Assembly (NCBI GenBank): GCA_037349105.1
Contig: JAYJMM010000124.1
Span: 2,340,001 to 2,404,000 of the forward strand
Source of the DNA: Limnomonas spitsbergensis
Lineage: Eukaryota > Chlorophyta > Chlorophyceae > Chlamydomonadales
Direction: 5' to 3'
Length of the DNA: 64,000 nucleotides
Positions 1 through 64,000 of the stretch are shown here, piece by piece. The translations under genes were made by a program, and so were the position numbers. The first letter of the stretch is position 1. Each line of letters starts with the position of its first letter. The notes under the pieces are model-generated. The model was not told the origin of the DNA and did no database searches. It saw only the letters and a program-made list of their open reading frames with translations.

Positions 1-451
1 TTTGTGTGATGCCTGCAATACAGGTTGGCACATGGACTGCTTGGTACCAGTACTCGAGGAGGTGCCTGAGGGCGAGTGGTTGTGCCCACACTGCACCCCG
101 GAAGACAAGGGAGCTGGGCCCGCTGCTGTAGCAGGGCCCACCACAGAAGAGCGCAGTTTACAGGTCCAGGGGCGACCAAGCCCAGCAGCCAGAGCGGCTG
201 CCAGGACAGCCCAGGAGGCCGATGTCTTGGACAGGCCTGAGGTAGAAGTCATGGCCACCAACCCAGCAACAAGGCAAATGGAGCGGGGCATCGCAAGACC
301 AATGGCGAACGGGTTGTATGACATCTCGTACACCACTGGCCGGGGAGAGGCCAATGTCACCCCGAGAGCAGTTACAAGAAGGGCCAAGGTGGCCAAAGAA
401 GCAGCAAGGGAGGAGGAAGAGTCAGCCTTTGAGGATCTTACCGGGACCTGA
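1..451 (+). CDS. PHD-finger protein, 3' end only (probable retroelement ORF)
   Basis: The reading frame is open from the window edge to a TGA at 449-451. The first ~35 residues carry the second half of a PHD-type zinc finger: CDAC, then WHMDC, then CPHC, with the usual aromatic and 'P.GEW' spacing. The remaining ~115 residues are low-complexity, Ala/Arg/Glu-rich. PHD fingers bind histone tails in chromatin proteins, and they also occur in some algal retroelement polyproteins. The latter is favoured because LTR sequence begins ~730 bp downstream and no intron is apparent. The start lies outside the window. The zinc finger is clear; assignment to a retroelement is inference from context. Confidence 0.6.
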
Positions 452-950
452 AGCCCGGAGCGGCAAGGCCGCTGAGCACGTAACGTCACCCACGCCGTAA
501 CTAGCTAGGAGCGGGCAGGCGCCTACAGTGCAGAAGTGCAGATGCAGCGCGGCTTGTCCTAGTACCCGGTAGGCAGTGGGCCAGCAGCCAGAGGACCAAA
601 GACGGAAGACGCAGGAGTAGAGTTACGGCAGCTTCATGAAAATTTGTTTCTCAAATACCGTGGCAGCAAGGCTACAGTAGTACATGCGGTATGAAAATGA
701 TGAGCGAGGAGAATTAGTCAACTCGAGCAATTATAGCACAACAGGGGGCAGATCACGCTGCTACGGCGCACATTTTCTGTGGCCTTTAAAGACCAGGCGG
801 CTATGGCGCAGTGGGGCGAGAGCAGCGGGTGTTCTTAGCTTGACCTGATAACTTTGAAATTTCACTGTTTGCTAGCCAGTAGTGGGCTGAACAGCTTGAG
901 TTTGTAGGGTTCTGCGCATTGCGCTTCAGCTGAACTCGGTTAATTTTTAT
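452..950. other. No gene recognised; possible 3' region of the PHD ORF element
   Basis: Stop-rich in all frames with no recognisable domain. If the PHD ORF belongs to an LTR element, this would be the untranslated stretch before the 3' LTR. Confidence 0.3.
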
Positions 951-1072
951 TTCCAGATTTGCAGAAGGCCTGAACCAGGCAGATTTGTAGACGGCCTGAA
1001 CCAGGCAGATTTGAAAAAGCCTGGACCAGGCAAATTTGTAGAAGGACGGAACCAGGCATATTTGCAGATGAT
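951..1072. repeat. ~30-bp tandem repeat, about four copies
   Basis: A unit containing 'GCCTGAACCAGGCA' followed by 'gatttgtagaag' repeats four times with point differences. The core GCCTG...CAGGC is itself an inverted repeat. Confidence 0.85.
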
Positions 1073-1177
1073 GATTTGAGCTTCTACGTACATATTTTTC
1101 AAAGAAGTTCTTTCAGTACCACCCCTTTTTCCGGCTCCCCGCGCATGCCTGGAGGGCTTAACGCTGGGGAGCGGGGG

Positions 1178-1410
1178 GCGAGTAAAGTAGTAGGGGCGGT
1201 ACCCACGAGACGGAGACTTCCAGGCAGAGATATCCAGTTAGGGACTTCCAGATACAGTTATCTTGTTAACAAGCTCTTGTATGTAGTACAAGGAGCATGA
1301 GTGTACGGTGATGTACCGTGTTTGTGAGTAGAGGACACCTCTCTAAGGTGTCCTGACCGGAGTTTACGGTATTTACCATAGTATTGCAGTTACTGCTTTA
1401 TGGTGCGACA
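1178..1410 (+). mobile_element. Truncated LTR (3' 233 bp)
   Basis: By eye this is identical over 233 bp to 2049-2281, the 3' part of the full LTR that follows two bases later. It ends in the same GGTGCGACA. The 5' ~640 bp of the LTR is missing. The left edge follows a purine-rich run (1165-1180) that could be a polypurine tract, and a GCG shared with the intact copy marks the truncation point. Confidence 0.85.
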
Positions 1411-1412
1411 GC

Positions 1413-2281
1413 TGTCACAGTATATTACAGTATACGTGACAGAACCGTTTAGACCGCAGTTAGCGTCATCGGTGACTCCGCAGCTTCTCTGCGGAGTCTC
1501 CGGATTTGAGCTGAGACCTAGAAACCCGCTTACGCAGGATAAGTTTGACAGGTTCTACCGTACTCTGTATTGGGCCTGCCGGGTCCCTGTATCCCGGCAA
1601 TTGCCTTGGCTAGTTACTTCGTCCCTTTCTAAAGGACAGACCTCTATTGTAACAAGCAACGGCCGTCATCAGCGCATGAGACCTTCAGCACTCCAATAAG
1701 TCAGTACCTCTACACAAGTCAAGACTAGTTCAGCCTCAGCCGAACTAGCTGGAGACAAGTACCCAGCAAAGAGAACCGAGGCACTGCAGAAGAAGAAGTA
1801 CGCAGACTACACCTCGGCTACTCCGCCGCGAGTCGCGCGGTAAGTGCCCCTTAACATAGCCCTGCTGGATCGCGCCCAGACGGCCAGAAGGCCTACGCTG
1901 CCATAGTCAATTGCTAGACATACAAACATCCGACTCCGCTGCTTGACTCGCTGAGCACTCGCAGCCAGTGTGTAGTCACTGAGTCTGCCCGTAGGCGTCC
2001 GTCACTGCTGTGAGGAAAGAAGTCCGCCACGGACCTGAAGCGCACATCGCGAGTAAAGTAGTAGGGGCGGTACCCACGAGACGGAGACTTCCAGGCAGAG
2101 ATATCCAGTTAGGGACTTCCAGATACAGTTATCTTGTTAACAAGCTCTTGTATGTAGTACAAGGAGCATGAGTGTACGGTGATGTACCGTGTTTGTGAGT
2201 AGAGGACACCTCTCTAAGGTGTCCTGACCGGAGTTTACGGTATTTACCATAGTATTGCAGTTACTGCTTTATGGTGCGACA
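1413..2281 (+). mobile_element. Full-length LTR, ~869 bp
   Basis: It begins TGTCACAGTATATTAC and ends GGTGCGACA, so it has the canonical TG...CA termini. It is homologous along its length to the solo LTR at 41621-42503. Only the dinucleotide GC separates it from the truncated LTR to its left. No target-site duplication is visible: the bases left of 1413 and right of 2281 differ. No internal coding region follows on the right. Confidence 0.88.
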
Positions 2282-2707
2282 AGGTCCTTATGCTGCCGGA
2301 GCACTTGAAGGCCAGACCAGGGTCCATTTAACGCCAGCGCGAGGCGGCAGCAAAGCTGCAAGAAAGAAAAGCAATTTAGGTTGAAGGACCTTATGCTGCC
2401 GGAGCACTTGAAGGCCAGACTAGGGTTCTTTTAACGCCAGCCCGAGGCGACAGCAAAGCTGCAAGAAAGAAAATCAGATGAGGTCGAAGGTCCTTATGCT
2501 GCCGGAGCACATGAAGGCCAGACCAGGGACATTTTAACGCCAGCCTAAGCCAGCCCGAGGCGGCAGCAAAGCTGCAAACAATAAAACCAATTTAGGTCAA
2601 AGGTCCTTATGCTGCTGGAGCATGCCGGGAACCAGAAGCCAGACCAGGGTATTTAATCGCTAGCCCGGGGCGGCAGCCACGCTTCAAAAAAACTGAGCGT
2701 GAGGTTG
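2282..2707. repeat. ~103-113-bp tandem repeat, four copies
   Basis: Copies begin with 'aaggtccttatgctgccgg' near 2281, 2384, 2487 and 2600. The third has a 10-bp internal duplication and the fourth is the most diverged. The array abuts the LTR end exactly. Confidence 0.9.
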
Positions 2708-2848
2708 AAGGTCTTCAAATGTTCCAGCGAGCATACTTAGGGTCCTTAGCATTCATACCTAGGCTGGTTATCACCAGACCTAGGGCAGCATCTACTCTAC
2801 AATTGAATTGAATCCATGCAGCTGAAATGAGGGAGGATACATGCAGGC

Positions 2849-3268
2849 ATGCAGCACAATGATATTGTTTCCTTGCTCCTCACTAGATGGAGGCACGGAT
2901 GCCTGTGGAACAACAAACTCGGCTTCAGGTGGGGCAAATGCGACACCGACAAATGCCCTCTTTGCGGGGAACACGACAGTGCTGGGCATGTCACTGGATC
3001 TTGCAGACACCCAGAAATGCAGAAGATATACATTGAGAGACACCATGGAGCAGGCAGGATCCTCCTTAGAGCCATAGCCAAGGGTGGCATGGGAGGAGAC
3101 TTGGTCATGGCTGACCTGGGGACGGCCGAAAAGTGTGCCATGACCGGAGCGCCCGCCCTACCAACAAACAGAGTGCCTAAGGACCTGCTACCCCAGATCC
3201 ATCCAGCAACAACAACCTCTGGCCCAAAACACAAAGAGAAAATGCAACCTGATATCATGTTAATGTAA
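2849..3268 (+). pseudogene. LINE-type reverse transcriptase, C-terminal zinc-binding end
   Basis: A 139-residue open frame carries a CPLC...H...C pattern (CPLCGEHDSAGHVTGSC) followed by 'ERHHGAGRILLRAI'. This layout is typical of the zf-RVT segment at the C-terminus of non-LTR reverse transcriptases. No RT catalytic core is present upstream, so this is a 5'-truncated remnant. It differs from the LINE family at 4018 and 36496. The family call rests on the motif only. Confidence 0.65.
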
Positions 3269-3299
3269 AAGGCAGAGCAACCCAAGGACACCAACATCC

Positions 3300-4010
3300 T
3301 TATAGTGGGGGATTTAGAGCGTCCAGCGGTCTTTTAATATGGTAGGGTCACCGTACTTTTTTCGGAGGGGGCGTACTTTCTTTTCGGTCCTCCGCGATGC
3401 GCCGCGTACTTAGGGGGACCGTACTTGGGTGGACCGTACTGAGGGGGGCCGTACTCTCTGCCGTATCAGCTAGATACTCGCCTCGTCTGCTCCCTAGCTT
3501 TCGATGGTCGTTTATGGGCTTATCGACACTGACACTGAAGGTGTCGACGCACGCACGATAGTATACCGTACTATCAGCGATCTGCCGACTGCCGGGCAAG
3601 ATCGCAGCCCTATGCCCGGCAGAGGGCATTGTGCTGGGGGCGGGGCGAAGACTGACTCAGGTGCCTCTTATATATATACGTGGCCACATTGCCACGTCGA
3701 TCGATGCCACCTTCCCGACAACCCACCCACACAAGCAGGCAGGCTGACGACGGCATGTTCTCGGGCAGGATAGGCGGTTCGAGCGCCGTAACTCGAAATT
3801 AAGCACGGGTAATGGAGCAACCTTCATCGGTTACGCGGTTTATAATGCTGACCGAGGCCGAAACCGCTAACCGATTCAGGCAGTCCATTAGCCTACCTGG
3901 CATTGCATCAAGAGCAAGATGCAGTCCATCTTCCTCCAGCATCTGCACAATGCGGGGTTTAGGGTTTAGGGGCTACCTCCGGTTTAGGGTTTAGCGGCTA
4001 CCTCCGTCCG
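3300..4010. other. Non-coding stretch with small repeats
   Basis: Contains several 'ccgtact' words at 3349-3456, an inverted repeat CGTGGC/GCCACG near 3680, and two copies of 'ggtttagggtttag.ggctacctcc' at 3955-4010 that include plant-type telomere heptamers. A phrase resembling internal 5S rRNA sequence (3790-3810) is too short to call. No gene seen. Confidence 0.5.
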
Positions 4011-4017
4011 CTGCTAG

Positions 4018-5075
4018 TTGGGGGGCATGAGGGAGCTGCAGATCCAGCCGTTACAGCGTTGGTGTCAGCATGTACTTCGCTTCTACAACGCCGCGGTCGC
4101 ACCAGAAGCACAGCAAGACAGCCCAATCATGGCCGCAGCCATGGCAGACGACATGGAGCTCGCTGTCAGACGGCACCGGAGGGCGCAATTGGTGCAAGGA
4201 ATTGCTAGGTGCTTTGGAGGAGCTAGAGCTGGGATCAGCCGTTCCCCAACTGCGTCAGACAGCGACTGACTTGCAGCCGCCAGCCGCTACCTGTACCAGA
4301 GGTTCTAGCGTTTTTTGATGCAGCATACGAGGGGGCGCAGCTGGATGCAGCTGGCAGAGGGGACCCCAAAGATCCTGCCACTGAGCACAGGTCTACGGCG
4401 GCCTATCGCACCTGGTTTCAGGCTACGTGTCGCACCAGTCAAAGGGAGTCAATAACGTTACACCTCTGGGCCCGCTCGAAGCTCTGCCTCGTGGGCGCCC
4501 AACTGTTCAGAAGGGAGTAAAGAAGGAACTAAAAGGGAGTCAAAGGGAGTGAGCTTGCGAGCGCACGAACTTAAGGCTGCAGCTCGGCGCCGTCAGCACT
4601 GCTGACACTCGAAAACGGCGCAGCGGTCAGCAGCGTGACGGACGGTGCTGCCAACGGTGGTGGGCAAGGGGAGATGGCGAGCATGTGGAGGATGCGCTGC
4701 AGGTCTGCTTCCAGTGCCCTAGCGTGAAGGAGAGGCTTAGGGAGAGAGGTTGGGCAGGCCCCCCTGAGGGCGCCACAGACTCTCATCAGTTGTACCGGGG
4801 CAGGCTTGGATGGGTGGTTTTGACTTTTGTTGAGGACGTCGTACGCTTTGTTGAGTCCTAGTTTTTTGTTGTTTTTCTTTGCCTTCTTGGGAAATAGGCT
4901 TGAGAGGGGCAAGGGTACTTCAGGATGCCTTTTCCTTTTGGGGGGTATTTCTTTCCTTTGTGTTCTTCTCCTTCTTTCCCTCTTACCCTGATTTTCTATT
5001 TTTCCAACTGGACAGTTGGGCGCCCATGTGCCTTTTTAAGCAGGGCCCAGAGGTGCAATGTCTTTGACATATACT
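4018..5075 (+). pseudogene. LINE relic: RT C-terminus plus 3' UTR
   Basis: The frame starting at 4018 reads '...IQPLQRWCQHVLRFYNAAV', matching the opposite-strand relic at 36480-36812. The 4650-4760 segment matches its zinc-finger end (CWARGDGEHVEDAL..C). The ORF is broken by frameshifts and by an 88-bp insertion at 4450. Downstream comes a T-rich 3' UTR and the conserved LINE 3' terminus at 5018-5075. It is a 5'-truncated dead copy; integrase-like or endonuclease parts are absent. Confidence 0.75.
4450..4537 (-). mobile_element. 88-bp 5'-truncated LINE end with 13-bp TSD
   Basis: The insert carries the LINE 3'-terminal module in reverse orientation (TTACACCTCTGGGCCC...GTGGGCGCCCAAC). It is flanked by a perfect 13-bp direct repeat AGTCAAAGGGAGT at 4437-4449 and 4538-4550. 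This is the signature of target-primed reverse transcription of a very short LINE copy into an older LINE relic. Confidence 0.8.
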
Positions 5076-5482
5076 TCGGGCTGCCTTTTCCCTTTGGGGG
5101 GGGGGGGGTCTTTCTCCTTTGTGTTCTTCTCCTTCTATCCCTCTTACCCTAACTTTCTTTTCTTTTCTTCCATTGGGACAGTTGGGCGCCCGCGCGGCTG
5201 AGCCTTTTTTGAGCAGGGCCCAGAGGTGTAATGTCATAATTGACATAAACAATGGCTTGAGGGGAAAGCAAGTGGATTGTACCACTAAGCTGGACATCTT
5301 ACTTTGTATTTATTTTTCTGCCTGTTGTTTGTCCCTTAACTTTATTGCCCACTTTTCCTCATGTATGTGTCCAGACCCTTGTGTTTGTTACTTTGTTTCC
5401 ATCTTTCCTCCCAACTCTTTACTTAGACGCCCACGCGGCCGAGCCTTTTTGAGCAGGGCCAGAGGTGTAATGTCATTGACTA
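5018..5482 (+). repeat. Three successive LINE 3'-terminal modules
   Basis: The core GCGGCCGAGCC-T5-GAGCAGGGCCCAGAGG followed by 'tgtaatgtcattgac' occurs at ~5018-5075, 5183-5246 and 5427-5480. Each is preceded by similar C/T-rich text ('ctttgtgttcttctcctt'). Confidence 0.85.
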
Positions 5483-5989
5483 AGCTGGATCACAGAGTTG
5501 GACCGGAATTGCAGTATCAGCTAGTAGGCAGCCCCAGACCACAGTCTGTGATCAAGGTCTGGCTGGCAAATTGATGGCATGTCTAATAGACAATTGCAGA
5601 ACAAGCTGCGTTTGAATCCCTTGACCCTGCAAATTGGGGAAGTTCAACCCGGGGGTCCTCTACTTGAACCTCAGATACAACCAAAGCCAGGTGACCAAAA
5701 CTTTCCAAAAGAAAGGACACGAAATCTCCACCTACTGCGTCGCAGTTGATGCTCAACAACTGGCAACTTAACTTTCCTTTCTTCTTCTCAGGGTAAGAGC
5801 CCCGGTTTGGGATGACATGTCTGACTCCGTTTGGGGAAGTGATCAGGAGGAATGCAGCCGAAGCAGGAAGTAAAGCCATTTGTCAAGCCGAATAGCCAAG
5901 AGGCACCACCTCTTGAACACAGAAAGATAATGCTCTACTCAGTGGCCTCACCCATGGAAAGACAGATGGCGCAGGGCAGAGCGCACACA

Positions 5990-6130
5990 GCTGTTGAGAA
6001 CGGTGCATACCTGCTGGGCCCTGCTGAACGCTCGGCCACGTGGGGCTGGTAGGGAATGACTAGGCTCAGTTACAGCTACAATGCACAGCCTAGGCCATGG
6101 TGCAGCCATGCCGTCCTCCTATGTGTGGGG
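5990..6130 (-). repeat. LINE 3' end, second subfamily
   Basis: 'GTGCATACCTGCTGGGCCCT' followed by 'gctgaacgctcggccac' and 'ctggtagggaatgact' recurs at 40345-40480 (same strand) and 34340-34490 (opposite strand). It shares the GGCCGAG...CAGGGCCCAG core with the main LINE module. Confidence 0.75.
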
Positions 6131-6510
6131 GCAGAGCAAACACAGCTGCTGTCCTCCGTGGCTACAAACCAGGCGTTGGAGGAGGCTATATAGAAAAGCA
6201 TTTTTGACTGCCTTAGTCCCCTCTAACCTGAGAGGACAGGAGCTTGCCGGCATTCAGGCAACTGACGCCGTCATAGCCAGCATGCAGCCTCGCACAGCAG
6301 ACAGACGAGGTCAGGGGGCGTTCCTGGCTGTTGAGGGCGAGCTGACAAGCAACTGTTACTACGTACCAGGCCAGTGAAGTAGAAAGCACTTCATAGTTTC
6401 ATACATTCATATGAAGAAGACACAAACGATATCGTATAGAATGAGGAATGATAACCAGGAACAGAAACTCAAAACGTGATATCGGTACTTACCTGTCAAT
6501 GACAGTGGGG

Positions 6511-6531
6511 TTTGGGGGCGAAGCCCCCAAA
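6511..6531. other. Perfect 9-bp hairpin
   Basis: TTTGGGGGC - GAA - GCCCCCAAA: two perfect 9-base arms around a GAA loop. No gene is adjacent, and the function is unknown. Confidence 0.8.
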
Positions 6532-8154
6532 GTTCAGAAACAGTGTGTGACTTCAACTCAAGATTCTTGTCCCTAGTATGTTGTAATATAACTGTGTTAT
6601 TCCAGTCAGTCAATGTTATGAGTGCTGATGTTCAAGTCTGCAAATCTAGAACTGTCCTCAAAGCCACTCAAGCCAACTAATTGAAGATAAATTCGGGACT
6701 GAATACCGTATAAGCAAGGCCAATATTGATAATAGGCAAGTAGCCAAAACGCTCGACGGCGGGTGCGGAGCCGACTGCGGAGCTGAGCTGCACCTGCTTT
6801 GCGGCAGCAAAAAGCCCTTACCTTTTTCAGTCAGGCATTTTTACTCTTTCTGGCATTAATTATTATGGCCTCAATTATGGCCTCAGGCCATTTATGGCCC
6901 CCCAATAATCACTGGTGATGGTGCATCTCGTCATCTATCATAAGTTCATAACAGGTTTATTTAGGGCTGAGGAGGGGGGCGCACATCTTAAATGCACTTG
7001 TTCTATTTTTGAAGACGAGTCCCATTGTTTCCTTGGCACTCCATGGACGGCCAGGGGAACTGACATGAGGAACGGCTGCTGTGGCCAGTAGCCAAACATA
7101 ATTGCAGCCTTGCAGGGTCGTCTTGAAGATTATATTTGACACCCTTGCCTCCTTGGATCCCATGCATGCTATGAGTCGCATTGCTTCAGGCCTCGAGGCA
7201 GTACATCTGAAATTTGAAGTGCTGCTGCCGTGCTACCTGGGGCAGAATCAGGCGTTGCCTGCACCCCTGGCAGCCTTGGGTCAATGGAAGAGCTCATGGT
7301 TCTCAGCAGGTTCTCAGCAGGGCACTCAAAATTGACATATCTCCCCTGAGGCACATTGCCATCTTCAATTACAGGGGAGGCCGTCAGCTTGGGTCATGTT
7401 AAAGCATGCCAGGCACTCAGGCAGCTCTAGTTCCAGAAGGCACCTCCCTGCCTAGGACATCTCCAGGGCTACTGGGCAACAGTGATCTCATGCCTCCTCC
7501 TCACTGTTACAACGTGCGGTGAGGACAACGCTTGGTGGGTTTTGAGGCAACAAAGTCAGTGTAACAGAGCCGGCCTCCGGTTATCCACTTATCCGCCAGA
7601 AAAGCTCACCGTCCGCATACAACTATGGAAGAACAGCCTTCCGCTCTATGGTTTCCACAAGGTGTATCAGGCTTGCACAGGAGTTGTGCCCCACGCTGCA
7701 TGTCGGAGATTGAGGTAGATTCAAGAGTGGGAATCGGCACCCGTAAAGAAGCGGCTTAAGAGGGCTAGACACACAATCGGCAGGGGAAATGCGATGGCTA
7801 TGCTGTTGTAGCTACCCTGCTGCTACTGCTGATGTGTAGCTTCAACATGGGCGGGTTACCAGTTCGTATCATCCACGAAATTTGGCTTCCACCCTCCGGA
7901 TTCCACCTCGGTCCGGGTTTTCAGGGTTCCATGTCTCTGTCGATGCCGTGCTATTTTTGCGAGAATATTTGCGGACACGGAGGCTTCGTCTTTGATCGGC
8001 GTGAACACATGATCCCACCATCGCGTCATCATAATATAAATTGAATTTTCTGCTTGACATCGCAAAACAAATCTGAAGGAATGCAGAGTGTGAAGACGCT
8101 GTCAGCCGAGGATCTAGTGCGCAATGTGCAGTCGAAGCTGGTTAAATGTAAGCG

Positions 8155-11100
8155 ATGTCTATCGATTTGCTACCCACAGTGCATAGTTTGAACGAACCCT
8201 TCAAGCGGGCGGGAAAGAATCACACCCGGTATGTCCTCCTGTCGTGTGCAGCCGGCCTTGATGCGGGCAAATACCAACGGCAGTTGAAGGACATTGCTTC
8301 CTTGTTCGAGCCAGAGCGTTCAAGGGTGGAGCTTCTGACCGAAGGGCCTCGTGCTGGCGCCTGGGACATGGTGGGTGTGTTCGAAGCCGTTTTCAAACGG
8401 CGCATCCCTGTGCTGCCCGTTCGCCATTCCTTCACCATGCACGCATCAAAGTGCAGTATGCATGCATGGCATGCTCTCCGCTGACTCGATAATTTCGACA
8501 ACCTGCGTCGTCACCGCGTCGCGCAATGTCCTGACCGCGTGTTCCCCGCCCTGCCCCTCCTTCCCCCTCTTCAGTTCTGCTACTTCAAAGGTATTCGTCA
8601 CTGCTTCCACAGCGCCAGAGAGGTGCGCCCGCTTCACCGCTGTCCGCGACCCCCGGCGTCTCGCCGCTCTGATCCGAGGCTAGCCGCTAGCACGCACGGC
8701 TCTGATGCATGGCCATTTTCCAACACATGGTCATTCTGACGCACGGCCCATGGCCATGCAACACGCCCCCTGAAAATTCTGAGGAGGCCACTGTGAAGCT
8801 CTTCATGCACATCAGAATCCATTGCTTTCCGACATCTTGAAATTCTGAGAACTGCCCATGCTATGGCCCATGGCTGCTCAGGTGGCAGCCACGTTCGGCA
8901 TCCCCATCGTCAGGGATGCATCCAAACGCAAGAGGGAACAAGAACCAGATGAGGACGAGGAGGAGGAGGACGACAACGACGTAGGCCCTCACTCTGAGCC
9001 GCCCCCCGCACATCCGTACAACGGAGCAGACATGGGTGTCGGCGGTGGTGGCAGCTATGATGCTTACGATGACCTGCTGTCGCAGCACATGAAGATGCCC
9101 AAGTCTTCCGACGCGGCGAAAAAGAAGGCAGTGGCGGCGGCCCAGAAGAAGACAGGCCGCATGGGCAGCCGCTTCCAGAACCAAAAGCTGGTGAAGTCCA
9201 TCAATGTGAGAAGGCCACCCCGTGTATGAGTGCACCCTTCAACCTGATGCCCTCAAACCTTGCTCGTCATCCAAAACCCTAAGCTGCTTGAGTCCATCTA
9301 TGTGATGCCACCCCATCTATGCAATGATCGCAGGCCTGGCTGCAAGCAGGCTCTCCAGTATTTGTTTTCCCCTTTGTAAACGGCGCATGGCCGCATGCCT
9401 GGCTGCAAGCTGGCACTACGTTATTTTCCCTTGTTTTTGTTTCTTTGTAAGCAGCGCATGGCCGCATGCCTTTCTGCTTGGCTGTATGCCTTGCTGCAGG
9501 CTGGCGCCATTGCCAGCGACTTTCCCCCCTTCTTTCTAAACGGCGCATGGCCGCATGCCTGGCTGCATAGTCGCATGCCTTGCTGATTGCGGGGAGGATA
9601 CCTTGGAGGGCGAAGCCTCTGCCGGCAACGCAGGGGCTGCGGCCATGTCCTGTTCTTGAAGGTGCAGGGTGCACGTCGGCTGGCCTCAACTACTGTTGTC
9701 TCAAGATACAGTGCTGCCTCCTGTCTGTGTGATGGGCAGCCCTGGCATGGAGGTCCATTGTGGCAGCCTGGGTGGGAGCAATTGGGGGAAATAAATTTAA
9801 ATTTGAAGGCTTGAATTAAAACTAAATGTGTTGAAATACTACCACTGCCCTGCGCCGTGTAACACGCATGGAGATCAGTGCTGTGCAATTGCACTGTAAT
9901 TCAGAAATCATGCTAATATTTACGGTCCCTTAACTAGTAAAAGTAGCTGAGTTTGCCTTGAAATTTCGGTGGCTGAACCTCAGCTACGCAATTCAGCCAC
10001 CGCAAGGACCTTAATCGGCACAACACTGAAGGATATCCATTATGAGGACCTAGAGACCCCCCATCCTGAGCTTTAACCTCAACTGTAGAAAAAAAAAGAT
10101 GCAGGTTTGAAAGTCTGAAATACTGCCTCATACCTGTCTACAGAGCAACGTGGGCATGGAGGTCCATTGCGGGAACCTGCGCGCTCGTCTCGTGAGCTCG
10201 AACCTTGGAGGGATGACGTTCGAGCTGCTGGACGACTATGGGAAGGTGAGCGAGAAGCACGTGCCATGTGTAACTTACTGTATTGCGTAATTTGTGCCTG
10301 TGTTTAACATCTAATGTGTCTCAGTATCACCCTCATGAGCTCTACATTTTTGGATGGGACAACGTTTGAGATTGTTGATGACCATAAGAAGGTTCCTCCG
10401 CAGCCCCCCGGCCACATGTTTCCCGCCAGCCAGTTGGGTGAGTACCCCTGCCTGTAGCACCTCACCCTTTCACTCATTCCTCCATGCACAGGCAGCCCAC
10501 CGGCAATGTGGTGCCACCCAGCCAGTTGTGTGCGCGCCCTGCCTGTCGCACCTCACCCTTTCACTCATTCCTCCATGCACACGCAGCCCACCGGCGACAT
10601 GGTGCCGCCCAGCCAGCTGGCCAAGCGGTCCTGCCTTTCGCACCAGAACAACGCCTGGAAGTCCATCAAGGTGGACGGCATCACCTTGGATGCTTGGGTC
10701 TCGCGGCTGCAGGACGAGATCGAGGAGGACGACAGCGGAGTCGTGGGCAACAACGGCCACGCCATTGGCCACGATGGCGGCGGTGGCGGCGTGCTGGGCA
10801 TCGTGGGCGGCAGCGGGGGTGGCTTGTTGTTGGACGCCGGCGGCTATGCACCGCGATCTGCGGTAGACTTTCGAGGTGAGCATGTGTGACTGGGCCGATT
10901 AGGGGGGAAATCTGTAATTTCAGCAGCTTTGAAATGTCGATATGGGGTCGATTACAAAAGGCTGAAAACCTTGCTGGTCACTGGGATTGGGCGCGGGGCG
11001 CCACCGGCACCCTGTGCATATTTCAGCCTGTGCCAGTCTGCCTTTTGCCGGCGTTGTACCAGATGGTAGCTGAAGCTTAGCTGAAGTAGAACACACTGCT

Positions 11101-14100
11101 GGCATTCTCCCCCTGCCCGCGACAGCCGCCGCGCTGCGCTCTCATTTGGGGGGATGGATCCATTATGTCTTTTCTTGCATGTTGGCGGGAATCCGCTTTC
11201 CACAGAGGTCAGACTGCATGTGGCCCCTTCTACCAATGCTGTTGTTTTACGGGTTGGCAGGAGTGGGTTTTCTTGAGGTTCTTGAACAGTAGGCATGTTG
11301 CATGCCCCCCTCTCCCCCTGCCACCAATTCTTTGTCAAGGTCTCTGTGAGCGGAGATTAGAGGATCAAGAAGATACTGCCACGGCTGCCCATGGCTGCCC
11401 TTCATGATTTATTTTTCGTTAGCTTCTTGTGCATTATTAATTTTGAATGTTCTTCCCCCCTCATTCCGAATGTCCTCCCCTGCCACCCATCCTTGTGCAC
11501 AAGTCACTTCAAGATTCTTGTGCTTAAGTCATTTTGAATGGCCTCTCCTGCCACCAATTCTGTGTCAAGGTCTGCGTGCGCGAAGCTTAGAGGATCAAGA
11601 CGACACCGCTACTGCCGATGAGGATGATTACGATGATGGCATCGAGCCGCCGCTGGCTGGAGCATCATCAGGTGAGGGGAGAACGGGCCTCATAGCAGGC
11701 GCAGCGAAGGCTTTTTCGTGTTGGGGAATTAAGAATTCCAGGATATGCTAGTGTGTGAAGGTGTGGCCTCTTCGGCGACTCGTTGGCAGGAGCATTATGA
11801 GGTAATGGGGATTGGTGGCTTGGTCTTGGCTCAGTGGTGATTTTTTCGCCTGTGGGGAGAATTTAGCTTCAGGATCTATCAGTATGAAAGGTGTGGCCTT
11901 ATTGGATACCCGCCGGCAGGAGCTTGATCAGGTAATGGGGAAAGGGACCTTTTCCCTCAGTGTTTTTTATTTGGGGAATTCATTTCCAGGAGCCGTGAGT
12001 GTGCGCAAACATGTCGAAAATTGAATTCTTCGCTGGCAGCAGCATGATTTGGTGGCGAGGACAAGGAGCCTTTCACCCCTTATTTTCTTTCCGGTTACGA
12101 GTGCACCTTCTGCAGGCCGCAGATATCCTGCGGTACGCCCGATTGGGGCTCAGGGTAAACCTACAGAAACAGGCACAAGCAGCTTGGCTGGTCCTGATCG
12201 GGACCTCCGGCCGGAGGCCACGAAGTATCTGACATGCTGCTGAAATATCGCTGAAATGCATTTGAGCCACGGAAGCGTAGCCCTCGGGTGATGGGGAAAG
12301 GAGCGCCTCCCTTATCCTCCGCCCCACTTTGGTTGGTCACACATTCATGCAACCTACCTCTGCCCCTCCTCCTCCTCCTCCACTCAGCTTCCTACTCTGA
12401 TGCTTGGCCACTTCTTCACAAGCATTTCCGCAGATCTGAACATGAGCTTCCCGTGTAAAGCACATTATATACAATACTAGCACAGTACCGTATATACCAA
12501 CCAAACCTATATGAACCACGACCATATATTATATACCATGGGCATTTTATGCTATATACCATAATATGCACCATTTCCCTCATGTGTGCAGGCAAGGGCC
12601 TGAAACTCTTATCTGGCGCGGTGGACGATCTGAGGCTGCCAGGCGGCAGCATCAACGGCAGTGGGGACCGGCTCCAGAAGCAGAGTCTCAAGGTGGGTGG
12701 GGGGAAGGGGCCCAAGGGGCAGAGCAGAATTAGAAGGCACCTTCGTTTTCCGTGGATTAGACTCTACCTACTGCATGATCTAAACTGTCTGAAAACCTAC
12801 GCTTCGAAGGCACCCCGCTGGGACTGCAGGCCATGTAAACCTCTAGACTGGTCCACCAGCAGATGCAACAGGACAGCTCTCGCCTTAATTCTCTTCTTGC
12901 CCTCTGCACGCACCCTTAGCCCAATGGCCAGGGACACATTAAGGCTGGCCCACCAGCAGCTGCAGCAGGCGCACGTGGCCATCTTCACACCCTCTGGCGG
13001 CCCTTCGAAACCTGGACCCTCTGGTGGTTGTACCCTGAACCTGGTAACCTCCGGCATTAGACACCTGACGCTGTCGTTTTTTCCATCTCACCCTTCTTCT
13101 TGGATGAAATCCTCCAGATTGTTGAAACTTGAATACATCGCAGGCGCCCTCCGCCATCCTGGCCATTGATGCGTTTGCTCTGGTCTACAGCAGCAGCTGG
13201 AGCAGGCACAAGAGGCTATCTTCCCACTCCATGGAGGATGGATGAAACCCAAATGAGCGTTGAAACTTATATGCATCGCAGGCACCCTCCGCCATCCCGG
13301 CCGTCGACGCGTCCGCGCTAGTCCACCAGCAGCTGCAGCAGGCGCACGAGGCCATCCTCTCGCTCAGCGAGGAGAACCGACTGCTGCGCAGCAGCGAGGC
13401 GAGGAGGGAGTTATTAATCGTGCAGAAGGTGGGTGGGAGGGGAAGGTTTGGGTGGGGCAGGTCGGGTAAGGGTCAAGGAGAAGCGGCAGCTAGAGTGGCA
13501 GCAAGGCACAGATAAAGCAAGTACTGACGGAGGTGGTTGGAGGTCAGAACGGAGGGTAGGGGAGGGGAGGACGAACAAAGTTTATCTCGCTGGAGGAGGG
13601 CGGGACGGGGCGGGTCTGGGTCGGGGAGGGAGGGGAGGTCCTGGCCGGGGAGGAGAGGGGAGAGAATGTGAAGGGCAAGAGTTGAAAAGGTGCGATGAGC
13701 CGGGGCGGCTGTAGCGAGCTGTGCTGTGCAGCCTCGCTTGACGTGTCTCTGTTGAACAAATAGCATCAGTCTCTTATGTACGTGTGTGTTTTCTGTGTTG
13801 TTTTTAAGGAAACGCCATCACTCTCCCCTATTCGCGTACTTGCACATGCGCCTCCATTCCCTAACTGCATAAACAGATAACTACTGTACCGGTACTTGAT
13901 GGTTTTGTATTCATGTACCATTATCTGTCATTTATCCACACTCCGGTACTTGTAATATACTTGTGAATTTTCTCTCTTGTTTGTGTGTGCATGTGCAGAA
14001 CGAGGAGATCTCAGATTCTGCAAAGGGGTCCATCAACGCGCGGAGGGAGGCTAAGACTGATGCCATGGTGGCGGAGAGGGTCAGACAGCAACTGGTGAGA

Positions 14101-17100
14101 GGGTGCAGGGGAGTGCAAAGATCTGAAGCACCCAAGAAAATATCAAGCATGATTACAATACCCTCAGTCTCAGCAAAAGAGCGGAGGCTTCCGGGAAAAC
14201 CTGAAGCACCAGTCACTGAGTGCAAGACCTTCCAGCGCAGTGAAAGAGGGGAGGCACCCTAGAATACATCAAGCTTTCTTCCATACCGTCATCGTCAGCA
14301 AAATAGGTTAGGCTTCCAGGAAAACCTTAAGCACCAGTACAAGACCAATATCTGTCGTACCTCCGAGATGCCGCTTGGCCTGAAGCTCTCCCACAGCGTT
14401 GCTTTCAGTGATTACACAAGACCCCTGCCTACTGAGGGGGGCCGGTATGTGGGAGGCTGCCGCTGCACTGATAGGAACCAAACCTTGGTCGCCCTACGGC
14501 AGGCGGTTATGGCGCGGACATGGCCCCAGCCCATGCCGCACTGTTTTACCCTCAAGCCCCTTCGGTGCGTAGTTCTCTTTCTCTTGTGGTCGTCCTACGT
14601 CAGATTCTCTGCATCATAACTTGCTCGATCAGGCGCGTCCTTGCCCACGGCTCGGACGTGGCCTCGGCTTCTGTGGCACTGTTTTACCCTCATGCACCTG
14701 CGGGGCGTAGTTCCCTTTCTCCTGTGGTCGTCCTGCATCAGGACTTGCTGTGTCAGGCGCGTCCCTGCCCACATGCTGGGAGGTGGCTGGAGTGCGCTGA
14801 AAATATGTGTCCTGCTTTCCAGGAAATATGTACTGCTTTCCTGAAACTATGTACTGCTTTCCAGGAAATATGTACTGCTTTCCTGAAACTATGTACTGCT
14901 TTCCAGGAAATATGTACTGCTCCCTGAAAACATGTGTACTGCTTTCCAGGAGGAGCAGCTGGCGACTGAGCGCCAAGCGAGGAGAGCCGCTGAGGCCCAG
15001 GTGGCAGAGCTGGTGAGTGTAGGCTTAAGTGTTTCGTGAGTGTGGTGAAAATGTGGAGCTTTCTTGCTCCCTCCCCTGTTGCGGCCAGGGTGGTGAGGGG
15101 GGAAATCACCTTGGCCGAAGGCTTTGGTGATAATTGTGGCCTTGGGTGAGGAGGATCACCTCGGCTTTTGACTCGGATGATCATTTTGGCCTTGGGGATG
15201 ATCACCATATCAGAAGGCTGTGGTGATTATCCCCCTCGCCCAGGCCGTATGAAACTGCTTTCTGGGTTTGTGTCACACCAATGGGCTTGTGAGAGCTAGC
15301 TGTTGACCTATGTCGGCTACGCCCAGCAGCAGCTATGCCCAGCAGCAGCTACGCCCAGCAGCAGCTACGCCCAGCAGCAGCCACGCCCAGCAGCAGCCAC
15401 GCCCAGTAGCAGCTTCTTCTCAGATTCCAAGTGGCGGCTGTGGCCTCTAGCCAAGTGCAGTGCAACTGCAGGCTGCCAAAACCTGAATCCTGGGCTCTGA
15501 ACATAGGCATTGAACTTAAGCCCTAAACCCCGGGCAGTGAACCCAAGCCCTCGATCTCAGACTCTGAACCCTAGGCTTGAAACAGAGGCACTGAACCCCA
15601 GCCTTCTACACTGTGCCCTCAACCCTAGCTTGAAACCCAGGGCACTGAACCCAAGCCGTCGATCCTGGGCCCTGACCCCCCTCGATTCCTAGCCTTAACT
15701 CCTGGGCCCTGACCCCCCCTTGCTTGCAGGTTGCAGCTGAGAATGGCGACAAGCTGCTTAAACTCGAGGTCAAGGTGGTGGACCTGTTTGGAGGGAGCTC
15801 AGAGCAGCTGGTGGGTGCAGGCCCGGGGCGTGAAAGACCCAGTCTTCAAAGTTGAGCCCTAACCTAGGAAGGGAGCACAGAGCAGCTGGCGGGTGCAGGC
15901 CCGGGGCGTATAAGACCCAGCTTTCAAAGTTGAGCCCTAACCTAGGAAGGGAGCACAGAGCAGCTGGCGGGTGCAGGCCCGGGGCGTATAAGACCCAGCT
16001 TTCAAAGTTGAGCCCTGACCTAGGAAGGGAGCACAGAGCAGCTGGTGGGTGCAGGCCCGGGGCGTGAAAGACCCAGTCTTCAAAGTTGAGCCCTGACCTA
16101 GGAAGGGAGCACAGAGCAGCTGGTGGGTGCAGGCCCGGGGCGTGAAAGACCCAGTCTTCAAAGTTGAGCCCTGACCTAGGAAGGGAGCACAGAGCAGCTG
16201 GTGGGTGCAGGCCCGGGGCGTGAAAGACCCAGTCTACAAAGTTGAGCCCTGACCTAGGAAGGGAGCACAGAGCAGCTGGTGGGTGCAGGCCCGGGGCGTG
16301 AAAGACCCAGTCTTCAAAGTTGAGCCCTGACCTAGGAAGGGAGCACAGAGCAGCTGGTGGGTGCAGGCCCGGGCGTGAAAGACCCAGTCTTCAAAGTTGA
16401 GCCCTAACCTAGGAAGGGAGCACAGAGCAGCTGGTGGGTGCAGGCCCGGGGCGTATAAGACCCAGCTTTCAAAGTTGAGCCCTGACCTAGGAAGGGAGCA
16501 CAGAGCAGCTGGCGGGTGCAGGCCCGGGGCGTATAAGACCCAGCTTTCAAAGTTGAGCCCTAACCTAGGAAGGGAGCACAGAGCAGCTGGCGGGTGCAGG
16601 CCCGGGGCGTATAAGACCCAGCTTTCAAAGTTGAGCCCTAACCTAGGAAGGGAGCTCAGAGCAGCTGGCGGGTGCAGGCCCGGGGCGTATAAGACCCAGC
16701 TTTCAAAGTTGAGCCCTAACCTAAGAAGGGAGCACAGAGCAGCTGGTGGGTGCAGGCCCGGGGCGTATAAGACCCAGCTTTCAAAGTTGAGCCCTAACCT
16801 AGGAAGGGAGCACAGAGCAGCTGGCGGGTGCAGGCCCGGGGCGTATAAGACCCAGCTTTCAAAGTTGAGCCCTAACCTAGGAAGGGAGCACAGAGCAGCT
16901 GGTGGGTGCAGGCCCGGGGCGTATAAGACCCAGCTTTCAAAGTTGAGCCCTAACCTAGGAAGGGAGCACAGAGCAGCTGGTGGGTGCGGGCCCGGGGCGT
17001 ATAAGACCCAGCTTTCAAAGTTGAGCCCTGACCTAGGAAGGGAGCACAGAGCAGCTGGTGGGTGCAGGCCCGGGGCGTGAAAGACCCAGCTTTCAAAGTT

Positions 17101-19429
17101 GAGCCCTAACCTAGGAAGGGAGCACAGAGCAGCTGGTGGGTGCGGGCCCGGGGCGTATAAGACCCAGCTTTCAAAGTTGAGCCCTAACCTAGGAAGGGAG
17201 CACAGAGCAGCTGGTGGGTGCGGGCCCGGGGCGTATAAGACCCAGCTTTCAAAGTTGAGCCCCAACCTAGGAAGGGAGCACAGAGCAGCTGGTGGGTGCA
17301 GGCCCGGGGCTTGAAAGACCCAGCTTTCAAAGTTGAGCCCTAACCTAGGAAGGGAGCACAGAGCAGCTGGTGGGTGCGGGCCCGGGGCGTATAAGACCCA
17401 GCTTTCAAAATTGAGCCCTAACCTAGGAAGGGAGCACAGAGCAGCTGGTGGGTGCGGGCCCGGGGCGTATAAGACCCAGCTTTCAAAATTGAGCCCGAAA
17501 CTAGAGAGAGGGCACAACTCAGCTGGTGGGTGCGCGGGTCTGGGGCTTGTCAACTCTACCGGTGGGTACGGGTCTAGGTCTTATAAACCCTACCGGTGGT
17601 CTAAATGTTAAAAACTTGAAGGAGGGAGGGGGCACAGCGGAGCTGGTAGGTGTGTGGGTCTGGTGCTTAAAAGCCCGAGTCTACAATTTGAACCCTGAAG
17701 TAGGGAAGGAGCTCAACCCCCCCCCTAGCTGGAGTGTGCGGGTCTGTGGCTTGTAATCCCTACCGGTAGTCTAAAAGTTCAATAAATTTGAACCCTGAAG
17801 TAGGGAGGGAGCTCAACCCCCCCCCCCAGCTGGAGTGTGCGGGTCTGTGGCTTGTAATCCCTACCGGTAGTCTAAAAGTTCAATAAATTTGAACCCTGAA
17901 GTAGGGGAGGAGCTCAACCCCCCCCCCTAGCTGGAGTGTGCGGGTCTGTGGCTTGTAATCCCTACCGGTAGTCTAAATGTTCAATAAATTTGATCCCTAC
18001 CGGTAGTCTAAATGTTCAATAAATTTGAACCCTGAAGTCGGGAAGGAGCTCAACCCCCCCCCCAGCTGGAGTGTGCGGGTCTGTGGCTCGTAATCCCTAC
18101 CGGTAGTCTAAAAGTTCAATTAATGTGAACCCTGAAGTAGGGAAGGAGCTCAACCCCCCCCCCAGCTGGAGTGTGCGGGGCATGGTGCGGGACTGCGGGC
18201 ATAAACTCTAGACTAAGCTACAAGCCCCTTTCTAGGGAGGGAGCACAGCGTACCTGGAAGGTGTGGGTATTTGGGTTCATAACTTCCGCCCTGCTCCACC
18301 CCTACTCGGCTATTCTCCTCCAGTGTTTCTGAATTCAAACTTAAGACTTCGTTTGTAGGAGCCAATGGTGTGAACATGTGTGAACGTGGGCACATGCTCT
18401 CGGCGAGCCCACTTATTTTGGCAAGTGGCTCGGCTGAAACTGCCAATGTAACTAACTTTTGACTCGCCCTACCACTCGCCTAATACAGAAGCACTGCTCT
18501 ACCCTATTGCCCCCCCTCCCTTCTTTTCCCCATACATCCGCCCACACTCTGCGCCCTGGATCTCCCCCCTGCTCTTCCCTCCGAGTTACTTCCTCTCCCT
18601 CCTTGCCTCCCTTTCCCTTATTTCTCCTCCTTCTGCAACCCCTACTCCCTTTTTCCCTCTCTTTCCACCATAGGTTCTTCTTCGTCCTGTCCCCCCCCTC
18701 CACCCCCTTTGCACTTTCTCTTACATCCCATGAATGCTAACTCAAACTTATTTGCTCTCTTAAGCTCCCATGCTGGGCAAAACTACGGATGTCCCTTTTT
18801 GAGGCAGCTCGTGATCATTTGCAAAAAACTGTCAGCGCAACAACTTTTTTCAGGCAGCTTGACTCATCCTCCATTCCCCTTTTCCGGACCCTTTTTAAGC
18901 CTATTTTTGTCCTCCTTTGTCATACCCTTTTTTCAGGCGGCTCGTGTGCGACAGCTTGAGGCCCTGCTGGCGAGGAGCTCTCAGTCGATGCAGCGCGTGC
19001 TCCTGGAAATGGTCAGTGTGATGGAACATGCATCCAGCAGCTGGTTCGCAGCAGTCTCGTGGGCTGTTTGAATATCCTTTCTTCTAGGATTGTTGACGAC
19101 GCCGGGCTGGGATTTTTAAAGCCCAGGGGCACGGTGGAAGCTTGTTACTACACAAGGGAAGCAGGAGCATGGGCTGCTGAGGGTGCACTTCCGCCCAGCG
19201 CATGCGCCCCACACAGCTCTGTTTCAAGACCAGCTCCCTAACTCCCCCCCCTCCCTATCACCTGTTGACCCCAAACCCTAAACCCTTAACCTTATCACCT
19301 GCTTGTGCCCTTACCTCTGCGCCTTGACTCCACCCTCCTCTCTGTGCCCGGCCCGACACCGCTGCTCCTCCTTTTCCACTGCAGAAGCAGACGGGGATCG
19401 AGCTTGGCGCCGCGCCCATGGAGCTCTAA
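8155..19429 (+). CDS. SAND-like, coiled-coil nuclear protein (12 exons, ~539 aa)
   Basis: Exons, all in frame with GT-AG introns: 8155-8370, 8882-9205, 10144-10245, 10587-10875, 11591-11671, 12592-12692, 13282-13428, 13999-14094, 14950-15012, 15730-15810, 18937-19011, 19385-19429 (TAA). Residues ~73-180 hold a KRKRE basic cluster, a long Asp/Glu run and a Lys/Ala-rich segment. Residues ~181-256 read like a SAND domain ('VHCGNLRARL', 'GGMTFELLDD', 'PPSQLA', 'NAWKSIKVDGITL'; compare the WK-x-I-x3-G-x2-L core of GMEB/DEAF1 proteins). A Gly-rich stretch and ~170 residues of heptad-like coiled coil follow, a layout like GMEB factors. SAND domains bind DNA in the nucleus. The start is uncertain: an upstream exon 8081-8147 could splice to 8252 (104-nt intron) or to 8180 (32 nt). 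The SAND call is by eye. Confidence 0.78.
9279..9319 (+). repeat. Diverged copy of the exon 8882-9205 donor edge
   Basis: 'aagctgcttgagtccatcta' followed by 'tgtgatgccacccc' copies the true junction 'aagctggtgaagtccatcaa|tgtgagaaggccacccc' at 9187-9225, 94 bp downstream in the intron. A matching upstream copy of the next acceptor side ('catggaggtccattg') lies at 9747-9776. Confidence 0.75.
9360..9600. repeat. ~85-bp intronic repeat, three copies
   Basis: 'cgcatggccgcatgcctggc' recurs three times with interposed C/T-rich text, inside the intron 9206-10143. Confidence 0.8.
10334..10586 (+). repeat. Decoy exon: fused copy of two exons, plus repeated acceptor edge
   Basis: 10334-10390 is a diverged copy of the last 54 bases of exon 10144-10245 (TTFEIVDD versus MTFELLDD). 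It runs on, after only ~12 bases, into a copy of the start of exon 10587 (GHMFPASQL versus GDMVPPSQL). A second ~90-bp copy of that start plus intron follows at 10491-10580, before the true exon. The frame is open across the fused copy. Confidence 0.8.
11322..11395 (+). repeat. Copy of the acceptor edge of exon 11591-11671
   Basis: 'ctgccaccaattct.tgtcaaggtct' and 'ttagaggatcaaga' match the true junction at 11550-11612. The copy would splice in the same phase but soon meets a TGA. Confidence 0.8.
11785..12060 (+). repeat. Three copies of the donor edge of exon 11591-11671
   Basis: The junction 'ctggctggagcatcatcag|gtgagggg' recurs as 'ttggcaggagcattatgag|gtaatgggg', 'ccggcaggagcttgatcag|gtaatgggg' and 'ctggcagcagcatgatttg|gtggcg', at ~120-bp spacing. 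The intervening 'tttttcg...ggggaattaag' text also repeats. Confidence 0.8.
12840..13235 (+). repeat. Copies of the acceptor side of exon 13282-13428
   Basis: 'gcaggc.ccctccgccatcc' plus 'ccaccagcagctgcagcagg' and 'gaggc.atct' recur near 12845-12890, 12928-12990 and 13139-13235, progressively closer in sequence to the true exon start. Confidence 0.8.
14505..14780. repeat. ~122-bp intronic duplication
   Basis: Two copies of a block from 'gcggacatggccccagccc' through 'gtggtcgtcctacgtcag' and 'caggcgcgtccttgccca'. A third, partial relative lies at 48693-48780, so this is also an interspersed repeat. Confidence 0.75.
14808..14949 (+). repeat. Array of the 3' splice site of exon 14950-15012
   Basis: 'tactgctttccaggaaatatg' and a variant 'tactgctttcctgaaactatg' alternate about six times. 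They end in the true acceptor 'tactgctttccag|gaggagcag', so several copies offer an identical TTTCCAG. Confidence 0.85.
15315..15410. repeat. 16-bp tandem repeat
   Basis: 'gcccagcagcagctac' about six times within the intron 15013-15729. Confidence 0.85.
15793..17545 (+). repeat. 78-bp minisatellite seeded by a 5' splice site, ~22 copies
   Basis: The first unit overlaps the end of exon 15730-15810 ('gagctcagagcagctg|gtgggtgcagg'). Every later unit repeats 'gagcacagagcagctg|gtgggtgc.gg', so each copy carries the authentic donor and its last coding bases. Since 78 is a multiple of three, long meaningless frames are open on both strands. Confidence 0.92.
17640..18290 (+). repeat. ~105-bp degenerate continuation of the junction array
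   Basis: About five units of 'gaagtaggga.ggagctcaac', a C-run, and 'agctggagtgtgcgggtctg'. The GGGAGCTCA...CAGCTGG words relate them to the 78-bp unit. Confidence 0.75.
18808..18870 (+). repeat. Two copies of the 3' splice site of exon 18937-19011
   Basis: 'cctttttgaggcagctcgtg' and 'cttttttcaggcagcttgac' precede the true 'cttttttcag|gcggctcgtg' by ~130 and ~90 bp. Confidence 0.65.
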
Positions 19430-21190
19430 TGCTACCTGCATGTAGCTCGGGGGGGTCCACTACTGCGATGCAGCCCGTGTGAGCCCTGTGCTAAGCCACG
19501 GCCTGATGCAGCGACCCGGGGTCGATCGTCCACGACTTCTGCGATATCTGTATGAGCTCCGCGCCGTGTTCATCCGTTGCGGCGGTCCGCTGCACGAGTG
19601 CTGCGCAGGTTCCACCGTACTGCAGTTTTGTGAAGGATGGCGGAGGACATACTTGCTGCCGTCAGCGGCTGCCGGTAGAAAGGCAAGCGGCTACGACTGC
19701 CACCGTCGCGGCTGCTGCTGTTGCTACTGGCAAGCTGCTACCCCCGCTACTCCTGCTGCTGTTCCTGCTGTCGCTCAGTAAGGCCCTTCATCAACCGTGC
19801 TCGACTGGGACCTGAAATACTTCCTGTTACTGCTACTGGCAAGCTGCAACCCCCGCCACTACTTTTGTTGCTACTGCCACCCTTCATCAACCGCGCTAGA
19901 CAGGGCTCTTCGGCACCTCCGCCGAACGGGGCCTTGCAAAGGCCATGCTGAACAGGGCCATGCAACAGCTCAACTCAACGCTGCCTTGCAGCTTCCCCAC
20001 ACGATGACATACTGCAGCACAGGAGCGGCTCGTGGGACCAAAAATAAAAACCGAATGGCCGGATGGTTGAGCTTCTTGCCCTGAGCTGCATAGAGCTATG
20101 GAGGTAGCTGCCAGGTGGACAAAGCTGCGTTGCTTTGTGTGATGGTATTATATATTAGCGCTTCTTTCATGTGTAGCCCACGGAGAAGGAATGAAGAGGG
20201 GGCAATGATGGGTAGGGGGGCAGAGGGGAGGGACACCTCAATTCATACTAAGCATGTGGGGGGGGAGGCTACGATGGCCCACTCGGCCTTGGTTTTTGAT
20301 GTTTCGTGCGCAGGCTGGGGGGCTGCCCCTACCATGCGCAGTTACCTGCGATACTTCTACATCAGAACTTGTGACGGCGTTGCCTATGACAGGGTTTTGA
20401 GCAACGCGTTCGTCTGGATCCGTGCGCGGCCTGCAGGAGAGGGGTAGGGCCTGCCCTTTTTTTCCTTCCTCTGAGATGTGCCAGATTTCATTTTTCTGGG
20501 TAGGGAGGAGTCACTTCCTGGACAGGTGGGCATGCCCTGAATCCCAAAGAATATTGATCGATCTGCAGTGACCGTAGACGTGATCCTTTTGTCAGTAGTT
20601 CGCTGTTAGACTGTGATTTTGCCCCAGGCACAAGCTGGTGGGTTTCAGTGACTTCATCATCTTGCTGGACCGATTTGACCTCCTAATTTGAATTCTTCAG
20701 TACTTGACCGGTCCTTGGATTGTGGGCAACCACACTGCGATGTGCCTACTTAAGCAGATCGCCTCTAGCGCTGCCACTGCTGCAACCGGCTTTTATGGGA
20801 GGGGGGCCTGGATTTTTAACAGCCCGTTTACACGTACGTACTTGGTTTTCCGACCCCCTGGATTGTAAAGTTTTGAATTTCCAAGGCAAAACTCAGGTTA
20901 ACTACGGTACGCCCAGTTATTATCCGGCTGTACCCCAACATGGTCATCATCCAGCTAGACCAATAGTAAACTAATCCGGCTACACCCTGATATGGTCATC
21001 ATCGAGCCAAGCCCGTCTGCTGGCCCTTCCAGCATCCGGCAATTTGCTGATATGATAATTACCCGGCTAAACCCTGGGGCTTGCCTTTCTGTCATCCAGC
21101 TAAACCCTGCCAATAATCATTCATCTTAAACCTAGCTTGGCTTTAACTCAAGATCTGGCTATACCCTACTCTAGTGTACTGGTCATCTGA
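19430..21190. other. Convergent 3' intergenic region
   Basis: Lies between the stop codons of two genes transcribed towards each other, so it should hold both 3' UTRs. It includes a ~107-bp duplication (19715-19900, 'tgctactggcaagctgc') and, at 20925-21110, diverged copies of the MT-A70 gene's 3' coding end ('ctaaaccctgg.gct'). A frame at 20115-20447 has no recognisable domain. Confidence 0.5.
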
Positions 21191-24100
21191 CTAAACCCTG
21201 GAGCTGGCCCTCCCATACACCGCATTGGGTATGGTTGCACGCTGCCTCAAAGCGTCAATGTCCGCCTCGGGTAGGCCCGTGCCGGTCACCTCGTTGCCAA
21301 CGGACACCCAGAAGTCCCTCAGGTTGTTCTTGCGCGCAAAGATCTCAAGGTACCGTCCTGTGAAGGTGGGCGATGAGGTTAAGGGTCCATGGTCCAGTGT
21401 AGGATTAAAAACACAAAAAACGTGACCCTCAGTCGTTCCTGCACTCAGAGATCGCTAGGTATCGACCTGTAAGGCAGCAAGATAGAAGGGATGGGCAGTG
21501 GGGTCAGACTGCAGGGTCTGGGGCATATGGATTGAAACCCTGAATGCCCAGTTGCTCTTGCACGCACAATTCTACAGTTACCGACCTGTTGGAGGGCAAG
21601 CGGGTGGAGGGTCTTGGGACATAATACCAAACCCCTAATTAGCTTTGTGCAAGAGGGTCTCTATGTACCGACCTGCTGAGGGGCAAGAGGCTCAGGTTGT
21701 ATGGATAGGGGTCAAGGATAAAGGTTAAGATGGAGGGTTTAAGGAAAAGGATTTAGGGTAACCTTATCCCTAAACCTAATTCAATCTTGTGCAAGAAGAT
21801 CTTAAGGAACCGACATGTCAAGGGGCAAGCGCCTTTCCTCACCCTGTCATACAAAGCACCTCACCCTGCGGTACAAGCTCCTCTATGAGCTGGTACACCT
21901 CCTCGGGCTTCTGGCTCTGGCCTCGTCGCTCGGAGAAGATGACATCGCTGCACACACCGTCCGCTGCCATTCCGGGGGGGTCGCGGCCCCTCTTGCCGAC
22001 CAGGCAAACCTGAAGGTTTATGAGGGGGGGAGTAGACAGCCAAACATGACTGTTGTCAGCATACTTGACAGGGCACTTCAGCTTCACTTCAGCTTCGTTA
22101 GGGGGCCTACTGCGGTACAGTTGATCCTGATACAAGGGTACAGGCCTTAACCCGTTTAAAGCTTGTTCCTCATTGCCCAATGGTAAGCTCCCCAACGCGC
22201 CTCAAAGGAGGTGTGGGGAACGCTGGAAAAAACACTGTGCCAAGAGGCGCTCCCATCCATCCCGAAACCATCAAACCTAATCCCAAATCCAATGACTTCA
22301 AGGGCGTGCAAAACTGGAACACTGACACTGGGAGATGACTGAGAGGATAAAGGTGCAGTTCTGGTCCTGCTCGCTGGCATCAAGGACAGGATCAGCCCAT
22401 CTGGCTAGGAGCTGTGCTTTCAGCTACAGCAGTGGCGCTTGGGGAGAGGGGGGGGGTGCATGGGGGAGGGGGGGGGGGGGCGCATGGGGAGGGGGCCTCA
22501 CTGTAACGATATCCCTTTGGTTGGTAGCGACTGTGATTGGGACAAGAATAGTGATTCGGATATATGTGCAACTAATGAGCAGGGTTTAGGGTTCAGAGTT
22601 CAGGTTATGTTATGTATGCCTTAAGAAATCAGATAAATGTGCAGCCTGCGTGCAGGCCTTACAATCGTGAGTTCGTGCACGCTTTCCTTATGAAGTGGTA
22701 GTGCATGGGGGGGAGGGAGCCCTCATCCTGAGTTGCTGAGATCAGGGGCCCTGCTGAGAGGGCTGGATGCCTGGAACATGGACAGAAAGGGCAGTCTCAA
22801 GTATAAGTTACCTAGGCGTGGCCCTTACCTCTTAAGAGTGCTGCAGATAATACATGGACAGGTGGCATGCCCTGAATCCCAAAGAATGTTGATCGATCGG
22901 CAGTAACCGGCGACGTGATAGGCGCTTACCTCTTTAGCGTGCTGCAGATAGTATCCATGACTTTTGGCCATCCTGCGGTTGACCGTCATCTTCACCCAAA
23001 CAATCTCATCTACCACCCTGCCGCAACCACAGCATAAAAGAAGGGTTAAGGCTTTAGGGTTAAGGCTTCAGGGCTAAGGGTTAAGGCTTTAGGGTTCAGG
23101 GTTAAGGTTACATGTTAAAGGTTGAAGGGTTTAGGATTAAAGGGTTGAGGGTTGAGGCTTTAGGGGTAAGGCTTTAGGGTTAAGGGTTGATGGTTTAGGG
23201 TTAAGGGTTTAGGATTTATTAAGTGGTCAGAGAGGCACACATGTAACAGCGTTGTTTGAACACTGAGGACGACAGTCAGAGTCCATTTGTCTGGTCAAAA
23301 CAGATGGTCCTTTCTGAAAAGGCAGTACGACAGTATATTACGCAAGCTCGTGTACGGAAATGCGGATATATAAATGATGTGTACCGTATACCGTTAATTT
23401 TGTGTAATTTTATATAAGGTACAACCTTAGATCGCTGATCCCCAGTCGTATCGCCACTGCTCAAATTGGCCCTGCGTCTGCCAGTACTTGACATTGATGA
23501 CTCAGCATGTACCGCCATGCATGCATGACTGCGCACTAACTCCCATCTTATGCATGTACGTGCACCGCTATGCGGACTCACTCATATCCCCACTTCTCAA
23601 ACTGGTCCAGCGTCCACTTGTACTTCGCATTAATGACCCAAATGAACAGGAAGCCTCCCTCGGCCTGCGCAATCAAAGTGAGCTGCATTTGATGTATATA
23701 GGATAAAAGTATGGGGTTATGTCTCATTGGCTGTCAGCTGTGGCGGCAGCCGAGCGAGACAATGTGAACCTCAACACTAAACTTTTTAAACCGGTTTAGG
23801 GTTTAGGGTTTAACCGTAAACCCTGAGCACTCAAATTTTGAAAATAGTACCTGCAGCTGCGGCACCGGTAGGTTTGCGATGTCGTTGTCCGTCAGCTGGC
23901 TGTAGCCGAGCGAGACGCCTCTTGTCGGGTTGGATGTCGCGAGCTGCCATGGAGGATCCATCATGATGACATCAAACTGAAGAAGCGGCAGCGGTTGGCC
24001 AGCAGTGGGTTAGCCGTTCACCTTCATGTGATGGCATCACAATTCACATGCATGCTGATGCTGCATGTTCATCAGCAATGCTGATGTTGCATGGCTGATC

Positions 24101-27099
24101 AGCTGGTGGGGCCATGCAACATCACCATACAAACAGACAGGATGGCATCACAATCTGCTACGGCGGATCCATTGAGACAATATTGAACTGCATATCACAG
24201 AAGGGGAAGCGGTGGGCCAGCAGTACATGAGACATGCAGCAAGGAGCCCCACAAGCAGCTAACTTGGGTAGGTTACATGGGTAGGTTACTTGGGTAGGTT
24301 ACTTGGGTAGGTTACTTGGGTAGGTTACTTGGGTAGGTTACTTGGGTAGGTTACTTGGGTAGGTTACTTGGGTAGGTTACTTGGGTAGGTTACTTGGGTA
24401 GGTTACTTGGGTAGGTTACTTGGGTTAGTTACTTGGGTAGGTTACTTGGGTAGGTTACTTGGGTAGGTTACTTGGGTAGGTTACTTGGGTAGGTTACTTG
24501 GGTAGGTTACTTGGGTAGGTTACTTGGGTTAGTTACTTGGGTAGGTTACTTGGGTAGGTTACTTGGGTAGGTTACATGGGTAGTTTACTTGGGTTAGTTA
24601 CTTGGGTAGGTTACTTGGGTAGGTTACTTGGGTTAGTTACTTGGGTAGGTTACTTGGGTAGGTTACTTGGGTAGGTTACTTGGGTAGGTTACTTGGGTAG
24701 GTTACCGGTACTTGGGCCTAAATGGTTCAATATTAAATGGTTCCACTTGCTTCAATCGCATTTCAATTGTTTCAATTGTTTCAATGGAGAGGTAGCAACA
24801 GTGGGCCAGCAGCTACTCAGCCATGCATAAGGAGAGGTGGCAGCAGTGGGCCAGCAGCTACTCAGCCATGCATAAGGAGAGGTGGCAGCAGTGGGCCAGC
24901 AGCTACTCAGCCATGCATAAGGAGAGGTGGCAGCAGTGGGCCAGCAGCTACTCAGCCATGCATAAGGAGAGGTGGCAGCAGTGGGCCAGCAGCTACTCAG
25001 CCATGCATAAGGAGAGGTAACAGCAGTGGGCCAGCAGCTACTCAGCCATGCATAAGGAGAGGTGGCAGCAGTGGGCCAGCAGCTACTCAGCCATGCATAA
25101 GGAGAGGTGGCAGCAGTGGGCCAGCAGCTATTCAGCCATGCATAAGGAGAGGTGGCAACAGTGGGCCAGCACCTACTCAGCCATGCATAAGGAGAGGTAA
25201 CAGCAGTGGACCAGCAGCTACTCAGCCATGCATAAGGAGAGGTGGCAGCAGTGGGCCAGCAGCTATTCAGGCATGCATAAGGAGAGGTGGCATCAGTGGG
25301 CCAGCAGCTACTCAGCCATGCAGAAACAGAGGTAACAGCAGTGGACCAGCAGCTACTCAGCCATGCATAAGGAGAGGTGGCAGCAGTGGGCCAGCAGCTA
25401 CTCAGCCATGCATAAGGAGAGGTGGCAGCAGTGGGCCAGCAGCTACTCAGCCATGCATAAGGAGAGGTGGCAGCAGTGGGCCAGCAGCTACTCAGCCATG
25501 CAGAAACAGAGGTAACAGCAGTGGACCAGCAGCTACTCAGCCATGCAGAAACAGAGGTAACAGCAGTGGACCAGCAGCTACTCAGCCATGCAGAAACAGA
25601 GGTAACAGCAGTGGACCAGCAGCTACTCAGCCATGCATAAGGAGAGGTGGCAGCAGTGGGCCAGCAGCTACTCAGCCATGCATAAGGAGAGGTGGCAGCA
25701 GTGGGCCAGCAGCTACTCAGCCATGCATAAGGAGAGGTGGCAGCAGTGGGCCAGCAGCTACTCAGCCATGCAGAAACAGAGGTAACAGCAGTGGACCAGC
25801 AGCTACTCAGCCATGCAGAAACAGAGGTAACAGCAGTGGACCAGCAGCTACTCAGCCATGCAGAAACAGAGGTAACAGCAGTGGACCAGCAGCTACTCAG
25901 CCATGCATAAGGAGAGGTGGCAGCAGTGGGCCAGCAGCTACTCAGCCATGCATAAGGAGAGGTGGCAGCAGTGGGCCAGCAGCTACTCAGCCATGCATAA
26001 GGAGAGGTGGCAGCAGTGGGCCAGCAGCTACTCAGCCATGCATAAGGAGAGGTGACAACAGTGGACCAGCAGCTACTCAGCCATGCATAAGGAGAGGTGG
26101 CATCAGTGGTCCAGCAGTTATTCATCATGCTGCTGCAGAGGTGGCAGTGGCGGTCCATTTTTCTCCGCTGCCTGACTTTGTGCCCTGCAGCAAGCAGACC
26201 CACGAGCACACCTGCTGCTTCATCCCTTCCTTGGCCAGGCCTCTCTCGGACAGCTCGAGCGCCGCCGCTGCCCAGCTAAACACACACACGGACATTCTAC
26301 CAAGGCCCCCTTGACCTCCGCCTAAGATTTTTAAGACCCTCAGTTATTTTCAGACACTCATAAGCCGCCAAGCTGAAACAACAGACGTACTATGGAAGTT
26401 CCTGCCCTGTCCAGAGGCTCAAAACCACCTGAGAGCTCGGAGGCCCACTATCAGCCTTTTTTTCCCACCTGATTGCGCAAAAACGCCCACCTGCGTGTGC
26501 TCGTACAATCGCCTCCAGTCGTACGTTGTGACGTTGGCATGGATCGGGATGCATTGCGGAGGCACCTGCCACTCCCTGGGGTCCAGCCCTCCTACCGCAC
26601 TCGGAAGGACGCACGAGGGGGAAGGTTGTGTGTGTGTGCAGGGGGGTACAACGAGGCTGGCAGCGGTGCGCTTCTGCTGCTGCATGGGCATGCTGCGTGG
26701 CTCTAGCGGCGGCTGGCTGCTCATGTCCGCCTCTTCTGCCGAGGACACGGTGCCCGCCGAGGGCGCGTCCCGCTGCATGCCAGATGAGGTGTCGTATACG
26801 GCGTTTAAGCCAAGGGGGGTGGCAGCAGCAGTGGCAGTAGTAGGTGCGGTGGCCGCTGCCGGCACGCCGGGAAGGGCGTCCGTTTCACGCATGAGTGCAG
26901 GCTGTGTCGCCACGAGAACGTCAAGGCCTTTGTCATGCGCATGGCACAGCCCAGCGATGCATGCTCGGTATTTGTGGATCTCCAGGTCCAGCTCCCGGTC
27001 GCTCATATGTTCCCAGGACTCCGCAGCTTCCAACAGGTTGGTATCTTCGGAGATCGAGAGCGATCGACCTTGGTCCGGCGGGGGTCCGTTGAGCGCCAT
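21191..27099 (-). CDS. MT-A70 family adenine methyltransferase, MTA1/AMT1-like (6 exons, ~411 aa)
   Basis: Exons (minus): 27099-26491, 23976-23851, 23682-23582, 23017-22930, 22009-21865, 21357-21191; every phase agrees. Exon 1 has a low-complexity N-terminus and ends in 'CIPIHANVTTYDWRRLYEHTQ'. Exon 2 gives 'FDVIMMDPPWQLATS' with the catalytic DPPW at ~210-213. Later exons give GGFLFIWV, 'GYEVVDEIVWVK', 'KSHGYYLQHAKEVCLVGKRG', 'VIFSERRGQSQKPEEVY' and 'GRYLEIFARKNNLRDFWVS'. These are the MT-A70 fold's SAM and substrate motifs in order. MT-A70 enzymes make N6-methyladenine from SAM. METTL3 has RTGRTGHWLNH where this has KSHGYYLQH, and the PTRGVSLGYSQL stretch also departs from METTL3. From memory both fit the ciliate MTA1/AMT1 clade that methylates DNA at ApT. 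The family is certain; the subfamily and DNA substrate are inferred. Confidence 0.9.
21420..21835 (-). repeat. Four copies of the acceptor edge of the last methyltransferase exon
   Basis: On the + strand, 'cttgcgcgcaaagatctcaa' then 'ggtaccgtcctgtgaag' (true, ~21330-21366) recurs near 21440-21475, 21550-21600, 21640-21690 and 21785-21835, each with '.accgacctgt' at the splice-site position and about 100-110 bp spacing. Confidence 0.85.
22825..22870 (-). repeat. Copy of the donor edge of exon 23017-22930
   Basis: 'ccttacctcttaagagtgct' plus 'gcagataatacatg' mirrors the true 'gcttacctctttagcgtgctgcagatagtatccatg', 105 bp further into the intron. The text between them ('gcatgccctgaatcccaaag') also occurs near 20530. 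Confidence 0.8.
23040..23220. repeat. Degenerate telomere-like TTTAGGG/TTAGGG tract
   Basis: About 20 irregular 'ggctttagggttaaggg' words within the intron between exons 23582 and 23017. It is too degenerate and internal to be a chromosome end. Confidence 0.75.
23440..23520 (-). repeat. Copy of the donor half of exon 23682-23582
   Basis: 'ctcaaattggccctgcgtct' and 'ccagtacttgacattgatga' parallel the true 'ctcaaactggtccagcgtccacttgtacttcgcattaatga' at 23595-23637. Confidence 0.78.
24155..24240 (-). repeat. Copy of the acceptor edge of the DPPW exon
   Basis: 'ggcggatccattgagacaat' and 'ggggaagcggtgggccagca' parallel the true edge 'ggaggatccatcatgatgac...gcggttggccagca' at 23952-24007. Confidence 0.75.
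24262..24705. repeat. 13-bp minisatellite, ~34 copies
   Basis: Unit 'acttgggtaggtt' with a few 'ggttagt' and 'acatggg' variants. It lies in methyltransferase intron 1 (23977-26490). Confidence 0.95.
24786..26140. repeat. 45-bp minisatellite, ~30 copies
   Basis: Unit 'cagcagtgggccagcagcta' 'ctcagccatgcataaggaga' 'ggtgg', with a 'cagaaacagaggtaa' variant that itself occurs in runs of three, a sign of higher-order duplication. It resembles the intron text beside the DPPW exon ('gcggtgggccagcagtacat...atgcagcaaggag'), so it probably grew from that edge. Frames are open on both strands only because 45 is divisible by three. Confidence 0.93.
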
Positions 27100-28320
27100 T
27101 CGGATTCGAATATCAAATTGCAAATGGTCCGAAATCAGGCATGTCGGTGTTTTGTATCCGATGGGCGGATCGAGGGCTCTCTGATCGAGGCTGATGGATT
27201 ATGAGCCTCCTGGCAGTTGGCGGGAGGTGCCTGGGTGGATCGCGGGTAAAACGTGTGGAATGTTCGAATTTAAAAATATCAACTTGAACAACGTTCATTC
27301 CTGGGGTCATTCCTATTCCTCATTCATTCCAGGAGGGTCATTCCAAATTCAATCACGATTCTTCAAATGTTTAAATACACTGTCCAGACATTTGAAACGT
27401 CGATGGCGTAGAACAGCGAAGTAGCCCGAAGCCGGGCGGAGGCGTGAGTGGAGCGAAGCCTCCGAATTAATGCAGGGCACAGACTGGACCGACAGGCTGT
27501 GCAAACTTTATGCAAAGGCACAGACTGGACCGACAGGCTGTGCCGGCAAACCGTCTCGAGCTCTTACACACAATATGACCGGTGGGAAGGCTTTCATTTT
27601 ACGGTGTGTCAGTTTGCTTATTTATCATGCATTATTTTTAGCGGAGGTACCCCCCACGAGGTACCCCCGAGGTGGGAGGAACCGACAGGCCCTGAGGGGG
27701 GTGCTGGTTTTCCTGTATCAATGCTTTAGCAGGATCCACGGTTCCACATCCCTGAACTGGGCCACTTTCTTGAAAATCATCACATAATCTACACCAGGAT
27801 TAATACCCATGTTTCGATGCCCCAGTACTCAGTGTATACAATTATCAACTAAAGCATTACGTACCCGTAATTTTGTTCAGCACTACCGGTATCCATGCCT
27901 GGCCGTGGTTAATCCAGATCCAGGGTTCATCCATGATCGGGTTCATCCATGACTCTCCTCACGACATCTTTCCTTCCTGTGGGATGTGCCAGGTTTATTC
28001 TTCAGGGCTGGGAGATCCTGGACAAGATAAATCCATTGCCACTTCAAAAACAGAGAACAAAAGGTCTGATCCCTCAGCCTCTCCTTTCCATGCACCATGC
28101 CTTCGGCAAGGGTGTTTCAGTGTATGCACTCCAAAGGCAAGGACCGGCAGCAGCTGTGGACTCTCTCAATGATCGAAAAGTCAGCACTGGGTAACCCTAC
28201 CAAACGAAAAATAAGATTTTGCAGGGGCTTGCTAATTGGTCCACTTAATAATCGACTTTCAGGTAGGAGGTCGCCCAGCCCAGAAAAACGAAAATGTACG
28301 GAATGCGGCATACTCACCGC
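27100..28320. other. Upstream region of the methyltransferase gene
   Basis: No coding sequence recognised. It should include the promoter of the minus-strand gene. It contains paired small hairpins at 27424-27463 (GCCCG/CGGGC; GGAGGC/GCCTCC), two copies of a 26-bp element with GCACAG/CTGTGC ends at 27477-27502 and 27518-27543, and a repeated GAGGTACCCCC at 27645-27672. Confidence 0.5.
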
Positions 28321-28372
28321 TGTCGCGGCCGAGCCTTTTTGAGCAGGGCCCAGAGGTGTAATGTCATTGACT
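28321..28372 (+). repeat. LINE 3'-terminal module
   Basis: 'GCGGCCGAGCCTTTTTGAGC' followed by 'agggcccagaggtgtaatgt' and 'cattgac', a near-perfect match to the copies at 5183 and 5427. No LINE body precedes it, so it is a very short truncated copy. Confidence 0.85.
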
Positions 28373-28390
28373 CACGGCTGTCACTGATTA

Positions 28391-29372
28391 TTGAGCTTGC
28401 ACGAAGACATCCCTCCTGAACAGTTCGGATTTCAGCGGTGCCGCAGTATGATCCAGGCTGCTTTCCCATTGAGGAATGCAGTTAATTCGCAGTGGGCAGT
28501 TGAGGGCCGTGGCAAGATGCATGTGGACTATACCAGGCCTATGACTGTGTGCCACAGGGGAGGCTATAACAGCTTCTGAAGGAGCACTTAAACATGCATC
28601 AGGCCTGTTACGTGCTGTGCAAGCACTCTATAACGGTGCAGCCTATACACTCTCAGTCAGTTATAAAAGCGTTCCCCTTGTGCCTTGCACCAGAGGCAGC
28701 AAGCAGGGCTGCCCCTTGAGGCCTCAACTATTCAGGTTCTACAACAGCGACCTGCTGGGTATGATCACAGTTACGTGCCCTGCAGAGGGTGTCGTGCTTG
28801 AGGCAGAGCAATAACTATGGTGCCTGCTAAACACAGATTTGCCCTGTCGCCTTCAAATTCAGTGACTTTCCTCGAGGCCGGTCAGGCGGTGCAGCAGAGC
28901 CGGGGGGAGTGGAACAGGCTGCTCCAAGCTGTTCCAAAAGTGGGTGGCTGGGGATTGCCACTCCATGCTAGCAGGCAGCCCGGCATGGCTGCAGCACATA
29001 CTAGATGCCCTTCATGAGTGCGCTTTCGATAAACAGCTCCAAATTTACGTCAGCAAGACAGAGATCTTGGAGTTTGCCAGCCCAGGACGGCGTGTACGGC
29101 TCAGATATGCCGACAGCCTTGGCTTGTAGCACAGGTGCCGAAGCGTGTCCAAGAATTCAAGTTATGAAGCGTGTCCAAGGTGCTGAAGCGTGTCCAAGAA
29201 TTCAAGTTCATTCAGCACGAAAGCGGCGGCATGAGGCCAAGCAAGGTAATGAGGCGCCTATGCGCTGGAGTTTCTCTTCCCTCAAACAGACAGTTGGGCG
29301 CATAAGTTGGGCGTCCATGCAGCCGAGCCTTTTTTAGCAGGGCCCAGAGGTATACGGTGAAGTCAGTGACAC
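28391..29372 (+). pseudogene. LINE reverse transcriptase relic with 3' terminus
   Basis: Split frames show RT-domain phrases in order: 'PPEQFGFQRCRSMIQAAF' (finger region), GKMHVDYTR, then 'TRGSKQGCPLRPQLF' (the G-x2-QGxPLSP-LF motif) and a later 'YVSKTEILEF'. The catalytic YADD-type box is not intact, and several frameshifts and stops intervene. It ends in a degenerate LINE 3' module at 29296-29372. Confidence 0.75.
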
Positions 29373-29384
29373 ACATCTACACAG

Positions 29385-29519
29385 GACGAGCAACAAACTT
29401 TGGTCGTGCAATGCATGCAGGAGCAACAGGCAGTCCGGACCCAGCTTGAGTCACAGATTATGAGGGAAATCCGGGCCAGTAATTTGTGTGGGCCAAGCCG
29501 AAGGAGGGATTTCCCATGA
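29385..29519 (+). other. Short coiled-coil-like frame, uncertain
   Basis: After a possible acceptor 'ctacacag', a 44-residue Gln/Glu-rich frame reads 'DEQQTLVVQCMQEQQAVRTQ...' and stops at 29517. It could be an orphan exon or a piece of a LINE ORF1. No partner exons found. Confidence 0.25.
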
Positions 29520-31164
29520 GGAGGAGTTCAGGCTGCTGACTGAGAGGGAAGATATGATGATGAAGCATGTAGGTGCCAGATAATTCAAAATTCAGAAGTA
29601 ACCACACGGACATTGATGTGCGATTTGCTGCACAGGGTCTTCAGCACACAAGAGAGAAGGCAATGATAATGTCATGAAGTTGGTGAAAGTTTGTATCGTC
29701 CATCAGAGCATCACATTTTATGCATGGGACATGTGTCGTAAACCGGTACAGGCACTAAATGTGCTAGAACAGCGAGCGAATACCAGCGGATATAGATCAG
29801 TCAGGATTAAAGAGGACAACATGACAAATGCACCACTCTGAAGGCCACGAACAGCCAGAGAGAAATGATGAATTGAAGATGAGGGCAGGCATGCAGATTT
29901 AGACGTTAGTACGATACGGTATGAGGCGTAGACTTTTTCAGAGGTTGGAACATCATTTGCCTTTGGCTTTTTTCAGCCTTATGTTTTGTCCCTTCACTTT
30001 ATTGCCCACTTTTTCCTCCTTTCTTCTTGTCCTGCCCCCTTCTGTGTTTATTTCTATCTTTTTTCCCAACCCTTTTGAGCAGGGCCCAGAGGTGTAACGT
30101 CATTGACGTTACGGTATAGAGCAACCATACTGGCGAGTCAACAACGATGTTGCTGCTGTGTAGAAGCGGACAGGAGGGCCTCCAGTATTTAGCATGTTCA
30201 GTCCTTCTTTGAATGCACCAACCGGAATAGCCGGCACCCGTCGCAGGCATCAACTGTGATGCCCTAGTGGGTTACAAAAATGTACCATGGCCAGGGATGG
30301 TGGCATCCGAGGTCATGAGTTCGACCAAATGAGTCCAGAACGATTACCTTAACCTTGCACGTTTTTGCCACTGACTGTATTCAGTATGACAGTTACCGGT
30401 AGATGCTACCACTATATTCAGGGTTGACCCCCTGCAGTTCCACGGAGGCTGGTATCCAGTTGCGCATGATTGGGCCTTGCCAGGTAATTTACTCTCGTTG
30501 CCTAAGCGTGAGGAAATTAAATGGAGTTTTTGAACTACAGCGAGACTGCGGGGCCAAAAAGTAGTTTACGAGGCTGCAGGGGCCATGGATATTAAAATGT
30601 TGACCCATAAAGCCTTTTTAATGGAAACTATGACTTCGCTAGCGAGAGTAGGCGTGGCAGCAGCAAGGGTAGGTGGGGACGCACAGATACACGATACGGA
30701 TTCAAGTACCGTTGTGGGAAAGTGAGGGGGATTTGTAAGGTCACCTCTGGGCCAAACGTTGGTGAGTGCTGTGAGGGCTTTATGACGTTGTCTGCCATAT
30801 CAGACAGTAAAAGACAGCTCATCAGGAGAACCTTGAGCCATATCCAAGGACACAATTTGCTATTTAGCTTCACCTCTCATTACAAAAAGCCGTATGCAGC
30901 CACTTATACCTAGCACCACGAAAAAATGATCTGTAATTTAGATCCGTCCCAGGTCTCATCAAAATTTAAACTTGCGGTACACACAGCAGCGGCTGGGCAC
31001 AGACCAGCTCAATCGTCGCAATATAACTACTCGTTAGTGGTCCAGGTATTTCACCAGTCACATTAGTGTTGCACAACGCTAGGCAGTGCTGCTCAGCCAG
31101 CCAAGGCACCGCAGCCTTCCTCGCGACAGCAACTCATTGCCGACGCGATCGGAAGGCGTTCAGT
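29520..31164. other. Intergenic; one truncated LINE end
   Basis: A LINE 3' module ('ttgagcagggcccagaggtg' at 30073) with its T/C-rich 3' UTR occupies ~29975-30110. The rest shows no coding signal. 30640-31160 is downstream of GapA and should contain its 3' UTR. Confidence 0.5.
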
Positions 31165-33439
<2,275 letters not shown>

Positions 33440-34339
33440 ATTGGCCTAGGTACAGGGAAGCAAAGGTACCCGAGTGATGCGAAGCTTGCCTCTAATCCTG
33501 TCCGTGAGACACCAATCGTCATGTATGTACGGAGGTTCTGGAGCAGACGTGTGCGAAAGACAGCCACCTCTTCCAAAAACACTTTCAGCGTTATCCATCT
33601 GTCACAGCCATTACATTCCTTTTAACTTGTCTCCTTCAAGACGCAACATCAAAATTGACATTCCATCAGCTATGACCTTGCTCATGCCGTCGAAGTTGTC
33701 TCTTCAATGAAAACAGCATAATGCAGCACGCACTCATTCAAGGAAGACAGACTGCAGATTTACAGGAGCCATATGCAACATGGTCAGGCGCCCCAATGAG
33801 CATCCCAGTATCGCTGCATCAGTGCATGTTTTAACACGTCAACAAGAACGCAAACAAGGCCTGGGCATTCAGGTTCAAGCCAAACACAAGTCCGAATGCG
33901 GGCTGCATGGACATTCCTGTAGTAGCAAGCGTGCATGACTCTAGCGTCCGCCACTAACGCCACATAGGTTCCAGGTCTACTGGTACCATCATCACTGTTC
34001 ATGTAAGCGCGCTGCTGCTATCATAGCAAAATGTAATTCAGCTGCATCATGGCCTACGGCCGAGGGACCTGTTGCATTCAGCCCTGCTGCTTAGACCACC
34101 AGCCATCAGGCGTTTAAAATGTGGTGCCGGTGAGCCTCGTAGGCTGATCAGCGGAACTGTAGGTAATCTGTCGCTCTAAATAAACGCGGGGAAGCATAAA
34201 CTGTGCATGGACCAGGGAGCGTTTTTCAAGGAAGCTAAGCCATGCACCGTATCGCTGTATGAAAAAGCTTCTGGTAGCAAGTGTCCACCGCTTCGTCTGC
34301 GTAGATTCGTCTGTCTAGATCACCGGGTTCCATGTTCCT

Positions 34340-34490
34340 GCCCCCCTCACGTAGGTAGATGGCATGGCTGCACCATGGCCCAGGTTTTGCATGCAGGGTA
34401 GCTGGAATTGAGTTGAGTCATTCCTTACCAGCCCCTAGCGGCCGAGACTTCAGCAGGGCCCAGCGGGTATGCACTGTTATAAACCAACTA
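34340..34490 (+). repeat. LINE 3' end, second subfamily
   Basis: Reverse complement of the repeats at 5990 and 40345: 'agtcattccttaccagcccc' then 'tagcggccgagacttcagca' 'gggcccagcgggtatgcac'. Confidence 0.78.
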
Positions 34491-34655
34491 CCGGTGTTGT
34501 ATAGTGGCAGTGCTCAACCATGCAACAGTTCCAAGCTGCCCAGCCATAAATATAAAGTAAACTACCAAAGCAAGAGCAAGGGCGGGATGAGGGCAAGGCT
34601 GAGGGGAGGGTGCGAGAAGGGGGGCAGCAGCACATGGGCGCTCCCAACAGTGCTT

Positions 34656-34826
34656 GCAGCAAAGGGGGGCAAGGGCAGGCTTTCGGGGACTGGCGGGGGA
34701 AGGGACAGGGTTGCAGCAAAGGGGGACCAGGGCAGGCCTTCGGGGACTGGCGGGGGGAGAGACAGGGTTGCAGCAAAGGGGGGCCAGGGCAGGCCTTTGG
34801 GGACTGGCGGGGGGAGAGACAGGTTT
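34656..34826. repeat. 57-bp tandem repeat, three copies
   Basis: Units at 34656, 34713 and 34770 beginning 'gcagcaaagggggg.c' and containing 'ttcggggactggcgggg'. Confidence 0.92.
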
Positions 34827-35227
34827 GCAGAGGTGGCGCATGTCGAGGCTGTTGAGTCTGAGTCTAAAGCATGCAGTAGATTCTGAGGCTGATGAGGAGG
34901 AGGGCGAGGAGAGAAATAAGGAGGGGGACGAATCTGAGGGGGAGAGGCCTGCCAAGATGAGCTGCGCATGCCGGGCACTCAGGCGGTCGAACACACAGCA
35001 GTAACACAACATTAATAACGCAGCAATAGTGGTGGTTGATGCTCACTCAGGGCAGCCTCTCGTTTCAATGGAATATTGGCTTGTTTTGGATAAGAAGCTG
35101 ACTAAAACCCAGGCAAATGAAATCAAATAAATCCGTTTTCCGGGTTTTTAGGTCTACTAAGAAACGTTGCTTACATGAGTACAATAGAACGAATTGTTCT
35201 GCATTCAAATGATTCAATGTTTGAGCC

Positions 35228-35573
35228 TAATGAACTACTACGGTGCTGAAATGATGAATGTGACTTTGGTATGCATTGGCCATATCATGATATGGCCATA
35301 ACACAATTCATTTACAATTTGACATGCAAATGCCTTCAGGGAGATGAGAGCATGAGAGTATTGGTGGCTGATTTTGCCTGTCGTTACAAAAAACATTGGC
35401 TTATTTTAAAAACAAAACTAACAGCAAATGGTCATATAAAATCAAAGAAATGTTATTTGGGGCTTGTAAGGGCTATAATGAATATAAGTAAATGAAATGG
35501 TCTGCATCGTAAATATTCTATGCTGAAGCCCCACCGTAATGAACTTCTACGGTGCTGAAATGTGAGTATGACT
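35228..35573. other. AT-rich insert bounded by ~38-bp direct repeats
   Basis: 'taatgaact.ctacggtgct' followed by 'gaaatg' and 'tgact' occurs at 35228-35266 and 35537-35573. Between them lie ~270 bp with much lower GC than the neighbours and a 74-codon frame (35271-35495) with no recognised domain. Confidence 0.6.
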
Positions 35574-35654
35574 ATATAATTATGTCAATGTCTCATCCAG
35601 TTTCTTGACTGATAACGAGTGGGTGCTGTGCCATGAAGAAGATGGTAGACATGT

Positions 35655-36990
35655 GATATGTCAATGACATCACAACTCAGGGCCCTGCTCATAAAGGCTC
35701 GGCCGCGTGGGCGCCCAACTGCCCCCTTGAGAAAAAAGAAAAGGAACTTGAGGTAAGTCGGAAAGAAGGAGAAGAACACAAAGGAGAAAGAAATACCCCT
35801 TCTCAAAAGGAAAAGGCAGCCCGAAGGTATCCCGGCCCCTTTCAAGCCATTCCCCAAGAAGGCAAGTAAAAGCAACAAACTAGGCCTCGGCAATGCCTAC
35901 TACGTCCTCAACAAACGTCAGAGTCTCCATGTCTCCCACCCAAGCCTGCCCCGGTACAACTTTTGAAAGTCTGCGGCGCCCTACGGGGAGCCTGTCCAAT
36001 CTCTCTCCCTAAGCCTCTCCTTCACGCTAGGGCACTGGAAGCAGACATGCAGCGCATCCTCCACATGCTCGCCATCTCCCCTTGCCCAACACCGCTGGCA
36101 GCAGCGTGTCTCACGTTGTTGACCGCTCCTCTGTCCTCTCGCGCCAGCCGTGCTAACCGCACCGAGCAGCAGCGGTAACTTCGTGCGCACACAAGCGCAC
36201 GCCCTATTGCTGGTGCGGCTCCTAGCTTGCGCCAACACGGCGCCCGCCGTAGACTGGAACCAAGCGCGGTAGGTGGCCGCAGACCTGGGCTGGGTGGCGG
36301 GGTCCCTGGGGTCTCCTCTGCCAGTTGCCTGAAGCTGCACCTGCTGGTAGGCTGCGTCCACTAGGTGTAGCACCTCGGGGACGGGGAGCGGCTGCATGTC
36401 AGAGACTGCCTCACACAGTTTGGGGGCAGCTGCTCCATGCTCCAACTCCTTCAACGCCGGAGGAGTTGCATGCATCAGCTCACTGCATCTGCTCACTGCA
36501 CCATGTGCGCCCTTCGGTGTTTTGTCGAAGCGCGAGCTGCATGTCGGCCGCTATGCCTGCTGCCATGAGTGGGCAGTCTTGCTGTGCTGCAGGTGCCACC
36601 GCTGCGTTGTAGAAGCGGAGCACGTGCTGCCACTCGTATCGTTGTAACGGCTGGATCTCATGACCCCCAGTTGGAAGCGGAGGCAGGTAGCCCCACAGCC
36701 TGGCGCAAGTGCTGAAGTAGGCTGGACTGCATCCTGCTCCTGAGGCAGTGTTGCGGCCGGAGGCGACTGGTGGCCCACACCACATCGCCGCAGTTGGCCG
36801 CAAGCGCTGCATGGACAGCCGCTAGCCGGATGCACGTAGGCAGATGATGCCTCAAACGCACCCTGGCGGCCATGCGGCGAACACGCTGCAACGAGGCAGC
36901 CAGATAGAGGCGCCTCTCTACCTTGAATGGCCTTCCTCATGCTGCCGCTCTCGTGCTGAATGATGCCCAAGAATATCATGTGATATGTGA
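35655..36990 (-). pseudogene. LINE relic: RT C-terminus and complete 3' end
   Basis: Overlapping minus frames (36997-36551, 36812-36480, 36496-35981) give 'IQPLQRYEWQHVLRFYNAAV' and then 'RCWARGDGEHVEDALHVCF', the zinc-binding tail also present at 4018-4760 (+). The 3' UTR runs to the conserved LINE terminus (35659-35720, 'GTGGGCGCCCAACTG' in + text). At least two frameshifts disrupt it and the RT core is absent, so it is 5'-truncated. Confidence 0.78.
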
Positions 36991-37246
36991 AACACAATTA
37001 TGGGACGAACCCCTGGTCCAAGGCACTTGCATGGCTGCATGCATGAGTCCTGAACGTCCCAAGACACAAACGCCGATCATGCATGCGAAGACCTCTTAAA
37101 GACGGGCCAGTCTGCCATTCCAGTATTTTGAACGTGCAATAATCATCTTGGTAAGCTTTACATGTTTCTTCTGCGCATTGTTTTCATTCAATTACATCAG
37201 CTGACGATGCAACTTCTCGTGCATCTGCGTCGCTACCGCGCGGGGC

Positions 37247-39458
37247 ATGCCTACCACTGTAGCCAGGCTTGAGCTTACTCTCGCTTCACGATCTAGCCCC
37301 TGTCGGATGGCAAACCTGCTGGAAGAGCACATCCAGTTTCGCAAACAACTAGAAACTGAGCTGGCTAAGACTGAGGCGCTGGTAAATTGAAAACTCTTGG
37401 TTTCGTCGGGAGAGGAGACAAATGCTGACGGTATCGCTATCTTTGTTGCAGCTCGCCGACGTGGAGAACGGATACGTCAACTCTGAGCATAGCCAGAACG
37501 GCTCAGTTCTGCGGGTGAGTGAGCTTCCCCAAAGCCAGTTACCTACGCGTCTCTTCCAAATTCCCCATGCGTAGCAATTTCTGTCAAGCCTGATCCTCAA
37601 TCAGTGGTGGCTTCAGTTACGACAAGGAGGAGTTAACCTATGTGATTGTATTGCGCATTCAGACAAACAACGCGCTGTGTCGCTGATTCAATAATTTAGA
37701 AAGGACATGGATCCCTAAATTGCATGGAGCATGCATGCAGGGGATGCATGGGACTTGCAATGCCAGTTCCTCGCATGGGCCAAGCTGTATGGCGAAACAT
37801 CACTCCTTCCTCATACATTGCTGCAAATGGCTACTGCACTATGCTCACCGAATCCATGCGCCCCTCAATTGTGCCAGGGCTACGAAGGCTACCTTTCTAC
37901 GAAAGAGTCGTTGAGAAAGCGTCAACGGTTGACGAAGGGGGAGGAACGCCTGTTCAGCCTGTCCTCGAAATCCTCTCCCGTGGTGAGTCTGAAATTATTG
38001 GACGCAGGTCAACTTGAAACTGTACACTTCCTTTTACAAGTATTTCCTGTCATGATGCTGTTTTATATAAATGGGCGTCGGCAACCCCATCTGGGGTCTG
38101 TTCTCTTGTCTGGTGATATGTCTGTCACAGGGGTGGGTTTCGTGCTCAAAAGGCCAGGTTCAGATGGCAGGCTCTGCATGGCACAACTCCGGACAAAGTT
38201 TGCCTGTGGACACAGATCCCTGGCACACAAGGCACAGGGATATCTGGCAGGCTCTGCATGGCACAACTCCGGACAAAGTTTGCCTGTGGACACAGATCCC
38301 CGGCACACAAGGCACAGGGATATCTGGCAGGCTCTGCATGGCACAACTCCGGACAAAGTTTGCCTGTGGACACAGATCCCCGGCACACAAGGCACAGGGA
38401 TATCTGGCAGGCTCTGCATCACATATCTCTGGGTATTGTATGCTTTTGGATTCACATACCTAGCACAAAAGGCCCAGGGATATCTGGCAGGCCCTGCATG
38501 CCACCTTTATTTGCAATGCATATGCTTGTGGACACAGGCACTGGCACAGCAGAGCCCTTGGATATCTGGCAGGCCCTGCATGCCACATTTCTGGGTGGTG
38601 CTTGCTGTTCGAGTTAGATAACCGGCACAACAGAGCCCATGGCTTGGATAGTGGCAGGCCCTGCATCACACATTTCTGGGCAATGCATGCGTGTGAACCC
38701 AGATCACCGACATATAAGCATGCAGGGCTTAGGGATGGCTGGCAAGGGTTGCATCGCACATTTCCGGGCAATGCTTGCTTGTGGAAACAGACCAGAGTCC
38801 AGATCCCTGGAACGTGATGGCCGCCTGCTGGCCAGTACGTTGGCATTTTGCCGGGCAAGAGCCAGTTGACGATGATTCAAGTTCACAATGATTTTAGTGC
38901 CTGTTGACAATGATTCAAGTTGACAATGATTCAAGTGCCAGATTGCTCTTCCATTCAGCCAGCTGCGCTGCATAGCAGCCTGCTGCCTTAGCTCTTCCAT
39001 AGATGTCGATGTCTAGTTTGTTTCTCTCTCTGTGTCAAAGTCAACCAAACGGTGGACTGGCAGATCTGGCCCAGATGTCCGACTTATCAAGGAGCGTTAG
39101 CTCCAACGCATGGTAAATTTACCTGTGATATCTGCTGCAGCCGTATGGGCCATGCCCCTGACATGCAGGCCTCAGTGGTTGTAGGAGACCGATTGGCATT
39201 GAATCTAGTGGATCCATTGGAAACAATTGGATATGTCCATTTATACCAGTATAGTATATAAGAATTACCTTCCCTCATTATGAACGTTTTTTAGGAGTGA
39301 GGGATTCATTGATCTGCGAAGTCTTGCTATACCAACCCCAGTTTCAGTCGGAAATCCAGAGCTTGTGTCCATAGTTTGGCTCGAGGGGAGCATTCAATAA
39401 ACACATTATTCATACCTAAGGGAAGGCAATTCAAATCTACAGTAGTATACATCCCCTG

Positions 39459-39490
<32 letters not shown>

Positions 39491-40929
39491 CTAGCATATA
39501 CCAGTATATTTTTTACATTGATAGAAGAAAAGCAAACTGCCGATAGATACCACTGCATACTGTTGGCGACCATTGGGACCATCTGGACTATGGGCTGCTG
39601 GTGGAACCCATTGGATGGCTGCCCTCGACTAGCCCTGTTACTGTGTGCGCAGACACACGACCAGCAGCAGGCCGCCCTGGAAAACGTCGAGTCCTTGCCT
39701 GCGTCCGGTGGATTCGGAAAGAAGGTGCGTGATGCTGGGTGGCTGGCCGGGGAGGGGGACTAGTCGAGGGGGAGGGGGAGGGGGAGGGGGAGGGGACTAG
39801 TCGAGGGGGAGGGGGAGGGGGAGGGGGACTAGTCGAGGGGGAGGGGGAGGGGGGAGGGGGAGGGGACTAGCCAGAAGTGGCTCTGCCTGTGCCCTGAGGA
39901 TTCAGGAAGAAGGTGCGCAGCGCATCGGTGTATCAAAAATGGGGTACAGGGCTGTGCACAATGCCCATCCTGGACAGGTGTGAGTTGGCATGAGTATAAG
40001 GCAGGGGTGGGGGCGACCAGGGGGCTCGGGACTGGGGGATGGGGGGAAACGGGGTGGTTGGGACTCGACACAAAAGGTAAGGGTTGGGATGGGGCTCCTA
40101 AGTACTGGCCGGTGCAAGTTGAACTTGAGCGGACTGGGCATTGTGAGTGACGGTGATCAAGAAATTGTGTATTTCGCTACGGTGCCCAATGTGCCGGCCT
40201 ACGGCTGGTGGCCAGAGCAACAAGGCTGGCCACAAATGGGGCCTCCGGCCAATGGCCTGAGTGTAGCTGACATGTAGCTGAGTCAAGAAAAAAGAAACAC
40301 TGAGTTGCATGGGTCTCTTGTAAATGATAATGCTCCACTGTGCCTTGGTTTAGAACGGTGCATACCCTCTGGGCCTTGCTGAACGCTCGGCCACGTGGGG
40401 CTGGTAGGGAATGACTGAGCTCAATTCCAGCTACCATGCACAGCTTGGGCCATGATGCATCCATGCCATCCAGCCATCCTCCTATGTGAGGAGGGCAGGA
40501 ACATGATGCATGAGGGCAGGATGTCTCTTATCCTGGTTAAGATGCATCCATGCCATCCTACTATTTTAGGGTTGAGGGTTTAAATCTTTAACCCTAAACC
40601 CTAGTGAGGGGGCAGGAACATGGAACCCGGTGTTTTAGACGGGGGGAGAGGGAAGATCGTGTGGCGGGTTCGATCCCTCAACCTTTAGGTATGGATGCCA
40701 CCAGCGTTATACTTCTGTGCCATGGTGTAAAAGGTAATGCTCCACTGTGCACTGGTTTTCGCTCGCTGTCCTAGCGTATTTAGTGCCTGTACCGGTTTAC
40801 GTATGTGATGCTCTGCTGGACTATGAAATTTCACAAGAACTTAACTGTGCCCAACTGACGCAGGGTTACGCTCAAAAGGGCTACGCACAGAAGGGCTATG
40901 CGCAGAAGGGAACTCCCAGGGGCGCTTAG
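37247..40929 (+). CDS. EAF6: EAF6-like subunit of NuA4-type histone acetyltransferase
   Basis: Exons: 37247-37381, 37452-37514, 37878-37982, 39653-39724, 40864-40929 (TAG); all phase 0, ~146 aa. Residues ~24-100 read 'LLEEHIQFRKQLETELAKTE', 'ENGYVNSEH...GSVLRGYEGYL' and 'EERLFSLSSKSSP'. This reproduces the EAF6/MEAF6 pattern of a leucine-rich coiled coil (R..LE..LA..E), an 'E..Y....GN.(I/L)RG...YL' linker and ERLFS.SS. EAF6 is a small subunit of NuA4/Tip60 and MOZ/MORF acetyltransferases in the nucleus and joins the complex through its coiled coil. The last exon adds three GYAQK repeats, which I do not recognise from the family. An extra exon may exist near 38800-38870. In-frame ATG 37247 was chosen as the first start; 37307 is an alternative. 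Confidence 0.78.
38166..38800 (+). repeat. 80-bp minisatellite in EAF6 intron 3, ~8 copies
   Basis: Unit 'ggcaggctctgcatggcaca' 'actccggacaaagtttgcct' 'gtggacacagatccctggca' and so on; the later units are diverged. 'gtggacacagatccctggca' resembles a possible acceptor at ~38780-38805 ('gtggaaacag...cagatccctggaa'), so this too may be junction-seeded. Confidence 0.88.
39255..39450. mobile_element. MITE-like element with terminal inverted repeats
   Basis: Left end 'agaattaccttccctcatta' (39261) is inverted at the right end 'ggaaggcaattcaaatctac' (39421). The interior 'gtgagggattcatt' and 'cccagtttcagtcggaaa' recur inverted at 51885-52040. Confidence 0.65.
39744..39916 (+). repeat. GGGGGA tract and copy of the exon 39653-39724 donor edge
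   Basis: An (GGGGGA)n tract broken by 'ctagtcga' (39744-39868) is followed by 'cctgaggattcaggaagaag|gtgcgc' (39893-39916), a diverged copy of the true junction 'cggtggattcggaaagaag|gtgcgt'. Confidence 0.82.
40345..40640 (-). repeat. LINE 3' end, second subfamily, with internal duplication
   Basis: 'acggtgcataccctctgggc' through 'ggcaggaacatg' matches 5990 and 34340. 'gaggggggcaggaacatgga' recurs at 40610. Between them lies a telomere-like inverted repeat (40563-40604, AGGGTTGAGGGTTTAAA against TTTAACCCTAAACCCT). Confidence 0.7.
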
Positions 40930-41616
40930 CTCAGTTCCTGCGAGGAGCTGTGGGCCATGCCCGGTCCTCTCTGGAGCTGCACCGTGCGAGCTTGTTTCAG
41001 ATTTTAGTGTCGGTCCGTAAATGTGACGGGGCACAGGATCTCATGTCCCTCCGCCCTGTCTGCTCCACCGTGCACGCTCTCTTGTTGGCCACCGCGAGGT
41101 TTCGCGGAGCAGCCCGCAAAATCATGTGACGCATGTGACAACGCATGGCGGAGCCAGCACAACAGCCTGGGCCTCTCGACATTCTGCCAGTGCCCTTGGA
41201 TGTTGTCCCTACATCTGTCCGTCCACCCATAAGTTGTTTGCCGGATCGTGGATTGTACTGACGTGTGAGTGTATGACTGCGCGTATGCTACCGGCTACAA
41301 ACAACAAAGAATTTGTGTAGCAGGTTTATCCCGTTTTATCAGGTATGTTGTTCCTGTCTTGTACCGGCACCATCAGCAGCTGGTACTTCAGTCTCTTAAT
41401 CCGTATCCATTGCAAAATGTAAATTAGTAAGGTCGTGCTTGACATGTAGCGTTACAATTCATGATGTAACGCTGGCTGCCGGTTGGGCTATCACGTGGCC
41501 AACACCCATCGAATGGCAGCAAGATAAACCAGTATAAGGCTCTAGTTGCAAGGCTTGGTGTACTGGGCCCTACAATGGCCGTCACCTAGAGCTAAGTTTT
41601 CTTGATATGAGTAAGA
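40930..41616. other. Intergenic, nothing recognised
   Basis: Contains the EAF6 3' UTR. The frames present (41023-41232, 41126-41320) show no domain. Confidence 0.4.
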
Positions 41617-41620
41617 CTCG

Positions 41621-42503
41621 TGTCACAGTATATTACCGTATACGTGACAGAACCGTTTAGGCCGCAGTTAGCGGCCGCGGAGCCTCCGCAGCTTATCTGC
41701 GGAGTCTCCGGATTTGAACTGAGACCTAGAAACCCGCTTACGCAGGGTGATTTAGCATAATCTGTACTCTGAATTGGGCCTGCCGGGTCCCTGTATCCCG
41801 GCAATTGCCTAATCTACTACTTTTGTCCCTTTTGAAGGACAGGCCTCTGGTGTAAAGAGTATAGGCCTAGCTCTCACGGATACTAGTAGCCCTTGCTCGC
41901 CACTAAGTCAGTACCTTACACTTCAGTCAAGTCTAGCACCACGGAAAGTGGTGATAGCATAAGCAAGTGAAAAGCGAGCCCCATCCATATCACTGGACAT
42001 CCCCAGCCGACGCCATCTATGGTGCTCGCCCTGAAGAGCACGTGACCTACGGTGCCGATCCCTGACTACTCGTCCATCGGAGACGACTAATCAGGCAAGC
42101 AGTCCCAAGCAGATATTCACCTAAATAGACCAGGAGGCGCAAAGCCGACCAGGAGCTCTCGGCGTACCAGCTTCCAGCTGAGTCCGCCCGGCGACAAAAC
42201 CCACGGACAAAGTCACTTCCGTCGCCGTTCCTTCGCAACCCCGAGCATCCCCGCTCTCAGTAGTGAAGTAGTAGGGGCGGTACCCACAAGACAGGGACAC
42301 CCAGACATTACCCCTAGGCAGAGAGACTTCCTGCTATGCCGAACCTTACAGTAGCCAGTTAACAGCTCTTGTCTGAAGTACAAGGAGTCTGTGTGTACGG
42401 TAATGTACCGTGTTTATGAGTAGAAGGACACTTCTCTAAGGCGCCTTTACCGGAGTTCACGGTATTTACCATATTGGCACGTTTACTGCTTTATGGTGCG
42501 ACA
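41621..42503 (+). mobile_element. Solo LTR, 883 bp, with target-site duplication
   Basis: TGTCACAGTATATTACCG ... GGTGCGACA. It is flanked by CTCG at 41617-41620 and 42504-42507; if the terminal A is shared, the duplication is 5-bp ACTCG. It is homologous to the LTR at 1413-2281 but clearly diverged. No internal region, so it is the product of LTR-LTR recombination. Confidence 0.9.
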
Positions 42504-43162
42504 CTCGTGGTATTGTTATCGGGCCTAGTAATTAGTCCATCATGCTCCGGCTCTTACTTTGTCTCCCGTGTTTGATTTTGGCGCTTCGCCCTGACTTAAG
42601 CTCCTGTCTTTGACTCCTTGCCCTGACTTCGGCTTCTGTTAATTGGCGCATGCTTGTTTCGGTTTTGGTTGGTGGTCGCTCCCCGCCCGCTTATGAATCG
42701 TTCGTCGCTCTACCTGACCCCGTCAAAAAAGGCTGTGGATGGGAAGCTTTGTAACAATGTCAACGTGTCAATGATGTTACACCTCTGGGCCCTGCGCAAA
42801 AGGCTTGGGGCCTTCCGCAAAAGGCTCAGCCGCGTGGGCGCCTAACTATATTGGATTGGGAGGAAACTTAACGTAACAATGACAGCGTGTAATGTGCGTC
42901 TGGAGGGCCCGAGGAATGCAGAGACCTTGGCCCCAATGCCAGCTGCAGTCAAGTCCACAGGGAGGTAGCACTCAAGGCAGCACTGATATTATTCCATATA
43001 TTTGATGGGCATGCCATTGAGTGCCCAAACAATTGGAGCAAGGAGCTTCTCACCCTTGTAAGAGATTTATCTCCCCCTGGAGCTGACAAAATAAATCGCC
43101 GCCGATTGTTTCAGAGGCCCCACAAAATCTGAAGGCATGATTCAAATCTGGCCCCATACATC
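42504..43162. other. Intergenic; short LINE end
   Basis: A reversed LINE 3' module at 42766-42846 ('gttacacctctgggccctgc...gcgtgggcgcc') has an internal duplication 'ccttccgcaaaaggct'. The rest should hold the 3' UTR of the minus-strand coiled-coil gene. Confidence 0.6.
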
Positions 43163-46100
43163 TCACACGCCCCCCCTGTTCCGGAGCTGCTTGTAGTTGG
43201 CAGACAACGCCCGCAACCGCGCGTGCACCGCCTGGGCCCCCCCTGCTTCGCCCTCTGCCACCCGCGCCCGGCGGGGGTTCCCCGGCGGAGGCAAAGCAGC
43301 CTCACGCCCCGGCGGCTTCTGGGCAGCCTCCCTGCCGCCTGCTCCGCTCTGGACCTCCTTAAGCCTCTCCGCCTTTTGAGCCGTCAGGAACAGCTTCGGC
43401 GACGGCGATACCACGGACGCGGTGGCCGCCGCCGGCTTTGCGGCGGACCGGGGCGTATGTTGCTGCCGCCCTGGCTTGTCCCTGGCCGCCACGCCAACAT
43501 CATCATATTCCTCATCAGAGGAGGAAAGCGGGAGGGCGGACGCACCTGGGCGGCCCCCGGAGGGTACTACCTTCCCGTGGCATGCTCTGGCGGTGGAACA
43601 TTGGCAACCGGGCGCTGACTTGCCGCTGTCCTCTTCCTCTGACGAGGACTCTGACTGCTTGGAGGCCTTTATCCTTCCGTTGCTGCGGGGCGCACCCTGC
43701 TGCAGCTGGCTTTGACGGAGCGACGAAGATGCCCGGGCGGGCGCGGGGCTCCTGGTCCCACGGCTCAGCAACGTGCTGGCGGCGAGCGGTAGTGGGGCCG
43801 CAGCTGCCGGCCGTGGCCTGGCCTTCCTCGCCATCTTCTCGGCCATGGTTTGAATCAGCTGCTTGACGGCACCAAGAGACGGACCCGTCGTGCCGGCGGC
43901 CGGACCTGTCCCGTCTGACGGCCCCCAATGGCTGTCATCACCGTCGTCGTCGTAAGCGGGCAGCGCGCTCCAGCTCACCCGCACGGGTGTTGACGACCGC
44001 CGCTGCTTTGCCGCTGCGGGCCTGCCGCCACCGCGACGGGCAGCGGCGGGTGGGGGCGTCATGGATGTGTCAGACCCAAAGCCTCGGACGTCGTCGGAGA
44101 AGAGGCCGGCGAGGGGACGGGGCGGAGAGGGGGGCGGCGAGCGGGTGGGAGCACGCACTGCCATTTTGGTCTTGAGTGTCTGGATCTCGAGCTCCTGCTG
44201 CTGAATAAACTGTGGTGGAGGAGGAAGGCAGGGAGAGGGAGAGAAGGGAGCGTGTGTGTGTTGTGAGAGGTCCCTTTGCAAAAGGTAAAATGGAAGAAAA
44301 ATAATAATGGTAAAACGGCAAAATATATTTTATACCAAGCGCGGACGCAGTGCCTGCTGTTATGGCAGGGCTCGACAGCAGCCATCCCGCAAGCTAGCCA
44401 GTAGCTGAGTGGACTTGGCCAGGCACCGCTAAGCCTTATCTAGGCGGGTAAACCTTAACAGGAATCGTACACCTAAACTAGATAGTGGGTCTTGCCAGGA
44501 ACCCTACACCCTAAAGTAGATAGTGGGTCTTGCCAGGAACCCTACACCCTAAAGTAGATAGTGGGTCTTGCCAGGAACCCTACACCCTAAAGTAGATAGT
44601 GGGTCTTGCCAGGAACCCTACACCCTAAACTAAATAGTGGGTATTGCTAGGAACCCTACACCCTAAACTAGGCTAGTGGGCCTCGCCAGGAATGGCAACC
44701 CCTATCTTAGCTATTGGACCTTCCCAGTTCCCACTGCCCCTCAAACATATACATGTGTGTGTGTGTGTTTCAATGTGTGAGTCTGTGTGTGTCACTAAGT
44801 GTATATACATGTGTGTGAGTAAGTATCCTTTGTATTAATGTATTTTCCCTTACCTGCTTAAGGGAGGCCACCTTGCGCAGGGTCTCGTCCTGCATCGCCC
44901 TGCCACGGTCTATCTCATGGTTGAGCTCCTGTAACTCCCTTTGCTGCTGATCCTGCGGCGATAGATGTAAACAAATGTGCTGAAGGGTCGGTCACGTCAT
45001 GCCAATGGTGGTCAATGTCATGGTCGAGCTTGTGCATCTCCCTTTGTTGCTGATCCTGCGGCGATGTAAACAAATGTGCTAACTTGGGTACGTCAAGCCA
45101 ATGGTGGTCAATCTCATGGTCGAGCTTGTGCATCTCCCTCTGTTGCTGATCCTACGGCGATGTAAACAAATGTGCCAACTTGGGTACGTCAAGCCAATGG
45201 TGGTCAATGTCATGGTTGAGCTTGTGCAACTCCCTTTGTTGCTGATCCTGCGGCGATGCAAACAAATGTGCCCTGTCGGTCACATCATGCCAATGGTGGT
45301 CAATCTCATGGTTGAGCTTGTGCATCTCCCGTAGCTCTATTTTTTGCAGGTCGTGCGGGGATTCAAAACATTAACAACAGCAAAACGAGAGTTATTTGCG
45401 CGCTTCATTTGTGAGTAATTTTAGCTCCCTCCGTCGGTGAAATTAACCCAAAGGACACCAATACCGTAGATTTGATTTGCCTTCCCTCGGGTATCAATTA
45501 ACTATTTATTTTAATGCTGCCCTCGGGGCAAAATCAGTTGTTTAATGCTGCCCTCTGGGCAGATTTTTTTGTTTAATCCGTTCCCTCGGCACCAAAATTC
45601 GCTTCAGAGCAGTGTTAAAATTGTCATATATATAGTATATAAAGTCAGAAAAAAGTGGGCCAAAGTAAAAAATAAATAGAGGTCTGGTATCAGCTTAATC
45701 AGGGCATTCAGAATCTGCAGCTAATTCGTCCCATCTAAGAAAGCTATGTCCTCAAAACATTAAAACACTGTATTTTTTTGTCGCGGATCACGGGTTCGCA
45801 AAATGGGGCAAGTCTGGTCCAGAAGTTCAGTTAAAGTACCACTACATGATCACTAGGCATACATTTGAGTCTCATAGCATGACTGTTCCTAAGTTCTTAA
45901 GTCAGTCGGAGTAATAGTTCAGATAAAACTCCTCGTGCTGAACCTCCTTGACCTCGCCGTCGTCACGGTTCGCCTTGACGTATATCAGCTTCTCAGCCCG
46001 CGCGATGCCTAGGCGAGAGCGGCTACCGGTGTACGTCCGCCCCCATGCTGACCAGTTCCGCTCCGTTGCGCACGTGGTCACATGGATATATTATTCAGCT

Positions 46101-49100
46101 CGGCACACAGAGCCTCAGGCTCCCACTCGGTCCCTAAGTGCAGTTGCTTGCCATTGTCGAGAAGGATAGATCGTTTTACTTTCTTAGGGGCCATTCCAGG
46201 TAACACGAGTATTATTGGAGTATAGAATCCGTCGAGAACGCATGCGCTTGTCTCACAAGTAGCCCACAGTAGCTGAAATGCCGTATTTCCACGTTTTCAG
46301 TCGCGACATTCGGGATTTTCGCGACTTTATATAAAGTATATATGATATGCCGAATTCTAATATATATGATATAATGTAATATATACTTTATATACTATAT
46401 AATAATGCCGATGTTTACACATATCAGAAGAGAGATCGAAATAAGAAGGCTGACCAGATGAGAGATCGAAACCAGAAGGCCATCGCATGAGATCGAAATA
46501 AGAACCCATGTCTGAAGAAAAATCGGAAAAAGAGAGCAGACCCTGTGACATCTTAAGCCATCACGCTAGACCTTGAACGTTCAGCCTCTTTACGAACAGC
46601 GCTTGAAAGCGAAGGTCATGTACCGGCACGTAAAAAAAAGAGTTACCCTTTGTCCCAGACTTCGAATGAACGAACGCGAACGACGACAGGCGGTGGCAAG
46701 AACAGCGATTTTCGATCTTCTTAAGATTTAAATATTCGCGCCCCTCACCCCAAATAATGAATATTTGATGTATCCCTCGGGCATAACCCTCACCCCCAGA
46801 CAACATTAATTATGAGGGAAGGCTAACCGAATCTACGGTACCAACAGCAACTCCATTATTTGGGTATGGTTTGTTGATCATGCACCTCCCCCCTTCAATT
46901 AATAGGCCCCGAGGCCTAGCATTCAAGATGGCACAACCCCCTCCAACATGCTCCAGAGGTCTCCTTTTTTAAACAACCCAAGCCCCCATCCCTCAACCCA
47001 CCCTAGGGCGCTTCAGTAGTCCCCGCTTGTACTAGAGTAAACCCTAAATACCCTGCTAACCCACCTAAAGCTAAGCTAGCTAAGCTAAGCTAAGCTAGGC
47101 TAGCTAACAATCCCGGCTGACCCACCCCGAGTCGCTTCAGGTGTCCCCTTAGATCCTCGTTGACGGCCTCAAGCTGGTGCGCCCGCGACAAGGCCGCTGA
47201 AAAGTCAGAGGCCGGGGGCAGTGCTGATATGGCGGCCCTGCGAAGTAAAATCGAAAGGAGGAGGGGGGGCAACGTCACACGACTGAAAGCATACTTTCAG
47301 AGCGAAGAGTGTGCTGCTGTTTCTTTGTTGCGGCTGCAAAGTCAGCGGCCAGGGGCAGCGCTAACATGGTGGCCCAGCGGAGAGAAAAGGGGGCAGACCC
47401 CCTGGACATAAGGCGCTTGTAGCAAAATTGAAGGGAAGAAAAAATATTGCACGTTAATTTGGCGAGCCAGCGAACCAGCGGCTGCAAAGTTAGCGGCAGG
47501 GTGGCAGTTCTGGCGGCCTGGAGGAGGCAAAATAAGGGGATGAAATAACGCCACATTGCTGGCGATTCCGCGACGGCGCTGCCGAAAAGCCATAGTCCGG
47601 GGGCTGTGCTGACATGCATGCCGGCCCTGCAGAAAGCTGAACAGGGAGGACACACACATGTCACCCAGCCAGTACCTAACATCATTTGGAGTGGAGGGGC
47701 AGATCGGAAGCTAGTTGCAAGGACCAATGAGACATGGCATACGTGGTGCAGTGTGCAATCTGTTTGTGTGCTGTCAGCGCAACACCTGCGGGTCTCCAAC
47801 TTGCTCCCCTTGAGGCTGAATGATGGAGGAGATAAACCGCAACAAATAATCAATAAATAAAGTAAAATAAATAAAGAATAAAGAACACCCTGAAGCATGG
47901 ATCAAGGAAGCCACTCGTTCGACAGTTGCACTGGTAGGCCACCATACAACTACTAATTATGGAGTATGGGTGACAGCAGGCAAGCTTAGCTAGAGATGTG
48001 AGGCAACTCCCACCTGGTTTCATCCATGCTGCCTTTGAGGCTGTCGATGGTGCGCGCCAGATTGTCCCGCTCTCTCGTTAGCCCCATGCACCGCTGCTCC
48101 AGAATCTCGGCGGCATTCTTTGCGTGGGAGAGCTCGGAAATCGCGCGCTTCGCCAGCTAAGGCATGGAAAAGGGGGTCCACCGTGGGAGGCCGTGTCTGG
48201 ACCACGGTTATTTCGTCGCATGCACGTGACACATGCAGATTTTGCAGCATAATAAACACCGGACTACCGGTACTTGTGTTCTTCGACTATTACCAGCCGA
48301 GGCAAGAAAACAGGGTGCAATGCGGGATCAGCGTCGTTGAAACGGCAATCCAGATCGCTAAACCCTGAACCCTATCAAGGATCCCTTAGTCCCGCAAGTG
48401 TGTGTGTGTGTGTGTGTGTGTGTTTGTGAAGCAGACAGGCCCTGTGGATGATGAGTAAAAATGAGAGGAACGAGGGTCGAGGTGTGGAGATCTGCTCATC
48501 ACCAAGGCCTCTCTAACCCACCACGACCCACACTTTTGGAAACCCTCTGCCTCTGGACACCCTCCGTCCTTCTTAGCTTTGGGAAGATCTCAACCAGAAA
48601 CTGATTCAGGATGCAGAAAGCATCGCAACCGTTTGGCACGCTCCCTTTCTTCCTTCCTCCCGCAAACCTATTTTTAGTTACTATTTTCACAGTAATGGCG
48701 CGGATGTGGCTTCGGCCCAGGCTGCGCTGTTTCCTTTACTCTCAAGCCCCTCACGGGGCGTAGCTTTCTTTCTTTATTTTCTACGGGTAAGGGCTCAGGG
48801 TTGACAAGAAGCTGGAGGCTAATGGCACCCTCTCTCCATCTCTCAGTTTACAACTTGCTCTCCCGGCCAGCAATGGCAGTGCCACACTGTTGCCTATCCT
48901 GAACCCTAAACCCTAACCCACCTGGCCACTTATGGAGGCACCCAACGGCTGCCTACCCTAACAAGGGTTCATTTTGGGGGTTCAGGGTTTAAACCCTAAA
49001 CCCTGCTGCCCATCCGAATGAGGGTTCATGTTGGTTCAAGGTTCTAAAAAACCTCGGAGCTTCAAGGTGAGGATGGTGTCATGAAGCCTTGAGGATTCCT

Positions 49101-52100
49101 CGGTCATAGTGCACCTCGCCCTCCCGGCCGATCACGTGACAGGCGCTGCGTTGTTGCCCGGCAAACGTACGGCACCTCCTTCATCCCCGTACGGCACCCT
49201 CCTTCATCCACGTACGGCACCCTCCTTCATCCCCGTACGGCACCCTCCTTCATCCCCGTACGGCACCCTCCTTCATCCCCGTACGGCACCCTCCTTCATC
49301 CCCGTACGGCACCCTCCTTCATCCCCGTACGGCACCCTCCTTCATCCCCGTACGGCACCCTCCTTCATCCCCGTACGGCACCCCCCTTCATCCCCGTACG
49401 GCCCCCTCCTTCATCCCCGTACGGCCCCCTCCTTCATCCCCGTACGGCCCCCTCCTTCATCCCCGTACGGCACCCTCCTTCATCCCCGTACGGCACCCTC
49501 CTTCATCCCCGTACGGCACCCTCCTTCATCCCCGTACGGCACCCCCCTTCATCCCCGTACGGCACCCTCCTTCATCCCCGTACGGCACCCTCCTTCATCC
49601 ACGTACGGCACCCTCCTTCATCCCCGTACGGCACCCTCCTTCATCCCCGTACGGCACCCTCCTTCATCCCCGTACGGCCCCCTCCTTCATCCCCGTACGG
49701 CACCCTCCTTCATCCCCGTACGGCACCCTCCTTCATCCCCGTACGGCACCCTCCTTCATCCCCGTACGGCACCCCCCTTCATCCCCGTACGGCACCCTCC
49801 TTCATCCCCGTACGGCACCCTCCTTCATCCCCGTACGGCACCCTCCTTCATCCCCGTACGGCACCCTCCTTCATCCCCGTACGGCACCCTCCTTCATCCC
49901 CGTACGGCACCCTCCTTCATCCCCGTACGGCACCCCCCTTCATCCCCGTACGGCACCCTCCTTCATCCCCGTACCGCACCCTCCTTCATCCCCGTACGGC
50001 ACCCTCCTTCATCCCTGTACGGCACCCTCCTTCATCCCCGTACGGCACCCTCCTTCATCCCCGTACGGCACCCCCCTTCATCCCCGTACGGCACCCTCCT
50101 TTATCCCCGTACGGCACCCCCTTTCATCCCCGTACTGCACCCTTCTTTCCATCCCCCTGCGAACCTGTTTTTGGTTACGGGTTCAGGGTTCAGGGTTGAC
50201 AATCAGCTGGAGGCTAATGACACCCTCCCTCCCTCTAAAGCGCACCTCGCCCTCCCGGCCGGTCACGTGACAGGGCGGCACCGCGTTGTTGCCCGGGGTC
50301 TGCATGCAGACAACACGTTGGTGAGCGAGGCATGCTAAGCCAACGAGCTCCCTGCACTTAAGCGAGCAAAAGCCTATATACACAGTAGATTCGAATAGCC
50401 TTCTCTCAGATTGAACGCTGTTAGGGGTGAATCATTCACTCAAGTACTAGCTCCATATGGTCAAACCCAGGTTCAATTAAACATGCGTAGCAGCACGCTG
50501 CCGATCGTTCAGCTCATGGTCCCACCTGCAGCGCCCCATGCAGTTGCGTCCATGCGGAGCTTTGCTCCCTCGTGCGAGCCTCCAGGTCCACCTTGTCTGC
50601 CAGCAGCTGATGCCGCTCAGCCTCCAGGGAAGTCACCTGTCGCAGGAACCGTTTTGAATCTTGAAATTCGGAGGCTGATGGGTTCAAGTCCTTGCCCCAG
50701 GTCCACCTTGTCTGACAGCAGCAGATGCCGCTCAGCCTCCAGGGAAGTCACCTGGCACAGGCCAATCTATTGGAATTCGAAATTTGAATATTGCATGATT
50801 TCACCCTTCTTGCCATCTTGAGCTGACCCACATGCCACAGCTGACCCACAGCTTGAGCTGACCCCTTCCGAAGCCCTCCTGAGCCTCCTCGGCCTTGAGC
50901 TGCTCACCCTGGATCCGCCTTAGTCCTGGGTACAACCCCCTTCAAGATCCACCTTCGCCTTGACCTGGCCCCCTTCCGGAGCTCACTTGAGCCTTTCAAA
51001 GCCCCCTGTTTCGATCCCATCCTAGCCGCAGCCGGCCCTCACTCTGTAGCCTACTGAAGTCTCACGCTGCCACCATTCCCGAGTCCCAAATAAGCAACCC
51101 TCCGCAAGCCAAGCCTCGACTGCAGTGATTGCTCCCCCGGCCTGTCTTCACCTGGAGCTCCCTCATGCTGGTACCCACTTCCGCATCGAACCCTCCTTTT
51201 CCTTGAACCTTTCCTCATGTGGAAGCCCAGTCCTGACCTCTCTCCCTCTTTCTGGATCCCAGCCCACAAAGCCTGAGCACGCCGGACCGCATTGAGCCCC
51301 CCACCTTTGCCTTGAGCTGCCCATTCTGCAGCCCCACATCGGCCGCCCTCCGGACCTCCTGTTTAAGCTGCATGTGCTGCTCCACCAGTGCCTCCTGCTG
51401 CCTAGACACGCGGCTCATAGCAATGACCAAGCCCTGCGTGCAGCGGCAGCAGTCAGCATGGGGCAGAACTCGTGAGTAGATGAAGGAGCAGACACAGCAC
51501 CTCCGGCGACAACAACAGTTTGCTTTAGGGCTCGGAAAGTAGAGAAAATAGCGGTAGATTTTCGGTAGATTTTACTTCAAGGGCATTGGGTTGAGTTGTT
51601 TTAAGATTTCGATTTTAGTTGCTTGTGCGGCTCCACCAGCCAACTCCTGCTGCCTTGAAACCCGGCTTTGGTAGCGATGATCGAACCGTGCGTGCAGCAG
51701 CAGCTGAGCAGCAGGACAGTAGGGTTGAGGGTTCACACTCTTTTATTTCGGCGGCATGTGCTGCTCCACCAGCACCTCTGGACGCTCTAAAATCCGGCTC
51801 ATAGCAATGACCCAGCCCTACTTGCAGCAGCAGAGCAGTTGGCTTGAGGATTAAAAGGTGTACATTCTAGCAATGCTTGAGGTACCGGTACCGTAGATAT
51901 GAATTGCCTTCCCTGGATGTGAGTGAATGATATCTTGAAAGCTGGCCTCAGGGCAAGCAATTGAAAAAAGCTCTCCGTTTCCGACTGAAACTGGCGTTGA
52001 CAAGGATGCATGTTTCTTAATGAATCCCTCACCCCTTCAATTCTTTCCCTTTCACTTCCCCCCCCTTCACTTCAGGTACTTTGAATCCACCGTTAGTCGA

Positions 52101-55100
52101 GGATTCTCATTTCAAGTACGTCCAGGATTATAAGTTAAGGTCTCTGTCAGGTTCAAGGTGGCAGTGTCTTTTCAGTAGGATAGGGTATTTAGGGTCAACC
52201 AAACGAACAACAGACAGCCAAGTTCGGCTTGGTTAAGTTAAGGTACGGCACAGCAGGCGTCCAATGCGTGACCGGTAAAGGCAACGATTTTAATATCTTA
52301 TAATATCGTTGCGGTCACGCGTCACCCGGCTGCTTTTCACGCCCACCTGTGCTCCCGGCGCCGCGGCAAGAGCTGGCTGCTCGTGCCTCCTTGAGGACGG
52401 GCCTGCCGCCGCCGCCGCCGTCGCCCTGCTGGGTGAGCCAGCCCGCTTCTTTCCCCCCGCAGCAGGTGCGGTGGCGGCACCAGGGGCGCCGCTGGGCGCG
52501 GCGGCAGTGGGCGCAGCCATGGCTGCTGTGATGCGGTGCGTGAGGCCGTCCACGCGGGAGTTGAGATCCACCTGCCGCTCAAACATTCAAACATGCTTGG
52601 GACACAAATTCAAATACCCTTCAGGTATTGCTGGCCGCTGTGGCAGTTGGCGCGGCCATGGTTGCTGTGACGTGTTGCAGGTCAAACTGAAGCATATCTA
52701 AATTGCCACTGAAAGTAGCACCGACCAAAACACACCTGTTGAGCGCGGTTCAGGTCCTACACGTCCATCACCTGATATCCTAACCATGTAAACCTGAAGC
52801 ATACCTAACCTGCCGCTGAAAGAAGCACCGACCAAAACACACCTGTTGAGCGCGGTTGAGATTCTGGAGGGAGCCTGGAGGGGCTCCTTCCCGTCTGGGG
52901 CCCCAATTGCGCTCTCCACACGTGATATCCTACCCGGGTCAACCTGAAGCATACCCAAACTGCCGCTGAAAGGTAGCTCCGACCAGAACGCAACTGTTGA
53001 GCGCGATTGAGGTCCAATACACCCTTAACCCAAAACGCACCTGTTGAGCGCGGTTGAGATTCAATACACCCTTAACCCTAAACGCACCTGTTGAGCGCGG
53101 TTGAGATCCAGCACACCCTTCATTTGGTCCTGCATGCCAGCCAGCTCCACTTCCAGCACGGCGTACTGCCTGTGTATGGCCGCCACTTGCTCGTCCTGAT
53201 GTACACGCTCACGGCTCATTTCAGAGCAGGTACCCTAGGTGTACACGGTGGTCGGTGGTGGTTTAAGGTGAAGGGTTTACACCCTAAGCCCTGGGTGTCA
53301 ACGGTGGTCGGTGGTGGTTCAGGGTTCAGGGGTGAGACCCTCAACCCTGGGTGTGCACGGTGGTGGTTCAGGGTTCAGGGGTGAGACCCTCAACCCTGGG
53401 TGTGCACGGTGGTGGTTCAGGGTTCAGGGGTGAGACCCTCAACCCTGGGTGTGCAAGGTGGTGGTTCAGGGTTCAGGGGTTAGACCATCAACCCTGGTGT
53501 GCACGGTGGTGGTTCAAGGTTCAGGGGTTAGACCATCAACCCCGGTGTGCACGGTGGTGGTTCAGGGTTCAGGGGTGAGACCCCAAGCCCTGGGTGTGCA
53601 CGGTGGTGGTTCAGGGTCAGGGGTTAGACCCTCAACCCTGGGTGTGCACGGTGGTGGTTCAGGGTTCAGGGGTTAGACCCTAAGCCCTGGGTGTGCAAGG
53701 TGGTGGTTCAGGGTTCAGGGGTTAGACCCTAAGCCCTGGGTGTGCAAGGTGGTGGTTCAGGGTTCAGGGGTTAGACCCTCAACCCTGGGTGTGCACGGTG
53801 GTGGTTCAGGGTTCAGGGGTTAGACCCTCAACCCTGGGTGTGCACGGTGGTGGTTCAGGGTTCAGGGGTTAGACCCTCAACCCTGGGTGTGCACGGTGGT
53901 GGTTCAGGGTCCAGGGGTTAGACCCTCAACCCTGGGTGTGCAAGGTGGTGGTTCAGGGTTCAGGGGTTAGACCCTCAACCCTGGGTGTGCACGGTGGTGG
54001 TTCAGGGTTCAGGGGTTAGACCGTCAACCCTGGGTGTGCACGGTGGTGGTTCATGTGATGCTGTGACTGCTTGTGTTGCTTTTGCTGTGACGACTTGTGC
54101 CTGTTTTTGTTACATAGTTAACGCAACTGCCCAGGGGGCAGACAATGTGAAACCGGAGTAAAACCAACAAAATAATGTGAAACACGTTACTACTACAATA
54201 GTGTATTTAAGAGGGGGGGGGGGGGGCTTTTTTATAATATCAATAATGTGCGTGTGTGTTTGTACATATGAATGTTTCTTTTTGTTCAACCCACCCCGTA
54301 CACCGTCTGCACGCCTCAGAGTCTGCCGAGCTGCTTCCCCACCCAACCTCCCACCGTCTGCGTGCCTCACAGCCTGCAGAACTTCCCCACCCATCCTCCC
54401 ACCGTCTGCGTGCCTCACAGCCTGCAGAACTTCCCCACCCATCCTCCCACCGTCTGCGTGCCTCACAGCCTGCAGAACTTCCCCACCCATCCTCCCACCG
54501 TCTTCGTGCCTCACAGCCTGCAGAACTTCCCCACCCATCCTCATCCTCCCCCACCCATCATCCCACCGTCTGCCTGTTGAGTTGCGCCTCTAAGACCTCT
54601 GTCTGCGTTTTGGATGCTTGAAGGACCTGCAACTGCTCCTGTGTGGCAAGACACAGGTTCAGGGTAAGGGTTCAGTACAAGTTTAAACCATCCAAGACCT
54701 GCAACTGCTCCTGTGTAGTTAGGGTTCAGGGTTAGAGTTCAGGATGAGCTTAACGCTTCCATGACCTGCAACTGCTAATGTGTGACTTGGCGAGGATCTG
54801 CAGCTTCAGATGTGTGGTGTGGCGAGGTGGGAGCACAGAGAGCGGGGGAGGGTCAGGTTTGAAGGGATTGAAGGCTAAGAAATTGGAGGGCGGCAGGAAA
54901 TGGTGGGGAGAATAAGGTGTGACGGTGGTAAGGGTTGAGAAAGCAGGGGGCAACGGGCAAAGGATTATGGTTTAGGGTGCAGGGTTAAGGGTTCGGGTTA
55001 AGGTGTGACGGTGGTAAGGGTTGAGGAAGCAGGGCGCAGCGGGCAAAGGCGCTCCCCTTGCCTTCCTCCCTCAAGCATTGAGGGGGAAAGGGTGACGAAG

Positions 55101-58100
55101 CAGAAGGAATAGGTAGGCTTCAGATAGAAAACCTGCCTCCCTCCTTAGCACCCAACTGCTGCAACTTTGCCCATTCAGCTGACAGGAGGGTGCCGAGCTG
55201 CCTGGTTTAGGGTTCAGTGTTTATGAAAAGAATGAAAGGCTCCTCCTCCGCCGAAGCAGGAGGCCAGAGAACGGCTCGACCCACAGCAGCTCTATTGAAG
55301 TTGGTAGGATAGCCCGCTCACGACATTCTGCGGGGCACATTTAACGAAGGGCCAGACGTTTCCCCGCTTACACCTGGAACACGGTGAATGAACCTTGGCA
55401 GGATGCGAACCGCAGACCTCAAGGTGGACTGCCAATCAGCGTAGTACCACTGAGCCCACCGGGGATATCTCTCAGGGTTTATGGAGGGACTCCTTGTCTC
55501 CCCCGCTCCCCCACACCTTCAACAGCTGCTCCAGTTCTGCCCGCTTGGCGTCCTGCGAGGTGCCGCGCAGCCTAGCCTCATCCCTCGCAACCGAGAGCTC
55601 GTCAATGATGGCTTGGTCCCGCTCCTTGTGACGCCTTAGATCCTGTTGGGAGGAGAGGGGAGGGGGTAGGTGAGGTATGGTCCTGCTCCTTGTGACGCCT
55701 TAGATCCTGTTGGGGAGGGAGGGGAGGGGGTATGTGAGGTATGGTCCTGCTCCTTGTGACGCCTTAGATCCTGTTGGGGAGAGAGGGGAGGGGGTATGTG
55801 AGGTATAGTCCTGCTCCTTGTGACGCCTCAGATCCTGTTGGGAGGAGAGGGGAGGGGTTATGTGAGGTATGGTCCCGCTCCTTGTGACGCCTTAGATCCT
55901 GTTGGGGAGAGAGGGGAGGGGGTAGGTGAGGTATGGTCCTGCTCCTTGTGACGCCTTAGATCCTGTTGGGGAGAGGGGAGGGGTTATGTGAGGTATGGTC
56001 CTGCTCCTTGTGACGCCTTAGATCCTGTTGGGGAGAGGGGAGGGGTTATGTGAGGTATGGTCCTGCTCCTTGTGACGCCTTAGATCCTGTTGGGAGGAGA
56101 GGGGAGGGGTTAGGTGACGTACGGTCCTGCTCCTTGTGACGCCTTAGATCCTGTTGGGGAGAGAGGGGGGAGGGGGTAGGTGAGGTATGGACTTCCAGTG
56201 CTGGTAGCGGTCACGCGTCACGTTCCTTGTGGCGCTTAATATTCTTCTCACAATGTTTCCGCATCCTCCCGTCGCCTATTCCGAAAGGTCCAGGTTAAAA
56301 GTTTGAGGATTAATGGGAGAGGGGGGGGCTGAGGGGAGGATCACTGGGAGGGGGGCGCGGAGGAGAGGATCACTGGGAGGGGGGCGCGGAGGAGAGGATC
56401 ACTGGGAGGGGGGCGCGGAGGAGAGGATCACTGGGAGGGGGGCGCGGAGGAGAGAATCACTGGGAGGGGGGGCTGAGGGGAGGATCACTGGGAGGGGGGC
56501 GCGGAGGAGACGATCACTGGGAGGGGGGCGCGGAGGAGAGGATCACTGGGAGGGGGGCGCGGAGGAGAGGATCACTGGGAGGGGGGGCTGAGGGGAGGAT
56601 CACTGGGAGGGGGGGCTGAGGGGAGGATCACTGGGAGGGGGGCGCGGAGGAGAGGATCGCTGGGAGGGGGGGGTGGAGGTGAGAATCACTGGGAGGGGGG
56701 TTGAGGGGAGGATCCCTGGGAGGGGGGGCACGGAGGAGAGGATCACTGGCAAGGCTTCAAGGTCAGGGGTGGGAGACGGGTCAGGGGGGCAAACTTTAGC
56801 AAAGTCCAGCAGAGATACAGAAAGGGGGACCCTGTCCATCTCTAAAACAGTACAAGAGGAGGTCGACCCACCTCGACATAGTCCAGCAGCGTGCCCTTGT
56901 CATCCTCTGCCCTCTTGAGTGTCACCTCAGCCTCTTCACACCTGTTCATACCAGTGGGGCGCAGACAGGGGGGCAGGGCTCAGATATGGAGTGTCAAATC
57001 GGCCTCCACACATGTGCACACGAGTGGAGCCCAGGCAGTGGTTCAGGGCTCAGATCCTGAGTGAAAATTTGGCCTCTTCACACTTGATAAAACCAGTGAA
57101 GATCAGGTAGGGGTGCATGGTTAAGAGCTTGGGTGCAAAACTGGCCCCGGAAGCCCTGCTTGCCTCTTCACACCTGTTCACACTTGTGTGGGGCGGGCAG
57201 GCCTTCAGGGCCCAGAGCTTGGCCATGCCCTTCCGGCCATCCCCAACTGACATCAACCCCTTAAATTGGGACTTGCTTCAATTGCAACCTTGCGGTGAAC
57301 TAGTTGGATAATTCCCACGATAAAGTAAAAGACGTTGCCCGGCGCCGCATAGTCACAAATCTCTCTATCTGTTTGATGCTGGATTGTTGGGGTTCGATTC
57401 GGAACCATGAGCATCTGCTGCCACCTTCTTGTTGGTGGGCAGATTCATGCTTCGTTTCACCGCAACCTTTTCGAGTTATATTTCACACACACCAACACTG
57501 CCCAAGTCTCTTGAAGTCATTCCGATAGGATCAAGGATTCAGGCTTGACCATCCCCCCCCATTCGAGCCAGACAACCATCTTCAAGATTCATCTCACCAA
57601 ACCCTACCCCTCCCTGCACACCCCGGTTGCAGCCTCTTCTATTCATCCCGACAGGATTCAAACTTTCAGCTGCCCTTCACTTTTACCTTGCGCCTCCTGC
57701 TTCGGCGGAGAAGTGGTCTTTCTTTCTTTCTTTCTTTCACATTTTCCACCCTTTCCCTGCACCACTTCTTTTCCTCCCCGCACCTCCCTTTTCACCCCAC
57801 ACTCCTCGGTTGCAGCCTCTTCTATTCATTGCGACAGGGTTTAGGGTGAAGGCCTTTGGGGTTAACCCTTCACACTCTTTCCATCCCTCACCTCTGCTGC
57901 AGCCTCTTGTAGTCATTCCGATAAACATCAAAGTCCAGCAGGTTGCTTGCTTGCCGTTTGAGCTGGTCTTCCCGCTCCTCTAGGCCCTCATTCAGCTGAG
58001 CGACCTAATGGAGGGCAAGGGTTGGGGGTTGAGGTGCAGGGGGCACAGGTCAGGGTTAAGCAGGTTGCTTGCGTGTCGTTTGAGCTGGTCGTCCCGCTCT

Positions 58101-59297
58101 TCAAGGCCCTTCAGCTGACCGACCTGATGAGGGACGAGGGTCAGGCTTCAGAATTTGGTGGACAAGGGTGATAGGGTTTAAGGGATGAGGAGATTAAGCC
58201 CAGGCCGTGGGCCAAGGTAGAAAATATGGATGTGGCCTGCGCGGTCCTGTCCGCTGTGCTGCTCCCTTGGCTCTCTCGCCTTCCTAGGGGAGAAAACTAC
58301 TTTCTTTGCCTCACTACTTCAGATACGAATGCAAACATCAAAATGGAGGGAAAGAAGATTTCCTTCCGTCTTCATGGCAACCAAATATAAAAAGATCTCG
58401 CCAGGAGTAAAGATTTAGCTGACTCTCAGATGATCCGGCGGTTCAGATCTGGCCGGATCCCTTGCTTGAGGGCGCATAAGCCGGAGGCACTCACCATAAT
58501 GTGCATGTATGGGCTTCTGTCACTCACTTACACTCCTTTTGAGATACGTTTCCTGTCTGGCCCGGCCAATTCTCATCTTAGCAAACACAACAACACCCAC
58601 AGGCATGTTTGTGCAGCAACAGCTGCAGCAAAACATAACTCAAAATGCTGCTTCGTGTCCTACAGCTCTTCCAGCAAAAGCCTGCTAAGCAGACCTACGC
58701 TGCAGACACACTGCAACGACTGCCGTCAAAAAACACCCCCTCACCCCAACTCCTGCTTTCCTTCGTAAAATTCCTTCAGCATCTGCCGGCTTCTTGGCAC
58801 TGCAACAACTGCAACAAGCCATCCACTCCACCTGCTGCCTCACGTCGAACAGCTAATCCAACAGCTAGGCACCTTCTAGACAAGCCCAGGCTCCGGGCGG
58901 ACTGCAACAAACGCAACAACTGCAACACCCACAGGTAGAAACCAAGACAGTTTTATCTTTCCCACCTGCTGCCTTAGACTGCATAGCTCCAGTAGCTGTC
59001 TGCTTGACGGGCCACAATCTATGCAACAACCATGGTCACAACAACCCCAACAAGCTCTATTCCAACCTGCTGCCGCAGGTCGACCAGCTCCTCCAGAAGC
59101 TGCCTGCTAGGCAAGCCCGCTAGCACTGCAACAAGTATAGTCACGCAAACTCCAACAAGCCACATTCACACCTGCTGCCTCAGGTCGTACAGCTCCTCCA
59201 GAAGCTGCCTGCTAGGCAAGCCCAGGCTGCGAGCAGATTGATCCACTAGGGCATGCTGGCGTTGCAGGTCCTCTTGGAGCTGCAAGATCTCCTTGTC
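43163..59297 (-). CDS. Giant coiled-coil protein, 3' fourteen exons (844 aa seen)
   Basis: Exons (minus): 59297-59172, 58004-57892, 56941-56872, 55642-55517, 54638-54567, 53195-53088, 52571-52347, 51433-51305, 50636-50526, 50299-50246 (weaker), 48156-48014, 47237-47126, 44952-44854, 44209-43163. All phases fit, including two phase-2 introns. The first ~495 residues are almost continuous heptad-like coiled coil ('LQLQEDLQRQHALVDQSAR', 'VAQLNEGLEEREDQLKRQ', 'DLRRHKERDQAIIDELSVA'), interrupted by an Ala/Pro-rich loop in exon 52571-52347. The 348-residue terminal exon is disordered: Pro/Ser-rich with acidic SSSEEEDS and SSSDEEYDD clusters, a basic KKRAG/KQRRSS character and a final short helix. 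No known family is recognised; structural, centrosomal or motor-adaptor roles are possible. More exons must lie upstream, beyond the 33-bp array at 59311-63085. Confidence 0.8.
44480..44680. repeat. 38-bp tandem repeat, ~5 copies
   Basis: Unit 'agtgggtcttgccaggaacc' 'ctacaccctaaagtagat' in the last intron of the coiled-coil gene; the unit includes a telomere-like CCCTAAA. Confidence 0.9.
45000..45350 (-). repeat. Four copies of the acceptor edge of exon 44952-44854
   Basis: 'ttgagctcctgtaactccct' then 'ttgctgctgatcctgcggcg' (true) recurs at ~94-100-bp spacing with 'cgatgtaaacaaatgtgc' between copies. Each retains the splice-site position 'gatc|ctgcggcg' or a near match. Confidence 0.88.
45462..45600. 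mobile_element. MITE-family fragment
   Basis: 'taccgtagatttgatttgcc' followed by 'ttccctcgggtatcaatt' matches the ends of the elements at 39255 and 51885. The duplicated 'ttaatgctgccctc' is peculiar to this copy. Confidence 0.5.
45902..46194 (-). pseudogene. Internally deleted hAT-family transposase
   Basis: An N-terminal frame (46194-46078, starting MAPKKVKRSILLDNGK) ends at a TGA. A second frame (46090-45902) reads 'ATERNWSAWGRTYTGSRSRL' and 'ARAEKLIYVKAN', the conserved C-terminal hAT dimerisation signature (compare ERNWS...RNRL...RAEKLVY). Everything between, including the catalytic DDE region, is missing, so this is a non-autonomous deletion derivative lodged in an intron. Terminal inverted repeats were not resolved. 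Confidence 0.75.
46328..46394. other. 16-bp AT-rich inverted repeat
   Basis: TATATAAAGTATATAT at 46328-46343 is perfectly inverted at 46379-46394, 35 bp apart. Confidence 0.8.
46741..46842. mobile_element. MITE-family fragment
   Basis: From 'cccctcaccccaaataatga' to 'gagggaaggctaaccgaatc' 'tacggta', the inverted form of the family terminus. Confidence 0.5.
47330..47650 (-). repeat. Three copies of the acceptor edge of exon 47237-47126
   Basis: True edge 'aaaagtcagaggccgggggc' 'agtgctgatatggcggccctgcga'. Copies: 'aaagtcagcggccaggggca...tggtggcccagcgg', 'aaagttagcggcagggtggc...ctggcggcctggagg' and 'aaaagccatagtccgggggc...catgccggccctgca'. Confidence 0.82.
48693..48780 (+). repeat. Interspersed repeat shared with the 14.5-kb block
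   Basis: 'tggcgcggatgtggcttcgg' and 'actctcaagcccctcacggg' parallel 14505-14590 in another gene's intron. Confidence 0.6.
49109..50160. repeat. 24-bp minisatellite, ~41 copies, flanked by exon-edge copies
   Basis: Unit 'cgtacggcaccctccttcat' 'cccc' at 49166-50150. To its left, 49109-49160 ('cacctcgccctcccggccga' 'tcacgtgacagg') copies the exon 50299-50246 donor edge found to its right. Long open frames arise because 24 is divisible by three. Confidence 0.92.
50370..50452. mobile_element. MITE-family fragment
   Basis: 'cacagtagattcgaatagcc' 'ttctctcagattgaacg' resembles the terminus of the elements at 39255 and 51885; low-similarity copy. Confidence 0.4.
50690..50765 (-). repeat. Copy of the acceptor half of exon 50636-50526
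   Basis: 'aggtccaccttgtctgacag' 'cagcagatgccgctcagcct' 'ccagggaagtcacctg' is almost identical to the true exon text at 50581-50638. Confidence 0.88.
50825..51290. other. Intron with faint copies of the exon 51433-51305 donor edge
   Basis: 'ccttgagctgctcaccctg', 'ccttgacctggcccccttcc' and 'cttgagctgaccccttccg' echo the true 'cacctttgccttgagctgcc'. Diverged; less certain than other arrays. Confidence 0.45.
51625..51835 (-). repeat. Two copies of the acceptor edge of exon 51433-51305
   Basis: 'gctccaccagccaactcctg...ccggctttggtagcgatgat' and 'gctgctccaccagcacctct...atccggctcatagcaatgac' parallel 'gctgctccaccagtgcctcc...gcggctcatagcaatgacc'. All end near '.tgcagcagc'. Confidence 0.82.
51885..52040. 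mobile_element. MITE-like element, second long copy
   Basis: Inverted relative of 39255-39450: 'taccgtagatatgaattgcc' 'ttccctgg' at one end, 'tttccgactgaaactgg' inside and 'aatgaatccctcacccc' at the other. Confidence 0.62.
52730..53063 (-). repeat. Four copies of the donor edge of exon 53195-53088
   Basis: The true junction '(c)gcac|ctgttgagcgcggttgagat' at 53088 is followed inside the intron by copies near 52736, 52842, 52993 and 53039. All keep CTGTTGAGCGCG, and three are preceded by a usable '.cac'. Confidence 0.88.
53226..54050. repeat. ~49-bp minisatellite, ~17 copies
   Basis: Unit 'gggtgtgcacggtggtggtt' 'cagggttcaggggttagacc' 'ctcaaccct' in the intron between exons 54567 and 53195. 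Confidence 0.93.
54300..54566 (-). repeat. 48-bp array seeded by the donor of exon 54638-54567
   Basis: Five units of 'tcccaccgtctgcgtgcctc' 'acagcctgcagaacttcccc' 'acccatcc'. Each repeats the true junction 'tcccac|cgtctgc', that is ACG|GTGGGA on the coding strand. Confidence 0.87.
54690..54815 (-). repeat. Three copies of the acceptor edge of exon 54638-54567
   Basis: 'gacctgcaactgctcctgtgtggc' (true) recurs as 'gacctgcaactgctcctgtg' (54695), 'gacctgcaactgctaatgtg' (54763) and 'gatctgcagcttcagatgtg' (54793). Confidence 0.88.
55393..55464 (-). other. Degenerate tRNA-like sequence
   Basis: On the minus strand an A-box-like GGGCTCAGTGGT is followed ~40 bases later by a B-box-like GGTTCGCATCC. 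The T-stem and acceptor stem do not pair, so this is a tRNA pseudogene or a tRNA-derived SINE head, not a working tRNA. Confidence 0.4.
55660..56190 (-). repeat. ~65-bp array of the 3' splice site of exon 55642-55517, eight copies
   Basis: Each unit repeats 'ctccttgtgacgccttagat|c-ctgttggg', the first ~21 coding bases plus the CAACAG acceptor, followed by a G/A-rich spacer. The true junction at 55642 is the innermost member. Confidence 0.93.
56310..56760. repeat. ~29-30-bp minisatellite, ~15 copies
   Basis: Unit 'gatcactgggaggggggcgc' 'ggaggagag', with a 'ggctgagggga' variant. Confidence 0.93.
56990..57190 (-). repeat. Three copies of the acceptor edge of exon 56941-56872
   Basis: 'cctcagcctcttcacacctg' 'ttcatacc' (true) recurs as 'atcggcctccacacatgtgc', 'ttggcctcttcacacttgat' and 'cttgcctcttcacacctgtt'. 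The following 'agtggagcccaggcag' text also repeats. Confidence 0.83.
57500..57845 (-). repeat. Three copies of the donor edge of exon 58004-57892
   Basis: 'ctgcagcctcttgtagtcat' 'tccgataaacatc' (true) recurs as 'cttgaagtcattccgatagg', 'gttgcagcctcttctattca...cccgacaggatt' and 'gttgcagcctcttctattca...gcgacaggg'. Confidence 0.82.
58055..58130 (-). repeat. Copy of the acceptor edge of exon 58004-57892
   Basis: 'agcaggttgcttgcgtgtcg' 'tttgagctggtcgtcccgct' and 'cagctgaccgacctgatg' copy the exon's first ~80 bases and its splice site. This exon thus has copies on both sides. Confidence 0.88.
58640..59125 (-). repeat. Copies of the donor edge of exon 59297-59172
   Basis: 'cacctgctgcctcaggtcgt' 'acagctcctccagaagctgc' (true) recurs clearly at 59060-59120 and 58965-59020, and faintly further left, with 'caacaa.tgcaaca' spacers. 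Confidence 0.82.
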
Positions 59298-59310
59298 CTA
59301 AGAGATTCAC

Positions 59311-62300
59311 AGAGATGGAGAGGGCGGTTCAACCACTAATGAAGGAGATGGAGAGGGCAAGTCAACCACTGATGAAGGAGATGGAGAGGGCAGGTCAACC
59401 ACTAATGAAGGAGATGGAGAGGGCAGGTCAACCACTGATGAAGGAGATGGAGAGGGCAGGTCAACCACTAATGAAGGAGATGGAGAGGGCAAGTCAACCA
59501 CTAATGAAGGAGATGGAGAGGGCAGGTCAACCACTGATGAAGGAGATGGAGAGGGCAGGTCAACCACTAATGAAGGAGATGGAGAGGGCAAGTCAACCAC
59601 TAATGAAGGAGATGGAGAGGGCAGGTCAACCACTAATGAAGGAGATGGAGAAGGCAAGTCAACCACTAATGAAGGAGATGGAGAGGGCAGGTCAACCACT
59701 GATGAAGGAGATGGAGAGGGCAGGTCAACCACTGATGAAGGAGATGGAGAGGGCAGGTCAACCACTAATGAAGGAGATGGAGAGGGCAGGTCAACCACTA
59801 ATGAAGGAGATGGAGAGGGCAGGTCAACCACTAATGAAGGAGATGGAGAGGGCAGGTCAACCACTAATGAAGGAGATGGAGAGGGCAGGTCAACCAATAA
59901 TGAAGGAGATGGAGAGGGCAGGTCAACCACTAATGAAGGAGATGGAGAGGGCAGGTCAACCACTAATGAAGGAGATGGAGAGGGCAGGTCAACCACTAAT
60001 GAAGGAGATGGAGAGGGCAGGTCAACCACTAATGAAGGAGATGGAGAGGGCAGGTCAACCACTAATGAAGGAGATGGAGAGGGCAGGTCAACCACTAATG
60101 AAGGAGATGGAGAGGGCAGGTCAACCACTAATGAAGGAGATGGAGAGGGCAGGTCAACCAATAATGAAGGAGATGGAGAGGGCAGGTCAACCACTGATGA
60201 AGGAGATGGAGAGGGCAGGTCAACCACTAATGAAGGAGATGGAGAGGGCAGGTCAACCACTAATGAAGGAGATGGAGAAGGCAGGTCAACCAATAATGAA
60301 GGAGATGGAGAGGGCAGGTCAACCACTGATGAAGGAGATGGAGAGGGCAGGTCAACCACTAATGAAGGAGATGGAGAGGGCAGGTCAACCACTGATGAAG
60401 GAGATGGAGAGGGCAAGTCAACCACTAATGAAGGAGATGGAGAGGGCAGGTCAACCAATAATGAAGGAGATGGAGAGGGCAGGTCAACCACTGATGAAGG
60501 AGATGGAGAGGGCAGGTCAACCACGAATGAAGGAGATGGAGAGGGCAGGTCAACCACTAATGAAGGAGATGGAGAGGGCAGGTCAACCACTAATGAAGGA
60601 GATGGAGAGGGCAGGTCAACCACTAATGAAGGAGATGGAGAGGGCAGGTCAACCAATAATGAAGGAGATGGAGAGGGCAGGTCAACCACTAATGAAGGAG
60701 ATGGAGAGGGCAGGTCAACCTCTCATGAAGGAGATGGAGAGGGCAGGTCAACCACTAATGAAGGAGATGGAGAGGGCAGGTCAACCAATAATGAAGGAGA
60801 TGGAGAGGGCAGGTCAACCACTAAGGAAGGAGATGGAGAGGGCAGGTCAACCACTGATGAAGGAGATGGAGAGGGCAGGTCAACCACTAATGAAGGAGAT
60901 GGAGAGGGCAGGTCAACCACTAATGAAGGAGATGGAGAGGGCAGGTCAACCACTAATGAAGGAGATGGAGAGGGCAGGTCAACCAATAATGAAGGAGATG
61001 GAGAGGGCAGGTCAACCACTAATGAAGGAGATGGAGAGGGCAGGTCAACCTCTCATGAAGGAGATGGAGAGGGCAGGTCAACCACTAATGAAGGAGATGG
61101 AGAGGGCAGGTCAACCAATAATGAAGGAGATGGAGAGGGCAGGTCAACCACTAAGGAAGGAGATGGAGAGGGCAGGTCAACCACTGATGAAGGAGATGGA
61201 GAGGGCAGGTCAACCACTAATGAAGGAGATGGAGAGGGCAGGTCAACCACTAATGAAGGAGATGGAGAGGGCAGGTCAACCACTAATGAAGGAGATGGAG
61301 AGGGCAGGTCAACCACTAATGAAGGAGATGGAGAGGGCAGGTCAACCAATAATGAAGGAGATGGAGAGGGCAGGTCAACCACTAATGAAGGAGATGGAGA
61401 GGGCAGGTCAACCACTAATGAAGGAGATGGAGAGGGCAGGTCAACCACTAATGAAGGAGATGGAGAGGGCAGGTCAACCACTAATGAAGGAGATGGAGAG
61501 GGCAGGTCAACCACTAATGAAGGAGATGGAGAGGGCAGGTCAACCACTAATGAAGGAGATGGAGAGGGCAGGTCAACCAATAATGAAGGAGATGGAGAAG
61601 GCAGGTCGACCAATAATGAAGGAGATGGAGAGGGCAGGTCAACCACTGATGAAGGAGATGGAGAGGGCAGGTCAACCACTAATGAAGGAGATGGAGAGGG
61701 CAGGTCAACCACTAATGAAGGAGATGGAGAAGGCAGGTCAACCAATAATGAAGGAGATGGAGAGGGCAGGTCAACCACTGATGAAGGAGATGGAGAGGGC
61801 AGGTCAACCACTAATGAAGGAGATGGAGAGGGCAGGTCAACCACTGATGAAGGAGATGGAGAGGGCAAGTCAACCAATAATGAAGGAGATGGAGAGGGCA
61901 GGTCAACCAATAATGAAGGAGATGGAGAGGGCAGGTCAACCACTGATGAAGGAGATGGAGAGGGCAGGTCAACCACGAATGAAGGAGATGGAGAGGGCAG
62001 GTCAACCACTAATGAAGGAGATGGAGAGGGCAGGTCAACCACTAATGAAGGAGATGGAGAGGGCAGGTCAACCACTAATGAAGGAGATGGAGAGGGCAGG
62101 TCAACCAATAATGAAGGAGATGGAGAGGGCAGGTCAACCACTAATGAAGGAGATGGAGAGGGCAGGTCAACCACTAATGAAGGAGATGGAGAGGGCAGGT
62201 CAACCACTAATGAAGGAGATGAAGAGGGCAGGTCAACCACTAATGAAGGAGATGGAGAGGGCAGGTCAACCACTAATGAAGGAGATGGAGAGGGCAGGTC

Positions 62301-63085
62301 AACCACTAATGAAGGAGATGGAGAGGTCAGGTCAACCTCTCATGAAGGAGATGGAGAGGGCAGGTCAACCACTAATGAAGGAGATGGAGAGGGCAGGTCA
62401 ACCAATAATGAAGGAGATGGAGAGGGCAGGTCAACCACTAAGGAAGGAGATGGAGAGGGCAGGTCAACCACTGATGAAGGAGATGGAGAGGGCAGGTCAA
62501 CCAATAATGAAGGAGATGGAGAGGGCAGGTCAACCACTAATGAAGGAGATGGAGAGGGCAGGTCAACCACTGATGAAGGAGATGGAGAGGGCAGGTCAAC
62601 CAATAATGAAGGAGATGGAGAGGGCAGGTCAACCACTAATGAAGGAGATGGAGAGGGCAGGTCAACCTCTCATGAAGGAGATGGAGAGGGCAGGTCAACC
62701 ACTAATGAAGGAGATGGAGAGGGCAGGTCAACCAATAATGAAGGAGATGGAGAGGGCAGGTCAACCACTAATGAAGGAGATGGAGAGGGCAGGTCAACCA
62801 CTGATGAAGGAGATGGAGAGGGCAGGTCAACCAATAATGAAGGAGATGGAGAGGGCAGGTCAACCACTAATGAAGGAGATGGAGAGGGCAGGTCAACCAC
62901 TGATGAAGGAGATGGAGAGGGCAGGTCAACCAATAATGAAGGAGATGGAGAGGGCAGGTCAACCACTAATGAAGGAGATGGAGAGGGCAGGTCAACCAAT
63001 AATGAAGGAGATGGAGAGGGCAGGTCAACCACTGATGAAGGAGATGGAGAGGGCAGGTCAACTACTGATGAAGGTGCCGACCGTT
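59311..63085. repeat. 33-bp minisatellite, ~114 copies
   Basis: Unit 'atggagagggcaggtcaacc' 'actaatgaaggag', directly upstream (minus sense) of the acceptor 'ctcttag|gacaagg' at 59297, so it is intronic for the coiled-coil gene. Both strands stay open for long distances because 33 is divisible by three: 11-residue repeats MERAGQPLMKE on plus, VVDLPSPSPSL on minus. The minus frame is broken at the 'tctcatgaag' variant units. Confidence 0.93.
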
Positions 63086-63120
63086 GGAGATGCTTCCGAG
63101 TTGAAAGCATCTCCTACGGT
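63080..63120. other. 16-bp inverted repeat at the edge of the 33-bp array
   Basis: ACCGTTGGAGATGCTT (63080-63095) against AAGCATCTCCTACGGT (63105-63120): one mismatch, 9-nt loop. Confidence 0.8.
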
Positions 63121-63690
63121 GCCCCTCGCACACCCCTCCGAGGCCAGGCGGCCTCGGTTTCACGCCCACCCTTTTCCCACCCAGACACACTTTTTCACAC
63201 CCATGGCTCCTAGAAAGTAAGACCTAAAATCTGAAAAGGACATCACTCCTTTCGACCCTGGGCCCCAGTGGGGTTTGGCTCCAGTTAAGCTATAATCCAG
63301 CTACTTCCGGGCATCCCTAAGTTCGGACCCAAATTGAAAAGCAACATATTAAAATTCTTCCCAAGATTTTGCATGGTCAATCTTATGGTAAGCCTTCGAC
63401 CATGCAGCCCCTTTCCCACTTTCTTGGGACGGGCCTCCAGCTGGAGGTCCCATGCCCAGGAAGCCATGATACTTGGACCTGCCCCACGGATTAGACTGCA
63501 ACTCGCTTAGGAAAAAGAATGAAAGCTATGCCCTATTGGAGGTGGAGGTTAAGGAGACAACGCAGCTAGGGGCCGCAGCCACAGTCGTGCCGTGACCATG
63601 AGGCAGCAAGCAGAAAGCAGCTTTTGACACCTTAAACCCTGAAGACCTGAACCCATACCGCACACATGGTGATTTCAAGCCGCTGCACAT
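63121..63690. other. No feature recognised
   Basis: Upstream (minus sense) of the 33-bp array. It could hold further exons of the coiled-coil gene, but none could be fixed by splice sites and phase. Confidence 0.35.
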
Positions 63691-63714
63691 GCCCTGAACC
63701 ACACAACTCACGTC

Positions 63715-63990
63715 TTGGACTGGAGGCTGATGTGGACACCCCAAACCACGCACATTTAACTGGAGGTTGATGTGGACACCTCAAACCACGCACATTGAAC
63801 TGGAGGTTGATGTGGACACCCCAAACCACGCACATTGAACTGGAGGTCGACTTAGACACCCTGAACCCTAAAAAACAAAAATCAACTGGAGGTTGGAGTA
63901 ATCTTATGCCTCAGGCTTAAGGTTCAAGTACACACCCTAAACCCTGAACCTCACACCTGTACTCCAGGTTGGAGTAGACACTCTTGAACC
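63715..63990 (-). repeat. ~40-bp repeat, probably another exon-edge array
   Basis: 'actggaggttgatgtggaca' 'ccccaaaccacgcacattga' four times, then diverged 'ggaggttggagta' forms. On the minus strand the innermost copy gives 'cctccagtccaagac|gtgagt', a good donor, so a small exon may lie here. Confidence 0.6.
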
Positions 63991-64000
63991 AACACCTCAC

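What the first reader, a model, noticed from the sequence alone, without database searches (positions are those of the whole stretch)
8081..59300. Exon-intron junctions are systematically copied in tandem into the adjacent introns
In four separate genes on both strands (SAND-like, MT-A70, EAF6-like, giant coiled-coil), about 20 exon edges have diverged tandem copies of themselves in the flanking intron. Each copy holds the first or last ~15-60 coding bases together with the splice site. Copies always lie on the intron side, tend to be more diverged with distance, and affect donors and acceptors alike. This suggests that long introns here grew by repeated duplication across splice junctions, leaving strings of decoy splice sites and partial exons. 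It differs from introner insertion (no shared sequence between genes) and from ordinary satellites (each array is unique to its own junction). I know of no named class for this.
Basis: seen in the sequence. Interest (0 to 1): 0.92.

Follow-up and report, generated by a model that had tools for sequence, protein, structure and literature searches.

The report
Tandem duplications copy exon edges into introns
In this green alga, introns are full of short local tandem duplications, and many of them happen to start inside a neighbouring exon, so nearly half of the tested exon ends have worn copies of themselves, splice site included, lying in the intron beside them.

Summary
Of 48 testable exon edges here, 23 have an intronic copy spanning exon end and splice site; in kinesin genes elsewhere in the genome it is 31 of 72. 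Shuffled introns give 0-3 of 120. Copies are in direct orientation only (51 of 174 direct, 0 of 174 inverted) and near their own edge (0 of 58 at the far end of long introns).

The claim that junctions are special is not supported. Exon interiors are almost never copied. A mild junction excess (up to about 1.7-fold) is not excluded.

Best explanation: locus-specific, minisatellite-like tandem duplication pervades long introns (35% of bases in arrays; shuffled 2%). Where a duplicated segment straddles a junction, selection holds the exon copy and the spare decays in the intron. Introns lengthen and carry decoy splice sites, mostly intact. The assembly matches the published snow alga Limnomonas spitsbergensis, which has full-length transcripts, so decoy use is directly testable.

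The parts
9270..9321 (+). Gene A: copy of the donor edge at 9205 (32 exonic bases plus GT)
   Evidence: identity 0.81
9714..9770 (+). Gene A: copy of the acceptor edge at 10144 (36 exonic bases), AG changed to TG
   Evidence: identity 0.74
10399..10528 (+). Gene A: two upstream copies (10399-10437, 10446-10528) of the acceptor and first 33-34 bases of the exon starting at 10587; 91-bp unit
   Evidence: identity 0.82 and 0.92, AG kept in both
11291..11393 (+). Gene A: copy of the acceptor edge at 11570 (51 exonic bases)
   Evidence: identity 0.84, AG kept
11781..12071 (+). Gene A: three copies of the donor edge at 11671 (21-22 exonic bases), about 120-130 bp apart
   Evidence: identities 0.67, 0.76, 0.75, GT kept in all three; the exon-only test did not pass here (excess 4.3)
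12798..13205 (+). Gene A: three copies of the acceptor edge at 13282 (60 exonic bases, the cap)
   Evidence: identities 0.69, 0.77, 0.80
13562..13640 (+). Gene A: weak copy of the donor edge at 13428 (33 exonic bases), GT changed to GA
   Evidence: identity 0.73; not passed (excess -1.2)
14210..14270 (+). Gene A: weak copy of the donor edge at 14094, mostly intronic (9 exonic bases)
   Evidence: identity 0.74; not passed (excess -1.2)
21411..21823 (-). MT-A70 gene: four copies of the acceptor edge at 21357 (28-55 exonic bases)
   Evidence: identities 0.80, 0.75, 0.70, 0.77 going outward; AG kept in 3 of 4
23443..23512 (-). MT-A70 gene: copy of the donor edge at 23594 (54 exonic bases)
   Evidence: identity 0.75, GT kept
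45010..45362 (-). Coiled-coil gene: four copies of the acceptor edge at 44952 (46 exonic bases), 96-bp unit
   Evidence: identities 0.80-0.88, AG kept in 3 of 4
47745..47826 (-). Coiled-coil gene: weak copy of the donor edge at 48014 (37 exonic bases), GT changed to GC
   Evidence: identity 0.68; excess 5.3
50694..50803 (-). Coiled-coil gene: copy of the acceptor edge at 50636 (59 exonic bases)
   Evidence: identity 0.85, AG kept
50884..51104 (-). Coiled-coil gene: three weak copies of the donor edge at 51305 (29-60 exonic bases)
   Evidence: identities 0.69, 0.74, 0.76; not passed (excess 4.4)
51625..51849 (-). Coiled-coil gene: two copies of the acceptor edge at 51433 (60 exonic bases, the cap)
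   Evidence: identities 0.81, 0.80; AG kept in 1 of 2
52725..52862 (-). Coiled-coil gene: two copies of the donor edge at 53088 (20 and 35 exonic bases)
   Evidence: identities 0.94, 0.80, GT kept
54334..54460 (-). Coiled-coil gene: copies of the donor edge at 54567, mostly intronic (10 exonic bases), in the 48-bp array
   Evidence: identities 0.97, 0.87; not passed (excess -0.7)
54696..54784 (-). Coiled-coil gene: two copies of the acceptor edge at 54638 (15 and 23 exonic bases)
   Evidence: identities 0.84, 0.83; AG kept in 1 of 2
55693..56190 (-). Coiled-coil gene: near-identical 64-bp array (9 units, 55614-56190) whose unit holds the acceptor and first bases of the exon starting at 55642
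   Evidence: eight matched pieces, identities 0.92-0.98, AG kept in all eight
56992..57216 (-). Coiled-coil gene: three copies of the acceptor edge at 56941 (12-26 exonic bases)
   Evidence: identities 0.80, 0.71, 0.78, AG kept in 1 of 3; not passed (excess 3.7)
57481..57834 (-). Coiled-coil gene: three copies of the donor edge at 57892 (30-48 exonic bases)
   Evidence: identities 0.79, 0.74, 0.75; GT kept in 2 of 3
58067..58141 (-). Coiled-coil gene: copy of the acceptor edge at 58004 (60 exonic bases, the cap)
   Evidence: identity 0.85, AG kept
58623..59118 (-). Coiled-coil gene: five copies of the donor edge at 59172 (42-60 exonic bases)
   Evidence: identities 0.85, 0.76, 0.88, 0.72, 0.72 going outward; GT kept in 3 of 5
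31175..32846 (-). GAPDH gene with short introns (135-312 bp) and no exon-edge copies: internal negative case
   Evidence: 0 of 6 edges; TRF coverage 0.027 over 31175-33500

Best explanation
Long introns of this alga are built in large part of locus-specific, head-to-tail tandem duplications (minisatellite-like) that arise, multiply and decay locally. The duplicated segment can begin or end anywhere. When it lies wholly in a coding exon it is removed by selection. When it straddles a splice junction the original exon edge still works, so the event is tolerated: the extra copy, carrying about 10-100 exonic bases plus the splice site, sits in the intron and mutates while the exon copy is held constant. 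Repetition leaves strings of partial exons with decoy splice sites and lengthens the intron. Shown: the copies, their orientation, closeness and junction span, equal copying of intron interiors, near absence of copying from exon interiors, and an association with intron length. Inferred: slippage or unequal exchange as the duplication mechanism, selection as the filter on exons, and that the spliceosome normally uses the edge joined to the full exon.
For: Direct copies at 51 of 174 edges, inverted at 0 of 174, at the far end of introns of 900 bp or more 0 of 58. Exon edges and intron pseudo-junctions alike: 49 of 148 and 570 of 1726. Intron blocks are copied no less away from the junction: 0.42 and 0.44 in the first two 100-bp bins, 0.50-0.63 from 200 to 700 bp; bins beyond 1100 bp hold 6-9 blocks each (0.25, 0.56, 0). 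Exon segments 60 and 90 bases inward: 2 of 69 and 0 of 52 above excess 5. TRF: 18,920 of 53,902 intron bases in arrays; of 126 arrays touching introns 103 are internal and 23 straddle an exon edge, exonic reach 13-96 bases; the introns alone give 17,234 bases and block-shuffled introns 1,109 and 1,202. Intron length goes with local-copy coverage in 37 kinesin introns (Spearman 0.66, p 7e-6; not corrected for the larger target of long introns). Paralogues L033/L038: homologous introns of 541 and 1126 bp have 281 and 301 non-repeat bases, and the six-copy acceptor array of L038 (identity 0.87-0.96) is absent from L033 although 90 flanking exon bases are 90% identical. Neutral simulations gave edge-to-intron ratios of 0.67-1.04, those rejecting 75-80% of junction-spanning duplications 0.20-0.40; observed 1.00 pooled, 1.30 paired.
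Against: Paired per intron, edges are somewhat ahead of interior points (0.329 and 0.254, difference interval -0.012 to 0.164; ratio 1.30, interval 0.96-1.73). In one search doubling the junction rate gave 1.04 pooled and 1.27 paired, nearer to the observed 1.00 and 1.30 than the neutral run (0.67 and 0.87); the chance of a paired ratio of 1.30 or more under neutrality was 0.006 and 0.094 in two parameter sets. A modest junction excess may therefore exist. Donor GT is kept more often than flanking dinucleotides (difference 0.157, interval 0.006-0.293, 27 edges; acceptors 0.081, interval -0.041 to 0.196), which plain decay does not predict. Arrays do not explain all length differences: in six intron pairs of paralogues L025/L027 and L023/L026 non-repeat content also differs widely (for example 68 and 1585 bases), and in the other L033/L038 pair it falls from 339 to 145. 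In 13 of 20 other 10-kb segments the local-copy rate is only 0.03-0.14, so duplication is not uniform along the genome. The duplication mechanism was not observed.
Confidence: 0.82

Rival explanations
1. Junction-targeted duplication: something tied to splicing or transcription (R-loops, lariat-linked breaks) duplicates DNA preferentially across exon-intron borders, and intron-internal arrays are mostly later growth.
For: Paired per-intron edge rate slightly above intron points (ratio 1.30, interval 0.96-1.73); a doubled junction rate fitted the ratios better than neutrality; TRF coverage of introns (0.35) is above the median of 20 other 10-kb segments (about 0.15).
Against: Pooled rates identical (49 of 148 and 570 of 1726); intron blocks away from junctions are copied as often as near ones; terminal exon bases lie in TRF arrays less often than intron bases; high-scoring copies are, if anything, fewer at edges (14 of 148 and 322 of 1726; paired difference interval includes zero).
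Confidence: 0.1
2. Functional decoys: copies are kept because their splice sites regulate splicing or serve as alternative exon extensions.
For: Decoy donor GT retained above flanks (0.77 and 0.62 per edge); donor sites in copies of 95% identity or more are all intact (10 of 10; acceptors 6 of 7).
Against: Frame offsets of 107 decoys with intact sites are spread 31/35/41; acceptors show no significant retention; arrays mostly differ between paralogues; copies lack the other exon end.
Confidence: 0.06
3. Mobile introner-like or other transposable insertions.
For: Long introns in a genome with transposons (PMC11228838, section 18).
Against: Exon-end queries match other genes' introns in only 1.5% of 1508 comparisons above z 5; copies only in direct orientation and next to their source.
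Confidence: 0.01
4. RNA-mediated reinsertion of mRNA or intron lariats.
For: Copies hold transcribed sequence.
Against: Of 148 exon-bearing copies 142 carry exon joined to intron as in the genome, which spliced mRNA would not give; strict closeness and tandem periods fit DNA duplication better than insertion of unspliced RNA.
Confidence: 0.02
5. Assembly artefact.
For: Arrays are hard to assemble, and copy numbers in near-identical arrays may be wrong.
Against: 125 of 142 copies are below 95% identity to their source, and the kinesin copies lie on eight contigs; the matching published assembly is from long PacBio reads polished with Illumina reads (PMC11228838, passages).
Confidence: 0.01

Closest known systems
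Intronic minisatellites / VNTRs
   Same: Head-to-tail direct repeats with a locus-specific unit.
   Different: Here they fill about a third of intron sequence in the genes tested and often begin inside the exon, so one unit is kept under coding selection and the others carry splice sites.
[quoted passage not shown] part 1 of 5 read: abstract, introduction, start of methods)
   Same: A tandem duplication crossing an intron-exon boundary, with splice signals inherited from the parent junction.
   Different: That is one event that made a new intron; here existing introns seem to lengthen, at 54 of 120 tested edges and often repeatedly.
Tandem exon duplication (recalled)
   Same: Local tandem copying of exon sequence.
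   Different: Copies are partial (exonic reach 13-96 bases in TRF arrays) and centred on one splice site.
Introner elements (recalled)
   Same: Change intron content across many genes.
   Different: No shared sequence between genes, and no insertion away from the source.
Long introns of core-Reinhardtinia algae (PMC8226300; passages read)
   Same: Other algae of the same order with conspicuously long introns, driven by a mechanism the authors leave open.
   Different: I had no sequence of those species to test; local tandem duplication is offered only as a candidate.

Membership tests
Minisatellite / tandem repeat array | Head-to-tail direct repeats of a unit longer than about 10 bp | tested here: met
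   TRF arrays (35% of bases; shuffled about 2%); direct 51 and inverted 0 of 174 edges. The TRF set also holds some shorter units (5% point of periods: 7)
Minisatellite / tandem repeat array | Unit specific to its locus | tested here: met
   1.5% of 1508 comparisons with other genes' introns above z 5, against 24 of 74 own edges; tested among kinesin genes only
Minisatellite / tandem repeat array | Copy-number polymorphism among individuals | not testable with these tools
   only one assembly held; differences between paralogues seen
Intron gain by tandem duplication | Duplicated segment crosses or contains splice signals | tested here: met
   142 of 148 exon-bearing copies cross the junction
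Intron gain by tandem duplication | A new intron is created | not testable with these tools
   no transcripts or close outgroup; several kinesins share intron positions (for example LLQ|DSLGG), so lengthening is the simpler reading
Introner elements | Shared sequence family across genes | tested here: not met
Introner elements | Target-site duplications or terminal repeats | not tested
   no search made
Tandem (whole) exon duplication | Complete exon with both splice sites copied | tested here: not met
   edge arrays reach 13-96 exonic bases; queries were capped at 60 exonic bases
   a mild excess is not excluded (paired interval 0.96-1.73)

The most novel reading that the evidence does not exclude
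Exon-intron junctions are a mildly favoured source (roughly 1.5-2 fold over chance) of tandem duplication in this lineage, because duplication is linked to transcription or splicing and the selected exon edge acts as a permanent seed that keeps sending fresh copies into the intron; the intact decoy sites form a standing pool for alternative splicing and new exons.
Probability: 0.15. Interest if true: 0.82.

Novelty: new variant of a known kind. Interest (0 to 1): 0.58.

Why it matters
It shows in one genome how introns can lengthen without transposons: by local tandem duplication that ignores splice junctions. Of 120 tested exon edges 47 face at least one copy of their own splice site with the dinucleotide intact, in places eight or more copies, so the genome is a natural experiment on how the spliceosome picks the right site. 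It also offers a concrete hypothesis for the long introns of chlamydomonadalean algae, and a warning for gene finders: mine called decoy copies as micro-exons.

Tried and rejected
Rejected: junction-specific targeting as the main account, introners, mRNA reinsertion, whole-exon duplication, selective disabling of decoy sites (GT and AG are kept at least as well as flanking dinucleotides), in-frame exon extension (frame counts 31/35/41).

Led nowhere: Pfam on ten window ORFs named MT-A70 (E 1.6e-4, 22.1 bits, below the curated 23.9) and GAPDH; the other eight had no match above a cut-off. Pfam on ten ORFs outside the window found a zinc knuckle and CNNM only. The junction-bias settings repeated the same duplicated segment instead of adding new events, so their x2, x3 and x4 rows are not tests of junction bias; only varied it properly. 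Myosin genes were located but their DNA was not obtained; the dynein search did not complete. The genic against non-genic contrast within the window is not clean: my first table began one non-genic stretch at 26200 and so left out the satellite at 24262-26124; the full tiling gives 0.22-0.40 for gene A and the coiled-coil gene depending on whether the big satellites count, and 0.10-0.83 for stretches outside modelled genes, so I draw nothing from it. Nine literature searches showed no title or abstract describing pervasive junction-spanning duplication; they cover only open-access PMC text, the terms used and the rows listed.

Rows dropped or changed before counts: 4 of 41 solved kinesin junctions were dropped as doubtful; two of their edges (L028 donor 3826, L030 acceptor 4144) came back with other partners among 30 gene-finder introns added. 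One L036 intron used is probably two introns, and was split. The 32-bp window intron at 8148-8179 is probably a model error. Introns under 150 bp were left out, introns under 320 bp out of the comparison. I looked for copies of exon edges only inside the adjacent intron and, as a control, other genes' introns. My note says 14 of 20 segments at or below 0.14; one search shows 13 of 20.
Full report
WHAT WAS CHECKED. The finding says that exon edges in four genes of the window are copied, with their splice sites, into the adjacent introns. The window lies in a 260,226,709-base assembly of 124 contigs. One of its contigs is 10,736,355 bases long. The Limnomonas spitsbergensis assembly is described as 260,248,090 bp in 124 contigs with a longest contig of 10.736 Mb and 54.15% GC (PMC11228838, passages), so I take the organism to be that Arctic snow alga; this is an inference from assembly statistics.

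GENE MODELS. A family search for kinesin motors listed 139 exon matches across the genome (a lower bound, as only the best candidates are scored). I fetched 18 kinesin loci, solved 41 junctions by frame, splice motif and profile position and kept 37. A small gene finder trained on these exons gave models for the window and for missing kinesin exons. All models rest on homology, coding statistics and splice motifs; no transcripts were available.

In the window 18 of 54 exon edges have a significant copy in their own intron; in the kinesin set 24 of 74 exceed z 5, against 1.5% of 1508 comparisons with other genes' introns. With a junction-crossing criterion the numbers are 23 of 48 and 31 of 72 edges, 142 copies in all, against 2, 0 and 3 of 120 in shuffled introns. 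Some examples can be read by eye: in kinesin L038 the real exon start (GHIPYRDSKLT) is preceded by six 82-bp units, each with its own acceptor and a near-identical exon start. In the window, the acceptor at 55642 has a 64-bp, nine-unit array. The EAF6-like gene did not show it, and GAPDH has none at 6 edges.

THE CONTROL THAT DECIDES. If junctions were special, points inside introns should be copied less often. They are not: 49 of 148 exon edges and 570 of 1726 intron pseudo-junctions exceed the threshold. Paired by intron the ratio is 1.30 with interval 0.96-1.73; the pooled interval is 0.70-1.40. Intron blocks away from junctions are copied at least as often as near ones up to about 1 kb. 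Independently, TRF places 35% of intron bases in arrays (block-shuffled introns about 2%); the terminal exon base lies in an array in 0.245 (donor) and 0.208 (acceptor) of 53 introns of 320 bp or more, against a mean of 0.325 for intron bases. Exon interiors are nearly free of copies: 60 bases in, 2 of 69; 90 bases in, 0 of 52. So the junction copies are the exon-side ends of a process that pervades introns.

WHAT KIND OF PROCESS. Copies are direct only (51 of 174, inverted 0 of 174) and close to their source (0 of 58 at the far end of introns of 900 bp or more), in arrays with regular periods: tandem duplication of DNA. They carry exon joined to intron (142 of 148), so spliced mRNA is not the source. 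The nearest copy is more like the exon than the farthest at 23 of 33 edges. Intron length rises with local-copy coverage (37 kinesin introns, Spearman 0.66; long introns also offer more target, which I did not correct for).

PARALOGUES. Eight homologous intron pairs were compared. In L033/L038 one pair measures 541 and 1126 bp with about the same non-repeat content (281 and 301 bases), and the L038 acceptor array is absent from L033; in their other pair (534 and 1075 bp) repeat-covered bases rise from 195 to 930 while non-repeat bases fall from 339 to 145. In the six pairs of L025/L027 and L023/L026 almost no intron block still aligns (one block in one pair), and non-repeat content differs widely (for example 68 and 1585 bases), so arrays account for part, not all, of the length differences, and turnover is fast.

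SELECTION. Simulations with duplications placed anywhere, exonic ones rejected and substitutions only in the intron gave edge-to-intron ratios of 0.67 to 1.04; rejecting 75-80% of junction-spanning duplications gave 0.20-0.40, far from the data, and rejecting half gave 0.44-0.76, a poor fit. Junction-spanning duplications therefore seem to be tolerated about as freely as intron-internal ones. Against a purely neutral account, the doubled junction rate (1.04 pooled, 1.27 paired) lies nearer to the observed 1.00 and 1.30 than the neutral run of that call (0.67 and 0.87). The simulations are toy models whose parameters I chose by hand. High-scoring copies are fewer at edges than in introns (14 of 148 and 322 of 1726), but the paired interval includes no difference.

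DECOY SITES. The splice dinucleotide is intact in 107 of 142 copies, and 47 of 54 edges have at least one intact copy. It is kept at least as often as neighbouring dinucleotides (donor 0.77 and 0.62, interval of the difference 0.006-0.293; acceptor 0.70 and 0.62, interval includes zero; 27 edges each); the junction tends to lie inside the alignment, which may favour it. There is no sign of selective disabling. Frame offsets of the 107 intact decoys are 31/35/41, so there is no sign that copies serve as in-frame exon extensions. Which sites are used cannot be told without transcripts.

WHERE IT OCCURS. Twenty 10-kb segments beside the window and around a second GAPDH match on contig 28 have TRF coverage of 0.05-0.63, median about 0.15, and in 13 of 20 the local-copy rate is 0.03-0.14, against 0.35 TRF coverage in the introns. 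Whether introns are truly favoured over other non-transposon DNA is open: the quiet segments may be transposon-rich, and within the window large satellites outside genes blur the contrast.

COMPARISON WITH THE LITERATURE. A tandem duplication across an intron-exon boundary that made a new intron in potato is the nearest printed case I found (PMC4974935, part 1 of 5 read). The L. spitsbergensis paper reports a mean intron length of 788 bp and treats genome size through transposons (sections 18 and 20 and passages read); in what I read it does not discuss intron arrays. Related algae are described as having long introns whose driving mechanism is left open (PMC8226300, passages). Nine literature searches (listed under Tried and rejected) did not turn up this pattern as a genome-wide feature.

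VERDICT. Real, widespread, and best read as pervasive intronic tandem duplication that does not respect splice junctions; not a junction-specific class, though a mild junction excess remains possible.

Noticed in passing
64 introns (window genes and kinesin loci): Telomere-like heptamers (rotations of TTTAGGG, both strands) occur at 7.45 per kb in introns against 0.58 in mononucleotide-shuffled introns; 0 to 8.4 per kb in 20 other segments.
   Followed up: partly
L009/L008 (C124:2328166-2339637): A single 3824-aa open frame just upstream of the window; the scanned 3212-aa part has only a CCHC zinc knuckle in Pfam; probably a transposable-element polyprotein.
   Followed up: partly
window 59312-63074, 15792-17533, 24786-26124, 49166-50156: Large homogeneous satellites (33, 78, 45 and 23-bp units; 114, 22, 30 and 43 copies), some open in several frames and easily mistaken for coding sequence.
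   Followed up: no
window 1178-1410 and 2049-2281: A 233-bp exact direct repeat, possibly LTR-like.
   Followed up: no
L025, donor edge 2511 (reverse-oriented locus): A GC donor in a kinesin with eight downstream copies (identity 0.95-1.00); which copy is spliced is unclear.
   Followed up: partly
L002 (C28:4485652-4486028): A second GAPDH-like match, 88% identical in DNA to the window's GAPDH exon.
   Followed up: no
L038, 4069-4561: My gene finder calls five of the decoy copies as 24-base micro-exons, so annotations of this genome may hold spurious micro-exons at such arrays.
   Followed up: partly
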